The position numbers and the translations under genes were made by a program. This document shows, piece after piece, positions 1 through 64,000 of a stretch of 64,000 nt of DNA; position 1 is the stretch's first letter; every line of letters begins with the position of its first letter. Origin of the DNA: Alphaproteobacteria bacterium. Lineage in GTDB: Bacteria; Pseudomonadota; Alphaproteobacteria; Bin65. The stretch covers positions 1 through 64,000 of the forward strand of contig JAJEGH010000044.1 in NCBI GenBank assembly GCA_022819985.1, given 5' to 3'. The notes beneath the pieces are model-generated. The model searched no databases, had not been told where the DNA came from, and saw only the letters and a list, made by a program, of their open reading frames with translations.

Positions 1-2
1 GA

Positions 3-263
3 GCGTCGGCGCCGGAACGGGGCCGGGTGACAGCCGATCCTCCGGTGCTGCGCCGGCCCGAGGCAACGCCCGCGGCCGAAGATGGAAGCGAGGCCGGCTC
101 TGCGGCGTTGCCGGCCGATGCCCGGCGCGTTCCCCGGGAACCTGCAAGGCCGGATACCGCGGCTGCGGACGGGATATCGCTGGACCGGGCAACGGTAGCG
201 AGCCTGGTGGAGGGCCTGGAGGCGGTTCGCGACCGGCTGCGCGGCCCGCCGCCGGATCCGTAG
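3..263 (+). CDS. C-terminal end of an unidentified protein (5' end outside window)
   Basis: The frame is open from the first full codon of the window to a TAG stop, so this is probably the tail of a gene that begins upstream; the track's GTG start at base 27 is only the first internal candidate. The visible 86 residues are rich in Ala, Pro, Glu and Arg and look disordered. They end in a short amphipathic, possibly helical segment (SLVEGLEAVRDRLRG). I recognise no family. It reads toward the tRNA gene with about 95 bases between them. The frame could be fortuitous, because GC-rich DNA has few stops. Confidence 0.4.
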   Translation, partial: ASAPERGRVTADPPVLRRPEATPAAEDGSEAGSAALPADARRVPREPARPDTAAADGISLDRATVASLVEGLEAVRDRLRGPPPDP

Positions 264-357
264 TTCATTCGTAGTTCCGCTGCGCCGGATTGGCGGCCCG
301 GTGCAGCAGAAGCCGCGTTGTAACCGCGGTCGCCCTGTCCTATTTTCGGCGTCGGGC

Positions 358-434
358 CGGAGCGTGGCGCAGCCAGGTAGCGCGTCTGACTGGGGGTCAG
401 AAGGTCGTGGGTTCGAGTCCCGCCGCTCCGACCA
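358..434 (+). tRNA. tRNA-Pro (anticodon GGG)
   Basis: The cloverleaf can be folded by eye. The 7-bp acceptor arms CGGAGCG and CGCTCCG pair perfectly, followed by discriminator A and an encoded CCA end. The D arm contains the AGCCAGGTAGCGC segment. The anticodon stem TCTGA/TCAGA encloses the loop CTGGGGG with anticodon GGG. The T arm has the canonical GTTCGAGTCC. It decodes CCC, a frequent proline codon in such GC-rich genomes. No integrase or att-like duplication is seen beside it. Confidence 0.96.
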
Positions 435-828
435 TTCAACCTGTTGCAAAAACCGAATTATCCTGAATTCTCCCGCTCGAATGGCAAGAAAACGAGGCGC
501 GGCCGGCAAACCGCCGCCGGACACCGGGAATCCGGCGCCGGCTTGCAGACGGCGGCGTTTGGGCGGCTTCGGGGCGCACGATCGGCAGTCCGTTCCGGTA
601 AACCGCGCCGCGGTTCGGGCGTCCGGCGAAGCGGCCGGAGAACGCGAACGCGCGCGATAGGGCGCGGCGGTCCGGGGGACAAATTGAATAGGCCCGGGCC
701 GGGCCGCCGGACTGTTCCGACAGGCGCGCCCGCCCTATCTTGCAGGTCCGCCCGCGCGGCCGCTTCCGGGTCGCGGACAGGTCCGGCAATTCCGATACCG
801 CATAGACCGGAGGGGAGTGTGGTGGAGC
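435..828. other. Intergenic region before gltB; no gene supported
   Basis: About 390 bases lie between the tRNA and gltB. The ORFs called here on both strands are Arg-rich, overlap one another and lack a ribosome-binding site, so they look like GC-rich noise. The region presumably holds the gltBD promoter and leader, but I see no clear -35/-10 pair or riboswitch fold. A GGAGGGGAG stretch just upstream of the gltB start is the only convincing signal. Confidence 0.5.
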
Positions 829-5490
<4,662 letters not shown>

Positions 5491-5493
5491 ACC

Positions 5494-6912
5494 ATGGGCA
5501 AGGTTACGGGTTTTCTCGAGATCGACCGGCTCGAACAGCGGTACACGCCGGTCGGCGACCGCATCCGGCATTTCAACGAATTCCTGGTCCCGCTGGACAA
5601 GAACACGCTGATGCAGCAGGGCGCGCGCTGCATGGATTGCGGCATTCCGTTCTGCCACACCGGCTGTCCGGTCAACAACATCATCCCCGACTGGAACGAC
5701 CTCGTCTATCGCGACCAGTGGCGCGAGGCCATCGAGGTCCTGCACTCGACCAACAACTTCCCGGAATTCACCGGCCGAATCTGCCCGGCGCCGTGCGAGG
5801 AAGCCTGCACGCTGAACATCAGCGACGCTCCGGTGACGATCAAGACGATCGAGTGCGCGATCGCCGACCATGCCTGGCAGGAAGGCTGGGTGGTTCCCGA
5901 CATTCCCGGGACCAGGACCGGCAAGCGCGTCGCCATCGTCGGATCGGGTCCCGCCGGGATGGCCTGCGCGCAACAGCTGGCGCGCGCCGGGCACGACGTG
6001 ACGCTGTTCGAGAAGCACGCCAAACCGGGCGGTCTGCTCCGCTACGGCATCCCCGATTTCAAGATGGAAAAGCACTATATCGACCGGCGCGTCGGCCAGA
6101 TGGAGGCGGAGGGCGTGACCTTCCGCAACGGCGTGCATGTCGGGGTCGATATACCGGCGCAGCACCTTCTTGAGGAGTATGACGCCGTCGTGCTGGCCGG
6201 CGGGGCGGAGAAGGCGCGCGACCTGCCCGTCGAGGGGCGGGATCTGGGCGGCGTCGAATTCGCGATGGACTTCCTGCCGCAGCAGAACCGGCGCATCGGC
6301 GGGGAACCCCTCGGCGACGGCGAGGAAATTCTCGCCCGCGGCAAACATGTCGTGGTGATCGGCGGCGGCGATACCGGCTCGGACTGCATCGGGACGTCTT
6401 TCCGCCAGGGCGCGGTCTCGGTGACGCAACTGGAAATCCTGCCCATGCCGCCCGAAAGCCCGGACAAGGAGACTGTCTGGCCCCTGTGGCCGCTGCGCCT
6501 GCGTACCTCCTCGTCGCAGGCGGAAGGTGCGCAGCGCGACTGGAGCGTCGCGACCAAGCGCCTGTCCGGCGTCGGCGGCGCCATTACCGCCCTTCACGGC
6601 GTCCGGCTGGACGAAAATCTGAAGGAAATCCCGGGAACCGATTTCGACCTCAAGGCGGAACTCGTGCTGCTGGCGATGGGTTTCGTCCATCCGGTCCATG
6701 AAGGCATGATCGAGGAGCTCGGCGTCGATCTCGACACGCGCGGCAACGTCCTCGCCGATACCGAAAACTACGTCACCTCGGACCCCAGGGTGTTCGCGGC
6801 GGGCGACATGCGCCGCGGCCAGTCGCTGGTGGTCTGGGCGATCCGCGAGGGCCGGCAATGCGCCCGCGCCGTGGACGAGTTCCTGATGGGCGGGTCGTCG
6901 CTGCCTCGATAG
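5494..6912 (+). CDS. gltD: Glutamate synthase (NADPH) small subunit
   Basis: GltD oxidises NADPH and passes electrons through FAD and iron-sulphur clusters to GltB. The 472-residue protein has an N-terminal Cys-rich cluster domain ([14 protein letters not shown], then CPAPCEEAC), an FAD-binding Rossmann motif [10 protein letters not shown] near residue 150 and an NADPH-binding motif GGGDTGSDC near residue 290. Its C-terminal FAD segment includes [18 protein letters not shown]. It starts 3 bases after the gltB stop, so the two are co-transcribed and probably translationally coupled. Length is normal. Confidence 0.97.
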
Positions 6913-6971
6913 GGCGTGCACGGCGCCTCGATACGGCCCCCCGATCCCGATACGGCCCCCTCGATACGGCC

Positions 6972-7146
6972 CCCCTTCGGCTTCGCTCAGGGCAGGCTCT
7001 CGATACGGCGCTGACGCGCCTACTCGGGATGAGGAGATTGTTGGGGGATCAAATGCCTCAACACCCCCTCTTCCTCATCCTGAGTAGCCCCGGCCGCCAG
7101 GCCGGGGCGTATCGAAGGAGCTTGCCCTGAGCTTGTCGAAGGGGGC
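6972..7146. repeat. Nested palindromic intergenic repeat, copy A
   Basis: The outer arms (CCCTTCGGCTTCGCTCAGGG on the left, CCTGAGCTTGTCGAAGGG on the right) are inverted relative to each other. They enclose an inner element at 7001-7114 that begins CGATACGGCG and ends GGCGTATCG. The inner element contains the inverted pair CTACTCGGGATGAGG and CCTCATCCTGAGTAG. The same inner element recurs at 26109 and 46124 in the opposite orientation. Further CGATACGGCCCC units precede it (6930-6970). It sits between the convergent 3' ends of gltD and the SDR gene, a typical REP/BIME position. Confidence 0.85.
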
Positions 7147-7204
7147 GTCTCTACCCGCTGCGCGGCGAAAAGCGCGGTCCTGCCCGCGCCGGCACATTTT
7201 TTAC

Positions 7205-7236
7205 TTGACTTGAGGAGCAAGGAACATTAAATGAAC
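7205..7236 (+). promoter_or_regulatory. Promoter-like TTGACT with overlapping LexA-type box GAAC-N7-GAAC (copy 1)
   Basis: TTGACT at 7205 is followed 17 bases later by TAAATG, and the two GAAC half-sites at 7222-7225 and 7233-7236 are exactly 7 bases apart. Alphaproteobacterial LexA recognises a GAAC/GTTC direct repeat with a 7-base spacer, and an SOS operator overlapping the -10 is a normal arrangement. Reading is rightward, toward and antisense to the 3' end of the SDR gene. No obvious gene lies downstream; the 18-codon ATG ORF at 7231 is not convincing. A matching copy lies at 29753-29783 on the other strand. Confidence 0.6.
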
Positions 7237-7303
7237 ATAAGATGTGAGAGCGGCTTGTCCGGTGGCGAAAGAAAACCTATCCGGTGACGAAAAAACGCTA
7301 TAT

Positions 7304-7317
7304 ACAGACCGGTCTGT
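7304..7317. promoter_or_regulatory. 14-bp perfect palindrome ACAGACCGGTCTGT (TetR-type operator candidate, copy 1)
   Basis: ACAGACCGGTCTGT is a perfect inverted repeat preceded by an A-run (AAAAAACGCTATAT). Perfect palindromes centred on ACCGGT are typical TetR-family operators. The same core AGACCGGTCT, preceded by AAAAAACGGTAGAT on the matching strand, recurs at 29649-29658. No TetR-family gene is present in the window, so the cognate regulator is unknown. Confidence 0.5.
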
Positions 7318-7423
7318 CCACTTTTGATCGAGCGGAAAATGGCGCAATTCCGGGGTTTGTGCGGAAAAGGAAAATGAACGATCGCTAAAGAATGGAGAAG
7401 TAGCAACCCGATTCGACGCTGCC

Positions 7424-8203
7424 CTAGAACTCGCCGCTGATCGTGGCGCCACCGTCGACGACCAGGGTGTGACCGGTCGTGAAATTGCCGGCCTTCGAGG
7501 CGAGGAAGACGGCGGCGCCGGCGATTTCCTCGACATGGCCGATGCGCCTGAGCGCATAGTGTTTGACGGCGGCGTTGTAGATTTCCTCGTTCTCCCACAG
7601 GGCGCGCGCCATGTCCGTCCTGACGATGGCCGGCGCGATGGCGTTGACCCGCACGTTGCGGTCGCCCCATTCGACGGAAAGGTTGCGCGCCAGGGCAGAA
7701 TCGGCGGCCTTGGTGATGCCGTAGATGCCGAGATAGCGGGTGCCTTTCAGCCCGCCGATGGAAGAGACGATGATGACTGCGCCGTCGCGCCGTTCGGCCA
7801 TCTGCGGAATGACCATCTGGCACAGCCAGATGTTGGACCGCAGGTTGGCCCCGGTGGTCTTCTCGTAGGCTTCGTCGGGCAGGTCCTGCAGCGTGCCGAA
7901 ATAGGGGTTGACCGCCGCGTTGCAGACCAGGATGTCGATGCGGCCGTAATGGGCGTTGGACCGGTCGACAAGGTCTTGCAACTGGTCCTTGTGGGAGATG
8001 TTGCAGGCGATGGCGACGGCGTCGCCGCCCTCGTCGCGGATGCCTTGCGCGACCTCCTCGCACTTGTCCAGCTTGCGGCTGGAGATCACCACCTTCGCGC
8101 CCTGCGCCGCCATCGCTTCGGCGGTCGCCCGGCCGATGCCCTTGGAGGAGCCGGTTATCAGGGCCACCTTGCCGTCGAGGCGGAACAGGTCGTCGTATTT
8201 CAT
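7424..8203 (-). CDS. SDR-family NAD(P)-dependent oxidoreductase
   Basis: A 259-residue classical short-chain dehydrogenase/reductase. The cofactor motif TGSSKGIG is at residues 17-24, followed by CNAAVNP, the catalytic Ser segment VSSIGG, the YxxxK pair in YGITK, and a C-terminal VDGG. The overall pattern resembles DHRS4-like or 3-oxoacyl-ACP reductase-like SDRs; the substrate is not predictable. I use the ATG that gives MKYDDLF rather than the upstream ATG, because the extra 28 residues look non-coding. It is divergent from the acyl-CoA dehydrogenase pair to its right and convergent with gltD. Confidence 0.88.
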   Translation of the reverse strand: MKYDDLFRLDGKVALITGSSKGIGRATAEAMAAQGAKVVISSRKLDKCEEVAQGIRDEGGDAVAIACNISHKDQLQDLVDRSNAHYGRIDILVCNAAVNPYFGTLQDLPDEAYEKTTGANLRSNIWLCQMVIPQMAERRDGAVIIVSSIGGLKGTRYLGIYGITKAADSALARNLSVEWGDRNVRVNAIAPAIVRTDMARALWENEEIYNAAVKHYALRRIGHVEEIAGAAVFLASKAGNFTTGHTLVVDGGATISGEF

Positions 8204-8387
8204 CGGAGATCGTCCGGCTGGAAATCGGAGAGGCGCGCCGGCATGAAGCGGCCCCGCGCCATCGTGGGCCGAAGGGTCAGGTTGCAACGGTCAGGGGCTT
8301 CCTATAATCCGATGCCCGACGAATCAACCGGCCGGATAAGGGTCGCACGGATGCCGGCCCGGCATTGCAATGCCCAGGGAGGGATGC

Positions 8388-9584
8388 ATGGACCTCGATA
8401 TCAGCGCCGAAGACCGGGCCTTCCGCGACGAGGTCAGGGCGTTCATCGACAAGAACCTGCCGTCCGATACCCGGGAAAAGGTGCGCCGCGGCCTGAAGCT
8501 CTCCAAGGAAGACCATGTCAACTGGCACAGGATCCTCCACGCCAACGGCTGGGGCGCGCCGGGCTGGCCGGTCGAATTCGGCGGGCCGGACTGGTCGCCG
8601 ATGCAGCGCCACATCTTCGAGGAGGAGACCGGCCGCAACCACTGCCCGCGCCTGATGCCGTTCGGGCTGAAGATGGTCGGCCCGGTCATCCAGGCCTTCG
8701 GCAGCGACGAGCAGAAGGCGCAGCATCTGCCGAAGATCGCGAGTTCGGAGATCCAGTGGTGCCAGGGCTATTCCGAGCCCGGCGCCGGGTCGGACCTCGC
8801 CTCGCTCAAGACCCGCGCGGTCCGCGACGGCGACACCTACATCGTTAACGGCCAGAAGACCTGGACGACGGCGGCCCACTGGGCGGACTGGATATTCTGC
8901 CTGGTGCGCACCGACGACACGGTGAAGAAGCAGGAGGGCATCTCCTTCCTGCTGATCGACATGACGACGCCGGGCATTACGGTGAAGCCGATCGTCACCA
9001 TGGAGGGCGGCCACGAGGTTAACGAGGTGTTCTTCGACGACGTCGTCGTGCCGGTCTCGAACCGGGTCGGCGCGGAGAACAAGGGCTGGACCATCGCCAA
9101 GTTCCTGCTCGGCCACGAACGGACCAGCATCGCCGAGATCGGCCGCTCCAAGGCGCAGCTCGAGAAGTTGAAGGAAATCGCCGCCGCCGAGCAGAAGAAC
9201 GGCGCTGCGCTGGCCGACGATCCGCGTTTCCGCGAGAAGATCGCGCGGGCCGAGATCGACCTGATGGCGCTGGAGATGACGCTGCTGCGCGTCGTCTCGG
9301 CGGAAAGCGCAGGCAGCGTGCCCGGCCCGGAAGCCTCCCTGCTGAAAATCCGCGCGACGGAGTTGCAGCAGGAACTGGGCGAACTGCTCATGGAGGCGAT
9401 CGGCTATTACAGCCATCCTGATACGCCCGAGGCCCGCGAGTTCGGCTGGAACGAGCCGTCGGTCGGGCCGGACTACGCCGCCAGCCTGTCGCCGGGCTAT
9501 TTCAACCTGCGCAAGACCTCGATCTACGGCGGCTCCAACGAGGTCCAGCGCGGCATCATCTCCAAGATGGTGCTGGGCTTCTGA
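8388..9584 (+). CDS. Acyl-CoA dehydrogenase, PimC-like (large subunit of a pair)
   Basis: A 398-residue FAD-dependent acyl-CoA dehydrogenase that introduces an alpha,beta double bond into an acyl-CoA. It shows the N-terminal helical domain, the FAD-binding segment GYSEPGAGSDLASLKTR, the middle beta domain (GQKTWTT) and the C-terminal IYGGSNEVQRGI. The usual Glu of YEGT is Gly here; a Glu in GHERTS on the preceding helix may act as base, as in isovaleryl-CoA dehydrogenase. The start has a strong GGAGGG site 4 bases upstream. The next gene is a second, divergent acyl-CoA dehydrogenase, so the two may form a heteromer like PimC/PimD or the steroid FadE pairs. Confidence 0.9.
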   Translation: MDLDISAEDRAFRDEVRAFIDKNLPSDTREKVRRGLKLSKEDHVNWHRILHANGWGAPGWPVEFGGPDWSPMQRHIFEEETGRNHCPRLMPFGLKMVGPVIQAFGSDEQKAQHLPKIASSEIQWCQGYSEPGAGSDLASLKTRAVRDGDTYIVNGQKTWTTAAHWADWIFCLVRTDDTVKKQEGISFLLIDMTTPGITVKPIVTMEGGHEVNEVFFDDVVVPVSNRVGAENKGWTIAKFLLGHERTSIAEIGRSKAQLEKLKEIAAAEQKNGAALADDPRFREKIARAEIDLMALEMTLLRVVSAESAGSVPGPEASLLKIRATELQQELGELLMEAIGYYSHPDTPEAREFGWNEPSVGPDYAASLSPGYFNLRKTSIYGGSNEVQRGIISKMVLGF

Positions 9585-9682
9585 TCGCCCCCGTGCGCGG
9601 CATTCCGTTCCGCCGCAGTCATCGCCTGCCGGGCCGGGCGTCAGCGCGGCCGCGCCACGCCAGCCATTGACGGTAACCTTCC

Positions 9683-10822
9683 ATGCCCTTCGCCCTGACC
9701 GACGAACAGAAGCTGCTCCAGGAAAGCGTCGACCGGTTCGTCGAGCGCGACTACGGCTTCGACATCCGCACCCGGCAGGCCGGGAGCGAAGCGGGCTGGA
9801 GCGCGGAGACTTGGGCACGGTTCGCCGAACTGGGCTGGCTGGGCGTGCCGTTCGCCGAGAGCGCGGGCGGCTACGGCGGCGGCCCGGTCGAGGCCGGGCT
9901 GATTGCGGAGGGACTCGGCAAGGGGCTGGCCGTCGAGCCCTATCTCTGGACCGTCGTGCTCGGCGGCGGCCTGCTGGCCCGGGCGGGGCGGACCGATCTG
10001 CTCGGAGACCTCATTGCCGGTAATCTGCAACTCGCAACCGGATTTGCCGAACCGCAGGCGCGCTATGCGCTCACCGACGTTGCGACGACCGCGGAGCGGA
10101 GCGGCGGCGATTTTCGGCTGTCCGGCCAAAAAGCCGTGGTCTTCAACGCCCCGTCGGCCGACCGGCTGATCGTGCCGGCGCGCACCGCGGGCGGGCAGAC
10201 CGAGCCGGGCGGCATTACCCTGTTCCTGCTGCCGGCCGACGCCGACGGCATCGCCCTGCGCGCCTACCGGACGATGGACGACGGCCGGGCCGCCGAAGTG
10301 ACGCTTGCAAAGGTCCGCGCCGGGGCCGATGAGGTCCTGGGCGACGTCGACAACGGTATGGCGCTGCTCGAACCGGCGATTGACGTTGCCACTTCGGTAC
10401 TGTGCTGCGAGGCTGCCGGCGTGATGGAGGCGCTGGTGAGCCAGACAAGGGAGTATATCGGGACGCGCAAGCAGTTCGGCGTGCCGCTGTCCAGGTTTCA
10501 GGTGTTGCAGCACCGCATGGCCGAGATGTTCATCCACAAGGAGCAGACCCAGTCCATGGCGTACATGGCGGTCGTGCGCGCGGCAGCGGGCGACGGGCCG
10601 GAGGCGTCCCGCGCGGCCTCGGCGGCCAAGGCCTACGCGGGCGAAAAGGGCAAGTCGGTCGGTCAGGAAGCGATCCAGATGCACGGCGGCATGGGCATGA
10701 CCCGTGAAATGCCGATCAGCGCCTATTTCAAGCGAATCACCATGATCGGCACCCTGTTCGGCGACGCCGACCACCACCTCGACCGCTTCGCCGACCTGGG
10801 TGCCGGCGCCGGGGCCGGCTGA
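9683..10822 (+). CDS. Acyl-CoA dehydrogenase, PimD-like (small subunit of a pair)
   Basis: A 379-residue acyl-CoA dehydrogenase family protein with the N-terminal helix domain (ALTDEQKLLQES), a degenerate middle domain (SGQKAVVFNAPSADRL) and a C-terminal domain with QMHGGMGMTREMPISAYF. The catalytic YEGTSE segment is replaced by MIGTLFGDAD, so no Glu is present there. This is what is seen in the non-catalytic partner of heteromeric acyl-CoA dehydrogenases. It lies 98 bases after the larger partner on the same strand and 13 bases before the VOC gene, suggesting one operon. Function as a dicarboxylyl-CoA or sterol side-chain dehydrogenase is inference. Confidence 0.87.
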   Translation: MPFALTDEQKLLQESVDRFVERDYGFDIRTRQAGSEAGWSAETWARFAELGWLGVPFAESAGGYGGGPVEAGLIAEGLGKGLAVEPYLWTVVLGGGLLARAGRTDLLGDLIAGNLQLATGFAEPQARYALTDVATTAERSGGDFRLSGQKAVVFNAPSADRLIVPARTAGGQTEPGGITLFLLPADADGIALRAYRTMDDGRAAEVTLAKVRAGADEVLGDVDNGMALLEPAIDVATSVLCCEAAGVMEALVSQTREYIGTRKQFGVPLSRFQVLQHRMAEMFIHKEQTQSMAYMAVVRAAAGDGPEASRAASAAKAYAGEKGKSVGQEAIQMHGGMGMTREMPISAYFKRITMIGTLFGDADHHLDRFADLGAGAGAG

Positions 10823-10835
10823 GGGAGGGCGCCGG

Positions 10836-11252
10836 ATGGCCGAAAATCCGATACCGATCAAGGGCCTGGATCACATCGTCCTGCGCGTGCGGGATATCGA
10901 TACGATGCTCCGCTATTACGGCGAGGTGCTCGGCTGCACGCTCGAGAAGGTCCAGGAGGATATCGGCCTCTGGCAGATGCGCGCCGGCGATGCGCTGATC
11001 GACTTCGCACCCGTCGACGGTCCCATCGGCACGCAGAAGGGCCCGGCGCCGGGCCGGGAGGGCCACAACCAGGACCATTTCTGCCTGCTGGTCGATCCAT
11101 GGGACGAGCAGGCTATCCGCGGTGCGCTGGAAGCGCGCGGCTGCGATGTGGAGGATTCCGCGATCCGCTACGGCGCGACCGGCTACGGCCCGTCGATCTA
11201 TCTCACCGACCCGGAGGGCAATACGGTCGAACTGAAAGGCCCTTCGACCTGA
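10836..11252 (+). CDS. VOC-family (glyoxalase/bleomycin-resistance-like) protein
   Basis: A 138-residue protein with the paired beta-alpha-beta-beta-beta modules of the vicinal-oxygen-chelate fold. Candidate metal ligands are His13 in GLDHIVLRV, the His of QDHFCLLV and the Glu in GNTVELKG, which fits a metal-dependent lyase or dioxygenase-like domain. Start chosen at MAENP, preceded by GGGAGGG; the longer track start overlaps the upstream gene. It probably belongs to the acyl-CoA dehydrogenase operon. The reaction is unknown. Confidence 0.85.
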   Translation: MAENPIPIKGLDHIVLRVRDIDTMLRYYGEVLGCTLEKVQEDIGLWQMRAGDALIDFAPVDGPIGTQKGPAPGREGHNQDHFCLLVDPWDEQAIRGALEARGCDVEDSAIRYGATGYGPSIYLTDPEGNTVELKGPST

Positions 11253-11264
11253 CCGTTCTGCGCC

Positions 11265-12176
11265 GTGGCTGAGCCTCCTCTCTCGGTCACGCCGAACCGG
11301 CGCCTGCAATCCGCCCTGTGGATGATACTCGCGGTCACGCTGTGGACCGGCGTGGCGATCTGCGTGCGCATGCTCGAGGGACGGGTGCCGATCTCCGACC
11401 TGTCCTTCTACCGCGGGTTGCTTTCGGTCGCCGTGATGATGCCGCTGATCCGGCGCGCCGGCCGGATGGGGCATGGCGGCCCCCTGCGCAAGGCCATGCC
11501 CTGGTTCGTCCTGCGCGGTGTGTTCATCTTCGCCGCCCAGACCTGCTTCTATTTCGCCCTGACCTGGATGCCGATGGCCGAAGCGACCGTGCTGAGCGGA
11601 ACGACTCCGATCTTCCTCGCCTTGATGGCAGGGATGTTTCTGGGCGAGAAGGTATCGGCGGTGCGCTGGGCCGCGATCGCCATGGGCTTCGCCGGCATCG
11701 TCTTGATCCTCAGGCCGGGGGCGGCGGTCATCCAGACCGCTGCGATAACCGCGCTGGCCTCGGCGGTGCTCTTCGCTAGCAGCTCGGCGATCAACAAGTA
11801 TCTTTCGCGCACCGAGCCGGCGAGCCGGATCGTCGGCTGGACCAACCTGATGATCGCCGCGGTCGCCGCGATCCCGTTCGTCTACAATTCGTACGTCCCG
11901 CAATGGAGCGACCTGCCCTGGATCGCGGCAATCACCGTCCTCGGCACCGGGGCGCAATACGGCTTGGCACGCGCCATCGCCGCAGCCGACGCCAGTTTTT
12001 CCGGACCGTTCGACTTCCTGCGCATGCCCTTCTCGGCAATTGCCGCGTTGATCCTGTTCGCCGAGTGGCCGGATATCTGGGTCTGGGTCGGCACCGGCAT
12101 CGTCTTTGCCAGCATCTTCGGCCTCACCCGCGACCGCGCCCTGTTCCGCCACCGCACGGGGGCGTCGTCGGGGTAG
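11265..12176 (+). CDS. EamA-family (DMT superfamily) transporter
   Basis: A 303-residue inner-membrane protein with about ten predicted hydrophobic segments arranged as two EamA repeats. The first repeat covers roughly residues 15-150 (ALTWMPMAEATVLSGTTPIF) and the second 160-290 (YGLARAIAAADASFSGPFDF). Such DMT carriers usually export metabolites such as amino acids or S-adenosylmethionine; the substrate cannot be read here. It begins at a GTG 12 bases after the VOC stop, with no strong Shine-Dalgarno, consistent with coupling to the upstream genes. Confidence 0.88.
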   Translation: MAEPPLSVTPNRRLQSALWMILAVTLWTGVAICVRMLEGRVPISDLSFYRGLLSVAVMMPLIRRAGRMGHGGPLRKAMPWFVLRGVFIFAAQTCFYFALTWMPMAEATVLSGTTPIFLALMAGMFLGEKVSAVRWAAIAMGFAGIVLILRPGAAVIQTAAITALASAVLFASSSAINKYLSRTEPASRIVGWTNLMIAAVAAIPFVYNSYVPQWSDLPWIAAITVLGTGAQYGLARAIAAADASFSGPFDFLRMPFSAIAALILFAEWPDIWVWVGTGIVFASIFGLTRDRALFRHRTGASSG

Positions 12177-12291
12177 GCCGTATACGGACGATGCGATCCG
12201 TATCCTTTGGAACTGCCTCTGTATTCCGGCTATCGGATCGGAAAGAGACCGGGCTGTCCGCCGAAGGGGCGGAACGGAAGCCAACTCGCCG

Positions 12292-12867
12292 TCATTCGAT
12301 ATTCTCGGCCGAATATCTCAGGCTCAGGGTCTCGCCGCGCACCGGGTCTTCCAGTTCCACTTCGAATCCGTCGGCTTTGCCGTGCGGTCGCCCTGCCTGG
12401 CGTGCGGCGAACAGGATGACGCGTTCGGGCGGCAGGTCGCTGAGCGCGGCAAATCCGGCGACGCGGCCCGCGGGTTCTTCCGTTGCCGGCCTGCGCTCGT
12501 CCCCGGTCAGATGCCAGCTGCGCAATTTCAGCCGGTTGAGATGGGGCGCGACATCCGCGAGCCGCCAGGCCTGCCGGCTGAGCGGTTTGGCGCAGGCCAG
12601 AAGCGCCGGCGCATAGAAACTTGCCGAATGCAAAGAGGCGACGGTGAGCAGCGGCCCGTCGCCGGCGGCGACCAGGGCGATGGCTGCGATGCCATGCTGG
12701 CTACCGCCCGGCTGCTGGATCGCAGAGGCCGTGGTCAGCCGGTCGACCGGAAGCGCGACGACCTTGCCCTGACCGTAGGACACCCAGGCCAGTTCGATGA
12801 CCAGATCCGGCGTGTAGACCTTGCCGCCGGACCTCACATGCGGCCGGTAAAGGAATTGGCTCGACAC
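12292..12867 (-). CDS. Hypothetical protein
   Basis: I do not recognise the family. The 191-residue frame starts at a GTG 17 bases after the RidA stop on the same strand. Its composition is protein-like, with hydrophobic strands (YTPDLVIELAWVSYG, HGIAAIALVAAGDGPLLTVA) followed by a charged half and the tail ETLSLRYSAENIE. No signal peptide or membrane segment is obvious. The longer track ORF runs back through RidA in another frame and is not believable there. An out-of-frame ORF on the plus strand covers the same DNA and looks like a shadow. Confidence 0.5.
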   Translation of the reverse strand: MSSQFLYRPHVRSGGKVYTPDLVIELAWVSYGQGKVVALPVDRLTTASAIQQPGGSQHGIAAIALVAAGDGPLLTVASLHSASFYAPALLACAKPLSRQAWRLADVAPHLNRLKLRSWHLTGDERRPATEEPAGRVAGFAALSDLPPERVILFAARQAGRPHGKADGFEVELEDPVRGETLSLRYSAENIE

Positions 12868-12883
12868 CGGACCGGCCCAGGCC

Positions 12884-13252
12884 TCAGCCGTCCGGGTCCG
12901 GGCGGGCGGCGACCGCCAGCAGCTCGATCTTGTTGTTGCCGGCGAAGGTGACCTGCACGCAGGAGCGCATCGGCCAGTGCTGCGGTTCGTCGCCGATCCA
13001 GTCGGCCCACCAGCGGTCGAATTCGCCCTTGCGCCCGATATCGTAAAGGTAGACCTGCACATTGATGAGGCGGGTCCTGTCGGTGCCCGCGGCGGCGAGG
13101 CCCCGGTCGAGCGCGTCGAAGGCGCGCTTCGCCTGTTCCTCGAAATCGAGCGAGAAATCGTCGGACATGCCGAGCGCCCAGACGAAGTCCTTGTAGGCCG
13201 AGCCCCAGCTCCGGGTCGGCACGTTGCCCGGAATGCGCAGGATATCGCTCAT
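12884..13252 (-). CDS. RidA/YjgF/YER057c/UK114-family protein
   Basis: A 122-residue protein of the RidA superfamily, whose members hydrolyse reactive enamine/imine intermediates or act as deaminases within catabolic operons. The signature is visible in the C-terminal half: LINVQVYLYDIGRKGEFDRWW, the Arg of MRSCVQV and the GNNKIELLAVAA end. The N-terminus carries a family-like SWGSAYKDFVWALGM strand-helix. It lies 28 bases downstream of the cysteine hydrolase gene on the same strand. Pairing of RidA with an amidase fits a pathway releasing ammonia from an N-containing intermediate. Confidence 0.85.
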   Translation of the reverse strand: MSDILRIPGNVPTRSWGSAYKDFVWALGMSDDFSLDFEEQAKRAFDALDRGLAAAGTDRTRLINVQVYLYDIGRKGEFDRWWADWIGDEPQHWPMRSCVQVTFAGNNKIELLAVAARPDPDG

Positions 13253-13280
13253 GCCGTCGCCTCCTTTGTGCCGGCGCCGC

Positions 13281-13982
13281 CTATTCCGCCGCCTGCGCCG
13301 CGGCGGGCGCCTGCAGCAGGTTGTCGATCGCGTCGTCGGTCGTGCGCACGTCGCCGAAGCTCTGCCAAAAGCTGGTCAGCCCGGCGAGATGGTCCTCGTC
13401 GAAGCGGGCCGCGTTGCCGTCGAGCACCATGACCGCGCGGTAGCCGATCATCATGGCATCGCGCGCGCTCGATTCGCAGCACATGTTGGTCGCCGTGCCG
13501 CAGACCAGCAGGTTTTCGATACCGCGGGCCCGGAGTTGTTCGTCCAGGTCCGACGCGCCCTGGATGAAGGCGCTGAACCGGTTCTTGCGGCTGACGATGT
13601 CGCCGTCCTTCACGACCAGGTCGGGATAGAGCGCGTGGCCCTCGCTGCCCTCGGTCAGGCCGTTCTTGTGGGCGTGCATCTTGGCCTCGGTGAAGAAATA
13701 GTCGTGATAGATCGGCCACTGGCTCTCACTGCCCATCTCCTCCGCCACGGTCAGCAGCACCCAGGCGACGACCCCGCCGCGGTCCCGGACGACGTCGGCC
13801 AGGCGGTTGATGTTGGGCACGATGCTGATCGCGGTCTCGACTTCCGCGACGAAGAAATTCTGCATGTCGATGACGACCAGCGCCGTGCGCGCCGGGTCGA
13901 AGCTGTCGAACACCTCCAGCTTGCCGCGCTTGGCCATGATGCGGTCGATGACGTATTGCGGCATTTCCAGGTTGTGCGGCAT
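13281..13982 (-). CDS. Isochorismatase-family cysteine hydrolase
   Basis: A 233-residue cytoplasmic hydrolase of the isochorismatase fold, the group that includes maleamate amidase, ureidoacrylate amidohydrolase and N-carbamoylsarcosine amidase. The catalytic triad can be seen: Asp in ALVVIDMQNFF, Lys in IVSRKNRFSAF and the nucleophile Cys in GTATNMCCESSARDA, with the family's cis-peptide GTATN. It is followed closely by ridA and preceded by the BNR-repeat gene, all on the minus strand. An amidase acting on a C-N bond is likely; the substrate is inference. Confidence 0.88.
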   Translation of the reverse strand: MPHNLEMPQYVIDRIMAKRGKLEVFDSFDPARTALVVIDMQNFFVAEVETAISIVPNINRLADVVRDRGGVVAWVLLTVAEEMGSESQWPIYHDYFFTEAKMHAHKNGLTEGSEGHALYPDLVVKDGDIVSRKNRFSAFIQGASDLDEQLRARGIENLLVCGTATNMCCESSARDAMMIGYRAVMVLDGNAARFDEDHLAGLTSFWQSFGDVRTTDDAIDNLLQAPAAAQAAE

Positions 13983-14024
13983 GGCTTTCCTCCCCTTGCT
14001 CCCGTCTCTGGGGTGCGTTCGAAT

Positions 14025-15008
14025 TCAGGCCGCCGGCTGCCAGGCGATCATGCGCAGCTCGCCCAGTTCCCGGCGCAATTTGAGCCAGCTCTCGCCGCCG
14101 TCGGTCGAGCGGAAGACCTGGCCGAAGATGGTGCAGAAAAAGATCAGGTCCGGGTCTGCCGGATTGGTCGCGACCCACCAGATGGTCGTGTTGGGCGGCT
14201 CGGGCAGATCGACGATTTCCCAGGTCTCGCCCCTGTCGCGGCTGCGGAACAGCATGCCCTGCTCGCCCGACGGCTTGTCGCCGACCGAGAGAAACATGAC
14301 GCCGGAATCGTCGGGGCGCTTCGCGATGCAGCGGAAATAGGGCCAGGGGGCGTCCGGCACCTCGATCCACTGCCAGCTCCGACCCTCGTCGCGGCTGCGG
14401 TGCAGGCCCTCTTCGGTGGAGCACAGGATGGTCCGGCCGTCTCCGTCATCGTCGTCGAAGAAAACCAGATTGTGGGTGTCCGGGCTCTTCAGCCCGTCGA
14501 TGCATTTCTCCCAGGTCTCGCCGCCGTCGCGGCTGACGAAGATGCCGTCGATCTCGATGGTCACCCAGATCGTCTCGCGGTCGCGCGGATCGAAATGGAT
14601 CGAGGTGACCCGCGGCGTGTTGATGAATTCGCATTCCACGCCGTTGCCGACATCGCAGCGCCGCCACGTCCGGCCGCCGTCCGCCGAGCGATAGAGCTGT
14701 GCCGGGCGCGTGCCGGCGAAGATAACATCGGGATCGTGGGGCGACTGGCCGATCTGGAGAATGTGCAGCTCGTCCATCGGCGACGGCAGATGCTCCCAGC
14801 GGTCTCCTTCCACGGTCCAGCGGTAGACGCCGATATCGGTGCCCGCCAGCACGTCGCCCGGCCGCGCCGGATGGGTCGCGACGCACCAGGCGCGGGATTC
14901 GTTGTAGATGCCGCCGGTCGGCGTGAAGGCGCGGTTCCACCTCTCGCCAAGGTCGTGGCTGAACCAGACCGAATGGCCGACCGACGCGGCATAGACGGTG
15001 ACGTTCAT
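14025..15008 (-). CDS. BNR/sialidase-type beta-propeller repeat protein
   Basis: A 327-residue protein made of about six Asp-box (BNR) repeats: SHDLGERW, SADGGRTW, SRDGGETW, SRDEGRSW, SRDRGETW and STDGGESW, spaced 45-60 residues apart. This indicates a six- or seven-bladed beta-propeller like sialidases and VPS10-type proteins. No signal peptide is apparent, so it is probably cytoplasmic, which is odd for a glycosidase. It sits upstream of the cysteine hydrolase and ridA genes on the same strand. Enzymatic function is not supported; it may bind a ligand or scaffold proteins. Confidence 0.8.
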   Translation of the reverse strand: MNVTVYAASVGHSVWFSHDLGERWNRAFTPTGGIYNESRAWCVATHPARPGDVLAGTDIGVYRWTVEGDRWEHLPSPMDELHILQIGQSPHDPDVIFAGTRPAQLYRSADGGRTWRRCDVGNGVECEFINTPRVTSIHFDPRDRETIWVTIEIDGIFVSRDGGETWEKCIDGLKSPDTHNLVFFDDDDGDGRTILCSTEEGLHRSRDEGRSWQWIEVPDAPWPYFRCIAKRPDDSGVMFLSVGDKPSGEQGMLFRSRDRGETWEIVDLPEPPNTTIWWVATNPADPDLIFFCTIFGQVFRSTDGGESWLKLRRELGELRMIAWQPAA

Positions 15009-15408
15009 GCAGCCTCCCGAACGGCGCGCAGGCGCGGTTGTACCATTATTTCCCGGCTGCCGGACAAGTCTTCGTCGCTGCGGCTTCGCGGTCCGCTATC
15101 GGGCGGTCGGGCGTTCCGGGACCTCCGCATTGCCATCGGAGCCGTTTTGAGCGCCTGTCGTCATCCGGGTCGCGGCGTCCGGGATTCGCGCTCCGCAACC
15201 GCCCCTCCGGTACATAATCCCGCCTCCGTTGACACGAGCATGAAATCCGGCGATTCCATGCGCACCGAGCTTTTCGACTACGCCGGTAACACCGTCCTGG
15301 GTGTCATCGAACAAACTGTGGAACGAAGCCATCGACGGCCCCGCTAAAGAAGATGCTGAAAACACTACGATTTTCTGGCGATCACAACACGCAGGGCAGG
15401 AGACCAAT
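15009..15408. other. Intergenic region between the divergent BNR and GST genes
   Basis: About 400 bases. A TTGACA hexamer at 15231 could be a -35 for the plus-strand GST gene, but no matching -10 is clear. A short plus-strand frame from an ATG near 15258 encodes MRTELFDYAGNTVLG and stops after 30 codons. It looks like the start of a gene that has been lost, or is fortuitous. No repeat family of this window occurs here. Confidence 0.4.
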
Positions 15409-16248
15409 ATGACGCTTGAGCTGTACTATCTCGAAGAAACCGATTCAATCTGCTCCAACAGAGCCGTCGTCACCCTGGCAGAAAAGGGGATCACGGACTG
15501 GATTCCCCGCAAGATGATCCTGATGAACCGGGATCAGTTTCAGCCCGAATATCTCAAACTCAATCCCCAAGGCGTCGTGCCGACCCTCGTTCACAACGGT
15601 AAGCCAATCCGCGAGTCCTCTCTTATCACGAAATACATCGACGGTCTGCGGCCCGACCCGCCGTTAAAGCCCGGCGATCCCTTTGAACGATACCAAATGG
15701 ACGAATGGATCAAGCTGTTTGACGAGAGGGCATTCGAAGCCACAGCAGTGATCAATTTCGTCACGAAGTTTCGCCTGACCGTGCCGCGGGAGAAGATGGA
15801 GGAACGCTGGAAAGTCATTCCCAGCATCGACCGGCTTTATCGCCAGCAGTCGGTCATCAGGGAGGGCGTTTCCTCGCCCTACGTTATGCGCGCCATCGGC
15901 TCGTTCGAGATGGTCTTCAAACTGATGGAGCACGCACTTGCCGACGGCCGGCCGTATCTTATGGGCGACCGGTTTACGTTGGCCGAAACCAACCTTGCGC
16001 CCTTTGTCAAAGTGCTGGAGATGGTCCGTTTCCTCGATTTCTGGCTGGAACCCTATCCGCTGACCCGGGCCTGGTGGGACCGTATGGCGAGCCGGCCGAG
16101 CATGCAGCAGCTCGACGACTTCCCCTACAGCGCCGTCTCCGAAGATTCTCCCCACGCCGTGTCCGGCCGGAAAACAGAACCCGAGTTCCGCGTGAAACTG
16201 GCGGAATACCGGGAGCGATTCGACTACGCTTTCAATCCCGGCAGCTAG
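15409..16248 (+). CDS. Glutathione S-transferase family protein
   Basis: A 279-residue cytosolic GST-like protein. The thioredoxin-fold N-terminal domain has the candidate catalytic Ser/Cys near residues 13-16 (DSICSNRAV), the cis-Pro motif GVVPTLVHNG and the glutathione-contacting ESS segment. The all-helical C-terminal domain contains LMGDRFTLAETNLAPF. It starts at an ATG preceded by GGGCAGGAG; the 36-residue extension in the track lacks such a site. It is the only plus-strand gene within the 12-27 kb minus-strand block, and by eye its codons are less GC-extreme than its neighbours, so later arrival is possible. Confidence 0.9.
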   Translation: MTLELYYLEETDSICSNRAVVTLAEKGITDWIPRKMILMNRDQFQPEYLKLNPQGVVPTLVHNGKPIRESSLITKYIDGLRPDPPLKPGDPFERYQMDEWIKLFDERAFEATAVINFVTKFRLTVPREKMEERWKVIPSIDRLYRQQSVIREGVSSPYVMRAIGSFEMVFKLMEHALADGRPYLMGDRFTLAETNLAPFVKVLEMVRFLDFWLEPYPLTRAWWDRMASRPSMQQLDDFPYSAVSEDSPHAVSGRKTEPEFRVKLAEYRERFDYAFNPGS

Positions 16249-16321
16249 GATCGGCTTCGATACCGGAAACCAGAGCGGTTGAAGCGGTCAGGGAAACACT
16301 CGAACGCCAGCTCGATCCGCG

Positions 16322-17371
16322 TCAGCCGCCCAGTTCCCTCCGTACGATGGCCGCGCCTTCCACCAGGGCCTGGAGCTTACCGCGGGCGACCGCCGGGTCG
16401 AGATATTTCATCCCGCAGTCCGGCGCGGCGACGATCCGCTCGGCCGGCAGCACGTCGAGCGCCCGGCGCAGCCGGCCGGCCACGGCTTCGGCGGTCTCGG
16501 CGACGGGATCGGCCAGGTCGATCACGCCGACCATGATCTGCTTCGACGGCAGGTGTTCGACGATCGACAGGTCGAGCTGCGGCTGGGCGGCCTCGATCGA
16601 AATCTGGTCGGCGGCGCAGGCGTCGAGTTCGGGCAGAAAGGAATAACCCGACGGCTTCTCCTTGACCGTATAGGCGTAGCCGAAACACAGATGGACGACC
16701 GTCGGCCCGGCGGCGCCCGCCAACGCGTGGTCGATTGCCTGTATCGCAAATTGCCGGGCCTTCTCCGGCCGCGCCTGCATCCACGGCTCGTCGAGCTGGA
16801 CGATATCGGCGCCGGCGGCGAACAGGTCCCGCACCTCTTCGCGCACGATCTCGGCCAGCGCCATCACGACGGCCTCCTCGTCGCCGTAATGCTCGTCGAC
16901 CGAAACCTGGGACAGGGTGAACGGTCCCGGCAGCGTCATCTTGATCGGCCGGCCGGTATGCCGGCGCAAGAACTCGGTGTCGCGCGCCTCGACCGAATGG
17001 CGGCGGCGGAGCGGCCCCGTTATGCGCGGCACCGGAATCGTCTTGCCCGGCGAGCGCCCCGGCACCATCGCCGGGTTGTCGACATCGATACCGTCGAGCG
17101 CCGTATGGAACCGGTTGGAATAGCTTTCGCGCCGGATCTCGCCGTCGGTCAGGATATCGAGGCCGGCCTCCTCGAAGGTACGGATCGCCATCAGGGTAGC
17201 GGCATCCTGCGCGTCCTCCAGTCCGTCCCCGTCGATGCGCCAGATATCGTCGCCGCGGGCGCGCGACGGCGGCCGGCCGGTCAGCCTTTCGCGGTCGACC
17301 AGCCAATCCGGCTGGACATAGCTGCCGGTCAGCGTCGTCGGGATGAGCGGGAGGTCGGGGAGTGCGGTCAT
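16322..17371 (-). CDS. Cobalamin-independent methionine synthase-like (MetE C-terminal domain) protein
   Basis: A 349-residue protein equivalent to the C-terminal catalytic barrel of MetE; the N-terminal MetE domain is absent. Zinc-site residues are visible: His and Cys in VVHLCFGY, Glu in ISIEAAQP and Cys in AAPDCGMKYL. The substrate-site pieces TGSYVQPDWL, TDGEIRRESY and QLDEPWMQ are also present. Stand-alone MetE-like proteins are often methyltransferases or C-S/thiol-processing enzymes in catabolic clusters rather than methionine synthases. It lies between a CmcJ-type gene upstream and the BNR gene downstream. The role is inferred from the fold only. Confidence 0.85.
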   Translation of the reverse strand: MTALPDLPLIPTTLTGSYVQPDWLVDRERLTGRPPSRARGDDIWRIDGDGLEDAQDAATLMAIRTFEEAGLDILTDGEIRRESYSNRFHTALDGIDVDNPAMVPGRSPGKTIPVPRITGPLRRRHSVEARDTEFLRRHTGRPIKMTLPGPFTLSQVSVDEHYGDEEAVVMALAEIVREEVRDLFAAGADIVQLDEPWMQARPEKARQFAIQAIDHALAGAAGPTVVHLCFGYAYTVKEKPSGYSFLPELDACAADQISIEAAQPQLDLSIVEHLPSKQIMVGVIDLADPVAETAEAVAGRLRRALDVLPAERIVAAPDCGMKYLDPAVARGKLQALVEGAAIVRRELGG

Positions 17372-17577
17372 GGGCCAGTCCTTGCGTCCGGTCGGCAGGC
17401 GTCCTTGTCGTCGCCGGGCCGACGCTCAAGATCGGGGCGGTCTCACCGCCGTGTCGGCTTTCCCCGGCAGCGCGCAGCCTCGGGCGTAACCGCCCGCCGT
17501 GCTCACGTCCAGACGGGCCTGCATGTCCTCGGCCCTGGCCCTGCCTTCCCGCATCTGCCGCTGCACCTGCCGCCCCC

Positions 17578-18576
17578 TCACCCGTACAGCAGCGCGCAGC
17601 GGACTTCGATGCTCCAGCGGTCGGGGGCGTTGGGCGGGGTGGCAGGGTCCTTGAAGGCGCTGTGGAAGCTGAAGGTGCTGGACCGGCCTTGGCCGTCGGC
17701 GTCGGGCCGCGCGCCGCCCGTCCGGGCCAGGGCGCCCGCCGAATCCCACTGCTTGATGAGCAGCGCCTCCTCGCGCGTCATGCCCGACCAGTAGACCCAG
17801 CGATGGCGCGTATTGTGCTTGGCGAAATAATTCTCGCCGATCCGGTCGCTGTAGTGGATCTCGAAGACAACCAGCTCGTCGGGCTGCACGGTCGCGGCGT
17901 CGCACAGCGCAAGCGGCCGGGTCGCCACGGGCGCGCGGGCGATGTTGCGCCAGAGGTTGATGAGCGCAAAGCGCCCGCTCTCGATGGCGCGTTCGACGGC
18001 ACCGGCGTCGAGCAGTGTCTGGCCCTCGGCCAGCGCCGTGCGGTAGGTGTCGTTGGCGGTCGGCGGACGGGCCAGGTCGCGCAGCCGCTGGGGGGCGCTG
18101 GTGAGCGTGTAGTCGCCGTGCACCACATGGGCCGGACCCTGGACCTGCTGGCCGCCGGCGATGCGCTTCTTGTCGGACTTGCCGCTGGCCGAGCGGATAT
18201 TGTGGTCGAATGCGACCACGGTGGCGGCGCCGGTCGCCGCCTGCACGATCGCGACGCAATCCGGATAGTAGGTATGCACCACCGCCTCGTGATCGAGGAA
18301 GTCGAGGTCGGGACGGGCCATCGGCCGGTCGAGCAGCTCGAAACCGTTGGCGGCAAGCGTCGGCTGCTCGCCGGGAGCCAGCGTGCGCGCGTCGACGATC
18401 TTCATTTCGCGCGGTTCGAGGTCGATGCCCTCGAAGCCGCTGTCGCTGCCGTCGAGGTCGCGGCGGGTGAGCACCTTGCCGTTGCGGTAGAGCGACGATT
18501 CCGCAGCCGGCGCCATGTAGCGGAAGGCGCCGAGGCGGGAATCCTCGTGCAGCGTATCAATGGCCGGGTCGGTCAT
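17578..18576 (-). CDS. CmcJ/NvfI (AsaB)-family oxidoreductase or methyltransferase-like protein
   Basis: A 332-residue protein matching the family of fungal and bacterial CmcJ, AsaB and NvfI proteins. The diagnostic central stretch is ALINLWRNIARAPVATRPLALCDA, followed by ELVVFEIHYSDRIGENYF and the Trp-rich strand HRWVYWSGMTREEALLIKQWDS. Family members include 2-oxoglutarate-dependent dioxygenases and proteins of cephamycin methoxylation. It is followed by the MetE-like gene and preceded by a cupin gene on the same strand. The exact reaction is not known. Confidence 0.82.
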   Translation of the reverse strand: MTDPAIDTLHEDSRLGAFRYMAPAAESSLYRNGKVLTRRDLDGSDSGFEGIDLEPREMKIVDARTLAPGEQPTLAANGFELLDRPMARPDLDFLDHEAVVHTYYPDCVAIVQAATGAATVVAFDHNIRSASGKSDKKRIAGGQQVQGPAHVVHGDYTLTSAPQRLRDLARPPTANDTYRTALAEGQTLLDAGAVERAIESGRFALINLWRNIARAPVATRPLALCDAATVQPDELVVFEIHYSDRIGENYFAKHNTRHRWVYWSGMTREEALLIKQWDSAGALARTGGARPDADGQGRSSTFSFHSAFKDPATPPNAPDRWSIEVRCALLYG

Positions 18577-18645
18577 GCTGGCGATCCGTCTTCGGGTGAC
18601 GACTGTCAGGGCTTGAATTAAGTCCGGTTCGCGCGGCGGGAATAT

Positions 18646-19266
18646 CTACTCGGTGTCCGGATCCCGGGTGGCGCTCCACGACTTGCTCGTGCCCTGCACC
18701 ATGTGGCGGACATTCTCCAGGCCCTGCGGTTCCTCGAAGAACAGGGTGCGTTTCGCGGCCATCTCCGGCATGTCCTGCGCCACATACATGATCGTGTCCT
18801 CGTCATGCTCCGGGTCGGCATGGTGTTCGTGATAGGCCCAGGCCGGGCAGACGATGGTGTCGCCGCGCTTGTAGGGATATCGGACGCCTTCGACCGTCGT
18901 CCATCCGCGGCCCTGCAGATAGTGGTAGATGGCGACCGAGTTGTGCCGGTGGTTGGGCACCAGCTCGCCCGGGTGGATCAGCTGGATGCCGATGAAGATG
19001 CCGGGCGCGGCGCCGGCGAGGTCGCCGTGATCCTCGTTGACAAGGGCGACGAAGCGGCGCTCGGCATGGCGGATCGGATCCTTGCCCAGTTCTTCGAGCA
19101 GGCCGAGCATCTCGTCGCCGTCCCACTTGCAGCCGCGCACCGCGCCGTGGCGCACGCGCTGGAAATATTCGTCCGCGGTGATGACGCGGGCGTTGCCGTA
19201 GCCGGGCTCGCCCTGCGCTTCCGCCGCTTCCTTTGCCGCCTGTCGCGGTTTTTCCTGCACCGTCAT
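18646..19266 (-). CDS. Single-cupin dioxygenase-like protein (gentisate-dioxygenase-type cupin)
   Basis: A 206-residue protein with one cupin domain in its C-terminal half. The first cupin motif is PNHRHNSVAIYHYLQG, giving two His ligands. The second runs from YKRGDTIVCPAWAYHEHH. The domain resembles the metal-binding half of gentisate 1,2-dioxygenases, which cleave aromatic rings with Fe(II). It sits between the alpha/beta hydrolase (115 bases upstream) and the CmcJ-type gene. Together with the FAD monooxygenase this suggests ring hydroxylation followed by ring opening. A non-enzymatic cupin cannot be excluded. Confidence 0.8.
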   Translation of the reverse strand: MTVQEKPRQAAKEAAEAQGEPGYGNARVITADEYFQRVRHGAVRGCKWDGDEMLGLLEELGKDPIRHAERRFVALVNEDHGDLAGAAPGIFIGIQLIHPGELVPNHRHNSVAIYHYLQGRGWTTVEGVRYPYKRGDTIVCPAWAYHEHHADPEHDEDTIMYVAQDMPEMAAKRTLFFEEPQGLENVRHMVQGTSKSWSATRDPDTE

Positions 19267-19382
19267 AACTTGCGCTCCTGGATTGTGCGCGCCGGCGGGG
19301 TACGGGCCGCACGGCGCCGTGGCTTCGTTGGATACCGCTGCCGGCGCGCAGGTTCAAGGCGCCGGCTCAGGGGCGCGCTTCC

Positions 19383-20240
19383 CTAAAGCCCCATCTGCGC
19401 CTGAATGAGCCGGGCGAGCGGGCTTGCGGGATCGCGCAGGCAGAAGGCGGCGGCGAAATGGTCGGCGCCGCCCTGGACGTAGAGGTCGGCCTCGATGCCG
19501 CTATCCGCCAGGGCCTTCAGATAGGCGTCCGCTTGGGGGCCGAACTCGGTCGGGTCCTTCGTGCCGTAGGAGATCGTCACCGGCGCGGTAACCGGCGGCG
19601 GGTTATGCACCGGGCTGACCCGCGGAACGTCGGCCGGCTCCAGCTGTATCCATTCGTTGATGTAGGCCAGGCGCAGCGGCTCCAGGTCGTACAGGCCGCT
19701 GATCGGCGTCGCGCCCTTGATCGCGTCGGCGGGCAGGCCGTAGCGCGTCCAGTCGGTCGCCAGCATCATGGCGGTGAGATGGCCGCCGGCGGAATGGCCG
19801 GAGACGAAGAAGCGGTCGCGGTCGGCGCCGTAGTCCGCGGCGTGGCTCCAGCACCAGACGACGGCCTGCCGGCATTGCTCGACGATCATGTCGAGGGTGA
19901 CGCTCGGGCACAGGTCGTAGGAGTTGACCGCGACCGTCGCGCCGGCCGGCACCAGCCCGGCGGCGACGAAACTGTGCTCCTCCTTGGTCAGCGCGCGCCA
20001 GTAGCCGCCGTGAATGAACAGATGCATCGGGCCGCCCTTGCTGCCGGAGGGAAAGACATCCAGCACCTCCATCTCGGACGTTCCGAAGGCTTTGTCCGGG
20101 TCGATGTCCAGCGCCTTGCGCGCTGCCGCGGCCTCGGCCTCCCACATTGCGATCGTGGCGTCGAAATCGACCGTTGCGCGGGCGTTATAGGCGGCGTCGA
20201 GCCCCTCCTGGTCGTAGTCGCGATATACCCTGGCTGCCAT
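19383..20240 (-). CDS. Alpha/beta hydrolase, kynurenine-formamidase-like
   Basis: A 285-residue serine hydrolase. It has the oxyanion-hole motif HGGYW (FIHGGYWRAL), the nucleophile elbow GHSAGG, a likely acid Asp in ISYGTKDPTEF and a C-terminal His in GGADHFAAAF. HGGXW is characteristic of kynurenine formamidases and related arylformamidases. It lies between the FAD monooxygenase (118 bases upstream) and the cupin gene. A deformylase or esterase acting on a ring-cleavage product is a reasonable inference. Confidence 0.86.
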   Translation of the reverse strand: MAARVYRDYDQEGLDAAYNARATVDFDATIAMWEAEAAAARKALDIDPDKAFGTSEMEVLDVFPSGSKGGPMHLFIHGGYWRALTKEEHSFVAAGLVPAGATVAVNSYDLCPSVTLDMIVEQCRQAVVWCWSHAADYGADRDRFFVSGHSAGGHLTAMMLATDWTRYGLPADAIKGATPISGLYDLEPLRLAYINEWIQLEPADVPRVSPVHNPPPVTAPVTISYGTKDPTEFGPQADAYLKALADSGIEADLYVQGGADHFAAAFCLRDPASPLARLIQAQMGL

Positions 20241-20358
20241 TGTCCTCTCCCTGTCGCTGGCCTCGGCGTGTTGGAACCGGCCGGCCGCGGGCGCGAGACT
20301 ACTGCCTGACGGCGCGCCGAGAAAGCCGGTCGGGTCCCTCGGTTGGCGACTGTCGCCC

Positions 20359-22005
20359 TCAGCCGCCCCTTCCCGCCAGCTTGTCGAGCAAGAGGCCCGG
20401 TTCGCCGGGGGCTTCGCCGCCGCGCCAAGCGACGTGCTGGTCGGGCCGGACGATCAGCAAGCGGTCGGGTACCGGGACGGCGGTAATTCCTTCGACGTCC
20501 AGCATCGCCAGCGGGAACCGCTTTTCGCGCGCTGCCGAAAGCATATTCGATACCTCCACCGACCTGTCGAAGCGCACCAGCGTGTATTCCGGCCCCAACG
20601 CATCGTAAAAGCTGCGTCCCTCGCCGAGCCAGAAATGCGGCGCCCGGCAACCGGGCACGGTCGAGGGCGTATATTCCGCCATGCTGTACGGCGGATGGGC
20701 TTCGCCATCGTAGGCGACGATCGGCGAGCGGTCGTAGTAGTAGCCGAAGTTCAGGCCGGCACAGCAATATTGCTGGACGTTGAGGTCGTAAGCGCGTTGC
20801 CCCAGTTCGGCTCGCGCCGCGGCGCCGGCCGGGCTGTCTTCTTCCAGATTGGCCGGCACGCCGCCCCGCTGGCTGGCCATGGCGTACGCATGGTCCATGG
20901 CGAAATGCGAGACCTGATGCGTGATTGGCAGGCGCTCGGCTTCGTAGGCACCGAGGATCGCAGGCGCGGCCCAGCCGTTGAGGCGGGCGGCGAGCAGCCA
21001 TGCCAGATTGGCCGCATCGGCGACGCCGGCGTTCATGCCGTAGCCGCCATAGGGCACCCAGATATGGGCGGCGTCGCCGCAGATGAAGACGGGGCCGTCG
21101 CGAAACCGGTCCGCCACCAGGCGGCGGCCGAACCAGTCCTCCTTGGCAATCGTCTCGTATCGGAAGCTGTCGTCCACGCCGAGGATGGTGCGGATCGCCC
21201 AGTCCCGGTCGATAGCGCCGAAATCCGCCTCCTCCGGGCGCAAATAGTTGTGGACGATCCAGGTTTCCCGGCCGTCGATGGCATAGACGTTACCCGACCG
21301 CCGCGGATTCAGGGAAAAGGTCGCCCAGGCCCGTTGCTCCCGCTGCAGGCCGATCAGGTCCGGCGCCCGGATGAAGGTCGATTGCGCGCGCTGGACCGCG
21401 GGATCGCCTTCGAGCTGCGCTCCGATCGCCTTGCGCACCAGCGACGAGCCGCCGTCGCAGCCGACCAGGTAGCGGCATTCGACGGTCAGGACTTCGCCGG
21501 TCTTCAGGTCCCTTACCTGCGCCTGTGCGCCGCCGTTCCCGTATTCGATTGCTTCCCCTTCCATCTCGCTCAGGATCCGGAGCTTCGGCATCTGTGCGGC
21601 ATGGTCGAACAGGATCGGCTCCAGGAAGATCTGGTTGATCCGGTGCGGCGGCTCCGGCGTCGGCCAGTCGGTGTCCGGGCCGCCGGTCGCGATGTAGCGG
21701 TCGCGCCGGCACGGGATCGGGATACGCGCGAGTTCCTGCCCGGTGAAGCAGGTCCGGTAGGACACATCGTTCGGATAATCGGCGGGCAGGCCGGCGTTAC
21801 GCAGCTTTCCCGCCACGCCCAGACGCCGGAATATCTCCATGGTCCGCGCCGAGACATGGTTGCATTTGGGCGGCGGCGGCGCGGCCCGGGCCCGCTTCTC
21901 GACGACCGTCGCCTCGACGCCGCGCCAGGCCAGGTCCATCGCCAGCGTCAGGCCGACCGGGCCGGCACCGACGATCAGGACCGGCGTTTCAAGCCGTGCG
22001 GTCAT
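20359..22005 (-). CDS. FAD-dependent aromatic-ring monooxygenase (PheA/TfdB/MhpA type)
   Basis: A 548-residue flavoprotein monooxygenase. Motifs in order: GAGPVGLT FAD-binding site near residue 14, the Arg in FRRLGVAGK, a DG-type motif in VGCDGGSSLVRKAIG, and GDAAHIWVPYGGYGMNAGVAD, which is the GD motif binding the FAD ribityl. Such enzymes hydroxylate phenolic or N-heterocyclic rings with NAD(P)H and O2. Start chosen at MTARLETPVL; it overlaps the TRAP permease stop by 17 bases, so transport and oxidation are translationally coupled. The unusual VPYGGYGMN replaces the common PPxGGQGMN. Confidence 0.9.
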   Translation of the reverse strand: MTARLETPVLIVGAGPVGLTLAMDLAWRGVEATVVEKRARAAPPPPKCNHVSARTMEIFRRLGVAGKLRNAGLPADYPNDVSYRTCFTGQELARIPIPCRRDRYIATGGPDTDWPTPEPPHRINQIFLEPILFDHAAQMPKLRILSEMEGEAIEYGNGGAQAQVRDLKTGEVLTVECRYLVGCDGGSSLVRKAIGAQLEGDPAVQRAQSTFIRAPDLIGLQREQRAWATFSLNPRRSGNVYAIDGRETWIVHNYLRPEEADFGAIDRDWAIRTILGVDDSFRYETIAKEDWFGRRLVADRFRDGPVFICGDAAHIWVPYGGYGMNAGVADAANLAWLLAARLNGWAAPAILGAYEAERLPITHQVSHFAMDHAYAMASQRGGVPANLEEDSPAGAAARAELGQRAYDLNVQQYCCAGLNFGYYYDRSPIVAYDGEAHPPYSMAEYTPSTVPGCRAPHFWLGEGRSFYDALGPEYTLVRFDRSVEVSNMLSAAREKRFPLAMLDVEGITAVPVPDRLLIVRPDQHVAWRGGEAPGEPGLLLDKLAGRGG

Positions 22006-23896
22006 TCGACGGGCCGGCCCGTAGGGCAGGCGAGCGGGCATCGAGCAGGAGGGTGAGCGCTACGGCGGCGCCGGCCGGCGCCAGCGACAAGGCCGAATCG
22101 GGACCGGTCCAGACAGTCGCGCTGCCGCTTGCCAGCGCAAGGGCGAACAGCAGCCCGGCATGAAGCCGGCCGGCGATGCCGCGCCCGGCGACGACCGCCA
22201 TGCGGCCGAGGATGTAGCCGGCCGCCAGACAGGTCGCCAGCGCATAGCCGATGGCGAGCCAGCCTCCGTCGAGCAGAATGGCCGGGTTGAAGGCCCACAG
22301 GAAGGGCAACAGATAGGCGGCGACGGCGAGTTGAACGCCGCTGAATCCGGTGCGCCACATGTCGCTGCCGGCGATCTCGGCGGCCACCATGCTGGCGACG
22401 GCAACCGGCGGCGTCAGCATGCTCAACAGCCCGAAATAGAACAGGAAGAGATGCGCCGCCATGGGCGTCAGGCCCATCTCGATCAGCGCCGGCGCAATGA
22501 CGGAAACCAGCACGATATAGACCGCCGCGGTCGGCATCCCCATGCCGAGGACGATGCAGATTACAGCGGTGAGCAGCAGCATCGTCAGCAGACCGGAGGA
22601 CTGGCCGATCGCCGTCAGGATGAGCGAAAGCTGGAAGGCCAGGCCGGTGCTGTTCATAACGCCGATAATGATGCCGGCGCCGCCGGCGATCAGCAGCAGC
22701 GGCATCAGGTTCAGTCCGCCGCCGACGAACAGTTCCCGGATCTCGGCGGCGGTCACCGTCTGCCGTTGCAGCGCGCGTTTCAGCAGCAGCAGGAGCAGGA
22801 CGGCCGCTGCTGCGTACAGCGCGGACAGTCCCGGATTGTAGCCGAGGCCGAACAGGAAATAGATCAGGATGGCCAGCGGGATGGCGAACACCCAGCCGCC
22901 CGCCAGCGTCGCCAGCACCTTCGGCAGGGCCTCGCGCGGCGCACCGCGGATGCCGTAGCGCACCGCCAGGCCGTCGACCTGCAGAAAAAGCACCACGAAA
23001 TAGAGGATGGCCGGAACCAGCGCGGCGGCCACCACATCCTCGTAGGGCACTTCGAGAAACTCGGCGATGATGAAGGCCGTCGCTCCCATGACCGGCGGCG
23101 CGATCTGCCCGCCGTTCGACGCCACCGCCTCGATCGCGCCGGCATGCCGGGGCCGGAAGCCGGACTTCTTCATCATCGGGATGGTGACGATGCCGGTCGA
23201 CATGATGTTGCCGACCGTCGAGCCGGAGATCGTGCCAAAGGCGCTCGACGCAACCACCGCGACCTTGGCCGGCCCGCCGCGCCGGTGACCCATCCAGCTC
23301 ATGGCGAGATCGTTGAAGAAGGCGGTTGCGCCGCTGATCTGGAGCAGCTTGCCGAACACGATGAAGGCCAGCACCAGTTCGGTGACGACGCGCAGCACAA
23401 TGCCGGGCACGCCGTTATTGTCGGCATAAAGGTAGAGGATCGTCTTGGTCGGCGGGAAAACCTCCGCCTCCAGCGTGCCGGGCAGCAGGTTGCCGAAATA
23501 GGCGTAGGCAATGAGCAGCCAGACCAGGCCGGCGATAACCCTGCCGGCGGCCTTGCGCAGGCCCTCCAGTGCGAGCGCGATCGCAACAATCCCCGGCCCC
23601 CACATGTCAGGGGTCCGATCCGCCATACTGACGATCCAGAGCTCGAAATTGACTGCCATCCACGACCATGCCGCGATGGCGGCAAGCGCCAGGACGACAT
23701 CGAAGGCTACGGCCCGACGGAAGTAGGGGTAGTTCAGCAGGGCTGCGGCCGTGGCGCAGCCGAGCACCACCGCCACGACCTGCTGGGATACCAGCGCAAG
23801 GCCGAAATAGTTCGGGATCGACAGGATCCAGGCAACACCGAGAATCGGCAGCAGCGCAAGGCAGGCATGCAAAAACGATCGGCGCACGCGGTCCAC
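21989..23896 (-). CDS. TRAP transporter fused permease (DctQ-DctM fusion, TAXI type)
   Basis: A 635-residue integral membrane protein with roughly 16 hydrophobic segments. The N-terminal third corresponds to the small DctQ-like part and the remainder to the DctM-like permease, with GTISGSTVGNIMSTGIVTIP and GMGMPTAAVYIVL repeats typical of the family. It takes up an organic acid with Na+ or H+, delivered by the adjacent TAXI receptor. It lies 35 bases downstream of the receptor gene and overlaps the FAD monooxygenase start, indicating that the imported compound is probably the substrate of the downstream enzymes. Confidence 0.93.
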   Translation of the reverse strand: MDRVRRSFLHACLALLPILGVAWILSIPNYFGLALVSQQVVAVVLGCATAAALLNYPYFRRAVAFDVVLALAAIAAWSWMAVNFELWIVSMADRTPDMWGPGIVAIALALEGLRKAAGRVIAGLVWLLIAYAYFGNLLPGTLEAEVFPPTKTILYLYADNNGVPGIVLRVVTELVLAFIVFGKLLQISGATAFFNDLAMSWMGHRRGGPAKVAVVASSAFGTISGSTVGNIMSTGIVTIPMMKKSGFRPRHAGAIEAVASNGGQIAPPVMGATAFIIAEFLEVPYEDVVAAALVPAILYFVVLFLQVDGLAVRYGIRGAPREALPKVLATLAGGWVFAIPLAILIYFLFGLGYNPGLSALYAAAAVLLLLLLKRALQRQTVTAAEIRELFVGGGLNLMPLLLIAGGAGIIIGVMNSTGLAFQLSLILTAIGQSSGLLTMLLLTAVICIVLGMGMPTAAVYIVLVSVIAPALIEMGLTPMAAHLFLFYFGLLSMLTPPVAVASMVAAEIAGSDMWRTGFSGVQLAVAAYLLPFLWAFNPAILLDGGWLAIGYALATCLAAGYILGRMAVVAGRGIAGRLHAGLLFALALASGSATVWTGPDSALSLAPAGAAVALTLLLDARSPALRAGPSNDRTA

Positions 23897-23931
23897 GCCG
23901 ATCGCTCCTGCCGTATTTGCGTCGGGCGCGC

Positions 23932-24948
23932 CTATTTCAGGCTGGCCTCATGCTTGTCGTTGGCGGCGGTCCAGAGGCCCGCTTCCTTGTAGTATTTGAC
24001 CGCGCCGGGATGGTACGGCATCGCATTGGTGGCCGGGGCCAGGGCCGAGGGCTTGACGCCGCGCAACGGCGGATAGGCCTTCTGCAAGGCCTGCCAGTTC
24101 TGATGGATGGTCTTTGCCAGCCTGTAGGCGTCGGTATCGGAAACCGAAGTGCCGGCGTTGATATAAGTGTCGAACGCCGCCACTTTCGTTTCGCCGACGA
24201 CGAACGGTCGCCGCTTGTGCGGCCTGGCGACCAGAGTTCGCGAGCCTGCGATGCCCGCGTTCATTTTCGCGTCGGTCGCCATCTTGCCGAGGGCGACGAT
24301 GCGCAGGCCGCCGGGCACCGTTGCATGGGCCTTTCGCATCGCCGGCATAAGCAGGGCGACCGGGGCGGCGTCGGCCCGTCCCTCGATCACCATGTTGATG
24401 CCTTTGACGACGCCGCCCGAATCGACGGCCTTGACGTCGGTTTCCTTGAGGCCGGCGGTTTCCAGAATGGTCCGGTTGAGCCTGGCCAGGGAGACATTCG
24501 TCTTGACCTTCACGACGACGCGTTTGCCCTTCAGGTCCTCGACCGATTCGATCCCGGTGTTGGCCTTGACCATGTAGGCGTACGGCAGAACCCAGATCCG
24601 GGCGATGACGCGCACCTTCTTGACCGCCTTCCGGTAGGGCGCCTGACCGTTGAAGGCGAGGCCCGAATCGAGGCTGGAGTTCAGCCCGAGCGTGATTTCG
24701 CCGGCTTCCATCAGGGGCAGATACACGGAAGAGCCCGCGTGCGGCTGGGCCGTCGAGCGGATGCCGAGCTTCTCCTGGAACAGTTTGGCGAATCCGCTGC
24801 CCAGCAGGAAATAGGTCGATCCGGAAGGGTTGGTCCCGATTGTCAGGCGCTTCAATTGAGCGTCGGCAGGGTGGCCGCCGAACAGCAGAAGACCAACTGC
24901 CGCCGCTCCCGCTATCGCAGAGGTCCTGAAAGCCGGTTGCCTGAACAT
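23932..24948 (-). CDS. TAXI-family TRAP transporter solute receptor
   Basis: A 338-residue periplasmic binding protein. It has a signal peptide (FRTSAIAGAAAVGLLLFGGHPADAQ) followed by LTIGTNPSGSTYFLLGSGFA, the TAXI signature at the ligand site. Later come EAGEITLGLNSSLDSG and a conserved proline-rich end. It delivers its ligand to the fused permease encoded immediately downstream. The agmatinase-family gene lies about 110 bases upstream. The ligand is unknown; TAXI receptors often bind glutamate or related dicarboxylates. Confidence 0.92.
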   Translation of the reverse strand: MFRQPAFRTSAIAGAAAVGLLLFGGHPADAQLKRLTIGTNPSGSTYFLLGSGFAKLFQEKLGIRSTAQPHAGSSVYLPLMEAGEITLGLNSSLDSGLAFNGQAPYRKAVKKVRVIARIWVLPYAYMVKANTGIESVEDLKGKRVVVKVKTNVSLARLNRTILETAGLKETDVKAVDSGGVVKGINMVIEGRADAAPVALLMPAMRKAHATVPGGLRIVALGKMATDAKMNAGIAGSRTLVARPHKRRPFVVGETKVAAFDTYINAGTSVSDTDAYRLAKTIHQNWQALQKAYPPLRGVKPSALAPATNAMPYHPGAVKYYKEAGLWTAANDKHEASLK

Positions 24949-25058
24949 TACACATCCTCCCTATGGTCGTTCGCCGGACCCTTTTCGCGAGACTTGGCGG
25001 CGCGGTCAACCGCCGTTGCAGGGTTTCGCCCGACACGGGCCGGCCGGGCCGCCGGCCT

Positions 25059-26075
25059 CTACTGCCCGACGCCGCGCAGGACCGGCCAGCCGTCGTCCGG
25101 TATCGCGCCGGCCTTGATTTTTGCGGCGTGGAAGAGGTAGCCGAGTAAATTCACCAGGATCTGGGTGCAGAACAGACTTGTGGCGCCGCCGGGATCGTAT
25201 TCCGGCGCCAGTTCGACGAAATCGATGCCGACGACCGTCCCGCGCATCGCCGCCGCCTTGAGAAAATCGCAGGTCTCGTAATAGAGGAAACCGCCGGGGC
25301 TGGGCGTGCCCGTGCCCGGCACCAGCGATGGGTCGAAGCCGTCCACGTCGATGGTGAAGTAGAGCCGGGCGTTCTCGGGTATCCGCTCGACGACCCTGGC
25401 GATGCCAAGCTCCCGGAAATCCCGGACCGACAGGATGTCCGAGTTCGCAGCGCGGGCGTCGGCGAAGTCGGATCGTGCGCTGGAGCCAAGGTTGCGGATG
25501 CCGAGATGGGTGATGCCCGTGACGTGGCCGCATTCGGCGGCCCGGCGCAGCGGATTGCCCTGGCCGTGGCGCACGCCGAAGCGCTCGTCGACATAATCGA
25601 GATGGGCGTCGATATGGACGATATGGACCGGCGGTTCGGTATCGAAAGCGCGGATGCAGGGGATATGCACCGAATGGTCTCCGCCCAGAACGACCGGCAG
25701 CGCGCCCGCCGCCAGGATCTTGCGCACGCCGTATTCGATATTGTCGAGGCATTGCAGGGCGTCGATATGCACCATGTCGGCGTCGCCGATATCGACGATG
25801 CGGGCTTCGTCGCCGGCGAGGTGGACGATGTCGTCCTCCGGATCGTACGCACCGTCGCCGATGGCGAAGAGCTGCGACGCGTCCCGGAATCCCTTCGGCC
25901 CGAAGCGCGCGCCGGGGCGGACCTGGGTGCCGAGATCGAACGGCGCGCCCATGATGGCGACATCGGCATCGATGGCGTCCCAGTCCGGCCGGTACGGCTT
26001 TTTCATGAAGGTCTGGATGCCGACGAAGGGCAGGTCGAGCCGGGCGGGCTTCACGGTATCGGATCGCTCGGTCAT
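25059..26075 (-). CDS. Agmatinase/ureohydrolase-family protein
   Basis: A 338-residue Mn-dependent ureohydrolase. The binuclear metal ligands are visible in GGDHSV, IDAHLD and IDVDGFDPS. The N-terminal PFDLGTQVRPGARFGPKGFR motif is also typical. The family hydrolyses guanidino compounds (agmatine, arginine, guanidinobutyrate, guanidine) to urea plus an amine. It is longer than a minimal agmatinase by a short N-terminal extension. It stands at the head of the TAXI-TRAP genes, so the transported compound could be a guanidino acid, though that is inference. Confidence 0.9.
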   Translation of the reverse strand: MTERSDTVKPARLDLPFVGIQTFMKKPYRPDWDAIDADVAIMGAPFDLGTQVRPGARFGPKGFRDASQLFAIGDGAYDPEDDIVHLAGDEARIVDIGDADMVHIDALQCLDNIEYGVRKILAAGALPVVLGGDHSVHIPCIRAFDTEPPVHIVHIDAHLDYVDERFGVRHGQGNPLRRAAECGHVTGITHLGIRNLGSSARSDFADARAANSDILSVRDFRELGIARVVERIPENARLYFTIDVDGFDPSLVPGTGTPSPGGFLYYETCDFLKAAAMRGTVVGIDFVELAPEYDPGGATSLFCTQILVNLLGYLFHAAKIKAGAIPDDGWPVLRGVGQ

Positions 26076-26108
26076 GGGCAGGGCTCCGAGGCCGTTCGGC
26101 AGGCCCTT

Positions 26109-26225
26109 CGATACGCCCCGGCCTTGCGGCCGGGGCTACTCAGGATGAGGAAGAGGGAGGGGTGTTCAGGCACTTGAACCCCCAACAACTCCCTCATCCC
26201 GAGTAGGCGCGTCAGCGCCGTATCG
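26109..26225. repeat. Palindromic intergenic repeat, copy B
   Basis: The element starts CGATACGCCCCGG and ends CGCCGTATCG. It has inner arms CTACTCAGGATGAGG and CCTCATCCCGAGTAG around a variable loop (CCCCCAACAACT). It is the same family as copy A but inverted, and nearly identical at both ends to copy C. It lies between the stop of the gamma-resorcylate decarboxylase paralogue and the agmatinase start on the minus strand, where the stem-loops could attenuate read-through. Confidence 0.88.
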
Positions 26226-26236
26226 AGGGACGCACA

Positions 26237-27223
26237 TTATTGTTCCAGATCGAGGTCGAACAGGCGGATTGCGTTGGTCCGGCCGATCTTGAGGCGGTCG
26301 CTGTCGGCGACGGTCGGTGTCGCGTCGTACCATTTCGCGGCGTCCTCCATGCGCTCGAAGGGATAGTCGGCGGAGAAATAGACCCTGTCAGTGCCCATCA
26401 CCTCGACGGTGCATTTGAAGGCGGGATCGTTGAAGAAGCCGCTCGTCGTGATGTGGAAATGCTCGACGAAATACTCGCCGAGCGGTCGCTTGCCGCGATA
26501 ACCGCGGGGCGAAAACCGCATCCGCGCGTCGAGCCGCCACAGGGCGAAGGGGATGTTCTCGCCGAGATGGCCGACGGCGATCCGCAGGTTGGGATAGTCG
26601 TCGAACAGGCCGGAGCCGCACAGGCGCAGCGCGTGGATCGAGGTCTCGACCGCGAAGCCCCAGGGCGCACTCATCAGCCAGGCATGGCCTTCGTAGTTGC
26701 GCGCCTGGGCCGGGATCTGCATCCGCGGATGGAGATAGAACGGCACGTCGAGTTCCGAGACGGTGGCCCAGAAACTGCGGTACTCGGGAATGTCGTAATA
26801 GATGGCGCTGTCCGGCTCGTCCTTCTGGGTGAAGCCGTTGACCATCGCGCCCTTGAAGCCGAGCTCGCGCACGCAGCGGGTGAGTTCCGCCGACGCCGCG
26901 TCGGGATCCTGCATCGGCAGCGCCGCCAGGCCGGCATAGCGCTGTGGATAGCGGGCCGCCGCCTCGGCGATCTTGTCGTTGGCCTTGCGGGAGACGGCGA
27001 TCGCCTCGCCGGTATCGAGGATGCCCTGGACGGCCGGCGCGTTGAGCGACAGGAGCGCGAAGTCGACGCCGCAGCGTTCCATTGCCTCGATGCGCCGTTC
27101 GCTCACGTCCAGCAGCTCCCGGGTGAATTCGTCCCAGCGCCCGGATTCGCCGGCGAAATGCCGGGAGCCGCCCAGGGTCTCCTCGATCGCCATATGCTCT
27201 TCGAACGCGATCTTGCCTTGCAT
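26237..27223 (-). CDS. Amidohydrolase 2 family, gamma-resorcylate-decarboxylase paralogue 1
   Basis: A 328-residue metal-dependent decarboxylase-type TIM barrel of the ACMSD/gamma-resorcylate decarboxylase group. Putative metal and catalytic residues are present: Glu8 and His10 in FEEHMAIEE, His in PFYLHPR, His in VGHLGEN and Asp in FSADYPFE. It resembles the divergently encoded paralogue but is more diverged at the active site (SADYPFER versus STDWPFEN) and in the N-terminal 40 residues. Its substrate may therefore differ from 2,6-dihydroxybenzoate. It heads the minus-strand catabolic block. Confidence 0.87.
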   Translation of the reverse strand: MQGKIAFEEHMAIEETLGGSRHFAGESGRWDEFTRELLDVSERRIEAMERCGVDFALLSLNAPAVQGILDTGEAIAVSRKANDKIAEAAARYPQRYAGLAALPMQDPDAASAELTRCVRELGFKGAMVNGFTQKDEPDSAIYYDIPEYRSFWATVSELDVPFYLHPRMQIPAQARNYEGHAWLMSAPWGFAVETSIHALRLCGSGLFDDYPNLRIAVGHLGENIPFALWRLDARMRFSPRGYRGKRPLGEYFVEHFHITTSGFFNDPAFKCTVEVMGTDRVYFSADYPFERMEDAAKWYDATPTVADSDRLKIGRTNAIRLFDLDLEQ

Positions 27224-27255
27224 CGATATCTCCCTCCGGATGCCGTCCGCGTGCG

Positions 27256-27364
27256 GGAATGCGGCCCGTGCCGCGGCTTCGCCTATCCGTTTATCCCAGA
27301 TGGGCCGGGCCGTCGAACGGCCATCTGCTGCGTCGGGGCAAAGAAAAGCATGGAATGCGGCCCG
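27256..27364. promoter_or_regulatory. 13-bp direct repeats in the divergent decarboxylase promoter region
   Basis: GGAATGCGGCCCG occurs at 27256-27268 and again at 27352-27364, in the same orientation, within the 185-base divergent intergenic region. One copy is 33 bases from the minus-strand start and the other 45 bases from the plus-strand start. They may be binding sites for a regulator controlling both paralogues. An imperfect inverted pair (GATGGGCCG and CGGCCATC) lies between them. Confidence 0.35.
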
Positions 27365-27408
27365 GCTGCCCTTACGATGCGGCGGTCAGGGGAGCGCCGG
27401 AGGGAAAG

Positions 27409-28398
27409 ATGGACGGCAAGATCGGCCTGGAGGAGCATTTTGCCATAGCGGACACATTGCAGGATTCGGCGGGGTTCCTGCCGCCGGAAACCTGGCAGGA
27501 ACTGTCGGGCCGGCTGGTCGATCCGGAGGAGCGGCGATTGCGCGAGATGGACGCGAACGGCATGGAAACGATGATCCTGTCGCTCAACGCGCCGGCGGTC
27601 CAGGCGATCCCGGACGTCGCGCGGGCGGCCGACGTCGCGCGCCGGGCCAACGACGATCTGGCGGAGAAGGTCGCCCGCCGGCCGGACCGCTTCCGCGGAC
27701 TTGCCGCCCTGCCGCTGCAGGACCCGGATCTCGCGTCGGCGGAACTGACCCGCTGCATCCGGGAACTCGGCTTCGTCGGCGCGCTGGCCAACGGGTTCTC
27801 CGAGATCGAGGGCAGCGACGCGCCGCTCTACTACGACCTGCCGCAATACCGGGCCTTCTGGGCGGTTTGCGCCGAACTCGGCGTGCCCTTCTACCTGCAC
27901 CCGCGCAACCCGCTGCCGCAGGACGCCCGCATCTACGGCGGCCATCCCTGGCTCATGGGGCCGGGCTGGGCGTTCGGCCAGGAAACCGCCGTTCATGCCC
28001 TCCGGCTCATGGGCTCCGGCCTCTTCGACGACCATCCCGATTTGCAGATCATCGTCGGCCATATGGGCGAGGGCCTGCCCTTCAACATCTGGCGGGTCGA
28101 CAACAAGAACGCCCGGACGAAGAAACCGGGAAGCAGCGGCCCGCAGCCGGCGCAGAAGAGCTTTACCGAATATTTCCGCGAGAATTTCCATATCACCGTG
28201 TCGGGCAACTACTGCACCGAGGCGTTGCTCTGCTCGATGCAGGTCATCGGCGCGGACCGGATCCTGTTCTCGACCGACTGGCCGTTCGAGAATGTCGACT
28301 ATTCCGCCGCCTGGATGGACAGCGTCGACATCGACGAAGCCGACCGCCTGAAGATCGGCCGCACGAACGCGCTCAGGCTGTTCGGTCTTGGCGGCTAG
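27409..28398 (+). CDS. Gamma-resorcylate decarboxylase (2,6-dihydroxybenzoate decarboxylase)-like amidohydrolase
   Basis: A 329-residue protein very similar in pattern to characterised gamma-resorcylate decarboxylases: N-terminus KIGLEEHFAIADTLQDSAGF, then METMILSLNAPAVQAIPD, VPFYLHPRNPLPQDARIYGG, VGHMGEGLPF and FSTDWPFEN. These contain the metal-ligand Glu8, His10 and barrel His and Asp residues. It would decarboxylate a dihydroxybenzoate to resorcinol without an organic cofactor. The start is chosen at an ATG just downstream of GGAGGGAAAG; the 50-residue upstream extension in the track is not protein-like. An acyl-CoA dehydrogenase gene follows after 12 bases. Confidence 0.9.
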   Translation: MDGKIGLEEHFAIADTLQDSAGFLPPETWQELSGRLVDPEERRLREMDANGMETMILSLNAPAVQAIPDVARAADVARRANDDLAEKVARRPDRFRGLAALPLQDPDLASAELTRCIRELGFVGALANGFSEIEGSDAPLYYDLPQYRAFWAVCAELGVPFYLHPRNPLPQDARIYGGHPWLMGPGWAFGQETAVHALRLMGSGLFDDHPDLQIIVGHMGEGLPFNIWRVDNKNARTKKPGSSGPQPAQKSFTEYFRENFHITVSGNYCTEALLCSMQVIGADRILFSTDWPFENVDYSAAWMDSVDIDEADRLKIGRTNALRLFGLGG

Positions 28399-28410
28399 CG
28401 CTGCGGCGCC

Positions 28411-29553
28411 ATGCAGCTCAGCGAGACCCAGCGGCAGATCCGGGAATCGGCCCGCGCCTTCGCCGCGCGGGCGATTGCGCCCCATGCGGCGGAATGGGAC
28501 CGTCAGGAGGGCGCGCCGCGGTCCGTGCTGCGCGAGATGGCCGAAGTCGGCCTGATGGGCGTCATCATCGATCCGGCCTGGGGCGGCGCCGGCGCCGATT
28601 TCGTGTCCTACGCGCTCGCGCTGGAAGAGATTTCGGCGGCCGACGGCGGCATGTCCAACATGATGGCGGCGAACAACTCGCCGGTTGCGGCGGCGATCCA
28701 GGAACACGGCACCGAGCGCCAGAAGGCCGAATACCTGACCAAGCTCACCTCCGGCGAATGGATCGGCTGCATCCATCTGACCGAGCCCCACACCGGCTCC
28801 GACGCCGCGGCGATCCGCAGCCGTGCCGAGAAGGTCGACGGCGGCTGGCGGCTCAACGGCCACAAGGCCTTCGTCACCGGCGGCGCCACGGCGGAGCTGG
28901 CGATGATCGTCGCGGTCACCGACCCGGCGGCCGGCAAGCGCGGCATCTCCGTCTTCGTCACGCCGACGGACAATCCCGGCTACCGGGTGATCGCGGAAGA
29001 GCGCAAGCTCGGCCACCGCACCAACGATACGGCGCAGGTCGTCTTCGAGGACATGGCCGTGCCGGACGCCGACCTGCTCGGCGCGGAGGGCCGCGGCCTC
29101 GGCATCGCGCTCGCCAACCTCTCCGCCGGCCGGATCGGCGTCGCAGCCCAGGCGGTCGGCGGCGCCCGCGCGGCGCTCAAGGCGGCCCGCGACTATGCGA
29201 AGAAGCGCGAGGCGTTCGGCCGGCCGATCGCCGAACACCAGGCCATCGCCTTCAAGCTGGCGGACATGGCGACGCAGATCGAGGCGGCGCGCCAGCTCTA
29301 CCTCCACGCCGCTGCGCTCCGGGATGCGGGGCGTGCGTGCGCGGCCGAGGCCTCGATGGCCAAGCTCTTCGCCTCGGAGATGGCGGAGCGGGTCGCCTCG
29401 GAGGCGATCCAGATCCACGGCGGCGCCGGGTTCCTCAACGATTTCCCGGTCGAGAAAATCTATCGCGACGTCCGGGTCTACCGGATCTACGAGGGCACCT
29501 CCGAGATCCAGAAGATCATGATTTCCCGCCATCTCGATTCGCTGGACCTGTAA
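28411..29553 (+). CDS. Acyl-CoA dehydrogenase (short/branched-chain type)
   Basis: A 380-residue acyl-CoA dehydrogenase with all standard motifs: ALEEISAADGG, LTEPHTGSDAAAIRS for FAD, LNGHKAFVTGG, IQIHGGAGFLNDFPVEKIYRD and the catalytic Glu in IYEGTSEIQ. The canonical Glu makes it a normal homotetrameric enzyme, unlike the pair at 8.4-10.8 kb. It is preceded by the decarboxylase gene at 12 bases, so the two are probably co-transcribed. Chain-length preference cannot be stated. Confidence 0.93.
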   Translation: MQLSETQRQIRESARAFAARAIAPHAAEWDRQEGAPRSVLREMAEVGLMGVIIDPAWGGAGADFVSYALALEEISAADGGMSNMMAANNSPVAAAIQEHGTERQKAEYLTKLTSGEWIGCIHLTEPHTGSDAAAIRSRAEKVDGGWRLNGHKAFVTGGATAELAMIVAVTDPAAGKRGISVFVTPTDNPGYRVIAEERKLGHRTNDTAQVVFEDMAVPDADLLGAEGRGLGIALANLSAGRIGVAAQAVGGARAALKAARDYAKKREAFGRPIAEHQAIAFKLADMATQIEAARQLYLHAAALRDAGRACAAEASMAKLFASEMAERVASEAIQIHGGAGFLNDFPVEKIYRDVRVYRIYEGTSEIQKIMISRHLDSLDL

Positions 29554-29648
29554 CGCGCGGCCGGATCGAAGAAACGGACATTATTCCTGTATTTTTGGCT
29601 TTTCGTTCAAATTTGTTCCCTTGTTTTTCAAGGCGTTACGAATCAGAC

Positions 29649-29658
29649 AGACCGGTCT
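29649..29658. promoter_or_regulatory. AGACCGGTCT palindrome (TetR-type operator candidate, copy 2)
   Basis: The core AGACCGGTCT is identical to that at 7306-7315. The extended sequence GACAGACCGGTCTATC is a 16-bp palindrome with one mismatch. On the minus strand it is preceded by AAAAAAACGGTAGAT, closely matching the flank of copy 1. It lies about 95 bases past the acyl-CoA dehydrogenase stop. Confidence 0.5.
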
Positions 29659-29752
29659 ATCTACCGTTTTTTTGCCGGGCGGGGGGCGCCGCGGCCCGGC
29701 GGAACGGATGTTACGGAACGGCCGCCCGGCGGGCCGGTGCGGGACGATTTAT

Positions 29753-29783
29753 GTTCATATAATGTTCCATTGCGGGAAGTCAA
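29753..29783 (-). promoter_or_regulatory. LexA-type box GTTC-N7-GTTC with TTGACT promoter-like hexamer (copy 2)
   Basis: GTTC at 29753-29756 and 29764-29767 are separated by exactly 7 bases; on the minus strand this is GAACATTATATGAAC. TTGACT lies at 29778-29783 (minus), 16 bases before TATATG. The arrangement TTGACT, LexA-type box, AT-rich tract, AGACCGGTCT is the same as copy 1, but inverted. Transcription would run leftward, antisense to the end of the acyl-CoA dehydrogenase gene. Confidence 0.6.
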
Positions 29784-29864
29784 ACGCTTTTTTCCGGCGT
29801 CCGCGCCATTCCGGCAGGGCACACACCCCCCTCCCGTCATTCCGACCGGAGCGCAACCCCCCAA

Positions 29865-30011
29865 CCGTCATTTCGACCGAGCGAAGCGAGCGGAGAAATC
29901 TGGCCAGCGACGGGGGCCGGCCAGAGGCGCAGCCCTGTGGCGTCGATGGAGCGTTCTCCAGATTTCTCCACTCCGCCCCGGCTTGCGCCGGGGCTCCGGT
30001 CGAAATGACGG
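29865..30011. repeat. Terminal-inverted-repeat intergenic element, copy 1
   Basis: The left end CCGTCATTTCGACCG and the right end CGGTCGAAATGACGG are perfect inverted repeats. Further in, GGAGAAATCTGG and CCAGATTTCTCC also pair, so the whole 147 bases can fold into a long hairpin. A related fragment (CCCGTCATTCCGACCGGAGC) precedes it at 29833. A second full copy lies at 61984-62121. No ORF is encoded, so it is a MITE- or REP-like element without its own transposase. Confidence 0.85.
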
Positions 30012-30026
30012 ATGGGGGTGGGAATG

Positions 30027-30066
30027 TGTCAGGAAATGTCATGAAATGTCAGGAAGTGTCATGGCG
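30027..30066. repeat. 10-bp phased repeat, cluster 1 (4 units)
   Basis: TGTCAGGAAA, TGTCATGAAA, TGTCAGGAAG and TGTCATGGCG follow one another with a strict 10-base period; TGTCAGG and TGTCATG alternate. The period is about one DNA helical turn. A related array starts at 30284, so the two clusters flank a 217-base segment. Confidence 0.8.
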
Positions 30067-30187
30067 CTTCGGGTTCGCACCGAGCGCACCGCCGTGTCGC
30101 CCCGGCCCATAGCGTGGTGCTGCCAAACAGTGTCGCGCCGGACGTGATCCGGCGTCCAGAGCCGCCCGGCGCGATCTTCGCGGTCGG

Positions 30188-30231
30188 CCCCTTCGACAAG
30201 CTCAGAGCCTGTCCTGAGCTTGCCGAAGGGG
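30188..30231. repeat. Stem-loop repeat with CTTCGACAAGCTCAG arms
   Basis: The arms CCCCTTCGACAAGCTCAG and CTGAGCTTGCCGAAGGGG are 18 bases long with one mismatch and enclose an 8-base loop. The same arm sequence forms the outer right end of repeat copy A near 7125-7146. Short palindromes of this form are widely scattered in GC-rich alphaproteobacterial genomes. Confidence 0.8.
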
Positions 30232-30283
30232 CAGGCTCTGGGCCCCGGATCAAGTCCGGGGCGGCAAGGGAGGGGTGGTGAAA

Positions 30284-30353
30284 TGTCATGGTGTGTCAGG
30301 AAATGTCATGTTGTGTCAGGTTCCGTCGGGAGATGTCGGGCTCGGTCCTGTCC
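30284..30353. repeat. 10-bp phased repeat, cluster 2 (7 units, decaying)
   Basis: Units start at 30284, 30294, 30304, 30314, 30324, 30334 and 30344. They read TGTCATGGTG, TGTCAGGAAA, TGTCATGTTG, TGTCAGGTTC, CGTCGGGAGA, TGTCGGGCTC and GGTCCTGTCC. The first four alternate TGTCATG and TGTCAGG exactly as in cluster 1; the last three keep the period while the sequence decays. The array ends about 100 bases before the NUDIX stop codon. Confidence 0.8.
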
Positions 30354-30453
30354 GACCGGCGGTCGAGGCCTAATATTCTCTATATGTTCTTGATTGTTTA
30401 TATGGGAAGCCTTTTGCAGTTGTCCAGTACTTTCCCCCGGAATCCGCCGGGCG

Positions 30454-30903
30454 TTACCCCCGCCGCTCGCGCGACAGCGCGATGATGCGCAGGGTTTCGC
30501 TCCACAGGCCGTAGGGGGCGAGGGCGTCGGGATCGGCCCATTCGGCGTGTTCGGCGTCGCTGGCGGCGGCCGGTTCGCCGGCGATCCAGTCGGCGTCGAA
30601 ATCGACCAGGGTGTATTGCAGCGTGACCGCGCCGCTCTCGTCGCGCCGGATGGTGTCGACCACATCGAGCAGCGCGCCGAGGCGGATCTCCAGGCCGGTC
30701 TCCTCCCGGACCTCGCGCATAGCGGTCTCGCGCACGGTCTCGCCGAGCTCCTGCCGGCCGCCGGGCAGGCTCCAGCGCCCGCGCATCGGGGATTTGCCGC
30801 GCCGGATCAACAGCACCCGGCCGCCTTTCCAGACGACGACGCCGACCCCGACGACCGGACATTCGGGCGGACATTCGGGCGGCCTGCTTGCGGCGCCGGT
30901 CAT
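30454..30903 (-). CDS. NUDIX hydrolase
   Basis: A 149-residue protein with a complete Nudix box, GGRQELGETVRETAMREVREETG, at about residues 48-72. The preceding strand RGKSPMRGRWSLPGG is of the ADP-ribose/8-oxo-dGTP type. It hydrolyses a nucleoside diphosphate linked to another moiety, using Mg2+ held by the REEXXEE glutamates. The start is the ATG at 30903, 10 bases downstream of the protease stop. The longer track ORF continues into the protease gene in another frame. Substrate is unassigned. Confidence 0.9.
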   Translation of the reverse strand: MTGAASRPPECPPECPVVGVGVVVWKGGRVLLIRRGKSPMRGRWSLPGGRQELGETVRETAMREVREETGLEIRLGALLDVVDTIRRDESGAVTLQYTLVDFDADWIAGEPAAASDAEHAEWADPDALAPYGLWSETLRIIALSRERRG

Positions 30904-30913
30904 CCGCGCCGCC

Positions 30914-31834
30914 TCACGCCGCGGTGCAATAGACCAGCGCCACGGTGAGCCGCTTGCGCAGGTCCGCGCCGACTTCGGGAAAATTCCGCCCGTCGATCGC
31001 GCCGCGCCGGCCGCCGCTGCGTTCCGCCGGCGCGCCGGAGCGTTCCAGCGCCGCGGCGATCGAGGCCAGCGCCGTGGTGAAGATGCGCCCGCGCCGCTTC
31101 GATCCCGCCACGGTGACGCCGATAATCGTGCCGCGGCCGTCCATCGCCGGCCCGCCACTGATGCCGCCCAGGCCGCCGTAACTGTCGGGCACGCGCACCC
31201 GGTCGGCCCAGGCGACCACCGGCTCGACGACATTGTAGCGCCCGACCGAGCGCATGCGCCGCCGCCCGATCAGGACGGACTGGATGGCGGCTGGCCGGCC
31301 CTTGGGATAGCCGAAATGGTAGCCGGTCTGGCCGCGCCGCAGCGTCTGCTGCGTGAACGCCACCGCCGGCGCGCCGCCGCTGGTCTGAAGCACGGCGAGG
31401 TCGGCGCGCGGATGGATGTAAGTCCGGCGGACCCGCACGCCGCGCTTCGGCCCGGTGACGATCAGCACCCGGGCGCAGCCGTCCACGACATGGCGCGCCG
31501 TCATCCACACGCCGCGCCGGTCGAGGGAGAAGGCGGTGCCGATGGAGTTGCGCTTGTCGGACGGGATGGCGACGCTGAACGCCGGGTCGCCGGCCGACGG
31601 CGCCCGGAGGCTGCCCCCCCGGCTACCTTGGCCGCCGGCGTCCTGCGGCGGCTTCCAGGCTTCGCGCCGGGTCCCCTGGTTGTCGGCTTCATCGCGGCGC
31701 ACGAACTGTCCGGGGTCGGGCCGGCGCATCCGGTTGTCCTCGCGCGCATGCCTTGCGTCCTCCGGCGCCGTCGTCAGGTCGAAGATGCCGGCGAGCGCGA
31801 CGATCAGGAGAACGAGGAAGGGCAGGCTCCGCAT
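30914..31834 (-). CDS. Trypsin-like (S1) serine protease, membrane-anchored or exported
   Basis: A 306-residue protein with an N-terminal hydrophobic segment (residues 4-20) serving as signal peptide or anchor, then a low-complexity Arg/Gly/Asp-rich linker (25-80) and a chymotrypsin-fold domain. The triad is His115 in MTARHVVDG, Asp145 in HPRADLAVL and Ser226 in GGISGGPAMD. It lacks a PDZ domain, so it is not a classical DegP. It lies 31 bases downstream of the DUF350 gene and 10 bases upstream of the NUDIX gene, probably one operon. Confidence 0.87.
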   Translation of the reverse strand: MRSLPFLVLLIVALAGIFDLTTAPEDARHAREDNRMRRPDPGQFVRRDEADNQGTRREAWKPPQDAGGQGSRGGSLRAPSAGDPAFSVAIPSDKRNSIGTAFSLDRRGVWMTARHVVDGCARVLIVTGPKRGVRVRRTYIHPRADLAVLQTSGGAPAVAFTQQTLRRGQTGYHFGYPKGRPAAIQSVLIGRRRMRSVGRYNVVEPVVAWADRVRVPDSYGGLGGISGGPAMDGRGTIIGVTVAGSKRRGRIFTTALASIAAALERSGAPAERSGGRRGAIDGRNFPEVGADLRKRLTVALVYCTAA

Positions 31835-31865
31835 GACGAACCGGGGGGCGAACCGGGGGCCTGCG

Positions 31866-32279
31866 TCACACCGCGATGGCGGCCGCGTTGATCGCGCCGA
31901 CCGAGATCTTGGCGCTGGAGAGCAGGACCGCGGCGCCGGTCTCGCCGTTCTCGATCCGCTTCGGCAGGTCCTTGAGGATCAGGTCGACGACCTTGAACAC
32001 CGCCATCTGGAGAATGACGATCAGCACGCCCCAGAGCACGATGTCCCACAGGTTGACGCTGCCGCGCAGGGTGATCGCGAGCGGGATCGCCATGCCGAGG
32101 ATCGCGCCGCCCAGCGCGATGCCGGCCGCCCCGTTGCCGGCGCGGATCTGGGCGATGTCCTCATAGGGCGTCATCCACATGTAGAGCGTGACGCCGGCGA
32201 CCAGCATGGCGATGGTGACGCCGGCATGGAGCAGCAGGAACGGCGCCCCGCTCAGGATGCTCTGGAAAACTGCGTCCAT
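31866..32279 (-). CDS. DUF350 family inner-membrane protein
   Basis: A 137-residue protein with four hydrophobic helices. The two-fold pattern HAGVTIAMLVAGVTLYMWMTPYEDI ... GGAILGMAIPLAITL ... DIVLWGVLIVILQMAVFKVVDLIL is the DUF350 signature. Function of the family is not established; it is often placed near stress or envelope genes. It heads the apparent operon with the S1 protease and NUDIX hydrolase and is divergent from the DUF2834 gene. Confidence 0.85.
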   Translation of the reverse strand: MDAVFQSILSGAPFLLLHAGVTIAMLVAGVTLYMWMTPYEDIAQIRAGNGAAGIALGGAILGMAIPLAITLRGSVNLWDIVLWGVLIVILQMAVFKVVDLILKDLPKRIENGETGAAVLLSSAKISVGAINAAAIAV

Positions 32280-32453
32280 CGGGCCTCCGCCGGTTGCCGG
32301 GTTACCGCTGGCTTAACATAGGGGGCGCAGGCGGCGGGCGCCAGCGGGGCGACGGACCCGATGCGGCGACGGCCCTTGCCGCGGACCGGCGGATGCGGCA
32401 TCGGGGGCGTCGATCGAAACGGCCCGCCGGGCGGCGGGTAGCGCAGGAGCCGG

Positions 32454-32786
32454 ATGCCGATGACCCTCAAGACCTTCTATCTGCTTGCCGCCGCCCTCGG
32501 CACGGTCGTGCCGTGGCTGTTCTTCGGCAGCTTCTTCGCCGCCTACGGCATCGACATCGCCGCCTTCGCGACCGGCCTGTTCGCCAACAGCGCCGCCGGG
32601 GGCTTTACGGTCGACGTGCTGATCTCGATGCTTGTCTTCTGGCTCTGGTCGTATCGCGACGCCCGGCAGCACGGCGTCGCGGCCTGGTGGCTCGTCCTGC
32701 CTGCCGGCCTTTGTGTCGGCTTGTCATTGGCGCTGCCGTTATATCTATATCTGCGCCACGACCGTGCTGCGGCGACCGCCGCCTGA
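32454..32786 (+). CDS. DUF2834 family small membrane protein
   Basis: A 110-residue membrane protein with three hydrophobic segments. It has the family-like PWLFFGSFFAAYGIDIAAFATGLFAN stretch, the Asp/Trp-containing VDVLISMLVFWLWSYRDAR and a C-terminal helix LVLPAGLCVGLSLALPLYLYLR. Function is unknown. The track start is used; an ATG two codons in (MTLKT) is also possible. It is divergent from DUF350 and lies about 200 bases before dihydrolipoyl dehydrogenase. Confidence 0.75.
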   Translation: MPMTLKTFYLLAAALGTVVPWLFFGSFFAAYGIDIAAFATGLFANSAAGGFTVDVLISMLVFWLWSYRDARQHGVAAWWLVLPAGLCVGLSLALPLYLYLRHDRAAATAA

Positions 32787-32867
32787 CCCGTCCCACCTTT
32801 GCGGAAGCCCCCGATGATTGCCCTGCGAAAGGCCGTGAATTCGGTCCCGACAGAAGAAGCAACGCGT

Positions 32868-32941
32868 CCCCCCTCCCCTTGGGGGAGGGAGATTCGGTCG
32901 ATGTTCCTTTCGCAGAAGAGACCTCCCAAGCGGGGGAGGGG
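32868..32941. repeat. Purine/pyrimidine palindromic repeat in the lpdA leader
   Basis: CCCCTCCCCTTGGGGGAGGG near the left end and CCTCCCAAGCGGGGGAGGGG at the right end are each self-complementary and inverted relative to each other. The element lies 43-116 bases upstream of the lpdA ATG and, if transcribed, would give strong stems in the mRNA leader. It belongs to a common class of short intergenic palindromes and does not match the other families in this window. Confidence 0.65.
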
Positions 32942-32983
32942 TACTTCTTCGGCGGCCTGGCTTACTTTGCAGAGAAATCCTCT

Positions 32984-34390
32984 ATGACCGACAGCAAGAC
33001 CTACGACGTCATCGTCATCGGCGCCGGGCCCGGCGGCTATGTCTGCGCCATCCGCTGCGCCCAGCTCGGCATGCGCGTGGCCGTGGCGGAGCAGCGCGAG
33101 ACCCTGGGCGGCACCTGCCTCAATGTCGGCTGCATCCCGTCCAAGGCGCTGCTCCAGAGCTCGGAGAAGTTCGCCGAGGCGCAGCACGGCCTGGCCGGGC
33201 ACGGCATCGAGGCGACGGCGACGCTGAACCTCGCCGCGATGATGACGCGCAAGGACGGCGTGGTCGACAAGCTGACCAAGGGCGTCGCCTACCTGTTCAG
33301 GAAGAACGGGATCGACCATCTCAAGGGCCGCGGCCGGCTCGCCGGCAACGGTAAGGCCGCCGGGGCGGTCGAGGTCGGCGGCGAACGCTACGCGGCCAGG
33401 CACATCGTCATCGCCACCGGCTCGGACGTCATGCCGCTGCCCGGCGTGGAGATCGACGAAAAGCGCATCGTCTCCTCGACCGGCGCGCTGGCGCTGGGCA
33501 CGGTGCCGAAGACCCTGGCGGTGATCGGCGCCGGCTATATCGGCCTGGAGATGGGCTCGGTCTGGGCCCGGCTCGGCGCGCAGGTCACCGTGGTCGAATA
33601 TCTCGACCGCATCCTGCCCGGCATGGACGGCGAGATCGCCAAACAGGTGCAGCGAATCCTGAAGAAGCAGGGGCTGGAGTTCCGCCTCGGCCGCAAGGTG
33701 ACCGGCGCGAAGGCCGGGCGGGGCGGCGTGACGCTGACGGTCGAAGCGGCGAAAGGCGGCGAGACCGAAAGCCTGAAGGCGGAGGTCGTGCTGGTCGCGA
33801 TCGGCCGCCGGCCCTTCACCGACGGTCTCGGCCTGGAGAGCGCCGGCATCGAGACCGACGCGCGCGGCTTCATCCCGGTGGACAGCCGTTTCCGCACCGC
33901 GGTGGACGGCGTCTATGCCATCGGTGACGTCGTGCCCGGCCCGATGCTGGCCCACAAGGCGGAGGAGGAGGGCGTCGCGCTCGCCGAGCTGCTCGCCGGC
34001 CAGGCCGGGCACGTCAACTACGAAACGGTGCCCGGCATCGTCTACACCTGGCCGGAGGTCGCGAGCGTCGGCAGGACGGAGGAGCAGCTCAAGGAGGCCG
34101 GAATCGCCTATCGGGCCGGCAGGTTCCCGTTCGGCGCCAACAGCCGGGCCATCTGCACCGGCGAGACCGACGGCATGGCGAAGATCCTCGCCGACGCCGA
34201 AACCGACCGCATCCTCGGCGCCCATATCGTCGGGCCCGAGGCCGGCAACACGATCCACGAGGTCGTCAACGTCATGGAGTTCGGCGGCTGCGCCGAAGAC
34301 CTCGCCCGCTGCTTCCACGGCCACCCGACCTACAACGAAGCCGTCCGCGAAGCCGCCCTCGACGTGAGCGGCGCCGCACGGCAGCGGTAG
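32984..34390 (+). CDS. lpdA: Dihydrolipoyl dehydrogenase
   Basis: A 468-residue flavoprotein disulphide reductase that reoxidises dihydrolipoamide of 2-oxoacid dehydrogenase complexes or the glycine cleavage system using NAD+. It shows the FAD site VIGAGPGGYVCAIR, the redox pair in GGTCLNVGCIPSK, the NAD site VIGAGYIGLEMGSVW, FAD motif AIGDVVPGPMLAHKAEEEG and the C-terminal base in HGHPTYNEAVREAAL. Start chosen at MTDSKTYD; the 230-residue extension in the track is non-coding. No E1 or E2 genes are adjacent, so this may be a second copy or a free-standing E3. Confidence 0.94.
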   Translation: MTDSKTYDVIVIGAGPGGYVCAIRCAQLGMRVAVAEQRETLGGTCLNVGCIPSKALLQSSEKFAEAQHGLAGHGIEATATLNLAAMMTRKDGVVDKLTKGVAYLFRKNGIDHLKGRGRLAGNGKAAGAVEVGGERYAARHIVIATGSDVMPLPGVEIDEKRIVSSTGALALGTVPKTLAVIGAGYIGLEMGSVWARLGAQVTVVEYLDRILPGMDGEIAKQVQRILKKQGLEFRLGRKVTGAKAGRGGVTLTVEAAKGGETESLKAEVVLVAIGRRPFTDGLGLESAGIETDARGFIPVDSRFRTAVDGVYAIGDVVPGPMLAHKAEEEGVALAELLAGQAGHVNYETVPGIVYTWPEVASVGRTEEQLKEAGIAYRAGRFPFGANSRAICTGETDGMAKILADAETDRILGAHIVGPEAGNTIHEVVNVMEFGGCAEDLARCFHGHPTYNEAVREAALDVSGAARQR

Positions 34391-34446
34391 GGGCGGGGGC
34401 GGGCGTTTCGGCGGGTGGGCGGACGGCCGGACGGCCGGGCGGCGCT

Positions 34447-34845
34447 CTACTGCCCCGCCTCCGTGCCGCAGCCGGTGCAGCGGCCGTGGACCTCGATGAT
34501 GTGGTGCGTCGGGCTGAAGCCGGACCGTTCGGTGAGCGCCGACAGGTTTTGCAGGATCGCGTCGTCGTGATGCTCCGCAACCGCGCCGCAATCGTCGCAG
34601 ATCGACAGGACCGAGGCGTGGGCGTGCCCCAGGCTCTGGCAGGCGACGAAGGCGTTGATCGATTCGATCCGGTGGACCCGGCCCTGCTCGATCAGCGAGG
34701 CCAGCGCCCGGTAGATGGTCGGCGGTGCGAGCTTGCCGTTCCGGCGATTGAGCCGGGCGAGGATCTCATAGGCGGACAGCGGCTTCGCCTGGCGGCGCAA
34801 CGCGGCCAGCACCTCGGATTGAATCTTCGCACCCTGCTTGCGCAT
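34447..34845 (-). CDS. zur: Fur-family zinc uptake regulator Zur
   Basis: A 132-residue Fur-superfamily repressor. The N-terminal winged helix contains SAYEILARLNRRNGKLAPPTIYRALASLIEQG, and the dimerisation domain has His-rich metal sites (GHAHASVL, EHHDD). Two structural zinc pairs are CDDC and CTGC. Zur represses zinc-uptake genes when zinc is plentiful. It is the third gene after znuA and the porin on the same strand, and AT-rich candidate Zur boxes precede both of those, which argues for Zur rather than Fur or PerR. Confidence 0.9.
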   Translation of the reverse strand: MRKQGAKIQSEVLAALRRQAKPLSAYEILARLNRRNGKLAPPTIYRALASLIEQGRVHRIESINAFVACQSLGHAHASVLSICDDCGAVAEHHDDAILQNLSALTERSGFSPTHHIIEVHGRCTGCGTEAGQ

Positions 34846-34945
34846 AGGCCGTTGTACCCTGTCGAGCCCGCCAGTCAGACACCCGACAGTCTACGCAGCC
34901 GCAGCAGGGGCGGCAAGGCGCCCGGACCGCCCGCCGCTGCGGGAT

Positions 34946-36634
34946 TCAGTGCGCGTGGCCTGCGTGGTCTGGTAAGCCGAGGCCGAGGGACCAGCTCGCG
35001 CTCAGGAACAGCGAATGCGCGAGGCGGTGTTCCAGGAATTCGGTGCGGTCGTAGTTGTATTGCAGCTTGAGCCGGCCGAGTTCGGAAAACTGCCAGAGCA
35101 GGAGCGGGGATATCCGGGTCCGGGTGCCGCGCATCGGGTCGGCCGCGCGCGCTTCGGCGTCGCCGCCGCGGCTGTCGGCATGTTCGTAGCGCAGGCCGAC
35201 GCCCCAGCCGTCCGGCGTGTACCATATACCCTGAAGATAGAAGCCGTAGTCTTGGGCTCGGATCCGTTCGTCGTGGTGCCCCTCCTCTTCTTCTTCCTCC
35301 TCGCCCTCGTGATCCTCGGCGACGGCCGCCTTGGAGGTCCGGTGCATGTATTCGGCGGTCAGGACGAGGCGGTTTTTCGAGGACAGGCGATGATTGATCG
35401 TGACGTCGGCGCCGAAGGTCGAGACCCGGGTGTCGCTGCCGTCCGGGTTCGGCTCGAACATCGCCGACCCGCCCAACGTAACCGTGGTTTGCGGCGACAC
35501 CGCCAGCCGGTTCTCCATCCGGATCGTATAGGCCAAATCGTCCAGCCCGTCGACGCCGGAACCGCCCTCGTCGGCGTGCTCTTCCTCTCCCTCTTGGACT
35601 CCACCGGTGCCATCGCCATCGCCTGCATCGTGCGTGTGGTCTTCGACGTGTCCTTCCTCTTCCTCGCCGTGCGCGTGCGCATGGATGCTGCGGCGGTTCT
35701 GCATGCTCATAAACAAGGTGCTGCGCATCGCGCGGTTGTTGGCCAGCCGGGTTTCCGCCTGGACACCCAGGCTGCGAGCGCCGTCAGCGCCGAACACCCG
35801 CGTCGCGACCACCGGCTGGGTCTGCCAGGCCCAATCGTGCAGATGGGTCCGGTTGACAACGCCGAAGGGGGCGTAGAACTGCCCGGCCTGCAGGCGCAGG
35901 TTGCCGCCGCTCAGCCATTTCGAACGGACCCAGGCTTCCTCGATCTCCAGAAAGGTTTCGCCCTCCCCGTCGACGGTAAAGGTCGTATTGAAAAAAGCGT
36001 CGAAGAAGGGATCGTAGCTGCCGGCCACCGAAAGATCGACGCCCTGAAGCGTGAATCCGGTCCGCTTGGGATCGTGATGGCCGCCGAACAGGGATTCCAT
36101 ATCCTCGCCCTTGGCCGTGCTGGCGCCCATGGCGAAATCCACGTCGAGGCCAAGACGCTTCAGGCGCAGCACTCCGTCGCCGACCCGGGCCGACCAGACG
36201 CCTGTCGGCTCGTGGCCCACTTCCTCTGCGGAGTCTTCGCCGGCTTCCTCCCCATGCGCATGGCCGTGCCCGTCCGACTTGCCGGCCATCTTGGCGTCCT
36301 TGTCGGCCGCAGGCTTCTTGCCATGGCCATGGCCGTCGTCGTCGCGATCGCCATCTTCCGGGGCCGGCTTCTTCCGGGGCGTCACGGTGGCGAGGCCGCT
36401 CGACCGGCGCAGCCGCTTCAGTTCGGCCTCCATCGCCTTCATCTTGCGCTCGCGCGCCTCGTCGCGCTCCAGCAGCTCTTTCACCGTCTGCTCCAGAAGC
36501 TTGAGGCGTTGCGCATTCGTCTGCGCCACGGCTTCCGCGCCGGTCGCCAACGCTACGGTCGCCGCCAGCGCGACGGCCGCCAACGTCGACAGCACAGCCG
36601 GGCGGGCCGCACCGTTTTCCGTCGCATCTCGCAT
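34946..36634 (-). CDS. Zinc-regulated outer-membrane porin-like protein, His-rich
   Basis: A 562-residue exported beta-barrel protein. It has a signal peptide (VLSTLAAVALAATVALATGAEAVAQ), a coiled-coil segment (LKLLEQTVKELLERDEARERKMKAMEAELKRL), then His/Asp/Glu-rich loops (DGHGHGKK, HGHAHGEEAGED, HAHAHGEEEEGHVEDHTHD). Barrel strands follow, ending in SASWSLGLGLPDHAGHAH. This matches the predicted zinc-regulated porins of alphaproteobacterial Zur regulons. The ATG at 36634 is preferred over 36649 because GGGAGACGGCGAG precedes it. The His clusters probably bind zinc; transport is inferred. Confidence 0.82.
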   Translation of the reverse strand: MRDATENGAARPAVLSTLAAVALAATVALATGAEAVAQTNAQRLKLLEQTVKELLERDEARERKMKAMEAELKRLRRSSGLATVTPRKKPAPEDGDRDDDGHGHGKKPAADKDAKMAGKSDGHGHAHGEEAGEDSAEEVGHEPTGVWSARVGDGVLRLKRLGLDVDFAMGASTAKGEDMESLFGGHHDPKRTGFTLQGVDLSVAGSYDPFFDAFFNTTFTVDGEGETFLEIEEAWVRSKWLSGGNLRLQAGQFYAPFGVVNRTHLHDWAWQTQPVVATRVFGADGARSLGVQAETRLANNRAMRSTLFMSMQNRRSIHAHAHGEEEEGHVEDHTHDAGDGDGTGGVQEGEEEHADEGGSGVDGLDDLAYTIRMENRLAVSPQTTVTLGGSAMFEPNPDGSDTRVSTFGADVTINHRLSSKNRLVLTAEYMHRTSKAAVAEDHEGEEEEEEEGHHDERIRAQDYGFYLQGIWYTPDGWGVGLRYEHADSRGGDAEARAADPMRGTRTRISPLLLWQFSELGRLKLQYNYDRTEFLEHRLAHSLFLSASWSLGLGLPDHAGHAH

Positions 36635-36653
36635 CTCGCCGTCTCCCATAACC

Positions 36654-36662
36654 GTATAATAT
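36654..36662 (-). promoter_or_regulatory. Candidate Zur box core GTATAATAT upstream of the porin
   Basis: The nonamer GTATAATAT is identical to the core of the znuA-upstream palindrome and lies 20 bases from the porin start. The right half diverges (ATTTC instead of AACAT), so it would be a weaker site. On the minus strand TATTAT could double as a -10. Support is the shared core and the zinc context only. Confidence 0.4.
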
Positions 36663-36719
36663 TTCTTGGTTTTTGCGCTCCGGCTGTGCGGTGGACAGCG
36701 TCGGCGGGCGCTTGTGCGT

Positions 36720-37685
36720 CTAGCCCGTAAGGCAGGCGCGCAGATTGTCGGCGAGTCCGCGTATCAGGGATTCGTAGGCGCCCTTGCCGGCGGGCAATGC
36801 GGCGCCGACCGGATCCAGCGTTCCGGTCCTGGCAGGCGTACCCCGGATCAGGACATCGACCATTTTCGGCGCGAATTGCGGCTCGCGGAACACGCAGGAC
36901 GCTCCGCGCTCGAGAATGCGCGTGCGGATTTCGTAGAGGCGCCGCGGCGACGGCGTCCGGTGCGGATCGACGGTGATCGAGCCGGCCGGCGCCAGACGAT
37001 AGCGTTTCTCGAAATACTGATAGGCGTCGTGGAAAACGATATACTTCTTCTTCCGGATCGGTCGAAGCGCCTTGGCGATCCTGTCATCCAGCGCCTTGAG
37101 CCGGCGGACCGTCGCAGCCGCGTTGGCACGGTATGCGGCGGCGTTCGGTGCGTCGGCCCGGGCCAGGGCCTCTGCTATCGCCCGGGTCATGGCGATCGCG
37201 TTATGCGGGTCCAGCCAGATATGCGGATCGACATCGGCGCGTTCTTCGTCCTCGTCGCCCTCGTCCTCGCCATGGTGGTCGTGATCGTCCAGCTCCCACA
37301 GGCCGCCCTCGCGCAACTTTCGAAGCCGAACGCCCTTCGCTTCCTGAAGCGACACCGAAACGGCTTTCCCCGCGAGGTTCTTCACGATTTTTTCGACGGA
37401 CAGCTCGAGCGCCGGTCCGGTCCAGATCACCACCCGGGCCTCGGACAGCAGGCGCGCCTGCGACGGCCTCAGGGTGATGCCGTGCGGCGAGATCGATCCG
37501 CTGAGCAGCAGCGCCGGCGTACCGACCCCGTCCATGACCGACGCCGCCAGGGCGTGGATCGGTTTGATGGTGACGACCACCCGTGGCGCCTCGGCGCGGG
37601 CCGGCCCGCCGGCAGCGAGGGCCAGCGTCGGGACGGCCAACGCGACCGCTACGATCCCCGCTTTCCAGGTTTTCGGGCTGATCAT
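36720..37685 (-). CDS. znuA: Zinc ABC transporter substrate-binding protein ZnuA
   Basis: A 321-residue periplasmic zinc-binding protein (cluster A-I/TroA fold). It has a signal peptide ending near GPARAEAP, an IKPIHALAASVMDGVG first-lobe site, a charged His/Asp loop (DDHDHHGEDEGDEDEE), ligand His in DPHIWLDPHNA and FHDAYQYFEKRY, and a second-lobe GSITVDPHRTPSP. The start at MISPKTW is preceded by GGAG at 8 bases; the 10-residue longer track start has no such site. The porin and zur follow on the same strand. No znuB or znuC lies nearby, so the permease and ATPase must be elsewhere. Confidence 0.92.
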   Translation of the reverse strand: MISPKTWKAGIVAVALAVPTLALAAGGPARAEAPRVVVTIKPIHALAASVMDGVGTPALLLSGSISPHGITLRPSQARLLSEARVVIWTGPALELSVEKIVKNLAGKAVSVSLQEAKGVRLRKLREGGLWELDDHDHHGEDEGDEDEERADVDPHIWLDPHNAIAMTRAIAEALARADAPNAAAYRANAAATVRRLKALDDRIAKALRPIRKKKYIVFHDAYQYFEKRYRLAPAGSITVDPHRTPSPRRLYEIRTRILERGASCVFREPQFAPKMVDVLIRGTPARTGTLDPVGAALPAGKGAYESLIRGLADNLRACLTG

Positions 37686-37720
37686 CGGCAATACTCCGGC
37701 GCACCGAATATTCAATATTA

Positions 37721-37734
37721 GTATAATATAACAT
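37721..37734 (-). promoter_or_regulatory. Zur box upstream of znuA (GTATAATATAACAT)
   Basis: GTATAATATAACA matches 13 of 15 positions of the palindrome TGTTATAATATAACA, the pattern reported for alphaproteobacterial Zur sites. It is 36-49 bases upstream of the znuA start, and on the minus strand overlaps TATACT, a good -10. It lies in a conspicuously AT-rich island in otherwise GC-rich DNA. Confidence 0.7.
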
Positions 37735-37921
37735 AAATTTCGAAGACAATCGAAAAGTGCCGTGCCCGACGCTGCGATGGCATAGGGAGTCTCGCCGCAG
37801 TCCGATATGCGCCGGGCGCGTCAAACCGTTTCGCCCGATCGCCGGGAACGGGCAGCCGGGAAAGCTGCACGCCGATCCGACCGGCCTCCGGAACATTCGT
37901 TTCGAATGCCGGTCGGTGCCC

Positions 37922-38377
37922 CTACCCCCGGTGGTACGGATGCCCGGCGAGGATCGTGGATGCCCGGTAAAGCTGTTCGGCGAGCATGACGCGGACCAGC
38001 TGGTGCGGCCAGGTCGCCCGGCCGAAGGACAGTACGAGATCGGCCGCCGCGAGGGTCTCCGGCGCGTGGCCGTCGGCGCCGCCGATGGCGAAGGCGACTG
38101 TTGCGGCCCCGTTATCGCGATAGCGCGCCAGGGTTTCGGCGAGAGCCTCGCTGGTGAGGTCGGTTCCCGACCGGTCCAGCACGACCAGCGGCCCGTCCGG
38201 CAGGCGGCGGCGCAACGCTTCGCCCTCGCGCTGCACCCGGACGGCCGGCGGATCGCTGCCGCGCTCGGCGATCTCGACCGCAGTCAGCGGCCAGGGCAGC
38301 CGCTTCGAATAGGTTGCGAAGAGGTCTTTCGGGGCGCCGTCGCGCAGCCGGCCGACGGCGATTACGCAGATACGCAT
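37922..38377 (-). CDS. rlmH: 23S rRNA (pseudouridine1915-N3)-methyltransferase RlmH
   Basis: A 151-residue SPOUT methyltransferase that methylates pseudouridine 1915 in helix 69 of 23S rRNA in assembled ribosomes. It starts MRICVIAVGRLRDG and contains LVVLDRSGTDLTSEALAE, the SAM-binding knot FAIGGADGHAPE and LSFGRATWPHQLVRVMLAEQLYRASTILAGHPYHRG, all highly conserved. It follows rsfS on the same strand at 78 bases, as in most alphaproteobacteria. Confidence 0.96.
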   Translation of the reverse strand: MRICVIAVGRLRDGAPKDLFATYSKRLPWPLTAVEIAERGSDPPAVRVQREGEALRRRLPDGPLVVLDRSGTDLTSEALAETLARYRDNGAATVAFAIGGADGHAPETLAAADLVLSFGRATWPHQLVRVMLAEQLYRASTILAGHPYHRG

Positions 38378-38455
38378 CGCGCCCGGGTTCCGCCGGTCGG
38401 TTGCCTGCGCCTGTCCGGCCCGTCCGTCAGCCGTGCCATGGCCCCGGAGATCGCC

Positions 38456-38833
38456 TTAGCCGGCCATCTCCAGCGCCCGCGCCTCGTCCCGCGCGTCGGC
38501 TTCCTCGTTCCACAGCTTTTCGAGATTGTAGAAGCCGCGGACTTCCGGCTTGAAGAGATGGACGATCACATCGCCGCCGTCGATCAGCACCCAGTCGCTG
38601 CGTTCGATCCCTTCGGCGGGGACCGATGGCAACCCGGCCTGCTTCATCTTCCGGATCAGGCGGTCGGCCATCGCGTGGACATGGCGGTCCGAGCGGCCGG
38701 TGGCGATGACCATGTAATCTGCGAACCCGGCCCGTCCGGCCAGGTCGATCACGACGATATCTTCGGCCTTGTCATCGTCGAGCGAGGTCTCGGCAACGGC
38801 TTTCAGCGCGTCGGCCGAGGGCAAGTCACGCAA
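38456..38833 (-). CDS. rsfS: Ribosome silencing factor RsfS
   Basis: A 125-residue RsfS/Iojap protein that binds ribosomal protein L14 and blocks subunit joining when nutrients are scarce. The diagnostic pieces are DIVVIDLAGRAGFADYMVIATGRSDRHVHAMAD, SDWVLIDGGDVIVHLF and REFYNLEKLW-like RGFYNLEKLW. It lies between nadD and rlmH, the conserved order. A short acidic C-terminal tail follows the domain. Confidence 0.95.
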   Translation of the reverse strand: MRDLPSADALKAVAETSLDDDKAEDIVVIDLAGRAGFADYMVIATGRSDRHVHAMADRLIRKMKQAGLPSVPAEGIERSDWVLIDGGDVIVHLFKPEVRGFYNLEKLWNEEADARDEARALEMAG

Positions 38834-38899
38834 TGTGCGGCGGATCTTCGGACCTCCCGTTTCGAGGACGCCCGGACGGCTGCGCCGCCGGACGCCGGT

Positions 38900-39580
38900 T
38901 CACATATCCGCCGGAATTGCCGCTTCTGCAGAAGCCGCCGTCCCGGCGCGGATCGCGCTCGCCGACGCATCGTGCAGCCGGCAATGGAAGAAGGTCCAGG
39001 CCGGCGGCGTGCGCTGCGCCAAGCGTCGCGCACGGTTCTCCGGCACCCGGCGGCGGGCGAAACGCTGCGCCGCCACGCCGGACAACGCCCGGGCAGAATA
39101 GGACGGACGGGCGAATACGGCAACGGGAATGCTGTTAAAGATTTCTGACCAGTTCTTCCATCTGGGTATTTGAACGAGATTGTCGGCGCCCATGATCCAC
39201 ACGAATCTGTTGCGCGGATACAGCGCCTTTATTCTTTCCAGCGTATCGGCGGTGTAGGTCGTGCCCAGGCCGGCCTCGAGGTCGGTCGCGCGCATCGCCG
39301 GATGCCGGGTCATGCGGGCCGCGGAGGCCAGCCGGTCCGCCAGCGGCATCATCGCGCCGCCGGGCTTGAGCGGATTCTGCGGCGAGACCAGCCACCAGAT
39401 CTCGTCGAGGCCGAGGCCGGCCAGCGCCGCCAGCGCGACATGCCGGTGGCCGTCATGCGCCGGGTTGAACGACCCGCCGAGCAGGCCGACGCTGCGGGCG
39501 GCGAAGGGGCTGGGCGGGCGGGGATGCCAGTATGTCAACGCGTCACCTGTCGTTCGTGCGCTGGGATCGTATTGCATCAT
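38900..39580 (-). CDS. nadD: Nicotinate-nucleotide adenylyltransferase NadD
   Basis: NadD makes nicotinate adenine dinucleotide from NaMN and ATP. The sequence contains GLLGGSFNPAHDGH (the GXFXPXHXGH nucleotidyltransferase site), LVSPQNPLK and a C-terminal RLHDASASAIR in place of the usual ISSTXIR. The start is uncertain. The track's 39631 ATG overlaps higB on the other strand and has no Shine-Dalgarno. The ATG at 39580 (MMQYDPS) places the coding start at the edge of the higBA operator. A TTG further in is also possible. The final 20 residues are Ala-rich and atypical. Confidence 0.88.
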   Translation of the reverse strand: MMQYDPSARTTGDALTYWHPRPPSPFAARSVGLLGGSFNPAHDGHRHVALAALAGLGLDEIWWLVSPQNPLKPGGAMMPLADRLASAARMTRHPAMRATDLEAGLGTTYTADTLERIKALYPRNRFVWIMGADNLVQIPRWKNWSEIFNSIPVAVFARPSYSARALSGVAAQRFARRRVPENRARRLAQRTPPAWTFFHCRLHDASASAIRAGTAASAEAAIPADM

Positions 39581-39600
39581 GTACGGCAAGACCGTACAAT
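39572..39600 (+). promoter_or_regulatory. higBA promoter with operator palindrome in the spacer
   Basis: TTGCAT (39572-39577) and TACAAT (39595-39600) are separated by exactly 17 bases. The spacer contains the perfect 7-bp inverted repeat TGTACGG-N5-CCGTACA (39580-39598), which also runs into the -10. A start of transcription 7 bases after the -10 would fall on or next to the higB ATG at 39608, implying a leaderless message; no Shine-Dalgarno is present. Binding of the HigA-HigB complex here would repress higBA and could also affect nadD, whose candidate start is at 39580. Confidence 0.75.
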
Positions 39601-39607
39601 CTTGGTT

Positions 39608-39898
39608 ATGGTCATCGGTTCCGTTCGCCATCGGGGCTTGCGCGGGCTTCTGGAAAACGATTCGCCCCGATTCCTGAAACAGGACCTGGCGGCCCGCGTA
39701 CGCAATATATTAACTGCGCTTGTCTTGGCAGACGACATCGATGAACTGATCGCCCAGGCTCCTACGGGCTGGCGCGTTCACCGCCTTACCGGCGACCGCC
39801 GGAACGTCTGGAGCGTTTCCGTCTCAGGCAACTGGCGGATAACTTTCGAAGAGCAGGGCGGTGCCGTCGAGCATCTGGACCTGGAGGACTACCACTGA
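39608..39898 (+). CDS. higB: HigB-type (RelE/ParE superfamily) toxin
   Basis: A 96-residue type II toxin, predicted ribosome-dependent mRNA endonuclease. It begins VIGSVRHRGLRGLLE and has the family pattern LADDIDELIAQAPTGWRVHRLTGDRRNVWSVSVSGNWRITFEEQGG, including the basic and aromatic residues of the HigB active face. The start is taken from the ATG at 39608, not the longer track ORF, because the promoter overlaps the upstream bases. The stop overlaps the higA start (TGATG). Toxin-first order is normal for higBA. Confidence 0.92.
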   Translation: MVIGSVRHRGLRGLLENDSPRFLKQDLAARVRNILTALVLADDIDELIAQAPTGWRVHRLTGDRRNVWSVSVSGNWRITFEEQGGAVEHLDLEDYH

Positions 39899-40203
39899 TG
39901 ACAGTCAGCAACGTCAGGGTGAGGATGACCCCTTCACATCCCGGCGCGTTCATTCGCGCGGAGGTGCTTGAGGATCAGGGCCTGAATGTCACCGAAGCGG
40001 CCCGGATTTTGGGCGTTCGCCGGGCGACGCTTTCAGACCTGTTGAACGGCAACGTCGCGCTGTCGCCGGAAATGGCGCTGCGCGTCGAAAAGGCGTTCGA
40101 CGTGAGCATGGACCTGCTGTTGCGGATGCAGGCATGGCACGATTCATCGCAGATGCGGGCTCGGGCCGACGAGATTGCCGTGGAGCGCTACCGGCCGGCC
40201 TGA
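39898..40203 (+). CDS. higA: HigA-family XRE antitoxin
   Basis: A 101-residue helix-turn-helix antitoxin that neutralises HigB and represses the operon. The N-terminal HPGAFIRAEVLEDQGLNVTEAARILGVRRATLSDLLNGN is the standard HigA HTH; the C-terminal helix DVSMDLLLRMQAWHDSSQMRARADE is also typical. Its ATG overlaps the higB stop by one base. It is convergent with proA, 79 bases away, so this two-gene module has been placed between proA and nadD, which are normally adjacent. Confidence 0.94.
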   Translation: MTVSNVRVRMTPSHPGAFIRAEVLEDQGLNVTEAARILGVRRATLSDLLNGNVALSPEMALRVEKAFDVSMDLLLRMQAWHDSSQMRARADEIAVERYRPA

Positions 40204-40282
40204 CCGGTACCCCGCAGGTCGACAACGATACGCCGGCTGCACGCAACGGCTCCCCGCCGGTCGTGTGGAGCCATTCGAGCTC

Positions 40283-41545
40283 CTAGGGCCGGATCTGCCC
40301 GTCGCCGCGCACGACATATTTGAAGCTGGTGAGCTGCTCCAGGCCGACCGGGCCGCGGGCGTGCAGCTTGCCGGTCGAGATGCCGATCTCCGCGCCCATG
40401 CCGAACTCGCCGCCGTCGGCGAACTGGGTCGAAGCGTTCCACAGCACGATGGCGCTGTCGACCGCGCCGAGGAACTTCTCGGCGACCGCCGCATCCTCGG
40501 TGATAATCGAGTCCGTGTGGCTGCTGCCATGGCGTTCGATATGGTTGATCGCGCCGTCGACGCCGTCGACCAGCTTCACCGCCATGATCCAGTCGAGATA
40601 TTCGGTGTCCCAGTCGTCTTCGGTCGCCGCCACGATCCGCTTGTCGATCGCCTGGGTCGCCGTATCGCCGCGGATTTCGACGCCGGCCTCCAGCAGGTCG
40701 CCCACAATCGGCGCCAGATGGCTGTTATGGGCCTGGCGGTCGACCAGCAGGGTCTCGGCCGCGCCGCAGATGCCGGGCCGGCGCGTCTTGGCGTTCAACG
40801 TCACCCGCCGCGCCATCTCCAGGTCGGCCGCGGCATCGACGTAGACATGGCAGTTGCCGTCGAGATGGGCGATCACCGGGATGCGGCTTTCCTCCTGGAC
40901 GCGGGCGATCAGGCCCTTGCCGCCGCGCGGCACGATGATGTCGATATGCCGGTTCATGCGCAGCATGGCGCCGACCGCCGCCCGGTCGGTCGTCGGGACG
41001 AGCTGGACCGCGTCTTCCGGCAGGCCGGCTTCGCCGAGGCCGTGGCGCAGGCAGTCGACGATCGGGCGCGAGGTGTGGAAGCTCTCCCGGCCGCCGCGCA
41101 GGATGGCGGCGTTGCCGGATTTCAGGCACAGCGCGCCGGCGTCGGCGGTCACGTTGGGCCGCGATTCGTAGATGATGCCGATGACGCCGAGCGGCGTGCG
41201 CACCCGGGAAATCCGCAGGCCGTTCGGCCGGTCCCACTCGGCGGCGACGCTGCCGACCGGGTCGGGCAGGGCGGCGATCTCCGCCATCCCCGCGGCCATC
41301 GCCTCGATGCGCTCGGGCGTCAGGGTCAGCCGGTCGACGAAGGCGCTGTTGAAGTCGCGGCCCGAGGCTTCCTCGAGATCGCGCGCATTGGCGGCGAGCA
41401 GCTCGTCCTGCCGCGCGCGCAGAGCCGAAGCCGCTGCCGCCAGGGCGGCGTTCTTCGCCGCCTCGGCCGCGCCGGTCATCGCCGTCGCCGCGGCCCGCGC
41501 CCGCTCGCCGAGCGCGAGCATTTCCCATTCGATGGAGCCAGTCAT
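40283..41545 (-). CDS. proA: Glutamate-5-semialdehyde dehydrogenase (gamma-glutamyl phosphate reductase)
   Basis: A 420-residue NADPH-dependent reductase of the second proline biosynthesis step. It contains [49 protein letters not shown], the nucleophile Cys in [16 protein letters not shown] and the conserved [33 protein letters not shown] end. Length is standard. It is on the same strand as proB and obgE but separated from proB by about 1.4 kb of inserted genes. Confidence 0.97.
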
Positions 41546-41684
41546 CGTTCCGTTCCGCTATCCGGAGCCCGACATAACGCTTTCGGCAGGTGAAATCACG
41601 CAGAATTCGGATCGGGCATCGCCCCCGGCGCCTGCTCCCGGCCTATGCTCCGGGCTGGCGCGGCGTGCGGACCTGCCTCTGCCG

Positions 41685-41783
41685 TCACCACAACCGGGCG
41701 ACACCGTACCGGCCGCTATTCGCCATCCACCGGAGAAAGGCGTGGGTGTCCAGGAGGGCGCGCACCGCTATCGGCCATCCCAT
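41685..41783 (-). pseudogene. Truncated PIN-domain (VapC-like) toxin remnant
   Basis: Thirty-two codons starting with an ATG that overlaps the antitoxin stop. They read MGWPIAVRALLDTHAFLRWM, then ANSGR and a stop. LLDTHAFLRW is the classic N-terminal strand of PIN-domain toxins of the VapC group, including the first catalytic Asp. The remaining 100 or so residues with the other acidic residues are missing; proA begins about 140 bases downstream. The toxin is therefore probably inactive. Confidence 0.7.
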
Positions 41784-42001
41784 GCCGCCAGCTCGTCCTC
41801 CGGCAGCGGGTCGAAAAAACGGTCGGGAACGGAGAGTTTTCCCTTGAGGAGATCGGCTTGCCGCTTGTTTCGGCGCTTGCAGCCGAGCAGACGCGCAACC
41901 GGCCCGACCCGGCGCGCGATCGCGACATCCTCGCCGGACTCGACCTGCGCCAACAGGCGGGACAGCCGGGTCTTTGCCTGATGGACGTTGACGACAACCA
42001 T
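41768..42001 (-). CDS. Phd/YefM-type antitoxin (orphaned)
   Basis: A 77-residue Phd/VapB-like antitoxin: VVVNVHQAKTRLSRLLAQVESGEDVAIARRVGPVARLLG is the standard DNA-binding N-domain, followed by a basic stretch and the toxin-binding tail FFDPLPEDELAAWDGR. Start chosen at MVVVNVH; the long track ORF upstream is a shadow of the hypothetical gene. Its 3' end overlaps a toxin gene that is cut short, so it may survive as an orphan antitoxin or repressor. Confidence 0.82.
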   Translation of the reverse strand: MVVVNVHQAKTRLSRLLAQVESGEDVAIARRVGPVARLLGCKRRNKRQADLLKGKLSVPDRFFDPLPEDELAAWDGR

Positions 42002-42111
42002 GACCGCGCATCCCTTCGGAGCAAGCTGGCTAAAGAGATAGCTGGATTGCGAACAGGATCGAGGTTGGCGGAAGGAGAAGCGGGTCCGGCGACGGACCAT
42101 CCTAGAACATC

Positions 42112-42831
42112 CTAGAACCAGGCCCAGATCGGATGACCGCGCTCGCCCCAGAAAATGTACCAGCGGCCGGCCGCGCGCAATATGTTCCGCATTTCCTCGA
42201 TCTCCTCTTCCGTTGGCGGCGGCTCCGGCGGCTCCGGCTCCCGGGGTTCCGGAGGTTTCCGGCCGAAGAGCCGCCCAAGAAAGCCTGGCTCCGGCGCTGG
42301 GGGCGCAGGCGGCGCAGGCGGCGGGGGCGGGGGTTCGACCCAGGGGTTGTCTGCGCTGGCGAGAAGCGCCTTCCCGTATTCCACAGCCTCTTCCGGCGGC
42401 ATACACTGCGTCCAGGCCCGGTATAGCAGCATGTCGTCTTCGAAGAGACCGACACAGGATTCGAGGAATTTGCCCCGGAAACTCGTCTCGTCGATCTTGT
42501 CGAAGATGCCGCCGTGCGAGTATCGCGGCACGCCATCGCACTTGCCGCGCAACAATTCGAGGACGTAGTAGCCGGCGGTCCTCCGAAGAAATTCTTCGTC
42601 CGACATCCCGCTTTCCGGATTCTTTTGCTCAAGCATCCAGGCGTCGGCCTCTTCGTCTTCGCCGACCCGGGGAGCGCCTGGCACCTCGTACGGCCTGTCC
42701 GAAATTTCATCGCGCCGCTTTTCGTCTTCCTCGCTTTCCTCGCGGTCGTCGTAAAGCGTCTGCATCAAACGCTTCCATTCCTCCTCGTGCCCCGGTTTCG
42801 CTTTGCCCAGGGGGTATACGTCCAAACCCAT
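42112..42831 (-). CDS. Hypothetical protein with proline-rich linker
   Basis: A 239-residue protein I cannot assign. The N-terminal 140 residues are acidic and folded-looking (MGLDVYPLGKAKPGHEEEWKRLMQ, then YYVLELLRGKCDGVPRYSHGG and DDMLLYRAWTQCMPPEEAVEYG). A proline-rich linker (PPPPPPAPPAPPAPEP) follows, then an R/E/P-rich part and the tail FWGERGHPIWAWF. No signal peptide or membrane helix is seen. It sits with the antitoxin remnant between proB and proA, so it belongs to the inserted accessory DNA. Codon usage looks normal. Confidence 0.7.
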   Translation of the reverse strand: MGLDVYPLGKAKPGHEEEWKRLMQTLYDDREESEEDEKRRDEISDRPYEVPGAPRVGEDEEADAWMLEQKNPESGMSDEEFLRRTAGYYVLELLRGKCDGVPRYSHGGIFDKIDETSFRGKFLESCVGLFEDDMLLYRAWTQCMPPEEAVEYGKALLASADNPWVEPPPPPPAPPAPPAPEPGFLGRLFGRKPPEPREPEPPEPPPTEEEIEEMRNILRAAGRWYIFWGERGHPIWAWF

Positions 42832-42920
42832 CGTTCACTCCGAAATTCATTGTTTGTTCCCCGAAACAGCCGCGGCCGCGCAAACGACGGGCCGGAAGTT
42901 TCAAATACAAGGTAATCGAT

Positions 42921-46083
<3,163 letters not shown>

Positions 46084-46123
46084 CGGGGGTCGTTCTCCGT
46101 CCTGAACTTTCCGCTGTCCCCTT

Positions 46124-46236
46124 CGATACGCCCCGGCCCGGGGCCGGGGCTACTCAGGATGAGGAAGAGCGGTGTCGTATGTTCTCAAACCCCCAACAAA
46201 TCCTTCATCCCGAGTAGGCGCGCCAGCGCCGTATCG
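46124..46236. repeat. Palindromic intergenic repeat, copy C
   Basis: It starts CGATACGCCCCGG and ends CGCCGTATCG, with inner arms CTACTCAGGATGAGG and CTTCATCCCGAGTAG around a loop containing CCCCCAACAAA. Orientation is the same as copy B. It lies between the mmsA stop and the PhyH start on the minus strand. A trailing CATATCGAGGGG shows a decayed extra unit. Confidence 0.88.
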
Positions 46237-46259
46237 AGGGGGCCATATCGAGGGGCCGC

Positions 46260-47768
<1,509 letters not shown>

Positions 47769-47909
47769 CGCTCGGGTCTCCTTTCAGGCGATGGCGGCGA
47801 AGGCGCCAGTGTACCGGGCGGTTCGCCTGGGGCTTCATTCTCATGAGCCCGCGGTCCGGCGCAACCGTATCGTTGCAGCAATCCCGGATGTGTGCGGTTC
47901 CGGAAAACC

Positions 47910-47959
47910 TTGCATTTCAGTATCGCGTCAAACAAGATATATAAAATAGATACAAAGGA
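47910..47959 (+). promoter_or_regulatory. mazEF promoter region and ribosome-binding site
   Basis: An AT-rich island (ACAAGATATATAAAATAGATAC) precedes mazE in GC-rich DNA. TTGCAT at 47910 and TATAAA at 47940 are candidate promoter hexamers, but spacing is not ideal and the pair is uncertain. AAAGGAG ends 8 bases before the mazE ATG and is a strong Shine-Dalgarno. MazE normally binds its own promoter, and the alternating AT tract is a plausible operator. Confidence 0.45.
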
Positions 47960-47967
47960 GCCAGCTC

Positions 47968-48207
47968 ATGGGCGCAAAACTGCATATCGCCAAATGGGGT
48001 GGCAGCCTGGCCGTGCGCATTCCGAAGGCCATCGCAGAGCAATGCGGCGTGTCGGAGGGTTCGGCCATGGAGATGGAGGCGCAGGACGGAGGGATTGTGC
48101 TGCGGAAACGGTCGCACGATCTCGCAGACATGCTGAGCCGGATTACGGCGGACAATTTGCATGAGGAACAGGACTTCGGCGAGCCCCAGGGCAATGAGCA
48201 ATGGTAG
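47968..48207 (+). CDS. mazE: MazE-type AbrB-family antitoxin
   Basis: A 79-residue antitoxin with the swapped-hairpin AbrB DNA-binding fold: LHIAKWGGSLAVRIPKAIAEQCGVSEGSAMEMEAQDGGIVLRKR. A flexible acidic toxin-binding tail follows (LHEEQDFGEPQGNEQW). It should block MazF and repress the operon. The stop overlaps the mazF start in ATGGTAG, giving tight coupling. Confidence 0.92.
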   Translation: MGAKLHIAKWGGSLAVRIPKAIAEQCGVSEGSAMEMEAQDGGIVLRKRSHDLADMLSRITADNLHEEQDFGEPQGNEQW

Positions 48208-48542
48208 GGGACAGGTATGTCCCGGACGCGGGGGACCTCGTATGGCTCAGGTTTTCGCCCCAGGCCGGGCATGAACAGGCGGGGCGGCGGCCCGCTCTGG
48301 TCCTGAGTCCACTGAGCTACAACCAAAAGACAAGTCTGGCGCTGTTCTGCCCGATAACCTCAAGGGTCAAGGGGTATCCCTTCGAAGTTCCGCTGCCCGC
48401 CTCCGGCGCCGTTACGGGCGTGGTCCTTGCCGACCAGATCCGGTCGCTGGACTGGCGGGCGCGCGGCGCCCGATTCCAGGAACGGGCTCCGCCGCAACTG
48501 GTATCCGAAGTTCGCGAGAAGCTGGCCGTTCTCTTGCCGTAG
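48201..48542 (+). CDS. mazF: MazF-type endoribonuclease toxin
   Basis: A 113-residue sequence-specific mRNA interferase with the SH3-like barrel: PDAGDLVWLRFSPQAGHEQAGRRPALVLSPLSYN, then ALFCPITSRVKGYPFEVPL and GVVLADQIRSLDWRARGARF. The basic Arg in GRRPALV and the Thr/Ser in CPITSRVKGYPFEV are conserved active-site features. Complete and preceded by its antitoxin, so the module looks functional. It is convergent with the amidohydrolase gene, 31 bases away. Confidence 0.94.
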   Translation: MVGDRYVPDAGDLVWLRFSPQAGHEQAGRRPALVLSPLSYNQKTSLALFCPITSRVKGYPFEVPLPASGAVTGVVLADQIRSLDWRARGARFQERAPPQLVSEVREKLAVLLP

Positions 48543-48573
48543 GATATTGCTGGCCGCCCAACGGTTCCGGCCC

Positions 48574-50220
48574 TTACCCCAGCGGCGCCGGCTCGCCCTC
48601 GAAGACGGTGCCCCACACCGGAATGTCCTTCAGGTCTTCGGGCGGCGTTTCGAAGGGGTCGGCCTCCAGCACGGTGAAATCGGCCTTCTTGCCGGCGCGG
48701 ATGCTGCCGATCTCGTGCTCCAGGCCGAGGACGTAGGCGGCGTCGACCGTGATCGCGCGCATCGCCTGTTCGACCGTCAGCCGTTCCTCCGGCGCCATGA
48801 CCGCGCCGCTCTCGCTCAGCCGGTTGACCGCGACCCAGGCCGAGGTCAGCGGCAGGGCCGGCGCCATGGTGAAATCGGTGTGCAGCGCGAAGGGGATGCC
48901 GTGCCGCGCCACGGTGCCGAGCCGGGCGATCTGCGAGGCCCGCTCGTGGCCGAAGCTGTGCCGGTAATAGGCGTCGGCCAGTTCGTGGACATAGTAGGCG
49001 TTGGCCGAGACCAGCGCGCCGAGGTCGGCGATCCGGCGCACCTGCTCCGGGGTCGAGACGCCGAAATGCTCGATGGTGAAGCGGTGGTTCACCCGCGGCC
49101 GCTCGAACTGGAGCTTTTCCAGCACGTCGAGCGCCAGCTCCAGGCCCATGTCGCCGGTGCAGTGGACGTGGATGCGGAAGCCCTCGTTCCAGAAGGCGCG
49201 GGCCAGCGCCTCGACCTGCTCCGGCGGCATCAGCCATTCGCCGTGGTGGCCGTCGATGAAGCCGGGTTCCTGAAGCTGCATCAGTTCGGCGTAGAAGCCG
49301 CCGTCGGTGAACAGCTTGACGCCGTTGCCGAATTGAAGCCGTTGCGTGCCGCGCGCCGCCATTTCCCGGACCCGCGCGACCTCCGCCGCCTCGTCGCCCG
49401 GCGCGCCGCCGCGTTCGGTCGCCCGCGGGATCATCTGGCAGCGGAAGGGAATCTCCGGCCGGTCGAGCACTTGCACCAGCGCCGGCCATTCCATCTCCAG
49501 GTCGGCGAGCGGCACCGCCATGTCGCCGATCGTGGTATGGCCGCCGGCATGGACCGCGCGGGCGACCTGTTCCAGCCCGCCGAGAAAACGCTCCGGGGCG
49601 TAGAGATAGTCCTTCATTCCGTTGAGCGCGACCGAAAGGCCGGTCTCGTAGAACCGCCCGGTTTCCGGGTCGATCTGCTCGTGGCGGGACAGATCGTCCC
49701 GGTTCAGGCCCATCCAGTCGATGGCGGCGTCGTTGGCGATAATCTCGTGGAACGAGCGCTGCCAGACGAAGACCGGCCGGGTTTGCGAGATGCCGTTGAG
49801 CGCCTGCCGGTCGACCGTGCCGTGCCAGATCTTGTGATAGCCCCAGGTGACCAGCGGCTCCGCCGGATCGGCCATCTGCGCGTCGATTTCCGCCAGCCGG
49901 TCGAGATAGGCGTTGTGGCCCTTGACCGGCGCGGCGACCCGGCCGGGCAACTTCCACTCCATCGCCGTGATGAAATGGCAGGGCAGCAGGACCGCCGCCA
50001 GCGTCGGATGCAGATGCGGGTCGATGAAGCCGGGCATGAGCACATGGTCGCGGAACGTGTCGTCGATCCGGTGCGGGTGCGCGTCCAGCCAGGGTTGCAG
50101 CGTTTCGGGCGTGCCGACCTCGACAATCCGGTCGCCGCGCACGGCGACAGCCGTGGCAACAGGTAGCGACGGGTTCAGGGTGCGAATCGCCCGCGCGGTG
50201 TAGACTGTAAGGGCTTTCAT
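48574..50220 (-). CDS. YtcJ-like amidohydrolase (amidohydrolase 3 family)
   Basis: A 548-residue metal-dependent hydrolase. The N-terminal composite beta-sandwich is followed by the metal motif GFIDPHLHPTLA, the carbamylated-Lys region VKLFTDGGFYAE, RIHVHCTGD, HRFTIEHFG and the late Asp in ALHTDFTMAP. The C-terminal end SIRAGKKADFTVLEADPFETPPEDLKDIPVWGTVFEG is typical. Start taken at MKALTVYTAR; the extra 13 residues in the track are unlikely. It is divergent from the peptide ABC importer, which may supply its amide substrate; that link is inference. Confidence 0.9.
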   Translation of the reverse strand: MKALTVYTARAIRTLNPSLPVATAVAVRGDRIVEVGTPETLQPWLDAHPHRIDDTFRDHVLMPGFIDPHLHPTLAAVLLPCHFITAMEWKLPGRVAAPVKGHNAYLDRLAEIDAQMADPAEPLVTWGYHKIWHGTVDRQALNGISQTRPVFVWQRSFHEIIANDAAIDWMGLNRDDLSRHEQIDPETGRFYETGLSVALNGMKDYLYAPERFLGGLEQVARAVHAGGHTTIGDMAVPLADLEMEWPALVQVLDRPEIPFRCQMIPRATERGGAPGDEAAEVARVREMAARGTQRLQFGNGVKLFTDGGFYAELMQLQEPGFIDGHHGEWLMPPEQVEALARAFWNEGFRIHVHCTGDMGLELALDVLEKLQFERPRVNHRFTIEHFGVSTPEQVRRIADLGALVSANAYYVHELADAYYRHSFGHERASQIARLGTVARHGIPFALHTDFTMAPALPLTSAWVAVNRLSESGAVMAPEERLTVEQAMRAITVDAAYVLGLEHEIGSIRAGKKADFTVLEADPFETPPEDLKDIPVWGTVFEGEPAPLG

Positions 50221-50391
50221 GTGCTGATATCCCGCCGGCCCGGTTCCGGGCGCCTGCAAACCCGATATTGCAGCCTCTGCGCAGTGTCAAACCTGCCGGT
50301 CGGGAAAGACGGTTCGACGTCCCGGGAACGGAGCAGTGTAAATTCGGCCCGGCGGTTTCGAATGCCGCCCGGCTCCGAAGGGAGGAACTTC

Positions 50392-51984
50392 ATGCTCAGG
50401 AAATTCGGTCTCGCGGCTCTTGCCGCAACCGTGGCGGCGGGCGCCGCGACGGTAGTTGCCGCCGACACGCCCAAGAAGGGCGGCACGCTGGTGATCGTGT
50501 CCAGCCAGGTGCCGCGCCACTTCAACCCGGCGGTCCAGTCCGGCATCGCGACGATGGCGCCGGGCGCGCACATCTTCGCCACCCTGGTCCGGGCCGACGC
50601 CGACTGGAAAATCCATCCTTACCTGGCGAAAAGCTGGACGACCTCGGCGGACGGCAAGTCGGTGACTTTCAAGCTGCGCACGGATGCGAAATTTCACGAC
50701 GGCAAGCCCGTCACCTCGGCGGACGTGAAATTCTCGATCGAGACCCAGAAGGCCAACCATCCGTTCAAGACCTCGCTGGGCGCGGTCACCGGCGTCGAAA
50801 CGCCGGACGCCCACACCGTCGTCGTCAAGCTGAAGCATCCGCATCCGGCGCTGACGCTGGCCATGTCGACCTCGATCGTGCCGATCATTCCGAAGCACGT
50901 CTACGGCGACGGCCAGAATCCGAAGGCGCATCCGCGCAACATCAAGAATGTCGTCGGCTCCGGCGCCTATATCCTGAAGGAATACAAGCGGGCGCAATAC
51001 ATCCTGCTTGAGCGGAACCCGAACTATTTCCTCAAGGGCCGGCCCTATATGGACCGGATCGTCTACAAGATAATCCGCGACGCTTCGAGCCGCGTCATCG
51101 CCATGGAGCGCGGCGAAGGCAGCTTGTTCGCCTTCATGTCGGATGTCGCCGCCATCGCCCGGCTGAAGAAGAGCGACAAGCTGGTCGTGACCGACAAGGG
51201 CTATGCCGGCATCGGGCCGAACACCTGGCTGGCCTTCAACACCAAGGAAGGCCCGACCGCGGATGTCCGCGTGCGGCGCGCGATCGCCTACGCAATCGAC
51301 CGCAAGTTCATCACCGGGCAACTGCACCGCGGCGTTTCCACGCCGTCCACCGGGCCGATCGTGCCGGGCTCGCCCTTCTATACCAGGGAAGTCGAGACCT
51401 ACGATGTGAACCTGAAGAAGGCCGAGGCCCTGCTCGAAGAGGCCGGCCACAAGAAAAAGGCCGACGGCACGAGGCTCGAACTGACCATCGACTATCTGCC
51501 GGCCGTGCCGGACGTGCAGCAGCGCATCGCCGAATATGCCCGGGGGCAGCTCAAGAAGGTCGGCATCAAGGTCACGGTCCGCAATTCGCCCGACTTCCCG
51601 ACCTGGGCCAAGCGCATCTCCAACTGGCAGTTCAATATGACGATGGACTTGCCGTTCAACTGGGGCGATCCGGTCATCGGCGTGCACCGGTCCTATCTGT
51701 GCAACAACATCAAAAAGGGCGTCATCTGGTCGAATACCCAGCAATACTGCAATCCGGAGGTCGACAAGATCCTGGAAGCAGCGGGCCAGGAGACCGACCC
51801 GGCCAAGCGCCGGGCGCTCTATGTCAAGTTCCAGCAGATCCTGGCCGACGACCTGCCGGTCTACTGGATCAGCGTGCTGCCCTACCACACGGCGTACAGC
51901 AAGGATCTCGGCAACCCGCCGGTCGGCATCTGGGGCATCGTTTCCCCGATGGACGACATCTACTGGAAGAAGCAGCCGAAATAG
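50392..51984 (+). CDS. ABC transporter substrate-binding protein (peptide/opine/nickel family 5)
   Basis: A 530-residue periplasmic binding protein of SBP family 5. It has a signal peptide (residues 1-28, LRKFGLAALAATVAAGAATVVAADTPKKGG), LRTDAKFHDGKPVTSADVKFSIE, a family-typical YDVNLKKAEALLEEAG and a C-terminal WISVLPYHTAY. The start has GGGAGG at 7 bases. Two permeases and two ATPases follow in the same direction, completing a Dpp/Opp-type importer. The ligand is unknown. A strong hairpin separates it from the permease genes. Confidence 0.93.
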   Translation: MLRKFGLAALAATVAAGAATVVAADTPKKGGTLVIVSSQVPRHFNPAVQSGIATMAPGAHIFATLVRADADWKIHPYLAKSWTTSADGKSVTFKLRTDAKFHDGKPVTSADVKFSIETQKANHPFKTSLGAVTGVETPDAHTVVVKLKHPHPALTLAMSTSIVPIIPKHVYGDGQNPKAHPRNIKNVVGSGAYILKEYKRAQYILLERNPNYFLKGRPYMDRIVYKIIRDASSRVIAMERGEGSLFAFMSDVAAIARLKKSDKLVVTDKGYAGIGPNTWLAFNTKEGPTADVRVRRAIAYAIDRKFITGQLHRGVSTPSTGPIVPGSPFYTREVETYDVNLKKAEALLEEAGHKKKADGTRLELTIDYLPAVPDVQQRIAEYARGQLKKVGIKVTVRNSPDFPTWAKRISNWQFNMTMDLPFNWGDPVIGVHRSYLCNNIKKGVIWSNTQQYCNPEVDKILEAAGQETDPAKRRALYVKFQQILADDLPVYWISVLPYHTAYSKDLGNPPVGIWGIVSPMDDIYWKKQPK

Positions 51985-52021
51985 GGTGTCTCCGGTAACA
52001 GCGGTACGCCGCGCTATCGTG

Positions 52022-52059
52022 CCGGGCCGGCAGTTTTTAGCTGCCGGCCCGGTCGTTTT
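52022..52059 (+). terminator. Strong stem-loop after the binding-protein gene (attenuator or terminator)
   Basis: CCGGGCCGGCAG and CTGCCGGCCCGG form a perfect 12-bp stem with the loop TTTTTAG, followed by TCGTTTT. It stands between the binding-protein stop and the permease start of one transport operon. It most likely causes partial termination or stabilises the upstream message, so that binding protein exceeds permease, as known for other ABC importers. Confidence 0.8.
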
Positions 52060-52107
52060 GGCGTAAGGCTAGACAATGCAGAGGTCCGTTGTTCCCCGAG
52101 GCCGGCC

Positions 52108-53091
52108 GTGAGGCTGCCGGCCGCAGTCGCCAAACGCATGGGCTATGCCCTGGTGCTGCTGTTCGCGGTACTGGTGCTGAACTTCACCCTGCTCTACCTG
52201 GCGCCGGGCGACGCCGCCGAGACGATCGCCGGCGAGGCCGGCGGCGCATCGCCGGAAATGCTGGCCAAGATCCGCAAGGACTACGGCCTCGACCTGCCGT
52301 TCCACGACCAGCTCTATCTCTATCTTGCGAAGATCGTGCAGGGCGATTTCGGCCACAGCTTCTATTTTGACCAGCCGGTCACCACGGTGATCTTCGAAAA
52401 TCTGGCGCCGACCCTGCTGCTGGTCGTGTCGTCGCTGCTGATCGCGATCTCCTTCGGCACCTTTCTCGGCGTGTTCGCCGCGCGCCGGCCCAACGGCCTG
52501 CTCAGCCAGATCATCACCGTCCTCGCCCTGCTCGGCTATGCACTGCCGGTCTTCTGGACCGGGATCATGCTGGTCATCCTGTTCGCGTCGCTGATCCCGC
52601 TGTTTCCGACCTCCGGGATGGACGCCGGCCCGCTCGGCGCCTCGGGCTTCGACTATGTCTGGGAGGTGTTGCACCATTTGGCGCTTCCGGTCCTCACCCT
52701 TTCGACGATCTACCTGGCCTTCTACAGCCGCCTGTCGCGCGCCAGCATGATGGACGTGCTGGGCGCGGACTATATCCGCACGGCGCGCGCCAAGGGGCTT
52801 AACGAGCGCGTCGTGGTGTTCAAGCATGCGCTGCGCAACGCCGTCCTGCCGGTCGTCACCTTCGCGGGCCTGCAGTTCGGGGCGCTGTTTTCCGGCGCCG
52901 TGCTGGTCGAGACGGTGTTCAGCTGGCCCGGTCTCGGCACGCTCGCCTTCGATTCGATCCTGCGCCGCGATACGCCGACCCTGCTCGGCATCCTGTTCTT
53001 CTCGGCGCTCATCGTGATCGTCGCCAACCTGCTGACCGACCTTGCCTACCGGCTGGTCGATCCGCGCATCAAGACGGCGGGTAAGACATGA
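52108..53091 (+). CDS. ABC transporter permease, DppB-like
   Basis: A 327-residue inner-membrane permease with about six transmembrane helices. It has the N-terminal oligopeptide-permease pattern RMGYALVLLFAVLVLNFTLLYLAPGDAAE and the EAA loop with SRASMMDVLGADYIRTARAKGLNERVVVFKHALRNAVLPVV, which docks the ATPases. It starts with GTG after the hairpin. Its stop overlaps the next permease start (ATGA). Confidence 0.93.
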   Translation: MRLPAAVAKRMGYALVLLFAVLVLNFTLLYLAPGDAAETIAGEAGGASPEMLAKIRKDYGLDLPFHDQLYLYLAKIVQGDFGHSFYFDQPVTTVIFENLAPTLLLVVSSLLIAISFGTFLGVFAARRPNGLLSQIITVLALLGYALPVFWTGIMLVILFASLIPLFPTSGMDAGPLGASGFDYVWEVLHHLALPVLTLSTIYLAFYSRLSRASMMDVLGADYIRTARAKGLNERVVVFKHALRNAVLPVVTFAGLQFGALFSGAVLVETVFSWPGLGTLAFDSILRRDTPTLLGILFFSALIVIVANLLTDLAYRLVDPRIKTAGKT

Positions 53092-53971
53092 CAGGGCCGG
53101 CCGTTCCGGCCGAAGAGCCGGTCGTCATCGAGGTCGAACGGCCGTGGCGCGAAGCCTGGCGCATGTTCCGGCGCAATACGGCGGCCGTCGCCGGCCTCGT
53201 GACGCTGAGCCTGATCGTTCTCGTCACCGTGCTCGGCCCCTTCGTCTATCCCGTCGATCCGTTCGCCCCGACCGGGCCGTTGCTGCTGCCGCCGGGCGAG
53301 CAGGGTTTCCTGCTCGGCACCGACCAGCAGGGCCGCGACCTCGTCGTCGGCTTGCTCTACGGCAGCCAGTCCACCCTGATGGTCGGCGCGGCGGCGGCGG
53401 CAATCACCATTACCATCGGCATCCTGTTCGGCGCGCTGGCGGGCTTCTACCGCGGCTGGGTCGAAGAGGTGCTGATGCGCATTACGGAATTCTTCCAGGT
53501 GCTGCCGCCCCTGCTGCTCGCCATGGTCGTCGTGCTGCTCTTCTCGCCCTCGATCTACTCCATCTCCATCGCCATCGGCGTGGTGTCCTGGCCCGCCACG
53601 GCGCGCCTGGTGCGGGCGGAGTTCCTGCGCCTGCGGGAGTTGGATTTCGTCAAGGCCGAGCGCGCCATCGGCGCGCGCAACGTCCGGATCATCTGGACGA
53701 TCATCCTGCCCAACGCCGCGCCGCCGCTGATCGTCTCGGCGGCGCTCTCGGTCGGCATCGCGATCCTGTTCGAGGCCGGGCTCGCCTTCCTGCAGCTTTC
53801 CGATCCGAACGTGATGAGCTGGGGCTACCTGATCAGCGTCAACCGCCCGCAGATCCTCGAGGCCTGGTGGCCGGTCACCTTCCCGGGCCTCGCCATCTTC
53901 ATCACCGTGCTCTCGGTCAGCCTGATCGGCGACGGGCTGAACGACGCCTTCAACCCGAAGCTGAGGGAACG

Positions 53972-53975
<4 letters not shown>
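53088..53975 (+). CDS. ABC transporter permease, DppC-like
   Basis: A 295-residue partner permease. A soluble N-terminal segment precedes WREAWRMFRRNTAAVAGLVTLSLIVLV; the family signature LLGTDQQGRDLVVGLLYGSQSTLMVG and the EAA loop LREL-DFVKAERAIGARNVRIIWTIILPNAAPPLIV follow. It forms a heterodimer with the DppB-like protein. Overlapping ATGA junctions at both ends show tight translational coupling in the importer operon. Confidence 0.93.
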
Positions 53976-54969
<994 letters not shown>

Positions 54970-54973
<4 letters not shown>

Positions 54974-56019
54974 CGGGCCCGGCAGCTTCCGCAGCGGGCA
55001 ATCCGCTCGCCGATAACTTGTTGGAAGTCCGCGGGCTGAAGGTCCATTTCAGCCTGCCGCGCAAGAGCCCGTTCGCGCCGGCGCCCAAGGTCCACGCCGT
55101 GGACGGCGTGTCCTTCGATACGGCGCGCGGCGCGACCCTCGGCCTGGTCGGCGAATCCGGCTCGGGCAAGACGACGACCGCGCTCGCCGTCATGCGTCTC
55201 GCGCCGGTGACCGAGGGCAGCATTCTGCTGAACGGCGAAGAGCTCGTGCCGCTGTCCGGCGAAGCCCTGCGCCAGCAGCGCCGCCACATGCAGATCATCT
55301 TCCAGGATCCGTATTCGTCGCTCAATCCGCGCCTGCGCGCCGGCGAGATCGTTCGCGCACCGCTCGACCAGCTCGGCGTCGGCGACCGGGAGAGCCGCGA
55401 CGACCGGGTCGCCGAGCTGTTCCGCCTCGTCGGCCTGCGTCCGGAGCAGCAGGCCCTGTTCCCGCACCAGTTCTCCGGCGGCCAGCGCCAGCGCATCGGC
55501 GTGGCGCGCGCGCTGGCGACCCAGCCGGACCTGATCGTCTGCGACGAGCCGGTCTCGGCCCTCGACGTGGCGATCCAGGCGCAGATTCTGAACCTGCTGC
55601 GCCGGCTCCAGGAGGAGTTCGGCCTCACCTACCTGTTCATCAGCCACGATCTCGGCGTCGTCCAGTATATGTGCGACGACATCGCGGTGATGTATCTCGG
55701 CCAGGTGGTCGAGCATGCCGACCGGGTCTCGCTGTTCCGCGAGCCCCTGCACCCCTACACCAATGCGCTGCTATCGGCGGTGCCGTCGGCCGATCCGGTG
55801 CTGCGCGACCGGGCGAGCCGTATCCGTCTGGTTGGCGATCCGCCGAGCCCGATCGATCCGCCGCCGGGCTGCCGCTTCGCCTCGCGCTGCCCGTTCGCCG
55901 AAGACCGCTGCCGCGCCGAGGAACCGGCCCTGCGGACCATCCGCGACGGCCACCGGGTGCGCTGCCACCTGGTGACGGACGACGGCGTCCCGCCGCACCG
56001 GGCGAGTGCTACGGCGTAG
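54970..56019 (+). CDS. ABC transporter ATP-binding protein, DppF-like
   Basis: A 349-residue second ATPase of the importer. Walker A is GESGSGKTTTAL, the Q-loop is FQDPYSSLNPR, the signature is FSGGQRQRIGVARAL, Walker B is LIVCDEPVSALDV and the switch is ISHDLGVV. The C-terminal family domain carries CRFASRCPFAEDRC. It overlaps the DppD-like stop by four bases (ATGA). It closes the operon; the MFS gene starts 31 bases later and may be read through. Confidence 0.95.
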
Positions 56020-56050
56020 GGCCGTAAATCCGCCGCCGAAGCGAGAAGGC

Positions 56051-57298
56051 ATGAGCCGAACCTCCGTTCGCTCGGCCCTGCGGCCTCCCGTCCGGCCCCC
56101 TTTGCGACAGGGCGAGTTCATTCCCCTTATCGCCCTGCTGATGGCGCTAGTCGCGCTCGCCATCGATGCGGTGCTGCCGGCGCTGCCCGCCATCGGCGAG
56201 GCTCTCGCGGTGCCGCGCCCGAACGACCTTCAATACGTCATCGTTGCGATCTTCCTGGGGCTCGGCATCGGCCAGATCCTGTTCGGCCCGCTCTCGGACG
56301 GCATCGGGCGCAAGCCGGCGATCTATGCCGGTCTGATCCTGTTCATGGCCGGATGCCTGTTGAGCATGGTCGCCACCGCCTTCGAGGCGATGATCGCCGG
56401 CCGCATCCTGCAGGGGATCGGAATCGCCGGTCCGCACACCGTGATTATCGCCCTGGTGCGCGATCAGTATGAGGGCCGCAGGATGGCGCGCCTGATGTCG
56501 TTCGCGATGGCCGTGTTCATTCTCGTTCCTACCGTCGCCCCGGCGCTCGGACAGGGCATCCAGTGGCTGGGCGGCTGGCGCGCGATATTCGTCACCTTCC
56601 TTGCCATCGCGGTGGTCGCGTTCGCCTGGTTCGGGCTGCGGCAGCCGGAGACCCTGCCCGCCGATCGCCGCCGGCCCTTTACGCTGGCGGCCATCGGCGG
56701 CGCCGTCCGGGAGGTGGTGAAGACAAGAGCCGCGCTCGGCTTTATCCTTGCCTACGGATGCGTCTCCGCCCCCTTTGTCGCCTATCTGAGTTCCGCCCAG
56801 CAGATCTTTCAGCAAGCTTACGGCACTGGCGCATTGTTCCCGGCCTATTTTGCCGTTCTGGCGCTGGCCATCGGCGGTGCCTCGCTCGCGAACGGTCGTC
56901 TCGTTATGCAATACGGGATGCGCCGGATCGCGGGGACGGCAGCGGTATCCGTAACGCTGGTTTCGGCCGTTGCCTGGCCGGTGGCCTACGCTTACGGAGG
57001 GCTGCCGCCCTTGTGGCTGTTCATGATCTATCTGAGCCTTGTCTTTCTTTGTCTCGGATTGCTCTTCGGCAATCTCTACACGCTCGCCATGGAACCTCTC
57101 GGCCACGTCGCGGGTGTGGGCGCGGCCGTGGTCGCCTCCGCCTCGACGATCATGTCAGTGCCGCTCGGCTCGATCGTGGGCCAGAGTTTCGATGGAACCA
57201 TGTATGCCCTGATCGCCGCCTTTGCAGTCTTCGGCGCCGTCGCCTTCGCCGCGATGCGATGGGCCGACGGGGGGCGCGGCGTGGCCTCGCCGGCCTGA
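56051..57298 (+). CDS. Bcr/CflA-type MFS transporter
   Basis: A 415-residue major facilitator with 12 hydrophobic helices. The Bcr/CflA pattern is visible in LMALVALAIDAVLPALPAIGEAL in helix 1 and in the A-loop GPLSDGIGRKPAIYAGLILF between helices 2 and 3; the motif-C-like VFILVPTVAPALGQGIQWLGGWRAIF is in helices 4-5. Such carriers export drugs, sulphonamides or cysteine. Start placed at MSRTSV, with GAGAAGG upstream; the longer track start overlaps the ATPase end. Confidence 0.9.
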   Translation: MSRTSVRSALRPPVRPPLRQGEFIPLIALLMALVALAIDAVLPALPAIGEALAVPRPNDLQYVIVAIFLGLGIGQILFGPLSDGIGRKPAIYAGLILFMAGCLLSMVATAFEAMIAGRILQGIGIAGPHTVIIALVRDQYEGRRMARLMSFAMAVFILVPTVAPALGQGIQWLGGWRAIFVTFLAIAVVAFAWFGLRQPETLPADRRRPFTLAAIGGAVREVVKTRAALGFILAYGCVSAPFVAYLSSAQQIFQQAYGTGALFPAYFAVLALAIGGASLANGRLVMQYGMRRIAGTAAVSVTLVSAVAWPVAYAYGGLPPLWLFMIYLSLVFLCLGLLFGNLYTLAMEPLGHVAGVGAAVVASASTIMSVPLGSIVGQSFDGTMYALIAAFAVFGAVAFAAMRWADGGRGVASPA

Positions 57299-57311
57299 CC
57301 CGGCCCGGCGC

Positions 57312-58007
57312 TTAGGGGCTGCCCTGCGGCTTTCGCCCCGGCGCGGTGCCGGCGACGAGGCCGGCGATCAGGGCCGCAAACACCGCCCAGCCCTGCCAGG
57401 CGCCCATCGTGAAGAGCGTGAGCGCGGAAACGGCGAGCCACAGTGCCGGGACGACGGCGAGCAGGGCCGCCCACCGGCTCCGTGCCGCGAGCGAAAGCAG
57501 AGCGAGGGTGGCGACAGCGGTCGGATCGGGCGCGATGGCGAGGACCTCCGCCTCCTGCCATGGCCGCCCGTCGAGCGGGGCGAGGAGCGGCCAGAGGAGG
57601 ACCGCCGCCGCGAGAAGGCCGATTCCCGCCTGCGCCCGTTTCCCGCGCCCGGCGAAATCCAGCCGTCCCCATATCCCGAGCGCCGCCAACAGCGCACCCT
57701 CGGCGTAGAAGCCCCAGGCGAGCGTCGGCGCGGCCCAGTTGATCGTGCCGTAGCGCAGCGCCACGAACTGCCAGCCGGTCCAGAGCCAGGCTGCGGCCAG
57801 GGCAAGACCGAGCGCGAGACCGAACGCAGGGTCGGGCCGACGCCCGGACGGCCGCAGGCCCCGCAAGAGAAAAAGCACGAGCAGCGCGCCGGCGGCGAGC
57901 AGCGGCACCTGGACCGGCCAGACGGACTCGTTTTCCAGCGCGAAGAGCCGCCAATAGACCCGCGGCGAGAAGAGCAGGAAATCCTGCGGCGCCCACGTCC
58001 CCGCCAT
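57312..58007 (-). CDS. DUF6064-like integral membrane protein
   Basis: A 231-residue membrane protein with about seven hydrophobic helices. The N-terminus DFLLFSPRVYWRLFALENESVWPVQ is the recognisable DUF6064-like start, and LRYGTINWAAPTLAWGFYAEGALLA the central part. Function is unknown. It is convergent with the MFS gene, only 13 bases away, and followed upstream by the aldo/keto reductase on the same strand. Confidence 0.78.
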   Translation of the reverse strand: MAGTWAPQDFLLFSPRVYWRLFALENESVWPVQVPLLAAGALLVLFLLRGLRPSGRRPDPAFGLALGLALAAAWLWTGWQFVALRYGTINWAAPTLAWGFYAEGALLAALGIWGRLDFAGRGKRAQAGIGLLAAAVLLWPLLAPLDGRPWQEAEVLAIAPDPTAVATLALLSLAARSRWAALLAVVPALWLAVSALTLFTMGAWQGWAVFAALIAGLVAGTAPGRKPQGSP

Positions 58008-58074
58008 CGCCGGCCTCTAGTCCGTCCCTGCAATCGGCCGGCCTGCCGGCCCGGACCGCCCGGCCGGCGGCGTC

Positions 58075-58977
58075 CTAAAGGCCGCGCACATGCTCCGCCA
58101 TACGCCGGCGCATGGTGGCATCCGGCATCGGGCCGAGGGCGGCGGACTTGTTCTCGCGCAGATGGTCGACCCGGCCGGTCGCCGGAATCGCGGTCGTGAC
58201 CGCCGGGTGCGAAAGGATGAATTTCAGCAGGAATTGCGGCCAGGTCGCAACGCCGATCTCCCGCGCCCAGCCGGGCATCGGGCGGCCGGCGAGCCGGTCC
58301 GGCAGCCGGCCGCGCTGAAACGGCCGGTTGCAGATCACCGCGATGCCGCGCTCCCGGGCGAACGGCAAGAGGCGGCGCTCCGCCTCCCGGTCCACGATAT
58401 TGTAGGTGAGCTGGATGAAATCGGGCGGCCGTCGTTGCATGATCGCTTCCAGTTCGCCGTGCCGGCGGCCGTGCGAGGTGGTGACGCCGGTATAGCGCAG
58501 CCGGCCCGCCGCCTTCATGGCGTCGAGGGTGTCGAGGTTGCGCTCCCAGTCCCACAGATTGTGGACCTGCAGCAAGTCGAAGCGCCCGACGCCCCAGCGG
58601 CGGGCGGTCTCCGCGATCTGCGCCGGGCCGTTGGCGGCCGAGGTCCAGACCTTGTCGGCCGAGAACAGGCCCGGCGGCCGGCCCAGCTTTGCCAGCGCGT
58701 CGCCGATCACCGCCTGGGAAGAACCGTACATCGGCGAGGAATCGATCATGCCGCCGCCCACCTCGAAAAAGGCGGCCATGACGGCGCGGCAATCCGCGCG
58801 CAGCACGGGATCGTCGCCGACGTTGAAGGTGATCCAGCTGCCGAGCCCGACCGCCGGGACCGGCTCGCCGGTCGCCGGAATACGCTTCGAGAGGGGCTTC
58901 GGCGCCGCATTTCCGAATGCCGGCACGGCAAGCGCCGCGCCCGCTCCGGCTAGAATCGCCCGGCGTGTCACGCGCAT
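58075..58977 (-). CDS. Tat-exported aldo/keto reductase
   Basis: A 300-residue aldo/keto reductase with an N-terminal twin-arginine signal, MRVTRRAILAGAGAALAVPAFG. The catalytic tetrad is visible: Asp and Tyr in GGMIDSSPMYGSSQ, Lys in FSADKVWTS and His in LLQVHNLWDW. Export of a folded nicotinamide enzyme through Tat is uncommon for this mostly cytoplasmic family. Start chosen at the ATG opening the Tat signal, with AAAGGG upstream; the track's 34-residue extension runs into a repeat fragment. Confidence 0.88.
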   Translation of the reverse strand: MRVTRRAILAGAGAALAVPAFGNAAPKPLSKRIPATGEPVPAVGLGSWITFNVGDDPVLRADCRAVMAAFFEVGGGMIDSSPMYGSSQAVIGDALAKLGRPPGLFSADKVWTSAANGPAQIAETARRWGVGRFDLLQVHNLWDWERNLDTLDAMKAAGRLRYTGVTTSHGRRHGELEAIMQRRPPDFIQLTYNIVDREAERRLLPFARERGIAVICNRPFQRGRLPDRLAGRPMPGWAREIGVATWPQFLLKFILSHPAVTTAIPATGRVDHLRENKSAALGPMPDATMRRRMAEHVRGL

Positions 58978-59019
58978 GATCGGCCCTTTCCCTTTCTCTC
59001 CCGGACGATGCGGCCCCTT

Positions 59020-59062
59020 CGATACGCCCCGGATCGAACCCGGGTGCCTCAGGGTGGGACCA
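59020..59062. repeat. Partial palindromic repeat, copy D
   Basis: CGATACGCCCCGG followed by a CCCGG-rich hairpin (CCCCGGATCGAACCCGGG) and GCCTCAGGGTGGG matches the first third of copies B and C. The rest is replaced by unrelated bases (AGTATTTGCGCTTGCAAATACT, itself a palindrome). Further right, GCCCCGAGCCTGTCGGAGGGG at 59130 is a decayed arm of the same class. It lies between the FAD-protein stop and the aldo/keto reductase start. Confidence 0.6.
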
Positions 59063-59243
59063 AGTATTTGCGCTTGCAAATACTAACTTCGCCCCGCGTA
59101 ACCCCAAATCGGTCCGGGGCATATCGGGAGTCTGCCCCGAGCCTGTCGGAGGGGATGCCGCGCTTCCCTCCGTAACGATAACGCTCCACGGATTCCGTTC
59201 CCGAACGACGGGCGTGTCAAGAGGCTGGCCGGACGGCGCACCG

Positions 59244-60677
59244 CTATCGTTGCAGCGTGGCGGCGATGCCGGGCATGAGGGCGCACAGGCGCAGCGCGAT
59301 GAAGGCCGCGCCCTGCTGGTCGGCGAACGCGCCGTAGACCGGCGGGCCGACGATCCGCAGAAGCGGGTCCGCGCGGCCGCCGGCGTCGAACGCGCGGCAC
59401 TCGGCGTCGACGCTGAAGCCGATGCCTGCCGGATGGAGCGCTGCATGGCCCTGCGCCGTCAGGTTCGCCACGAAGGGATTGCCGGACCGGTCCGGCCGCA
59501 AGGCGGGACCGGTGCAGTTCACGACGGCGTCGAACCGTTCGCGGCGGCGCTCGCCGCTGCCCCGGCGCCGCAGCGTCACGGAAAGGGCGCTGCCGTCGGA
59601 TGCGGCCGATTCGCAGCGGGCCGCCTCGAAGGACAGTTGCCCGGCGGCCTCGGCGGCGGCGATACGGGCTTCGACCTGCGGCGGCAGCTGAAAGCGGTGG
59701 GCGTCGTACCAGACCCGCAGATGGCGCAGGAAGCGGCGCTTTTCCGCCGGCGGCAGCGCGGGCCAGACCTCCCAGACCGAATCCCGCAGATCGCCGAACG
59801 GCCCGGTCCAGTCGTCGCCCGCGGCCTCGGCCTGGCGGACCTCGGATCGCAGCGTGCGCAGCAGGCTCAGCGCAGTCCCGTGCCGGCCGTGCGCTGCCGT
59901 GAACAGGGACACCGGCCGGACGAGGCGTTCGACGATATCCGGCGGCGGGCCCGATGCCCCCGCCGGTTTTGCGCGCGGGCGCAGGCCGCGGCGCGCGACC
60001 GTGGCGATCGGCCCGTTGTGCCCGTTGCGCAACAGCACGGCGATCGCGTCCGACGCGGTCTGGGACATGCCGAGCACCAGGACCCTGGCATCGGCCGGAA
60101 TTTCGCGGAGCCGGGTCGTATTCCACGGATCGGCGATGAAACCCGGATGGCCGGAGGCCGTACCGTCGAAGGGCGGCGGCGCCCGCGGGCGCTCGTAGCC
60201 GGCGGCCAGAACCGTCAGCCGGGCGGCCAGCGTTTGTCCGCCATCGAGGGTCAGCCGGTAGCCATCGGCCGTCCGGCAGGCGGCGACAGCGCGGGCGCGG
60301 ACATGCCGGATCGTCGAGCCGGAGGCGTTGCCCGCGCTATGGGCGCGAAGCTGTGCTTCGACATAGCGCCCGAAATCCCCGCGCCGGATGTAGAGGTTGC
60401 CGTCCGGGCCCTGCGCATCGGCATCGCGCGCCGGGCCGCCTTGTTCGACATACCAGTCGTGCAGGTGGTCCGGCGCGTCGGGGTAGACGAAATGGACCTG
60501 AAGCGGCGCGTTGAGCCGGTGATCCGGGTCTTCGGTATCGTAGGCGACGCCGCAACCAAGCCGGGCGCGCGGCTCGACGATGGCGATGTCGAGCGGCCGG
60601 CCGGCCGTGCGCGACAGGTGGATCGCGAAGACGGCGCCGGTGAAGCCGCCGCCGACGATTGCGACATCGGCTGCCAC
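59244..60677 (-). CDS. FAD/NAD(P)-binding protein (NAD_binding_9/HpaO-like)
   Basis: A 477-residue flavoprotein with VAIVGGGFTGAVFAIHLSR at the N-terminus, LGCGVAYDTEDPDHRLNAP, a second dinucleotide site VLVLGMSQTASDAIAVL and VVNCTGPALRP near the C-terminus. This is the layout of the FAD-NAD(P)-binding proteins related to hydroxyacylglutathione-hydrolase operon and lysine-hydroxylase-like enzymes. The GTG at 60677 is favoured; the track uses a TTG 13 codons upstream with a poor leader. It follows the acyl-CoA dehydrogenase on the same strand at about 50 bases. Its substrate is unknown. Confidence 0.8.
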   Translation of the reverse strand: MAADVAIVGGGFTGAVFAIHLSRTAGRPLDIAIVEPRARLGCGVAYDTEDPDHRLNAPLQVHFVYPDAPDHLHDWYVEQGGPARDADAQGPDGNLYIRRGDFGRYVEAQLRAHSAGNASGSTIRHVRARAVAACRTADGYRLTLDGGQTLAARLTVLAAGYERPRAPPPFDGTASGHPGFIADPWNTTRLREIPADARVLVLGMSQTASDAIAVLLRNGHNGPIATVARRGLRPRAKPAGASGPPPDIVERLVRPVSLFTAAHGRHGTALSLLRTLRSEVRQAEAAGDDWTGPFGDLRDSVWEVWPALPPAEKRRFLRHLRVWYDAHRFQLPPQVEARIAAAEAAGQLSFEAARCESAASDGSALSVTLRRRGSGERRRERFDAVVNCTGPALRPDRSGNPFVANLTAQGHAALHPAGIGFSVDAECRAFDAGGRADPLLRIVGPPVYGAFADQQGAAFIALRLCALMPGIAATLQR

Positions 60678-60728
60678 CGCCGGAGTTCCCGGATTCCCGC
60701 CCGAAGCCCGCCGCAAGCCTCTGCGGCC

Positions 60729-61874
60729 TCACATGCGCTTGGCGACTTCCTCGAGCATGACCTCGGTCGCGCCGCCGCCGATCGAGGCGACCCGGGCATC
60801 GCGGCTCATCCGCTCGATCGGACTTTCGCGCATATAGCCCATGCCGCCATGGAGTTGGACGCAGTCGTACATCGTCCGGTTGACCAGCTCGCCGCCCATC
60901 GCCTTGATCATCGAGACTTCCTTCACGCAGTCCCTTCCTTCGGAGACCAGCCAGGCGCAATGATAGGTGAGATGGCGGAAGGCCTCGGCCTGGGTCGCCA
61001 GAGTCGCCAGCTTGTGGCGCACCACCTGCTTGTCCCACAGCGTGCCGCCGAACGCCTTGCGGTCCTTGACATAGCGTGTGGTGATTTCCAGCGCGTTCTG
61101 GATCGCGCCGGCATTCATCGCGCCGGCGACCAGCCGCTCGTTCTGGAAGTTCATCATCACGGCGTAGAAGCCCCTGTTCTCCTCGCCGAGGATGTTCTCG
61201 TAGGGGATTTCGCAGTCGTCGAAGACCAGTTCGGCAGTGTCGGAGCAGCGCCAGCCATGCTTGTCGAGCTTCTTCGCGACCTTGAAGCCCGGCGCGCCCT
61301 TCTCGACGATGAACATGGAAATGCCGCGCGAGCCCTTGGCGTGCGGGTCGGTGCGCGCGGCGACGAAATGGACGTCGGCCAGGCAGCCGTTGGTGATGAA
61401 CACCTTGGCGCCGTTGAGCACCCAGCGGTCGTTGCCCTTGCGCTCGGCCCTTGTCTTGAGCGCGGCGACGTCCGAGCCGCCGTCGGGCTCGGTCACCGCG
61501 ATGCTGCTGACCTTGCGCCCGGCGATCAGGTCCGGCAGGAGGCGTTCCTTCTGTTCCTCAGTGCCGGCGTTGATCAGGTGGGGCACCGCCATTTCGGCAT
61601 GGGCCGAGGTGCTGCCGGTAAAGCCGCCATAGCTGGATTTGCCCAGCTCCTCCCACTGGGCGACCATCGCGACCGGTCCCATGTCCGTGCCGCCATAGGC
61701 CTCCGGCGCCTGAACGCCGAAGAAGCCGAGATCGCCCATCTTGGTGAACGCGGTGCGCGGGATTTCCTCGTCCGCCTCCCAAGCGTCGCCGTGCGGCTGC
61801 ACCTCCTCCTCGATGAAGCGGCGCGCCGTGTCGCGCAGCATGCGGTGTTCTTCGGTAAGGTAGACGGGGTCCAT
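60729..61874 (-). CDS. Acyl-CoA dehydrogenase, IVD/LCAD-like
   Basis: A 381-residue acyl-CoA dehydrogenase with SIAVTEPDGGSDVAALKTRAE for FAD, LNGAKVFITNG, CVQLHGGMGYMRESPIERM and an end VASIGGGATEVMLEEVAKRM. The usual C-terminal catalytic Glu is replaced by Gly, while NERLVAGAM carries a Glu on the preceding helix, the position used in isovaleryl- and long-chain acyl-CoA dehydrogenases. A branched or long acyl-CoA substrate is therefore likely. Confidence 0.92.
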   Translation of the reverse strand: MDPVYLTEEHRMLRDTARRFIEEEVQPHGDAWEADEEIPRTAFTKMGDLGFFGVQAPEAYGGTDMGPVAMVAQWEELGKSSYGGFTGSTSAHAEMAVPHLINAGTEEQKERLLPDLIAGRKVSSIAVTEPDGGSDVAALKTRAERKGNDRWVLNGAKVFITNGCLADVHFVAARTDPHAKGSRGISMFIVEKGAPGFKVAKKLDKHGWRCSDTAELVFDDCEIPYENILGEENRGFYAVMMNFQNERLVAGAMNAGAIQNALEITTRYVKDRKAFGGTLWDKQVVRHKLATLATQAEAFRHLTYHCAWLVSEGRDCVKEVSMIKAMGGELVNRTMYDCVQLHGGMGYMRESPIERMSRDARVASIGGGATEVMLEEVAKRM

Positions 61875-62175
61875 GGCGGCCGGCCGGGATGCTGTTGAAC
61901 GGCCGGACGGTTGTAGTCCCGCCGCCGGCGGTTGGAAAGCCGCAGCGCAAGGCTCCGGGCACAGGAGATCTGCATCCGTTGTCCCGTCATTTCGACCGGA
62001 GCCCCGGATTCATCGGGGCGTAGCGGAGAAATCTTTCCGGTACGGCACTTCGGGTCCCGGTAATGTGCAGGAATGATATATCCGCTTCGCAGGCCTGCGG
62101 CCTGCTCCGGTCGATATGACGATGGACGTCGACGCGGAGCGATGGTGGGCAGCGCCACGGCAAGAGGCTTCGCCG
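61875..62175. other. Intergenic region upstream of the acyl-CoA dehydrogenase, mostly repeat
   Basis: The only structure in these 300 bases is the terminal-inverted-repeat element at 61984-62121. It separates the divergent-looking acyl-CoA dehydrogenase start from the dienelactone hydrolase stop on the same strand. No gene or clear promoter is visible. Confidence 0.6.
61984..62121. repeat. Terminal-inverted-repeat intergenic element, copy 2
   Basis: The left end CGTCATTTCGACCGGAGC and the right end GCTCCGGTCGATATGACG are inverted copies with one mismatch in 18. An inner CCCCGGATTCATCGGGG hairpin and the diagnostic GGAGAAATCT occur in the left half. It is the same family as 29865-30011 but with a different centre and no matching GGAGAAATCT on the right. 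Confidence 0.82.
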
Positions 62176-62952
62176 CTACTTCAGGTTCTTCTCGAAGAAC
62201 GCCGCGGTGCGCGACCAGGCGAGCTTCGAGGCCGCCTCGTCGAACCGGCCGCCCGACGGGTTGGCGAAAGCGTGGTCGGCGTCGTACCAGAAGACCTGCA
62301 ACGAATCCTTCTTGCCGGCGGCAGCCATCGTCTTCTCGAAGGTGCTCACCATCTTCGCGTCGATGAACCGGTCCTTCTTCGCGAAATGGCCCATCACCGG
62401 GCCTTTCAGCTTCTTGAGCTGGTCGACGCTGCGCAGGACATGGCCGTAATAGATCGCCGTGGCGTCGACCGGGCGGGCGATCGAGGCGTTGAGCGACCAG
62501 GCCCCGCCGAAGCACCAGCCCACGGTGCCGACCTTGCCGTTCGAGCGCGGATGCGCCTTCAGCCAGTCGATCCAGGCGCCGCAGGTCTCGAAGCCGGCCT
62601 TGGGGTCTTTCATCGACGCCCGCATCAGCGCCTGCGCCTCGCCGGGCGTCTTGCCGACCTTGCCGTCATAGAGGTCGATCGCCAGCGCGACATAGCCGGC
62701 TTTCGCATAGTCGGCCGCGACCGCCTTGATCTGGTCGTTCAGGCCCCACCATTCGTGGATCAGTACCAGGGCCGGCGCCTTCTGCGCGGCGGGCAGGGCG
62801 AGCGCCGCGCTGACGTTGCGACCGCTCCCGGTCTTTATGGAGACGGTGTCGAGCCCGGCGGCGACGGCGGCCGTTATCGTGGCGTCGGCCAGAATGGCCG
62901 AAAGCGGCAGGGCGGCGGCGCCCTTGAGGACGTTGCGGCGATGGATGGTCAT
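62176..62952 (-). CDS. Dienelactone hydrolase family protein, Tat-exported
   Basis: A 258-residue alpha/beta hydrolase. The N-terminus MTIHRRNVLKGAAALPLSAILA is a twin-arginine-like signal. The domain shows LVLIHEWWGLNDQIK, the nucleophile Cys in VGWCFGGAWSL (dienelactone hydrolases use Cys) and the catalytic His in YDADHAFANP. Start chosen at the ATG opening the signal, since the 94-residue upstream extension is antisense to the next gene. It probably hydrolyses a lactone or ester in the periplasm; the substrate is unknown. Confidence 0.88.
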   Translation of the reverse strand: MTIHRRNVLKGAAALPLSAILADATITAAVAAGLDTVSIKTGSGRNVSAALALPAAQKAPALVLIHEWWGLNDQIKAVAADYAKAGYVALAIDLYDGKVGKTPGEAQALMRASMKDPKAGFETCGAWIDWLKAHPRSNGKVGTVGWCFGGAWSLNASIARPVDATAIYYGHVLRSVDQLKKLKGPVMGHFAKKDRFIDAKMVSTFEKTMAAAGKKDSLQVFWYDADHAFANPSGGRFDEAASKLAWSRTAAFFEKNLK

Positions 62953-63088
62953 GGTAGTTATCCTCCTGTGTCTACCGTGCGCCCCGCTGGGGAGCGGCGG
63001 GACGGCAGGCCCCGGCCCGGTGGGTTGCGGGCGTTCGATATCCGGGCAAGTGTGGCACGGAATTGCGACAAGACGGAGGCACATCGCC

Positions 63089-64000
63089 GTGAGCCTGCAT
63101 GCTTCGGTTCTGCGGGTCCTGTGGGCCGCGCTCGTTATCCCGTCCGTCCTGCCGGCGGCGGTTCCCTCTGCCGCGGCAGCGGACGATGCCGTGCCGCTGG
63201 CCGTCGAAACGGTGCCGCTGAACCCGGATGACACAATGCAGGTCCGGGCCGGTGCGCTGCATTACCGCGGCGGCATTGCGGTCCGCTCGCCCGACAAGCG
63301 GTTCGGCGGGTTTTCCGGTCTGGCCGTCGGTCCGGACGGCCGGCGGCTCACCGCCGTATCCGACCGCGGCGCCTGGTTCCGCGCCCGGATTCGCCATGAC
63401 GGCGCCGGCCGGCTCGCCGGGCTGGCCGACGGCCGGATCGGACCTTTGCTTGGCGCCGGCGGCAGGCCGCTGCGCGGGCTGGACGCCGACGCCGAGGCGC
63501 TGGCCTTCCTGCCCGACGGTTCCGCCCTGGTGGCGTTCGAGCGGCGGCACCGGATTTTGCGCTATCCCGCCGGTCCGCAACCCCTGTCCGGGCGGCCGGT
63601 CCGCGCGTCCGCGCCGGCGGGCCTCGCCGCCGCGCCGGATAACGGCGGGGCGGAAACCCTCGCCCATATCGGCGGCGGCGATCTTCTGCTTCTGACCGAA
63701 GGACTGGCCCGCGGCAGCGGCGCCTTCGCCGGCTGGGTCGCGCGGAAGGGGCGCTGGCGGCCCGTCGCCTATTCGCGGACCGGCGGTTTCCGGCCGACCG
63801 ACACGACGGTGCTGCCGAACGGCGACATCGCCGTGCTGGAGCGGCACTACAGCCCGGCGACCGGCGTTTCTGCGCGCATCGTGCTGGTCCCCCGCAGTGC
63901 CGTCGCGGCGGGCAAGACGGTCCGGGGCCGGGAACTCCTGCACCTTGCGCCGTCGATGACGGTGGACAATTTCGAAGGGATTTCGGCCCGCCGCGGGCCG
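63089..64000 (+). CDS. Exported esterase-like/phytase-domain protein (3' end outside window; absent from the ORF track)
   Basis: This frame is missing from the supplied track because it has no stop before the window edge. I translated it: it starts at a GTG (VSLHASVLRVLWAALVIPSVLPAAVPSAAAAD), a clear signal peptide, and stays open for 304 codons. GGFSGLAVGPDGRRLTAVSDRG, AEALAFLPDGSALVAFERRHRILRY and VDNFEGISAR are the pattern of the 'esterase-like activity of phytase' propeller domain. The gene is divergent from the dienelactone hydrolase. GACGGAGG lies just upstream of the start. Confidence 0.87.
   Translation, partial: MSLHASVLRVLWAALVIPSVLPAAVPSAAAADDAVPLAVETVPLNPDDTMQVRAGALHYRGGIAVRSPDKRFGGFSGLAVGPDGRRLTAVSDRGAWFRARIRHDGAGRLAGLADGRIGPLLGAGGRPLRGLDADAEALAFLPDGSALVAFERRHRILRYPAGPQPLSGRPVRASAPAGLAAAPDNGGAETLAHIGGGDLLLLTEGLARGSGAFAGWVARKGRWRPVAYSRTGGFRPTDTTVLPNGDIAVLERHYSPATGVSARIVLVPRSAVAAGKTVRGRELLHLAPSMTVDNFEGISARRGP

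Follow-up and report, generated by a model that had tools for sequence, protein, structure and literature searches.

Two composite sites in the window

The stretch of DNA that we analysed (the window, 64,000 nucleotides) carries two inverted copies, A and B, of a composite element on either side of a 22-kb catabolic block, raising the question of whether the two sites are the paired boundaries of that block or belong to something larger. Both sites have the same block order: TTGACT, GAAC-N7-GAAC, a variable leader, an A-run and AGACCGGTCTGTC. In copy A, on the plus strand, the -35-like TTGACT (7205..7210) is followed by the LexA-type operator GAACATTAAATGAAC (7222..7236), which overlaps the -10 TAAATG (7228-7233; spacer 17), by a leader (7237..7289) conserved neither in copy B nor in an ortholog of copy A, and by the A-run (7290-7295) and palindrome TACAGACCGGTCTGTC (7303-7318) that form the invariant core of the family described below (7290..7318). 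The tail of copy A (7319..7395) contains GGAAAA tracts and a second operator-like motif TGAACGATCGCTAAA (7375-7389), and is conserved in the ortholog. Copy B, on the minus strand, consists of the -35-like TTGACT (29778..29783), the LexA-type operator GAACATTATATGAAC (29753..29767) overlapping the -10 TATATG (29761-29756; spacer 16), a variable GC-rich leader (29674..29752), the A-run (29673-29667) and palindrome GATAGACCGGTCTGTC (29661-29646), which together span 29646..29673, and a tail with A-tracts and the weak second motif TTGAACGAAAAGCCAAAAA (29591..29645).

The original prediction held that similarity is concentrated in the blocks, and this was borne out by identities of 76% in the promoter and LexA box and 77% in the A-run and palindrome, against 31% in the leader and 37% and 20% in the tail. 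The variable stretch had been put at 60-90 bases; the 79-nt leader of copy B agrees with this, but that of copy A, at about 52 nt, is near the range and below it. GAAC-N7-GAAC by itself occurs three times in the 64 kb compared to 1.6 expected, which is not significant. A strict promoter scan returned no site at copy A or copy B, because TATATG and TAAATG are without the final T that the scan requires.

A genome-wide repeat family

Recurrence of the composite had been set beforehand as a check on the prediction. GAAC-N7-GAAC...AGACCGGTCT was found in eight copies in the 4.04-Mb genome compared to none for a reversed-pattern control, and in five of six congeners. The palindrome GACNGACCGGTCTGTC at up to two mismatches gave 72 genome matches compared to five in the control, and the A-run plus palindrome gave no control match. 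We collected and aligned 58 palindrome sites genome-wide; they form one family in which heads and tails are exchangeable. The feature is thus real but was misread in scale, as copies A and B are two members of a genome-wide family. Four of the 23 gaps between adjacent palindromes on the same contig are no longer than the 22 kb separating A from B. The pairing of A and B is therefore nothing special, since they are two of 58 sites and such spacings are common, and the proposal that they form paired boundaries of the block is not supported.

The units fall into two promoter classes. About 37 of the 58 copies have a main-class promoter, located 140-700 bp upstream of the palindrome, in which a UP-like AAAATATTTCCTTTTTTCGATAATA precedes TTGACA-N17-TATATG and the conserved start CAACGCCCGAAGTGCG. 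A strict pattern count of promoters upstream of palindromes gave 37 of the main class and nine of the LexA class, while GAAC-N7-GAAC occurs within 300 bp upstream in 12 of the 58 copies (controls 0-2). The LexA-class promoters, to which copies A and B both belong, nearly always read TTGAC-N11/12-GAACATTATATGAAC. Most main-class copies share a 110-bp tail with GGAAAA tracts phased at 10 bp, closed by the palindrome-like GGAACG-NN-CGATCAAAA; the second palindrome-like site of the family reads TTGA-N-CG-NN-CG-N-TCAA. Homology between units extends over as much as 660 bp, and the best pair, located at two different loci, is 93% identical over 525 bp; the closest relative of copy B is 83% identical to it over 259 bp (L090). 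Several palindromes are found less than 550 bp from a contig end (C3:293, C18:353, C41:538 and C46:478), as expected if repeats break the assembly.

LexA-type promoters

GAAC-N7-GAAC also stands upstream of both lexA and recA of this genome, matching the published alphaproteobacterial LexA operator (PMC3091678) and upholding the reading of this box in the original prediction. Among LexA-class promoters beside a palindrome, in this genome and its relatives, all 23 copies had both half-sites exact and none had a single mismatch, and main-class promoters have an identical -10 but no box; we consider from this contrast that GAAC-N7-GAAC is probably under selection as an operator. Because the -10 lies within it, the N7 hardly varies and reads ATTATAT or ATTAAAT in almost every case. 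As the same box precedes lexA and recA, LexA control of the LexA-class units is plausible, and the predicted damage-responsive promoter has support at the level of sequence only.

The 17 strongest LexA-type promoters in the genome all lie within repeat units: ten are accompanied by a palindrome, two by a mutated palindrome (L277 and L280) and five by a CATGACA direct-repeat module. As in the known alphaproteobacterial SOS promoters with GAACN7GAAC boxes, the operator overlaps a TTGAC promoter; in contrast to them, these 17 have no directly attached gene and drive repeat modules (PMC3091678). In the five without a palindrome (L265, C5:77032; L268, C8:21596; L270, C13:895; L276, C31:58945; L279, C49:125139) the module that follows is CATGACATTTCATGACACATC, with roughly 10-bp direct repeats. 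This module is also found after some palindrome units.

Genomic context

We analysed the surroundings of the 58 sites with gene calls seeded with verified genes, yielding 109 neighbour genes. All 58 sites are intergenic and none lies inside a gene. Seventeen are in convergent spacers, 31 in tandem and six in divergent spacers, and the remainder are at contig ends; 16 of the tandem sites point with the genes and 15 against them. No Pfam family occurred in more than three of the 109 neighbours, and there was no enriched family or catabolic function among them; nor did any transposase family stand out. The intergenic placement and the lack of an enriched neighbour family argue that the units are not promoters of adjacent genes, and their scarcity in divergent spacers suggests that insertions which would disturb gene starts are selected against. 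We recognised no conserved small open reading frame between promoter and palindrome, and the open reading frames in copy A fail to match those of the ortholog over their length.

The site most clearly placed as a gene promoter is at L289 (C2:1-19000), where an exact palindrome at 10986 lies 19 bp upstream of an amidase gene in a prophage remnant. The remnant encodes capsid-, tail- and amidase/LysM-like proteins, assigned by eye.

Distribution and turnover among relatives

The family is restricted to one genus. The composite is present in one to five copies in the five positive congeners and in none of 54 genomes outside the genus; the A-run plus palindrome is absent from about 380 alphaproteobacterial genomes outside the genus and also from one congener, and copy number differs widely between species. 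The relatives whose acyl-CoA dehydrogenase is 94% identical are metagenome-assembled genomes labelled Rhodospirillaceae, one of them from Spongia, and the genus carrying the family is related to sponge-symbiont bacteria.

Among 40 sites sampled from the relatives, 13 were syntenic with a site of this genome. In another species, the ortholog of copy A occupies the same place and retains 85% identity in the promoter and LexA box and 90% in the A-run and palindrome, compared to 37% in the leader. This block-by-block conservation agrees with the earlier view that these are selected sites and not the product of a recent duplication, and the retention and partial conservation of copy A at an orthologous site suggest a function under selection in addition to any selfish spread. 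The copy B locus is occupied by a palindrome unit of another version in one relative and by a main-class promoter unit in the opposite direction in two others. At L190, where this genome has a main-class unit, a relative has one of the LexA class. At L204 (3300-4300), nucleotide synteny places the element where three congeners (L282, L283 and L285) have an intact 1.2-kb carboxylate-amine-ligase-like gene, a name that we gave by eye from the sequence. The subfamilies that have been amplified differ between species, and one relative has amplified a subfamily of its own with a different tail. One genome (G002) has a species-specific amplified subfamily, GCATGTAAGAAAGACCGGTCTGTCTAATTCAAAAATCAAGCGATTTCAAAGACTTGGC, at L229, L232, L238, L241, L242, L246 and L248.

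The conserved product of the units

We considered the possibility that these promoters produce a family of sibling small RNAs, some of them SOS-induced, acting in trans or antisense to neighbouring gene ends. Strong promoters without an open reading frame, the preference for convergent over divergent spacers (17 versus six) and the conserved CAACGCCCGAAGTGCG leader with which main-class transcripts begin would all fit such a family. However, the 36 aligned tails (the tail module only) showed no covariation, with none of nine pairs changed on both sides; the leader varies in length and sequence even among orthologs; and orientation in tandem contexts is 50:50. A terminator search at both window copies found no terminator-like site; a terminator-like GC hairpin was seen, by eye only, after some main-class tails. 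No Rfam element match exceeded the gathering score, the sole match being a tRNA gene (RF00005) at 358-431 on the plus strand of the window. With a variable leader, a tail free of covariation and window copies without a terminator, it is unlikely that the RNA itself is what has been conserved; the discrete small RNA of the original prediction is doubtful, and we regard the small-RNA family as unlikely.

The palindrome as an intrinsic terminator was rejected, since its left half varies without compensation and the window copies have no terminator-like site. Known plasmid or phage origins were also rejected after giving no DNA match (one query per source, with different copies). The palindrome had further been read as a TetR operator whose binding protein is not encoded nearby. 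The second part proved right, as none of the genome's 13 TetR genes lies near a palindrome; the same result led us to reject TetR autoregulation and leaves the TetR label, drawn from palindrome resemblance and nothing more, doubtful.

Alternatively, the sites might be chromosome-organising or protein-binding sites, comparable to REP/BIME or SlmA-type sets, with the DNA module as the function and the promoters incidental. Conservation is of the DNA-site type (an invariant palindrome, A-tracts phased at 10 bp and a second palindrome-like site) and the sites are spread genome-wide. We nevertheless think this improbable, as most copies have a strong, class-specific promoter at their upstream end and copy number varies widely between species, down to zero in one congener. 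Phage-related control or decoy sites, in which the palindrome would be a phage regulator's operator that chromosomal copies titrate or respond to, can be pointed to at the lysis-type amidase/LysM gene on contig C2, but this is one case in 58, the element search of phage records was negative and no repressor gene was found, making this explanation very improbable indeed.

A mobile-like, promoter-carrying repeat family

About 58 scattered copies in this genome, of a type confined to one genus, argue for a mobile-like repeat family and not for paired borders of one island. Many gene-less, dispersed, intergenic copies and presence/absence differences between close relatives, the latter seen in the synteny of the sampled sites and at L204, are features of miniature inverted-repeat transposable elements (MITEs), and the turnover and replacement of units between species is mobile-like repeat behaviour. 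Sites A and B are thus, in our favoured and reasonably probable reading, members of a genus-restricted, dispersed, modular, gene-less intergenic repeat family that is MITE-like and promoter-carrying, with an SOS-type subclass. No terminal inverted repeats or target duplication were recognised in aligned young pairs, whose unit ends are not sharply defined, no clean empty site was found, and no autonomous partner or transposase was identified among the nearest neighbours, so transposition itself is what we infer.

According to this MITE-like model, the head of each unit would be a strong sigma-70-type promoter, either UP-element/TTGACA-N17-TATATG (about 37 of the 58 copies) or one with its -10 inside a LexA-type operator (12 or more copies, including both in the window). 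Transcription would cross the variable leader and then enter a conserved DNA module comprising the A-run, AGACCGGTCTGTC, helically phased A-tracts and TTGA-N-CG-NN-CG-N-TCAA. A dimeric protein may bind the palindrome, LexA would repress the SOS-type promoters so that the LexA class fires after DNA damage, and the units may spread as non-autonomous elements through a factor supplied in trans. We tentatively suggest, as a possibility of rather low probability, that the family is a mobile gene-less regulatory cassette, amplified per species, that joins a constitutive or LexA-controlled promoter to a fixed two-palindrome module, part of the symbionts' SOS response then being a scattered, fast-evolving non-coding regulon. 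A family confined to one genus, with constitutive and SOS-type versions that are interchangeable and a shared operator-like palindrome at 58 intergenic positions, would show how regulatory DNA can itself become a spreading, mobile unit. The sites listed here are defined positions at which to map transcripts and with which to find the palindrome-binding protein.

Promoter-carrying dispersed repeats are already known in a few bacteria, and our literature search found nothing relevant on a LexA-controlled MITE or a sponge-symbiont repeat. The Correia repeat enclosed elements of Neisseria occur in more than 100 dispersed gene-less copies that may carry promoters or protein-binding sites and whose positions differ between strains (PMC2649163). 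They resemble the present family as gene-less dispersed repeats with promoters, but their defining features are inverted repeats and a short core, whereas no inverted-repeat ends were found in the units here, which extend to about 700 bp and include one subclass with a LexA-type operator. BOX elements are modular in build. They are small interspersed repeats present in many copies in Streptococcus pneumoniae (PMC3049150); the likeness lies in the copy number and the mosaic, modular organization, the modules here being promoters and operator-like palindromes, and we claim no sequence relation. REP/BIME elements are abundant extragenic palindromes arranged in mosaics, with shown protein-binding sites and with RAYT transposases (PMC2817692); here, in contrast, the palindrome forms part of a long unit that has strong promoters, and no RAYT partner was identified.

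We also observed a second abundant intergenic inverted repeat, GTCATTTCGACCGGAGC...GCGGAGAAATCCGG, at about 29850-30150 of the window. It recurs in many element leaders, as an insertion lying between the promoter and the palindrome of the unit.

Follow-up and report, generated by a model that had tools for sequence, protein, structure and literature searches.

In our reading, the short phased arrays of TGTCAKG units (K = G or T) described here are probably the conserved connector in a dispersed, BIME-like intergenic mosaic specific to one genus and, at the same time, a putative cooperative protein-binding site. Their most informative feature is that each array is the joint between hairpin modules. 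The arrays are dispersed, confined to one genus, placed between genes and uniform in strand, and the modules that they border are gained, lost and swapped with breaks in the first array; at one locus chosen by synteny, the core of the unit changes slowly relative to the linkers.

Phased arrays and hairpin modules in one intergenic region

The window, that is, the whole stretch of 64,000 nucleotides that was analysed, carries two arrays in the 900-bp region between convergent acyl-CoA dehydrogenase and NUDIX hydrolase genes. The features of this region are:

28411–29553, plus strand: left flanking gene, acyl-CoA dehydrogenase (Pfam PF00441/PF02771)
29645–29660, no strand: AGACAGACCGGTCTAT palindrome, a separate dispersed repeat with some loci in common with the arrays
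29753–29767, plus strand: GTTCATATAATGTTC box, elsewhere often shortly past the last array; possible minus-strand promoter
29866–30010, no strand: hairpin module H1, with a CGTCATTTCGACCG head at 29866 that faces its own reverse complement ending at 30010
30027–30063, plus strand: phased array 1, four TGTCAKG units with a period of exactly 10; orthologous array in the sister species G002
30131–30266, no strand: hairpin module H2, between both arrays, with nested stems around CTTCGACAAGCTCAG...CTGAGCTTGCCGAAG
30284–30353, plus strand: phased array 2, seven units (four intact, three decayed) with a period of exactly 10
30454–30903, minus strand: NUDIX hydrolase gene on the right flank (Pfam PF00293, matched with the longer ORF 30454–31233)

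Array 1 reads TGTCAGGaaa TGTCATGaaa TGTCAGGaag TGTCATG, and array 2 reads TGTCATGgtg TGTCAGGaaa TGTCATGttg TGTCAGGttc CGTCGGGaga TGTCGGGctc GGTCCTG (30284–30350, with the last linker extending to 30353). The first-pass annotation had claimed a strict 10-base period within each cluster, kept by the second even as its sequence decays, and both statements hold, with all seven units of array 2, three of them decayed, still 10 bp apart. The distance from unit 4 to unit 5, across the two arrays, is 227 bp, which leaves one cluster out of helical register with the other. The window gave eight two-unit matches (≤2 mismatches) where 0.5 were expected, and none of 100 shuffles reached eight; together with the reversed-pattern control on the genome given below, this excludes a chance origin. 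The alternation of the two unit variants, also claimed initially, is present at the window locus but is not the rule, as neighbouring-unit pairs across 169 arrays were TT in 233 cases, GT in 78, TG in 34 and GG in 21.

H1 precedes array 1 and H2 separates array 1 from array 2. The DNA fold of 29860–30020 (H1) reached −59.9 kcal/mol (z −7.9) and that of 30064–30283, which spans H2, −74.6 kcal/mol (z −6.7), with 0/200 shuffles as good in either case. The heads of H1 are CGTCAT at 29866 (plus) and 30010 (minus), a facing pair, and the module folds as one long stem in which single REP units are not separated. The array itself was rejected as a hairpin, having no stable fold (z −1.2), and an Rfam search for RNA families gave no credible match. 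A further facing pair of GTCATTTCGACCG-type heads lies at 61986–62120 of the window, without arrays.

Genes neighbouring the arrays in the window encode an amidohydrolase, the acyl-CoA dehydrogenase, the NUDIX hydrolase, a trypsin-like protein and a DUF350 protein, and no integrase or att core was found among them. Two diverging amidohydrolase-like genes adjoin each other at 26237–28398, the second of which also matches a neighbouring copy in G002 (53% identity). Two further dispersed sequences accompany some of the arrays. The GTTCATATAATGTTC box, GTTC-N7-GTTC followed by a conserved TCAAG, occurs at 25 sites in the own genome, with a second window copy at 7222–7236, and many copies sit a short way beyond the final array of their locus. 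We take it to resemble the alphaproteobacterial LexA box, and with its TCAAG it would possibly form, on the other strand, a promoter of the type CTTGAC...TATATG. The AGACAGACCGGTCTGT palindrome has about 58 sites in the own genome (window copies at 29645–29660 and 7302–7319), many with a longer conserved flank in common (TTTTTCGCAGTTTTCC...GAATTAGACAGACCGGTCTGTC...TTTTTTT), and it may represent either another dispersed repeat or a regulon of TetR-like type.

Distribution of the array

The own genome (4.04 Mb) contains 36 three-unit sites and no match to the reversed control pattern. Five of six congeneric genomes hold 10–20 three-unit arrays each, and the congener G006 holds zero; these draft assemblies each consist of many contigs, whose ends often fall at the repeats. 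A class-wide sample of 289 alphaproteobacterial genomes gave matches in this genus only, and a second genus of the family has a single match. Among the matches listed in a scan of named genomes, most were to Rhodospirillaceae/Alphaproteobacteria assemblies, some with sponge-derived names, and the remainder were scattered, Dyadobacter and Thalassospira among them; judging from record names alone, the array-bearing genus is probably sponge-associated. No earlier description of the array was found in the literature searched (open-access only).

Relatives of the window arrays are present at homologous sites, as the first-pass annotation had proposed to check. It had also set out what would mark a minisatellite, namely uniqueness to the strain, absence of relatives and variable copy number; neither uniqueness nor absence of relatives applies, although the arrays do differ in their number of units (2 to 10). 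A simple one-locus minisatellite was rejected, given that the arrays are dispersed, the units ordered and the core near-invariant with variable linkers.

Phased arrays of related appearance were also seen further afield. Dyadobacter, of an unrelated phylum, has 10-bp-phased TGTCA arrays between genes (L098, L099, L111, L114, L132 and L141), several of which are then followed by an inverted TGACA array. Two small viral contigs carry long TGTCAGGCGA arrays interrupted by CGTTAYRCGC (L358, 3333–3545; L366, 5410–5592).

Anatomy of the composite loci

We collected 169 arrays in 81 loci, most of which were fetched because they bear arrays. Array size ranges from 2 to 10 units and is mostly three, and the consensus for arrays of three or more units is TGTCATGAAATGTCATGATTTGTCATG. 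All arrays within a locus point in the same direction (0/169 on the opposite strand), and none of the 169 lies inside a called gene. Unit types are ordered, the first unit usually ending in AAA and the last more often starting with C. Gaps between arrays are mostly 40–600 bp with no genus-wide 10-bp preference, and helical phase is kept inside an array, not between arrays. The arrays alternate with modules, and motifs that classify a segment as a hairpin were found in 57/88 inter-array segments and were absent from 31/88.

The first array often starts no more than about 150 bp from the left gene, whatever the strand of that gene, and flanking gene pairs are on the same strand in 36 cases, convergent in 19 and divergent in 11; because neighbouring genes lie on either strand, there is no visible regulatory polarity.

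Conservation of core and linkers

Position 2 of the unit is G in 489/490 units and position 3 is T in 489/492, while position 6 is T in 393, G in 96, C in 11 and A in none of 500 units; these tallies come mostly from array-selected loci, so that the conservation of the motif is partly selected. A position 6 that is nearly keto-only would suit reading of the major groove by a protein.

The cleaner test is the sister locus in G002, a single locus fetched by synteny with a neighbouring gene and not by its array. Ten units align with the window without indel, including all seven units of array 2 in register. Core positions 2–5 and 7 differ at 2/50 sites and the linkers at 16/30 (P 5e-7), with position 1 differing in 5/10 units and position 6 in 2/10. 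The helical phasing proposed at the outset is real within an array, and the orthologue keeps it despite the drift of its linkers. Among arrays with both flanks homologous, positions 1–5 and 7 differ at 8/336 sites, linkers at 17/111 and flanks at 9%, a set mostly chosen for its arrays and therefore with a core figure biased downwards. Spread by gene conversion could make arrays look conserved without selection.

Exchange of modules between species

Orthologous loci differ by whole modules. Locus L266 of G001 has four arrays and its counterpart L272 in G003 has two, the missing stretch running from array to array. L246 of G004 and L287 of G005 have the outer arrays and flanks in common, with unrelated modules between them, and the first module is replaced likewise between L262 of G001 and L270 of G003. 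On the left side, interspecies homology reaches the first array and breaks off within it: homology ends facing the composite fell within an array in both species in 12 of 17 comparisons, with about 2.5 (about 15%) expected (nominal P 3e-7, the 17 comparisons sharing some loci and representing about 11 independent sites). Right-hand ends fell within arrays in both sequences in 0/5 cases. No clean empty site was found at the orthologous site in G001, G003 or G004, because the neighbour beyond the NUDIX gene differs. Recombination between repeats and insertion directed at arrays would each keep the strand uniform.

Alternative explanations

The most serious alternative, which we regard as improbable though well worth weighing, is that the arrays are neutral repeat debris, a minisatellite that no protein binds, hitch-hiking in REP-type mosaics and spread by slippage, template switching and gene conversion. 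Such debris would accommodate the range of unit numbers, a restriction to one genus that is common to many bacterial repeats, and the right-hand homology ends outside arrays, which imply that modules recombine elsewhere too. It accounts poorly for the nearly unchanged cores and drifting linkers at the orthologous G002 locus, for a position 6 that is nearly always T or G, with a few C and no A, and for an order of unit types unlike that of pure slippage. Far less credible, and set aside here as very unlikely, is that the repeats are what is left of an iteron-like replication or partition site, one of the readings first suggested for them. Phased direct repeats in two clusters do recall such sites, but the two clusters are mutually out of phase, no replicon or par genes are among the window flanking genes, and the array is a dispersed intergenic repeat with dozens of copies over many contigs, which here lies between acyl-CoA dehydrogenase and NUDIX genes.

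It is also doubtful that the arrays are operators through which a regulator controls nearby genes, the hairpin modules being bystanders, although the geometry of the arrays speaks for it. The Mollicute MraZ site, (AAAGTGKN3)3 with K = G or T, is bound by an octamer (PMC5282649), and like the arrays it consists of three direct repeats of 7 bp plus 3 bp, with period 10 and one K position. The genus has its own 10-bp-phased operator, TTCCATGAAATCCCATGATATCCCAT..., in the mraZ upstream regions (L378, L372, L374, L375, L377 and L379), whose linkers match those of the arrays and to which G004 and G005 add a fourth unit, CGTCATG. These regions are the best array-like sequence outside arrays: the array profile gives them 0.4 to 9.4 bits in the species that carry arrays, against −1.7 for the top-scoring of about 749,000 non-array positions. 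The arrays, however, have the core TGTCAKG and never TCCCATG, the CCC core (TGGG on the other strand) being absent from array units, and they occur in dozens of copies that are not upstream of mraZ. The mraZ-type pattern is found at most once per genome and mraZ has its separate operator; by sequence, therefore, the arrays are not MraZ operators proper, and this candidate was rejected. The arrays also have no favoured position relative to gene starts, and to have several of them per locus, with modules swapped between them, is atypical of operators.

Proposed mechanism and comparison with known systems

Under the favoured explanation, a connector of an intergenic mosaic that is also bound by protein, the element is a string of short same-strand arrays, usually of three 10-bp units, parted by interchangeable modules, many of them hairpins. 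Modules would move through recombination between arrays or insertion directed at them, and the array would be retained since a protein binds its units cooperatively along one side of the helix, like the MraZ ring or an Xis filament. A function as a protein-binding joint is likely in our analysis, and the match in geometry with MraZ operators and Xis-type sites makes a cooperatively binding protein, or a complex that bends DNA, plausible. More speculative, and in our judgement rather a long shot, is a dedicated nucleoprotein complex on the arrays, with an MraZ-like operator, that would shuffle hairpin cassettes among intergenic sites without a RAYT transposase. Among candidate proteins, the AbrB/MazE type has 6–9 matches per array-bearing genome against 1 in the array-free G006, which is suggestive at most, the array-free side being a single, smaller genome and most proteins of this type being antitoxin-like.

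As an intergenic mosaic of palindromes and linking sequence in many copies per genome, the element resembles bacterial interspersed mosaic elements (BIMEs) and the CGTC-tagged REPs, which are typical of alphaproteobacteria, occur as facing pairs and have no dedicated transposase (Di Nocera et al. 2013, PMC3733652). The latter have a CGTC or TGTC head followed by AT, a stem of 8–9 bp, a loop of 4–5 and a CCA-like tail (PMC3733652); H1 likewise bears facing CGTC heads followed by AT, and, folded as one stem, its hairpin is longer than the described stems. What sets the present element apart from both is that the linker is a phased multi-unit array, on one strand per locus, at which modules are exchanged. 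The CGTC-REP head nearly equals the array unit YGTCAKG, which may reflect common ancestry or common recognition. A Y1/RAYT transposase (PF01797) had no match in the own genome, G001, G002, G005 or G006 and one modest match each in G003 and G004, and, being absent from the own genome, it was rejected as the mover. How the CGTC-type palindromic repeats, widespread in alphaproteobacteria, have spread is an open question (PMC3733652), and a phased element at the exchange sites of such modules offers a concrete site and sequence with which to seek the protein responsible.

The arrays also resemble Xis/RDF sites such as that of phage 186 Apl, where direct repeats likewise follow one another head to tail at a spacing of one helical turn; in RDFs such repeats have a part in recombination and are bound cooperatively (PMC7498355). 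In contrast to those sites, the window arrays have no adjoining integrase gene. Two IMG/VR contigs (L353, 6202–6228; L357, 1066–1092) carry a TGTCAKGNNN array of period 10 between a DUF1492/sigma70 region-4 gene, which it follows directly, and an HNH gene; it is possibly a phage control site. These prophage arrays have the same units but differ in being found at one site per contig looked at, beside phage genes and with no such modules noticed alongside. The design of direct repeats one turn apart thus recurs across unrelated bacteria and prophages.
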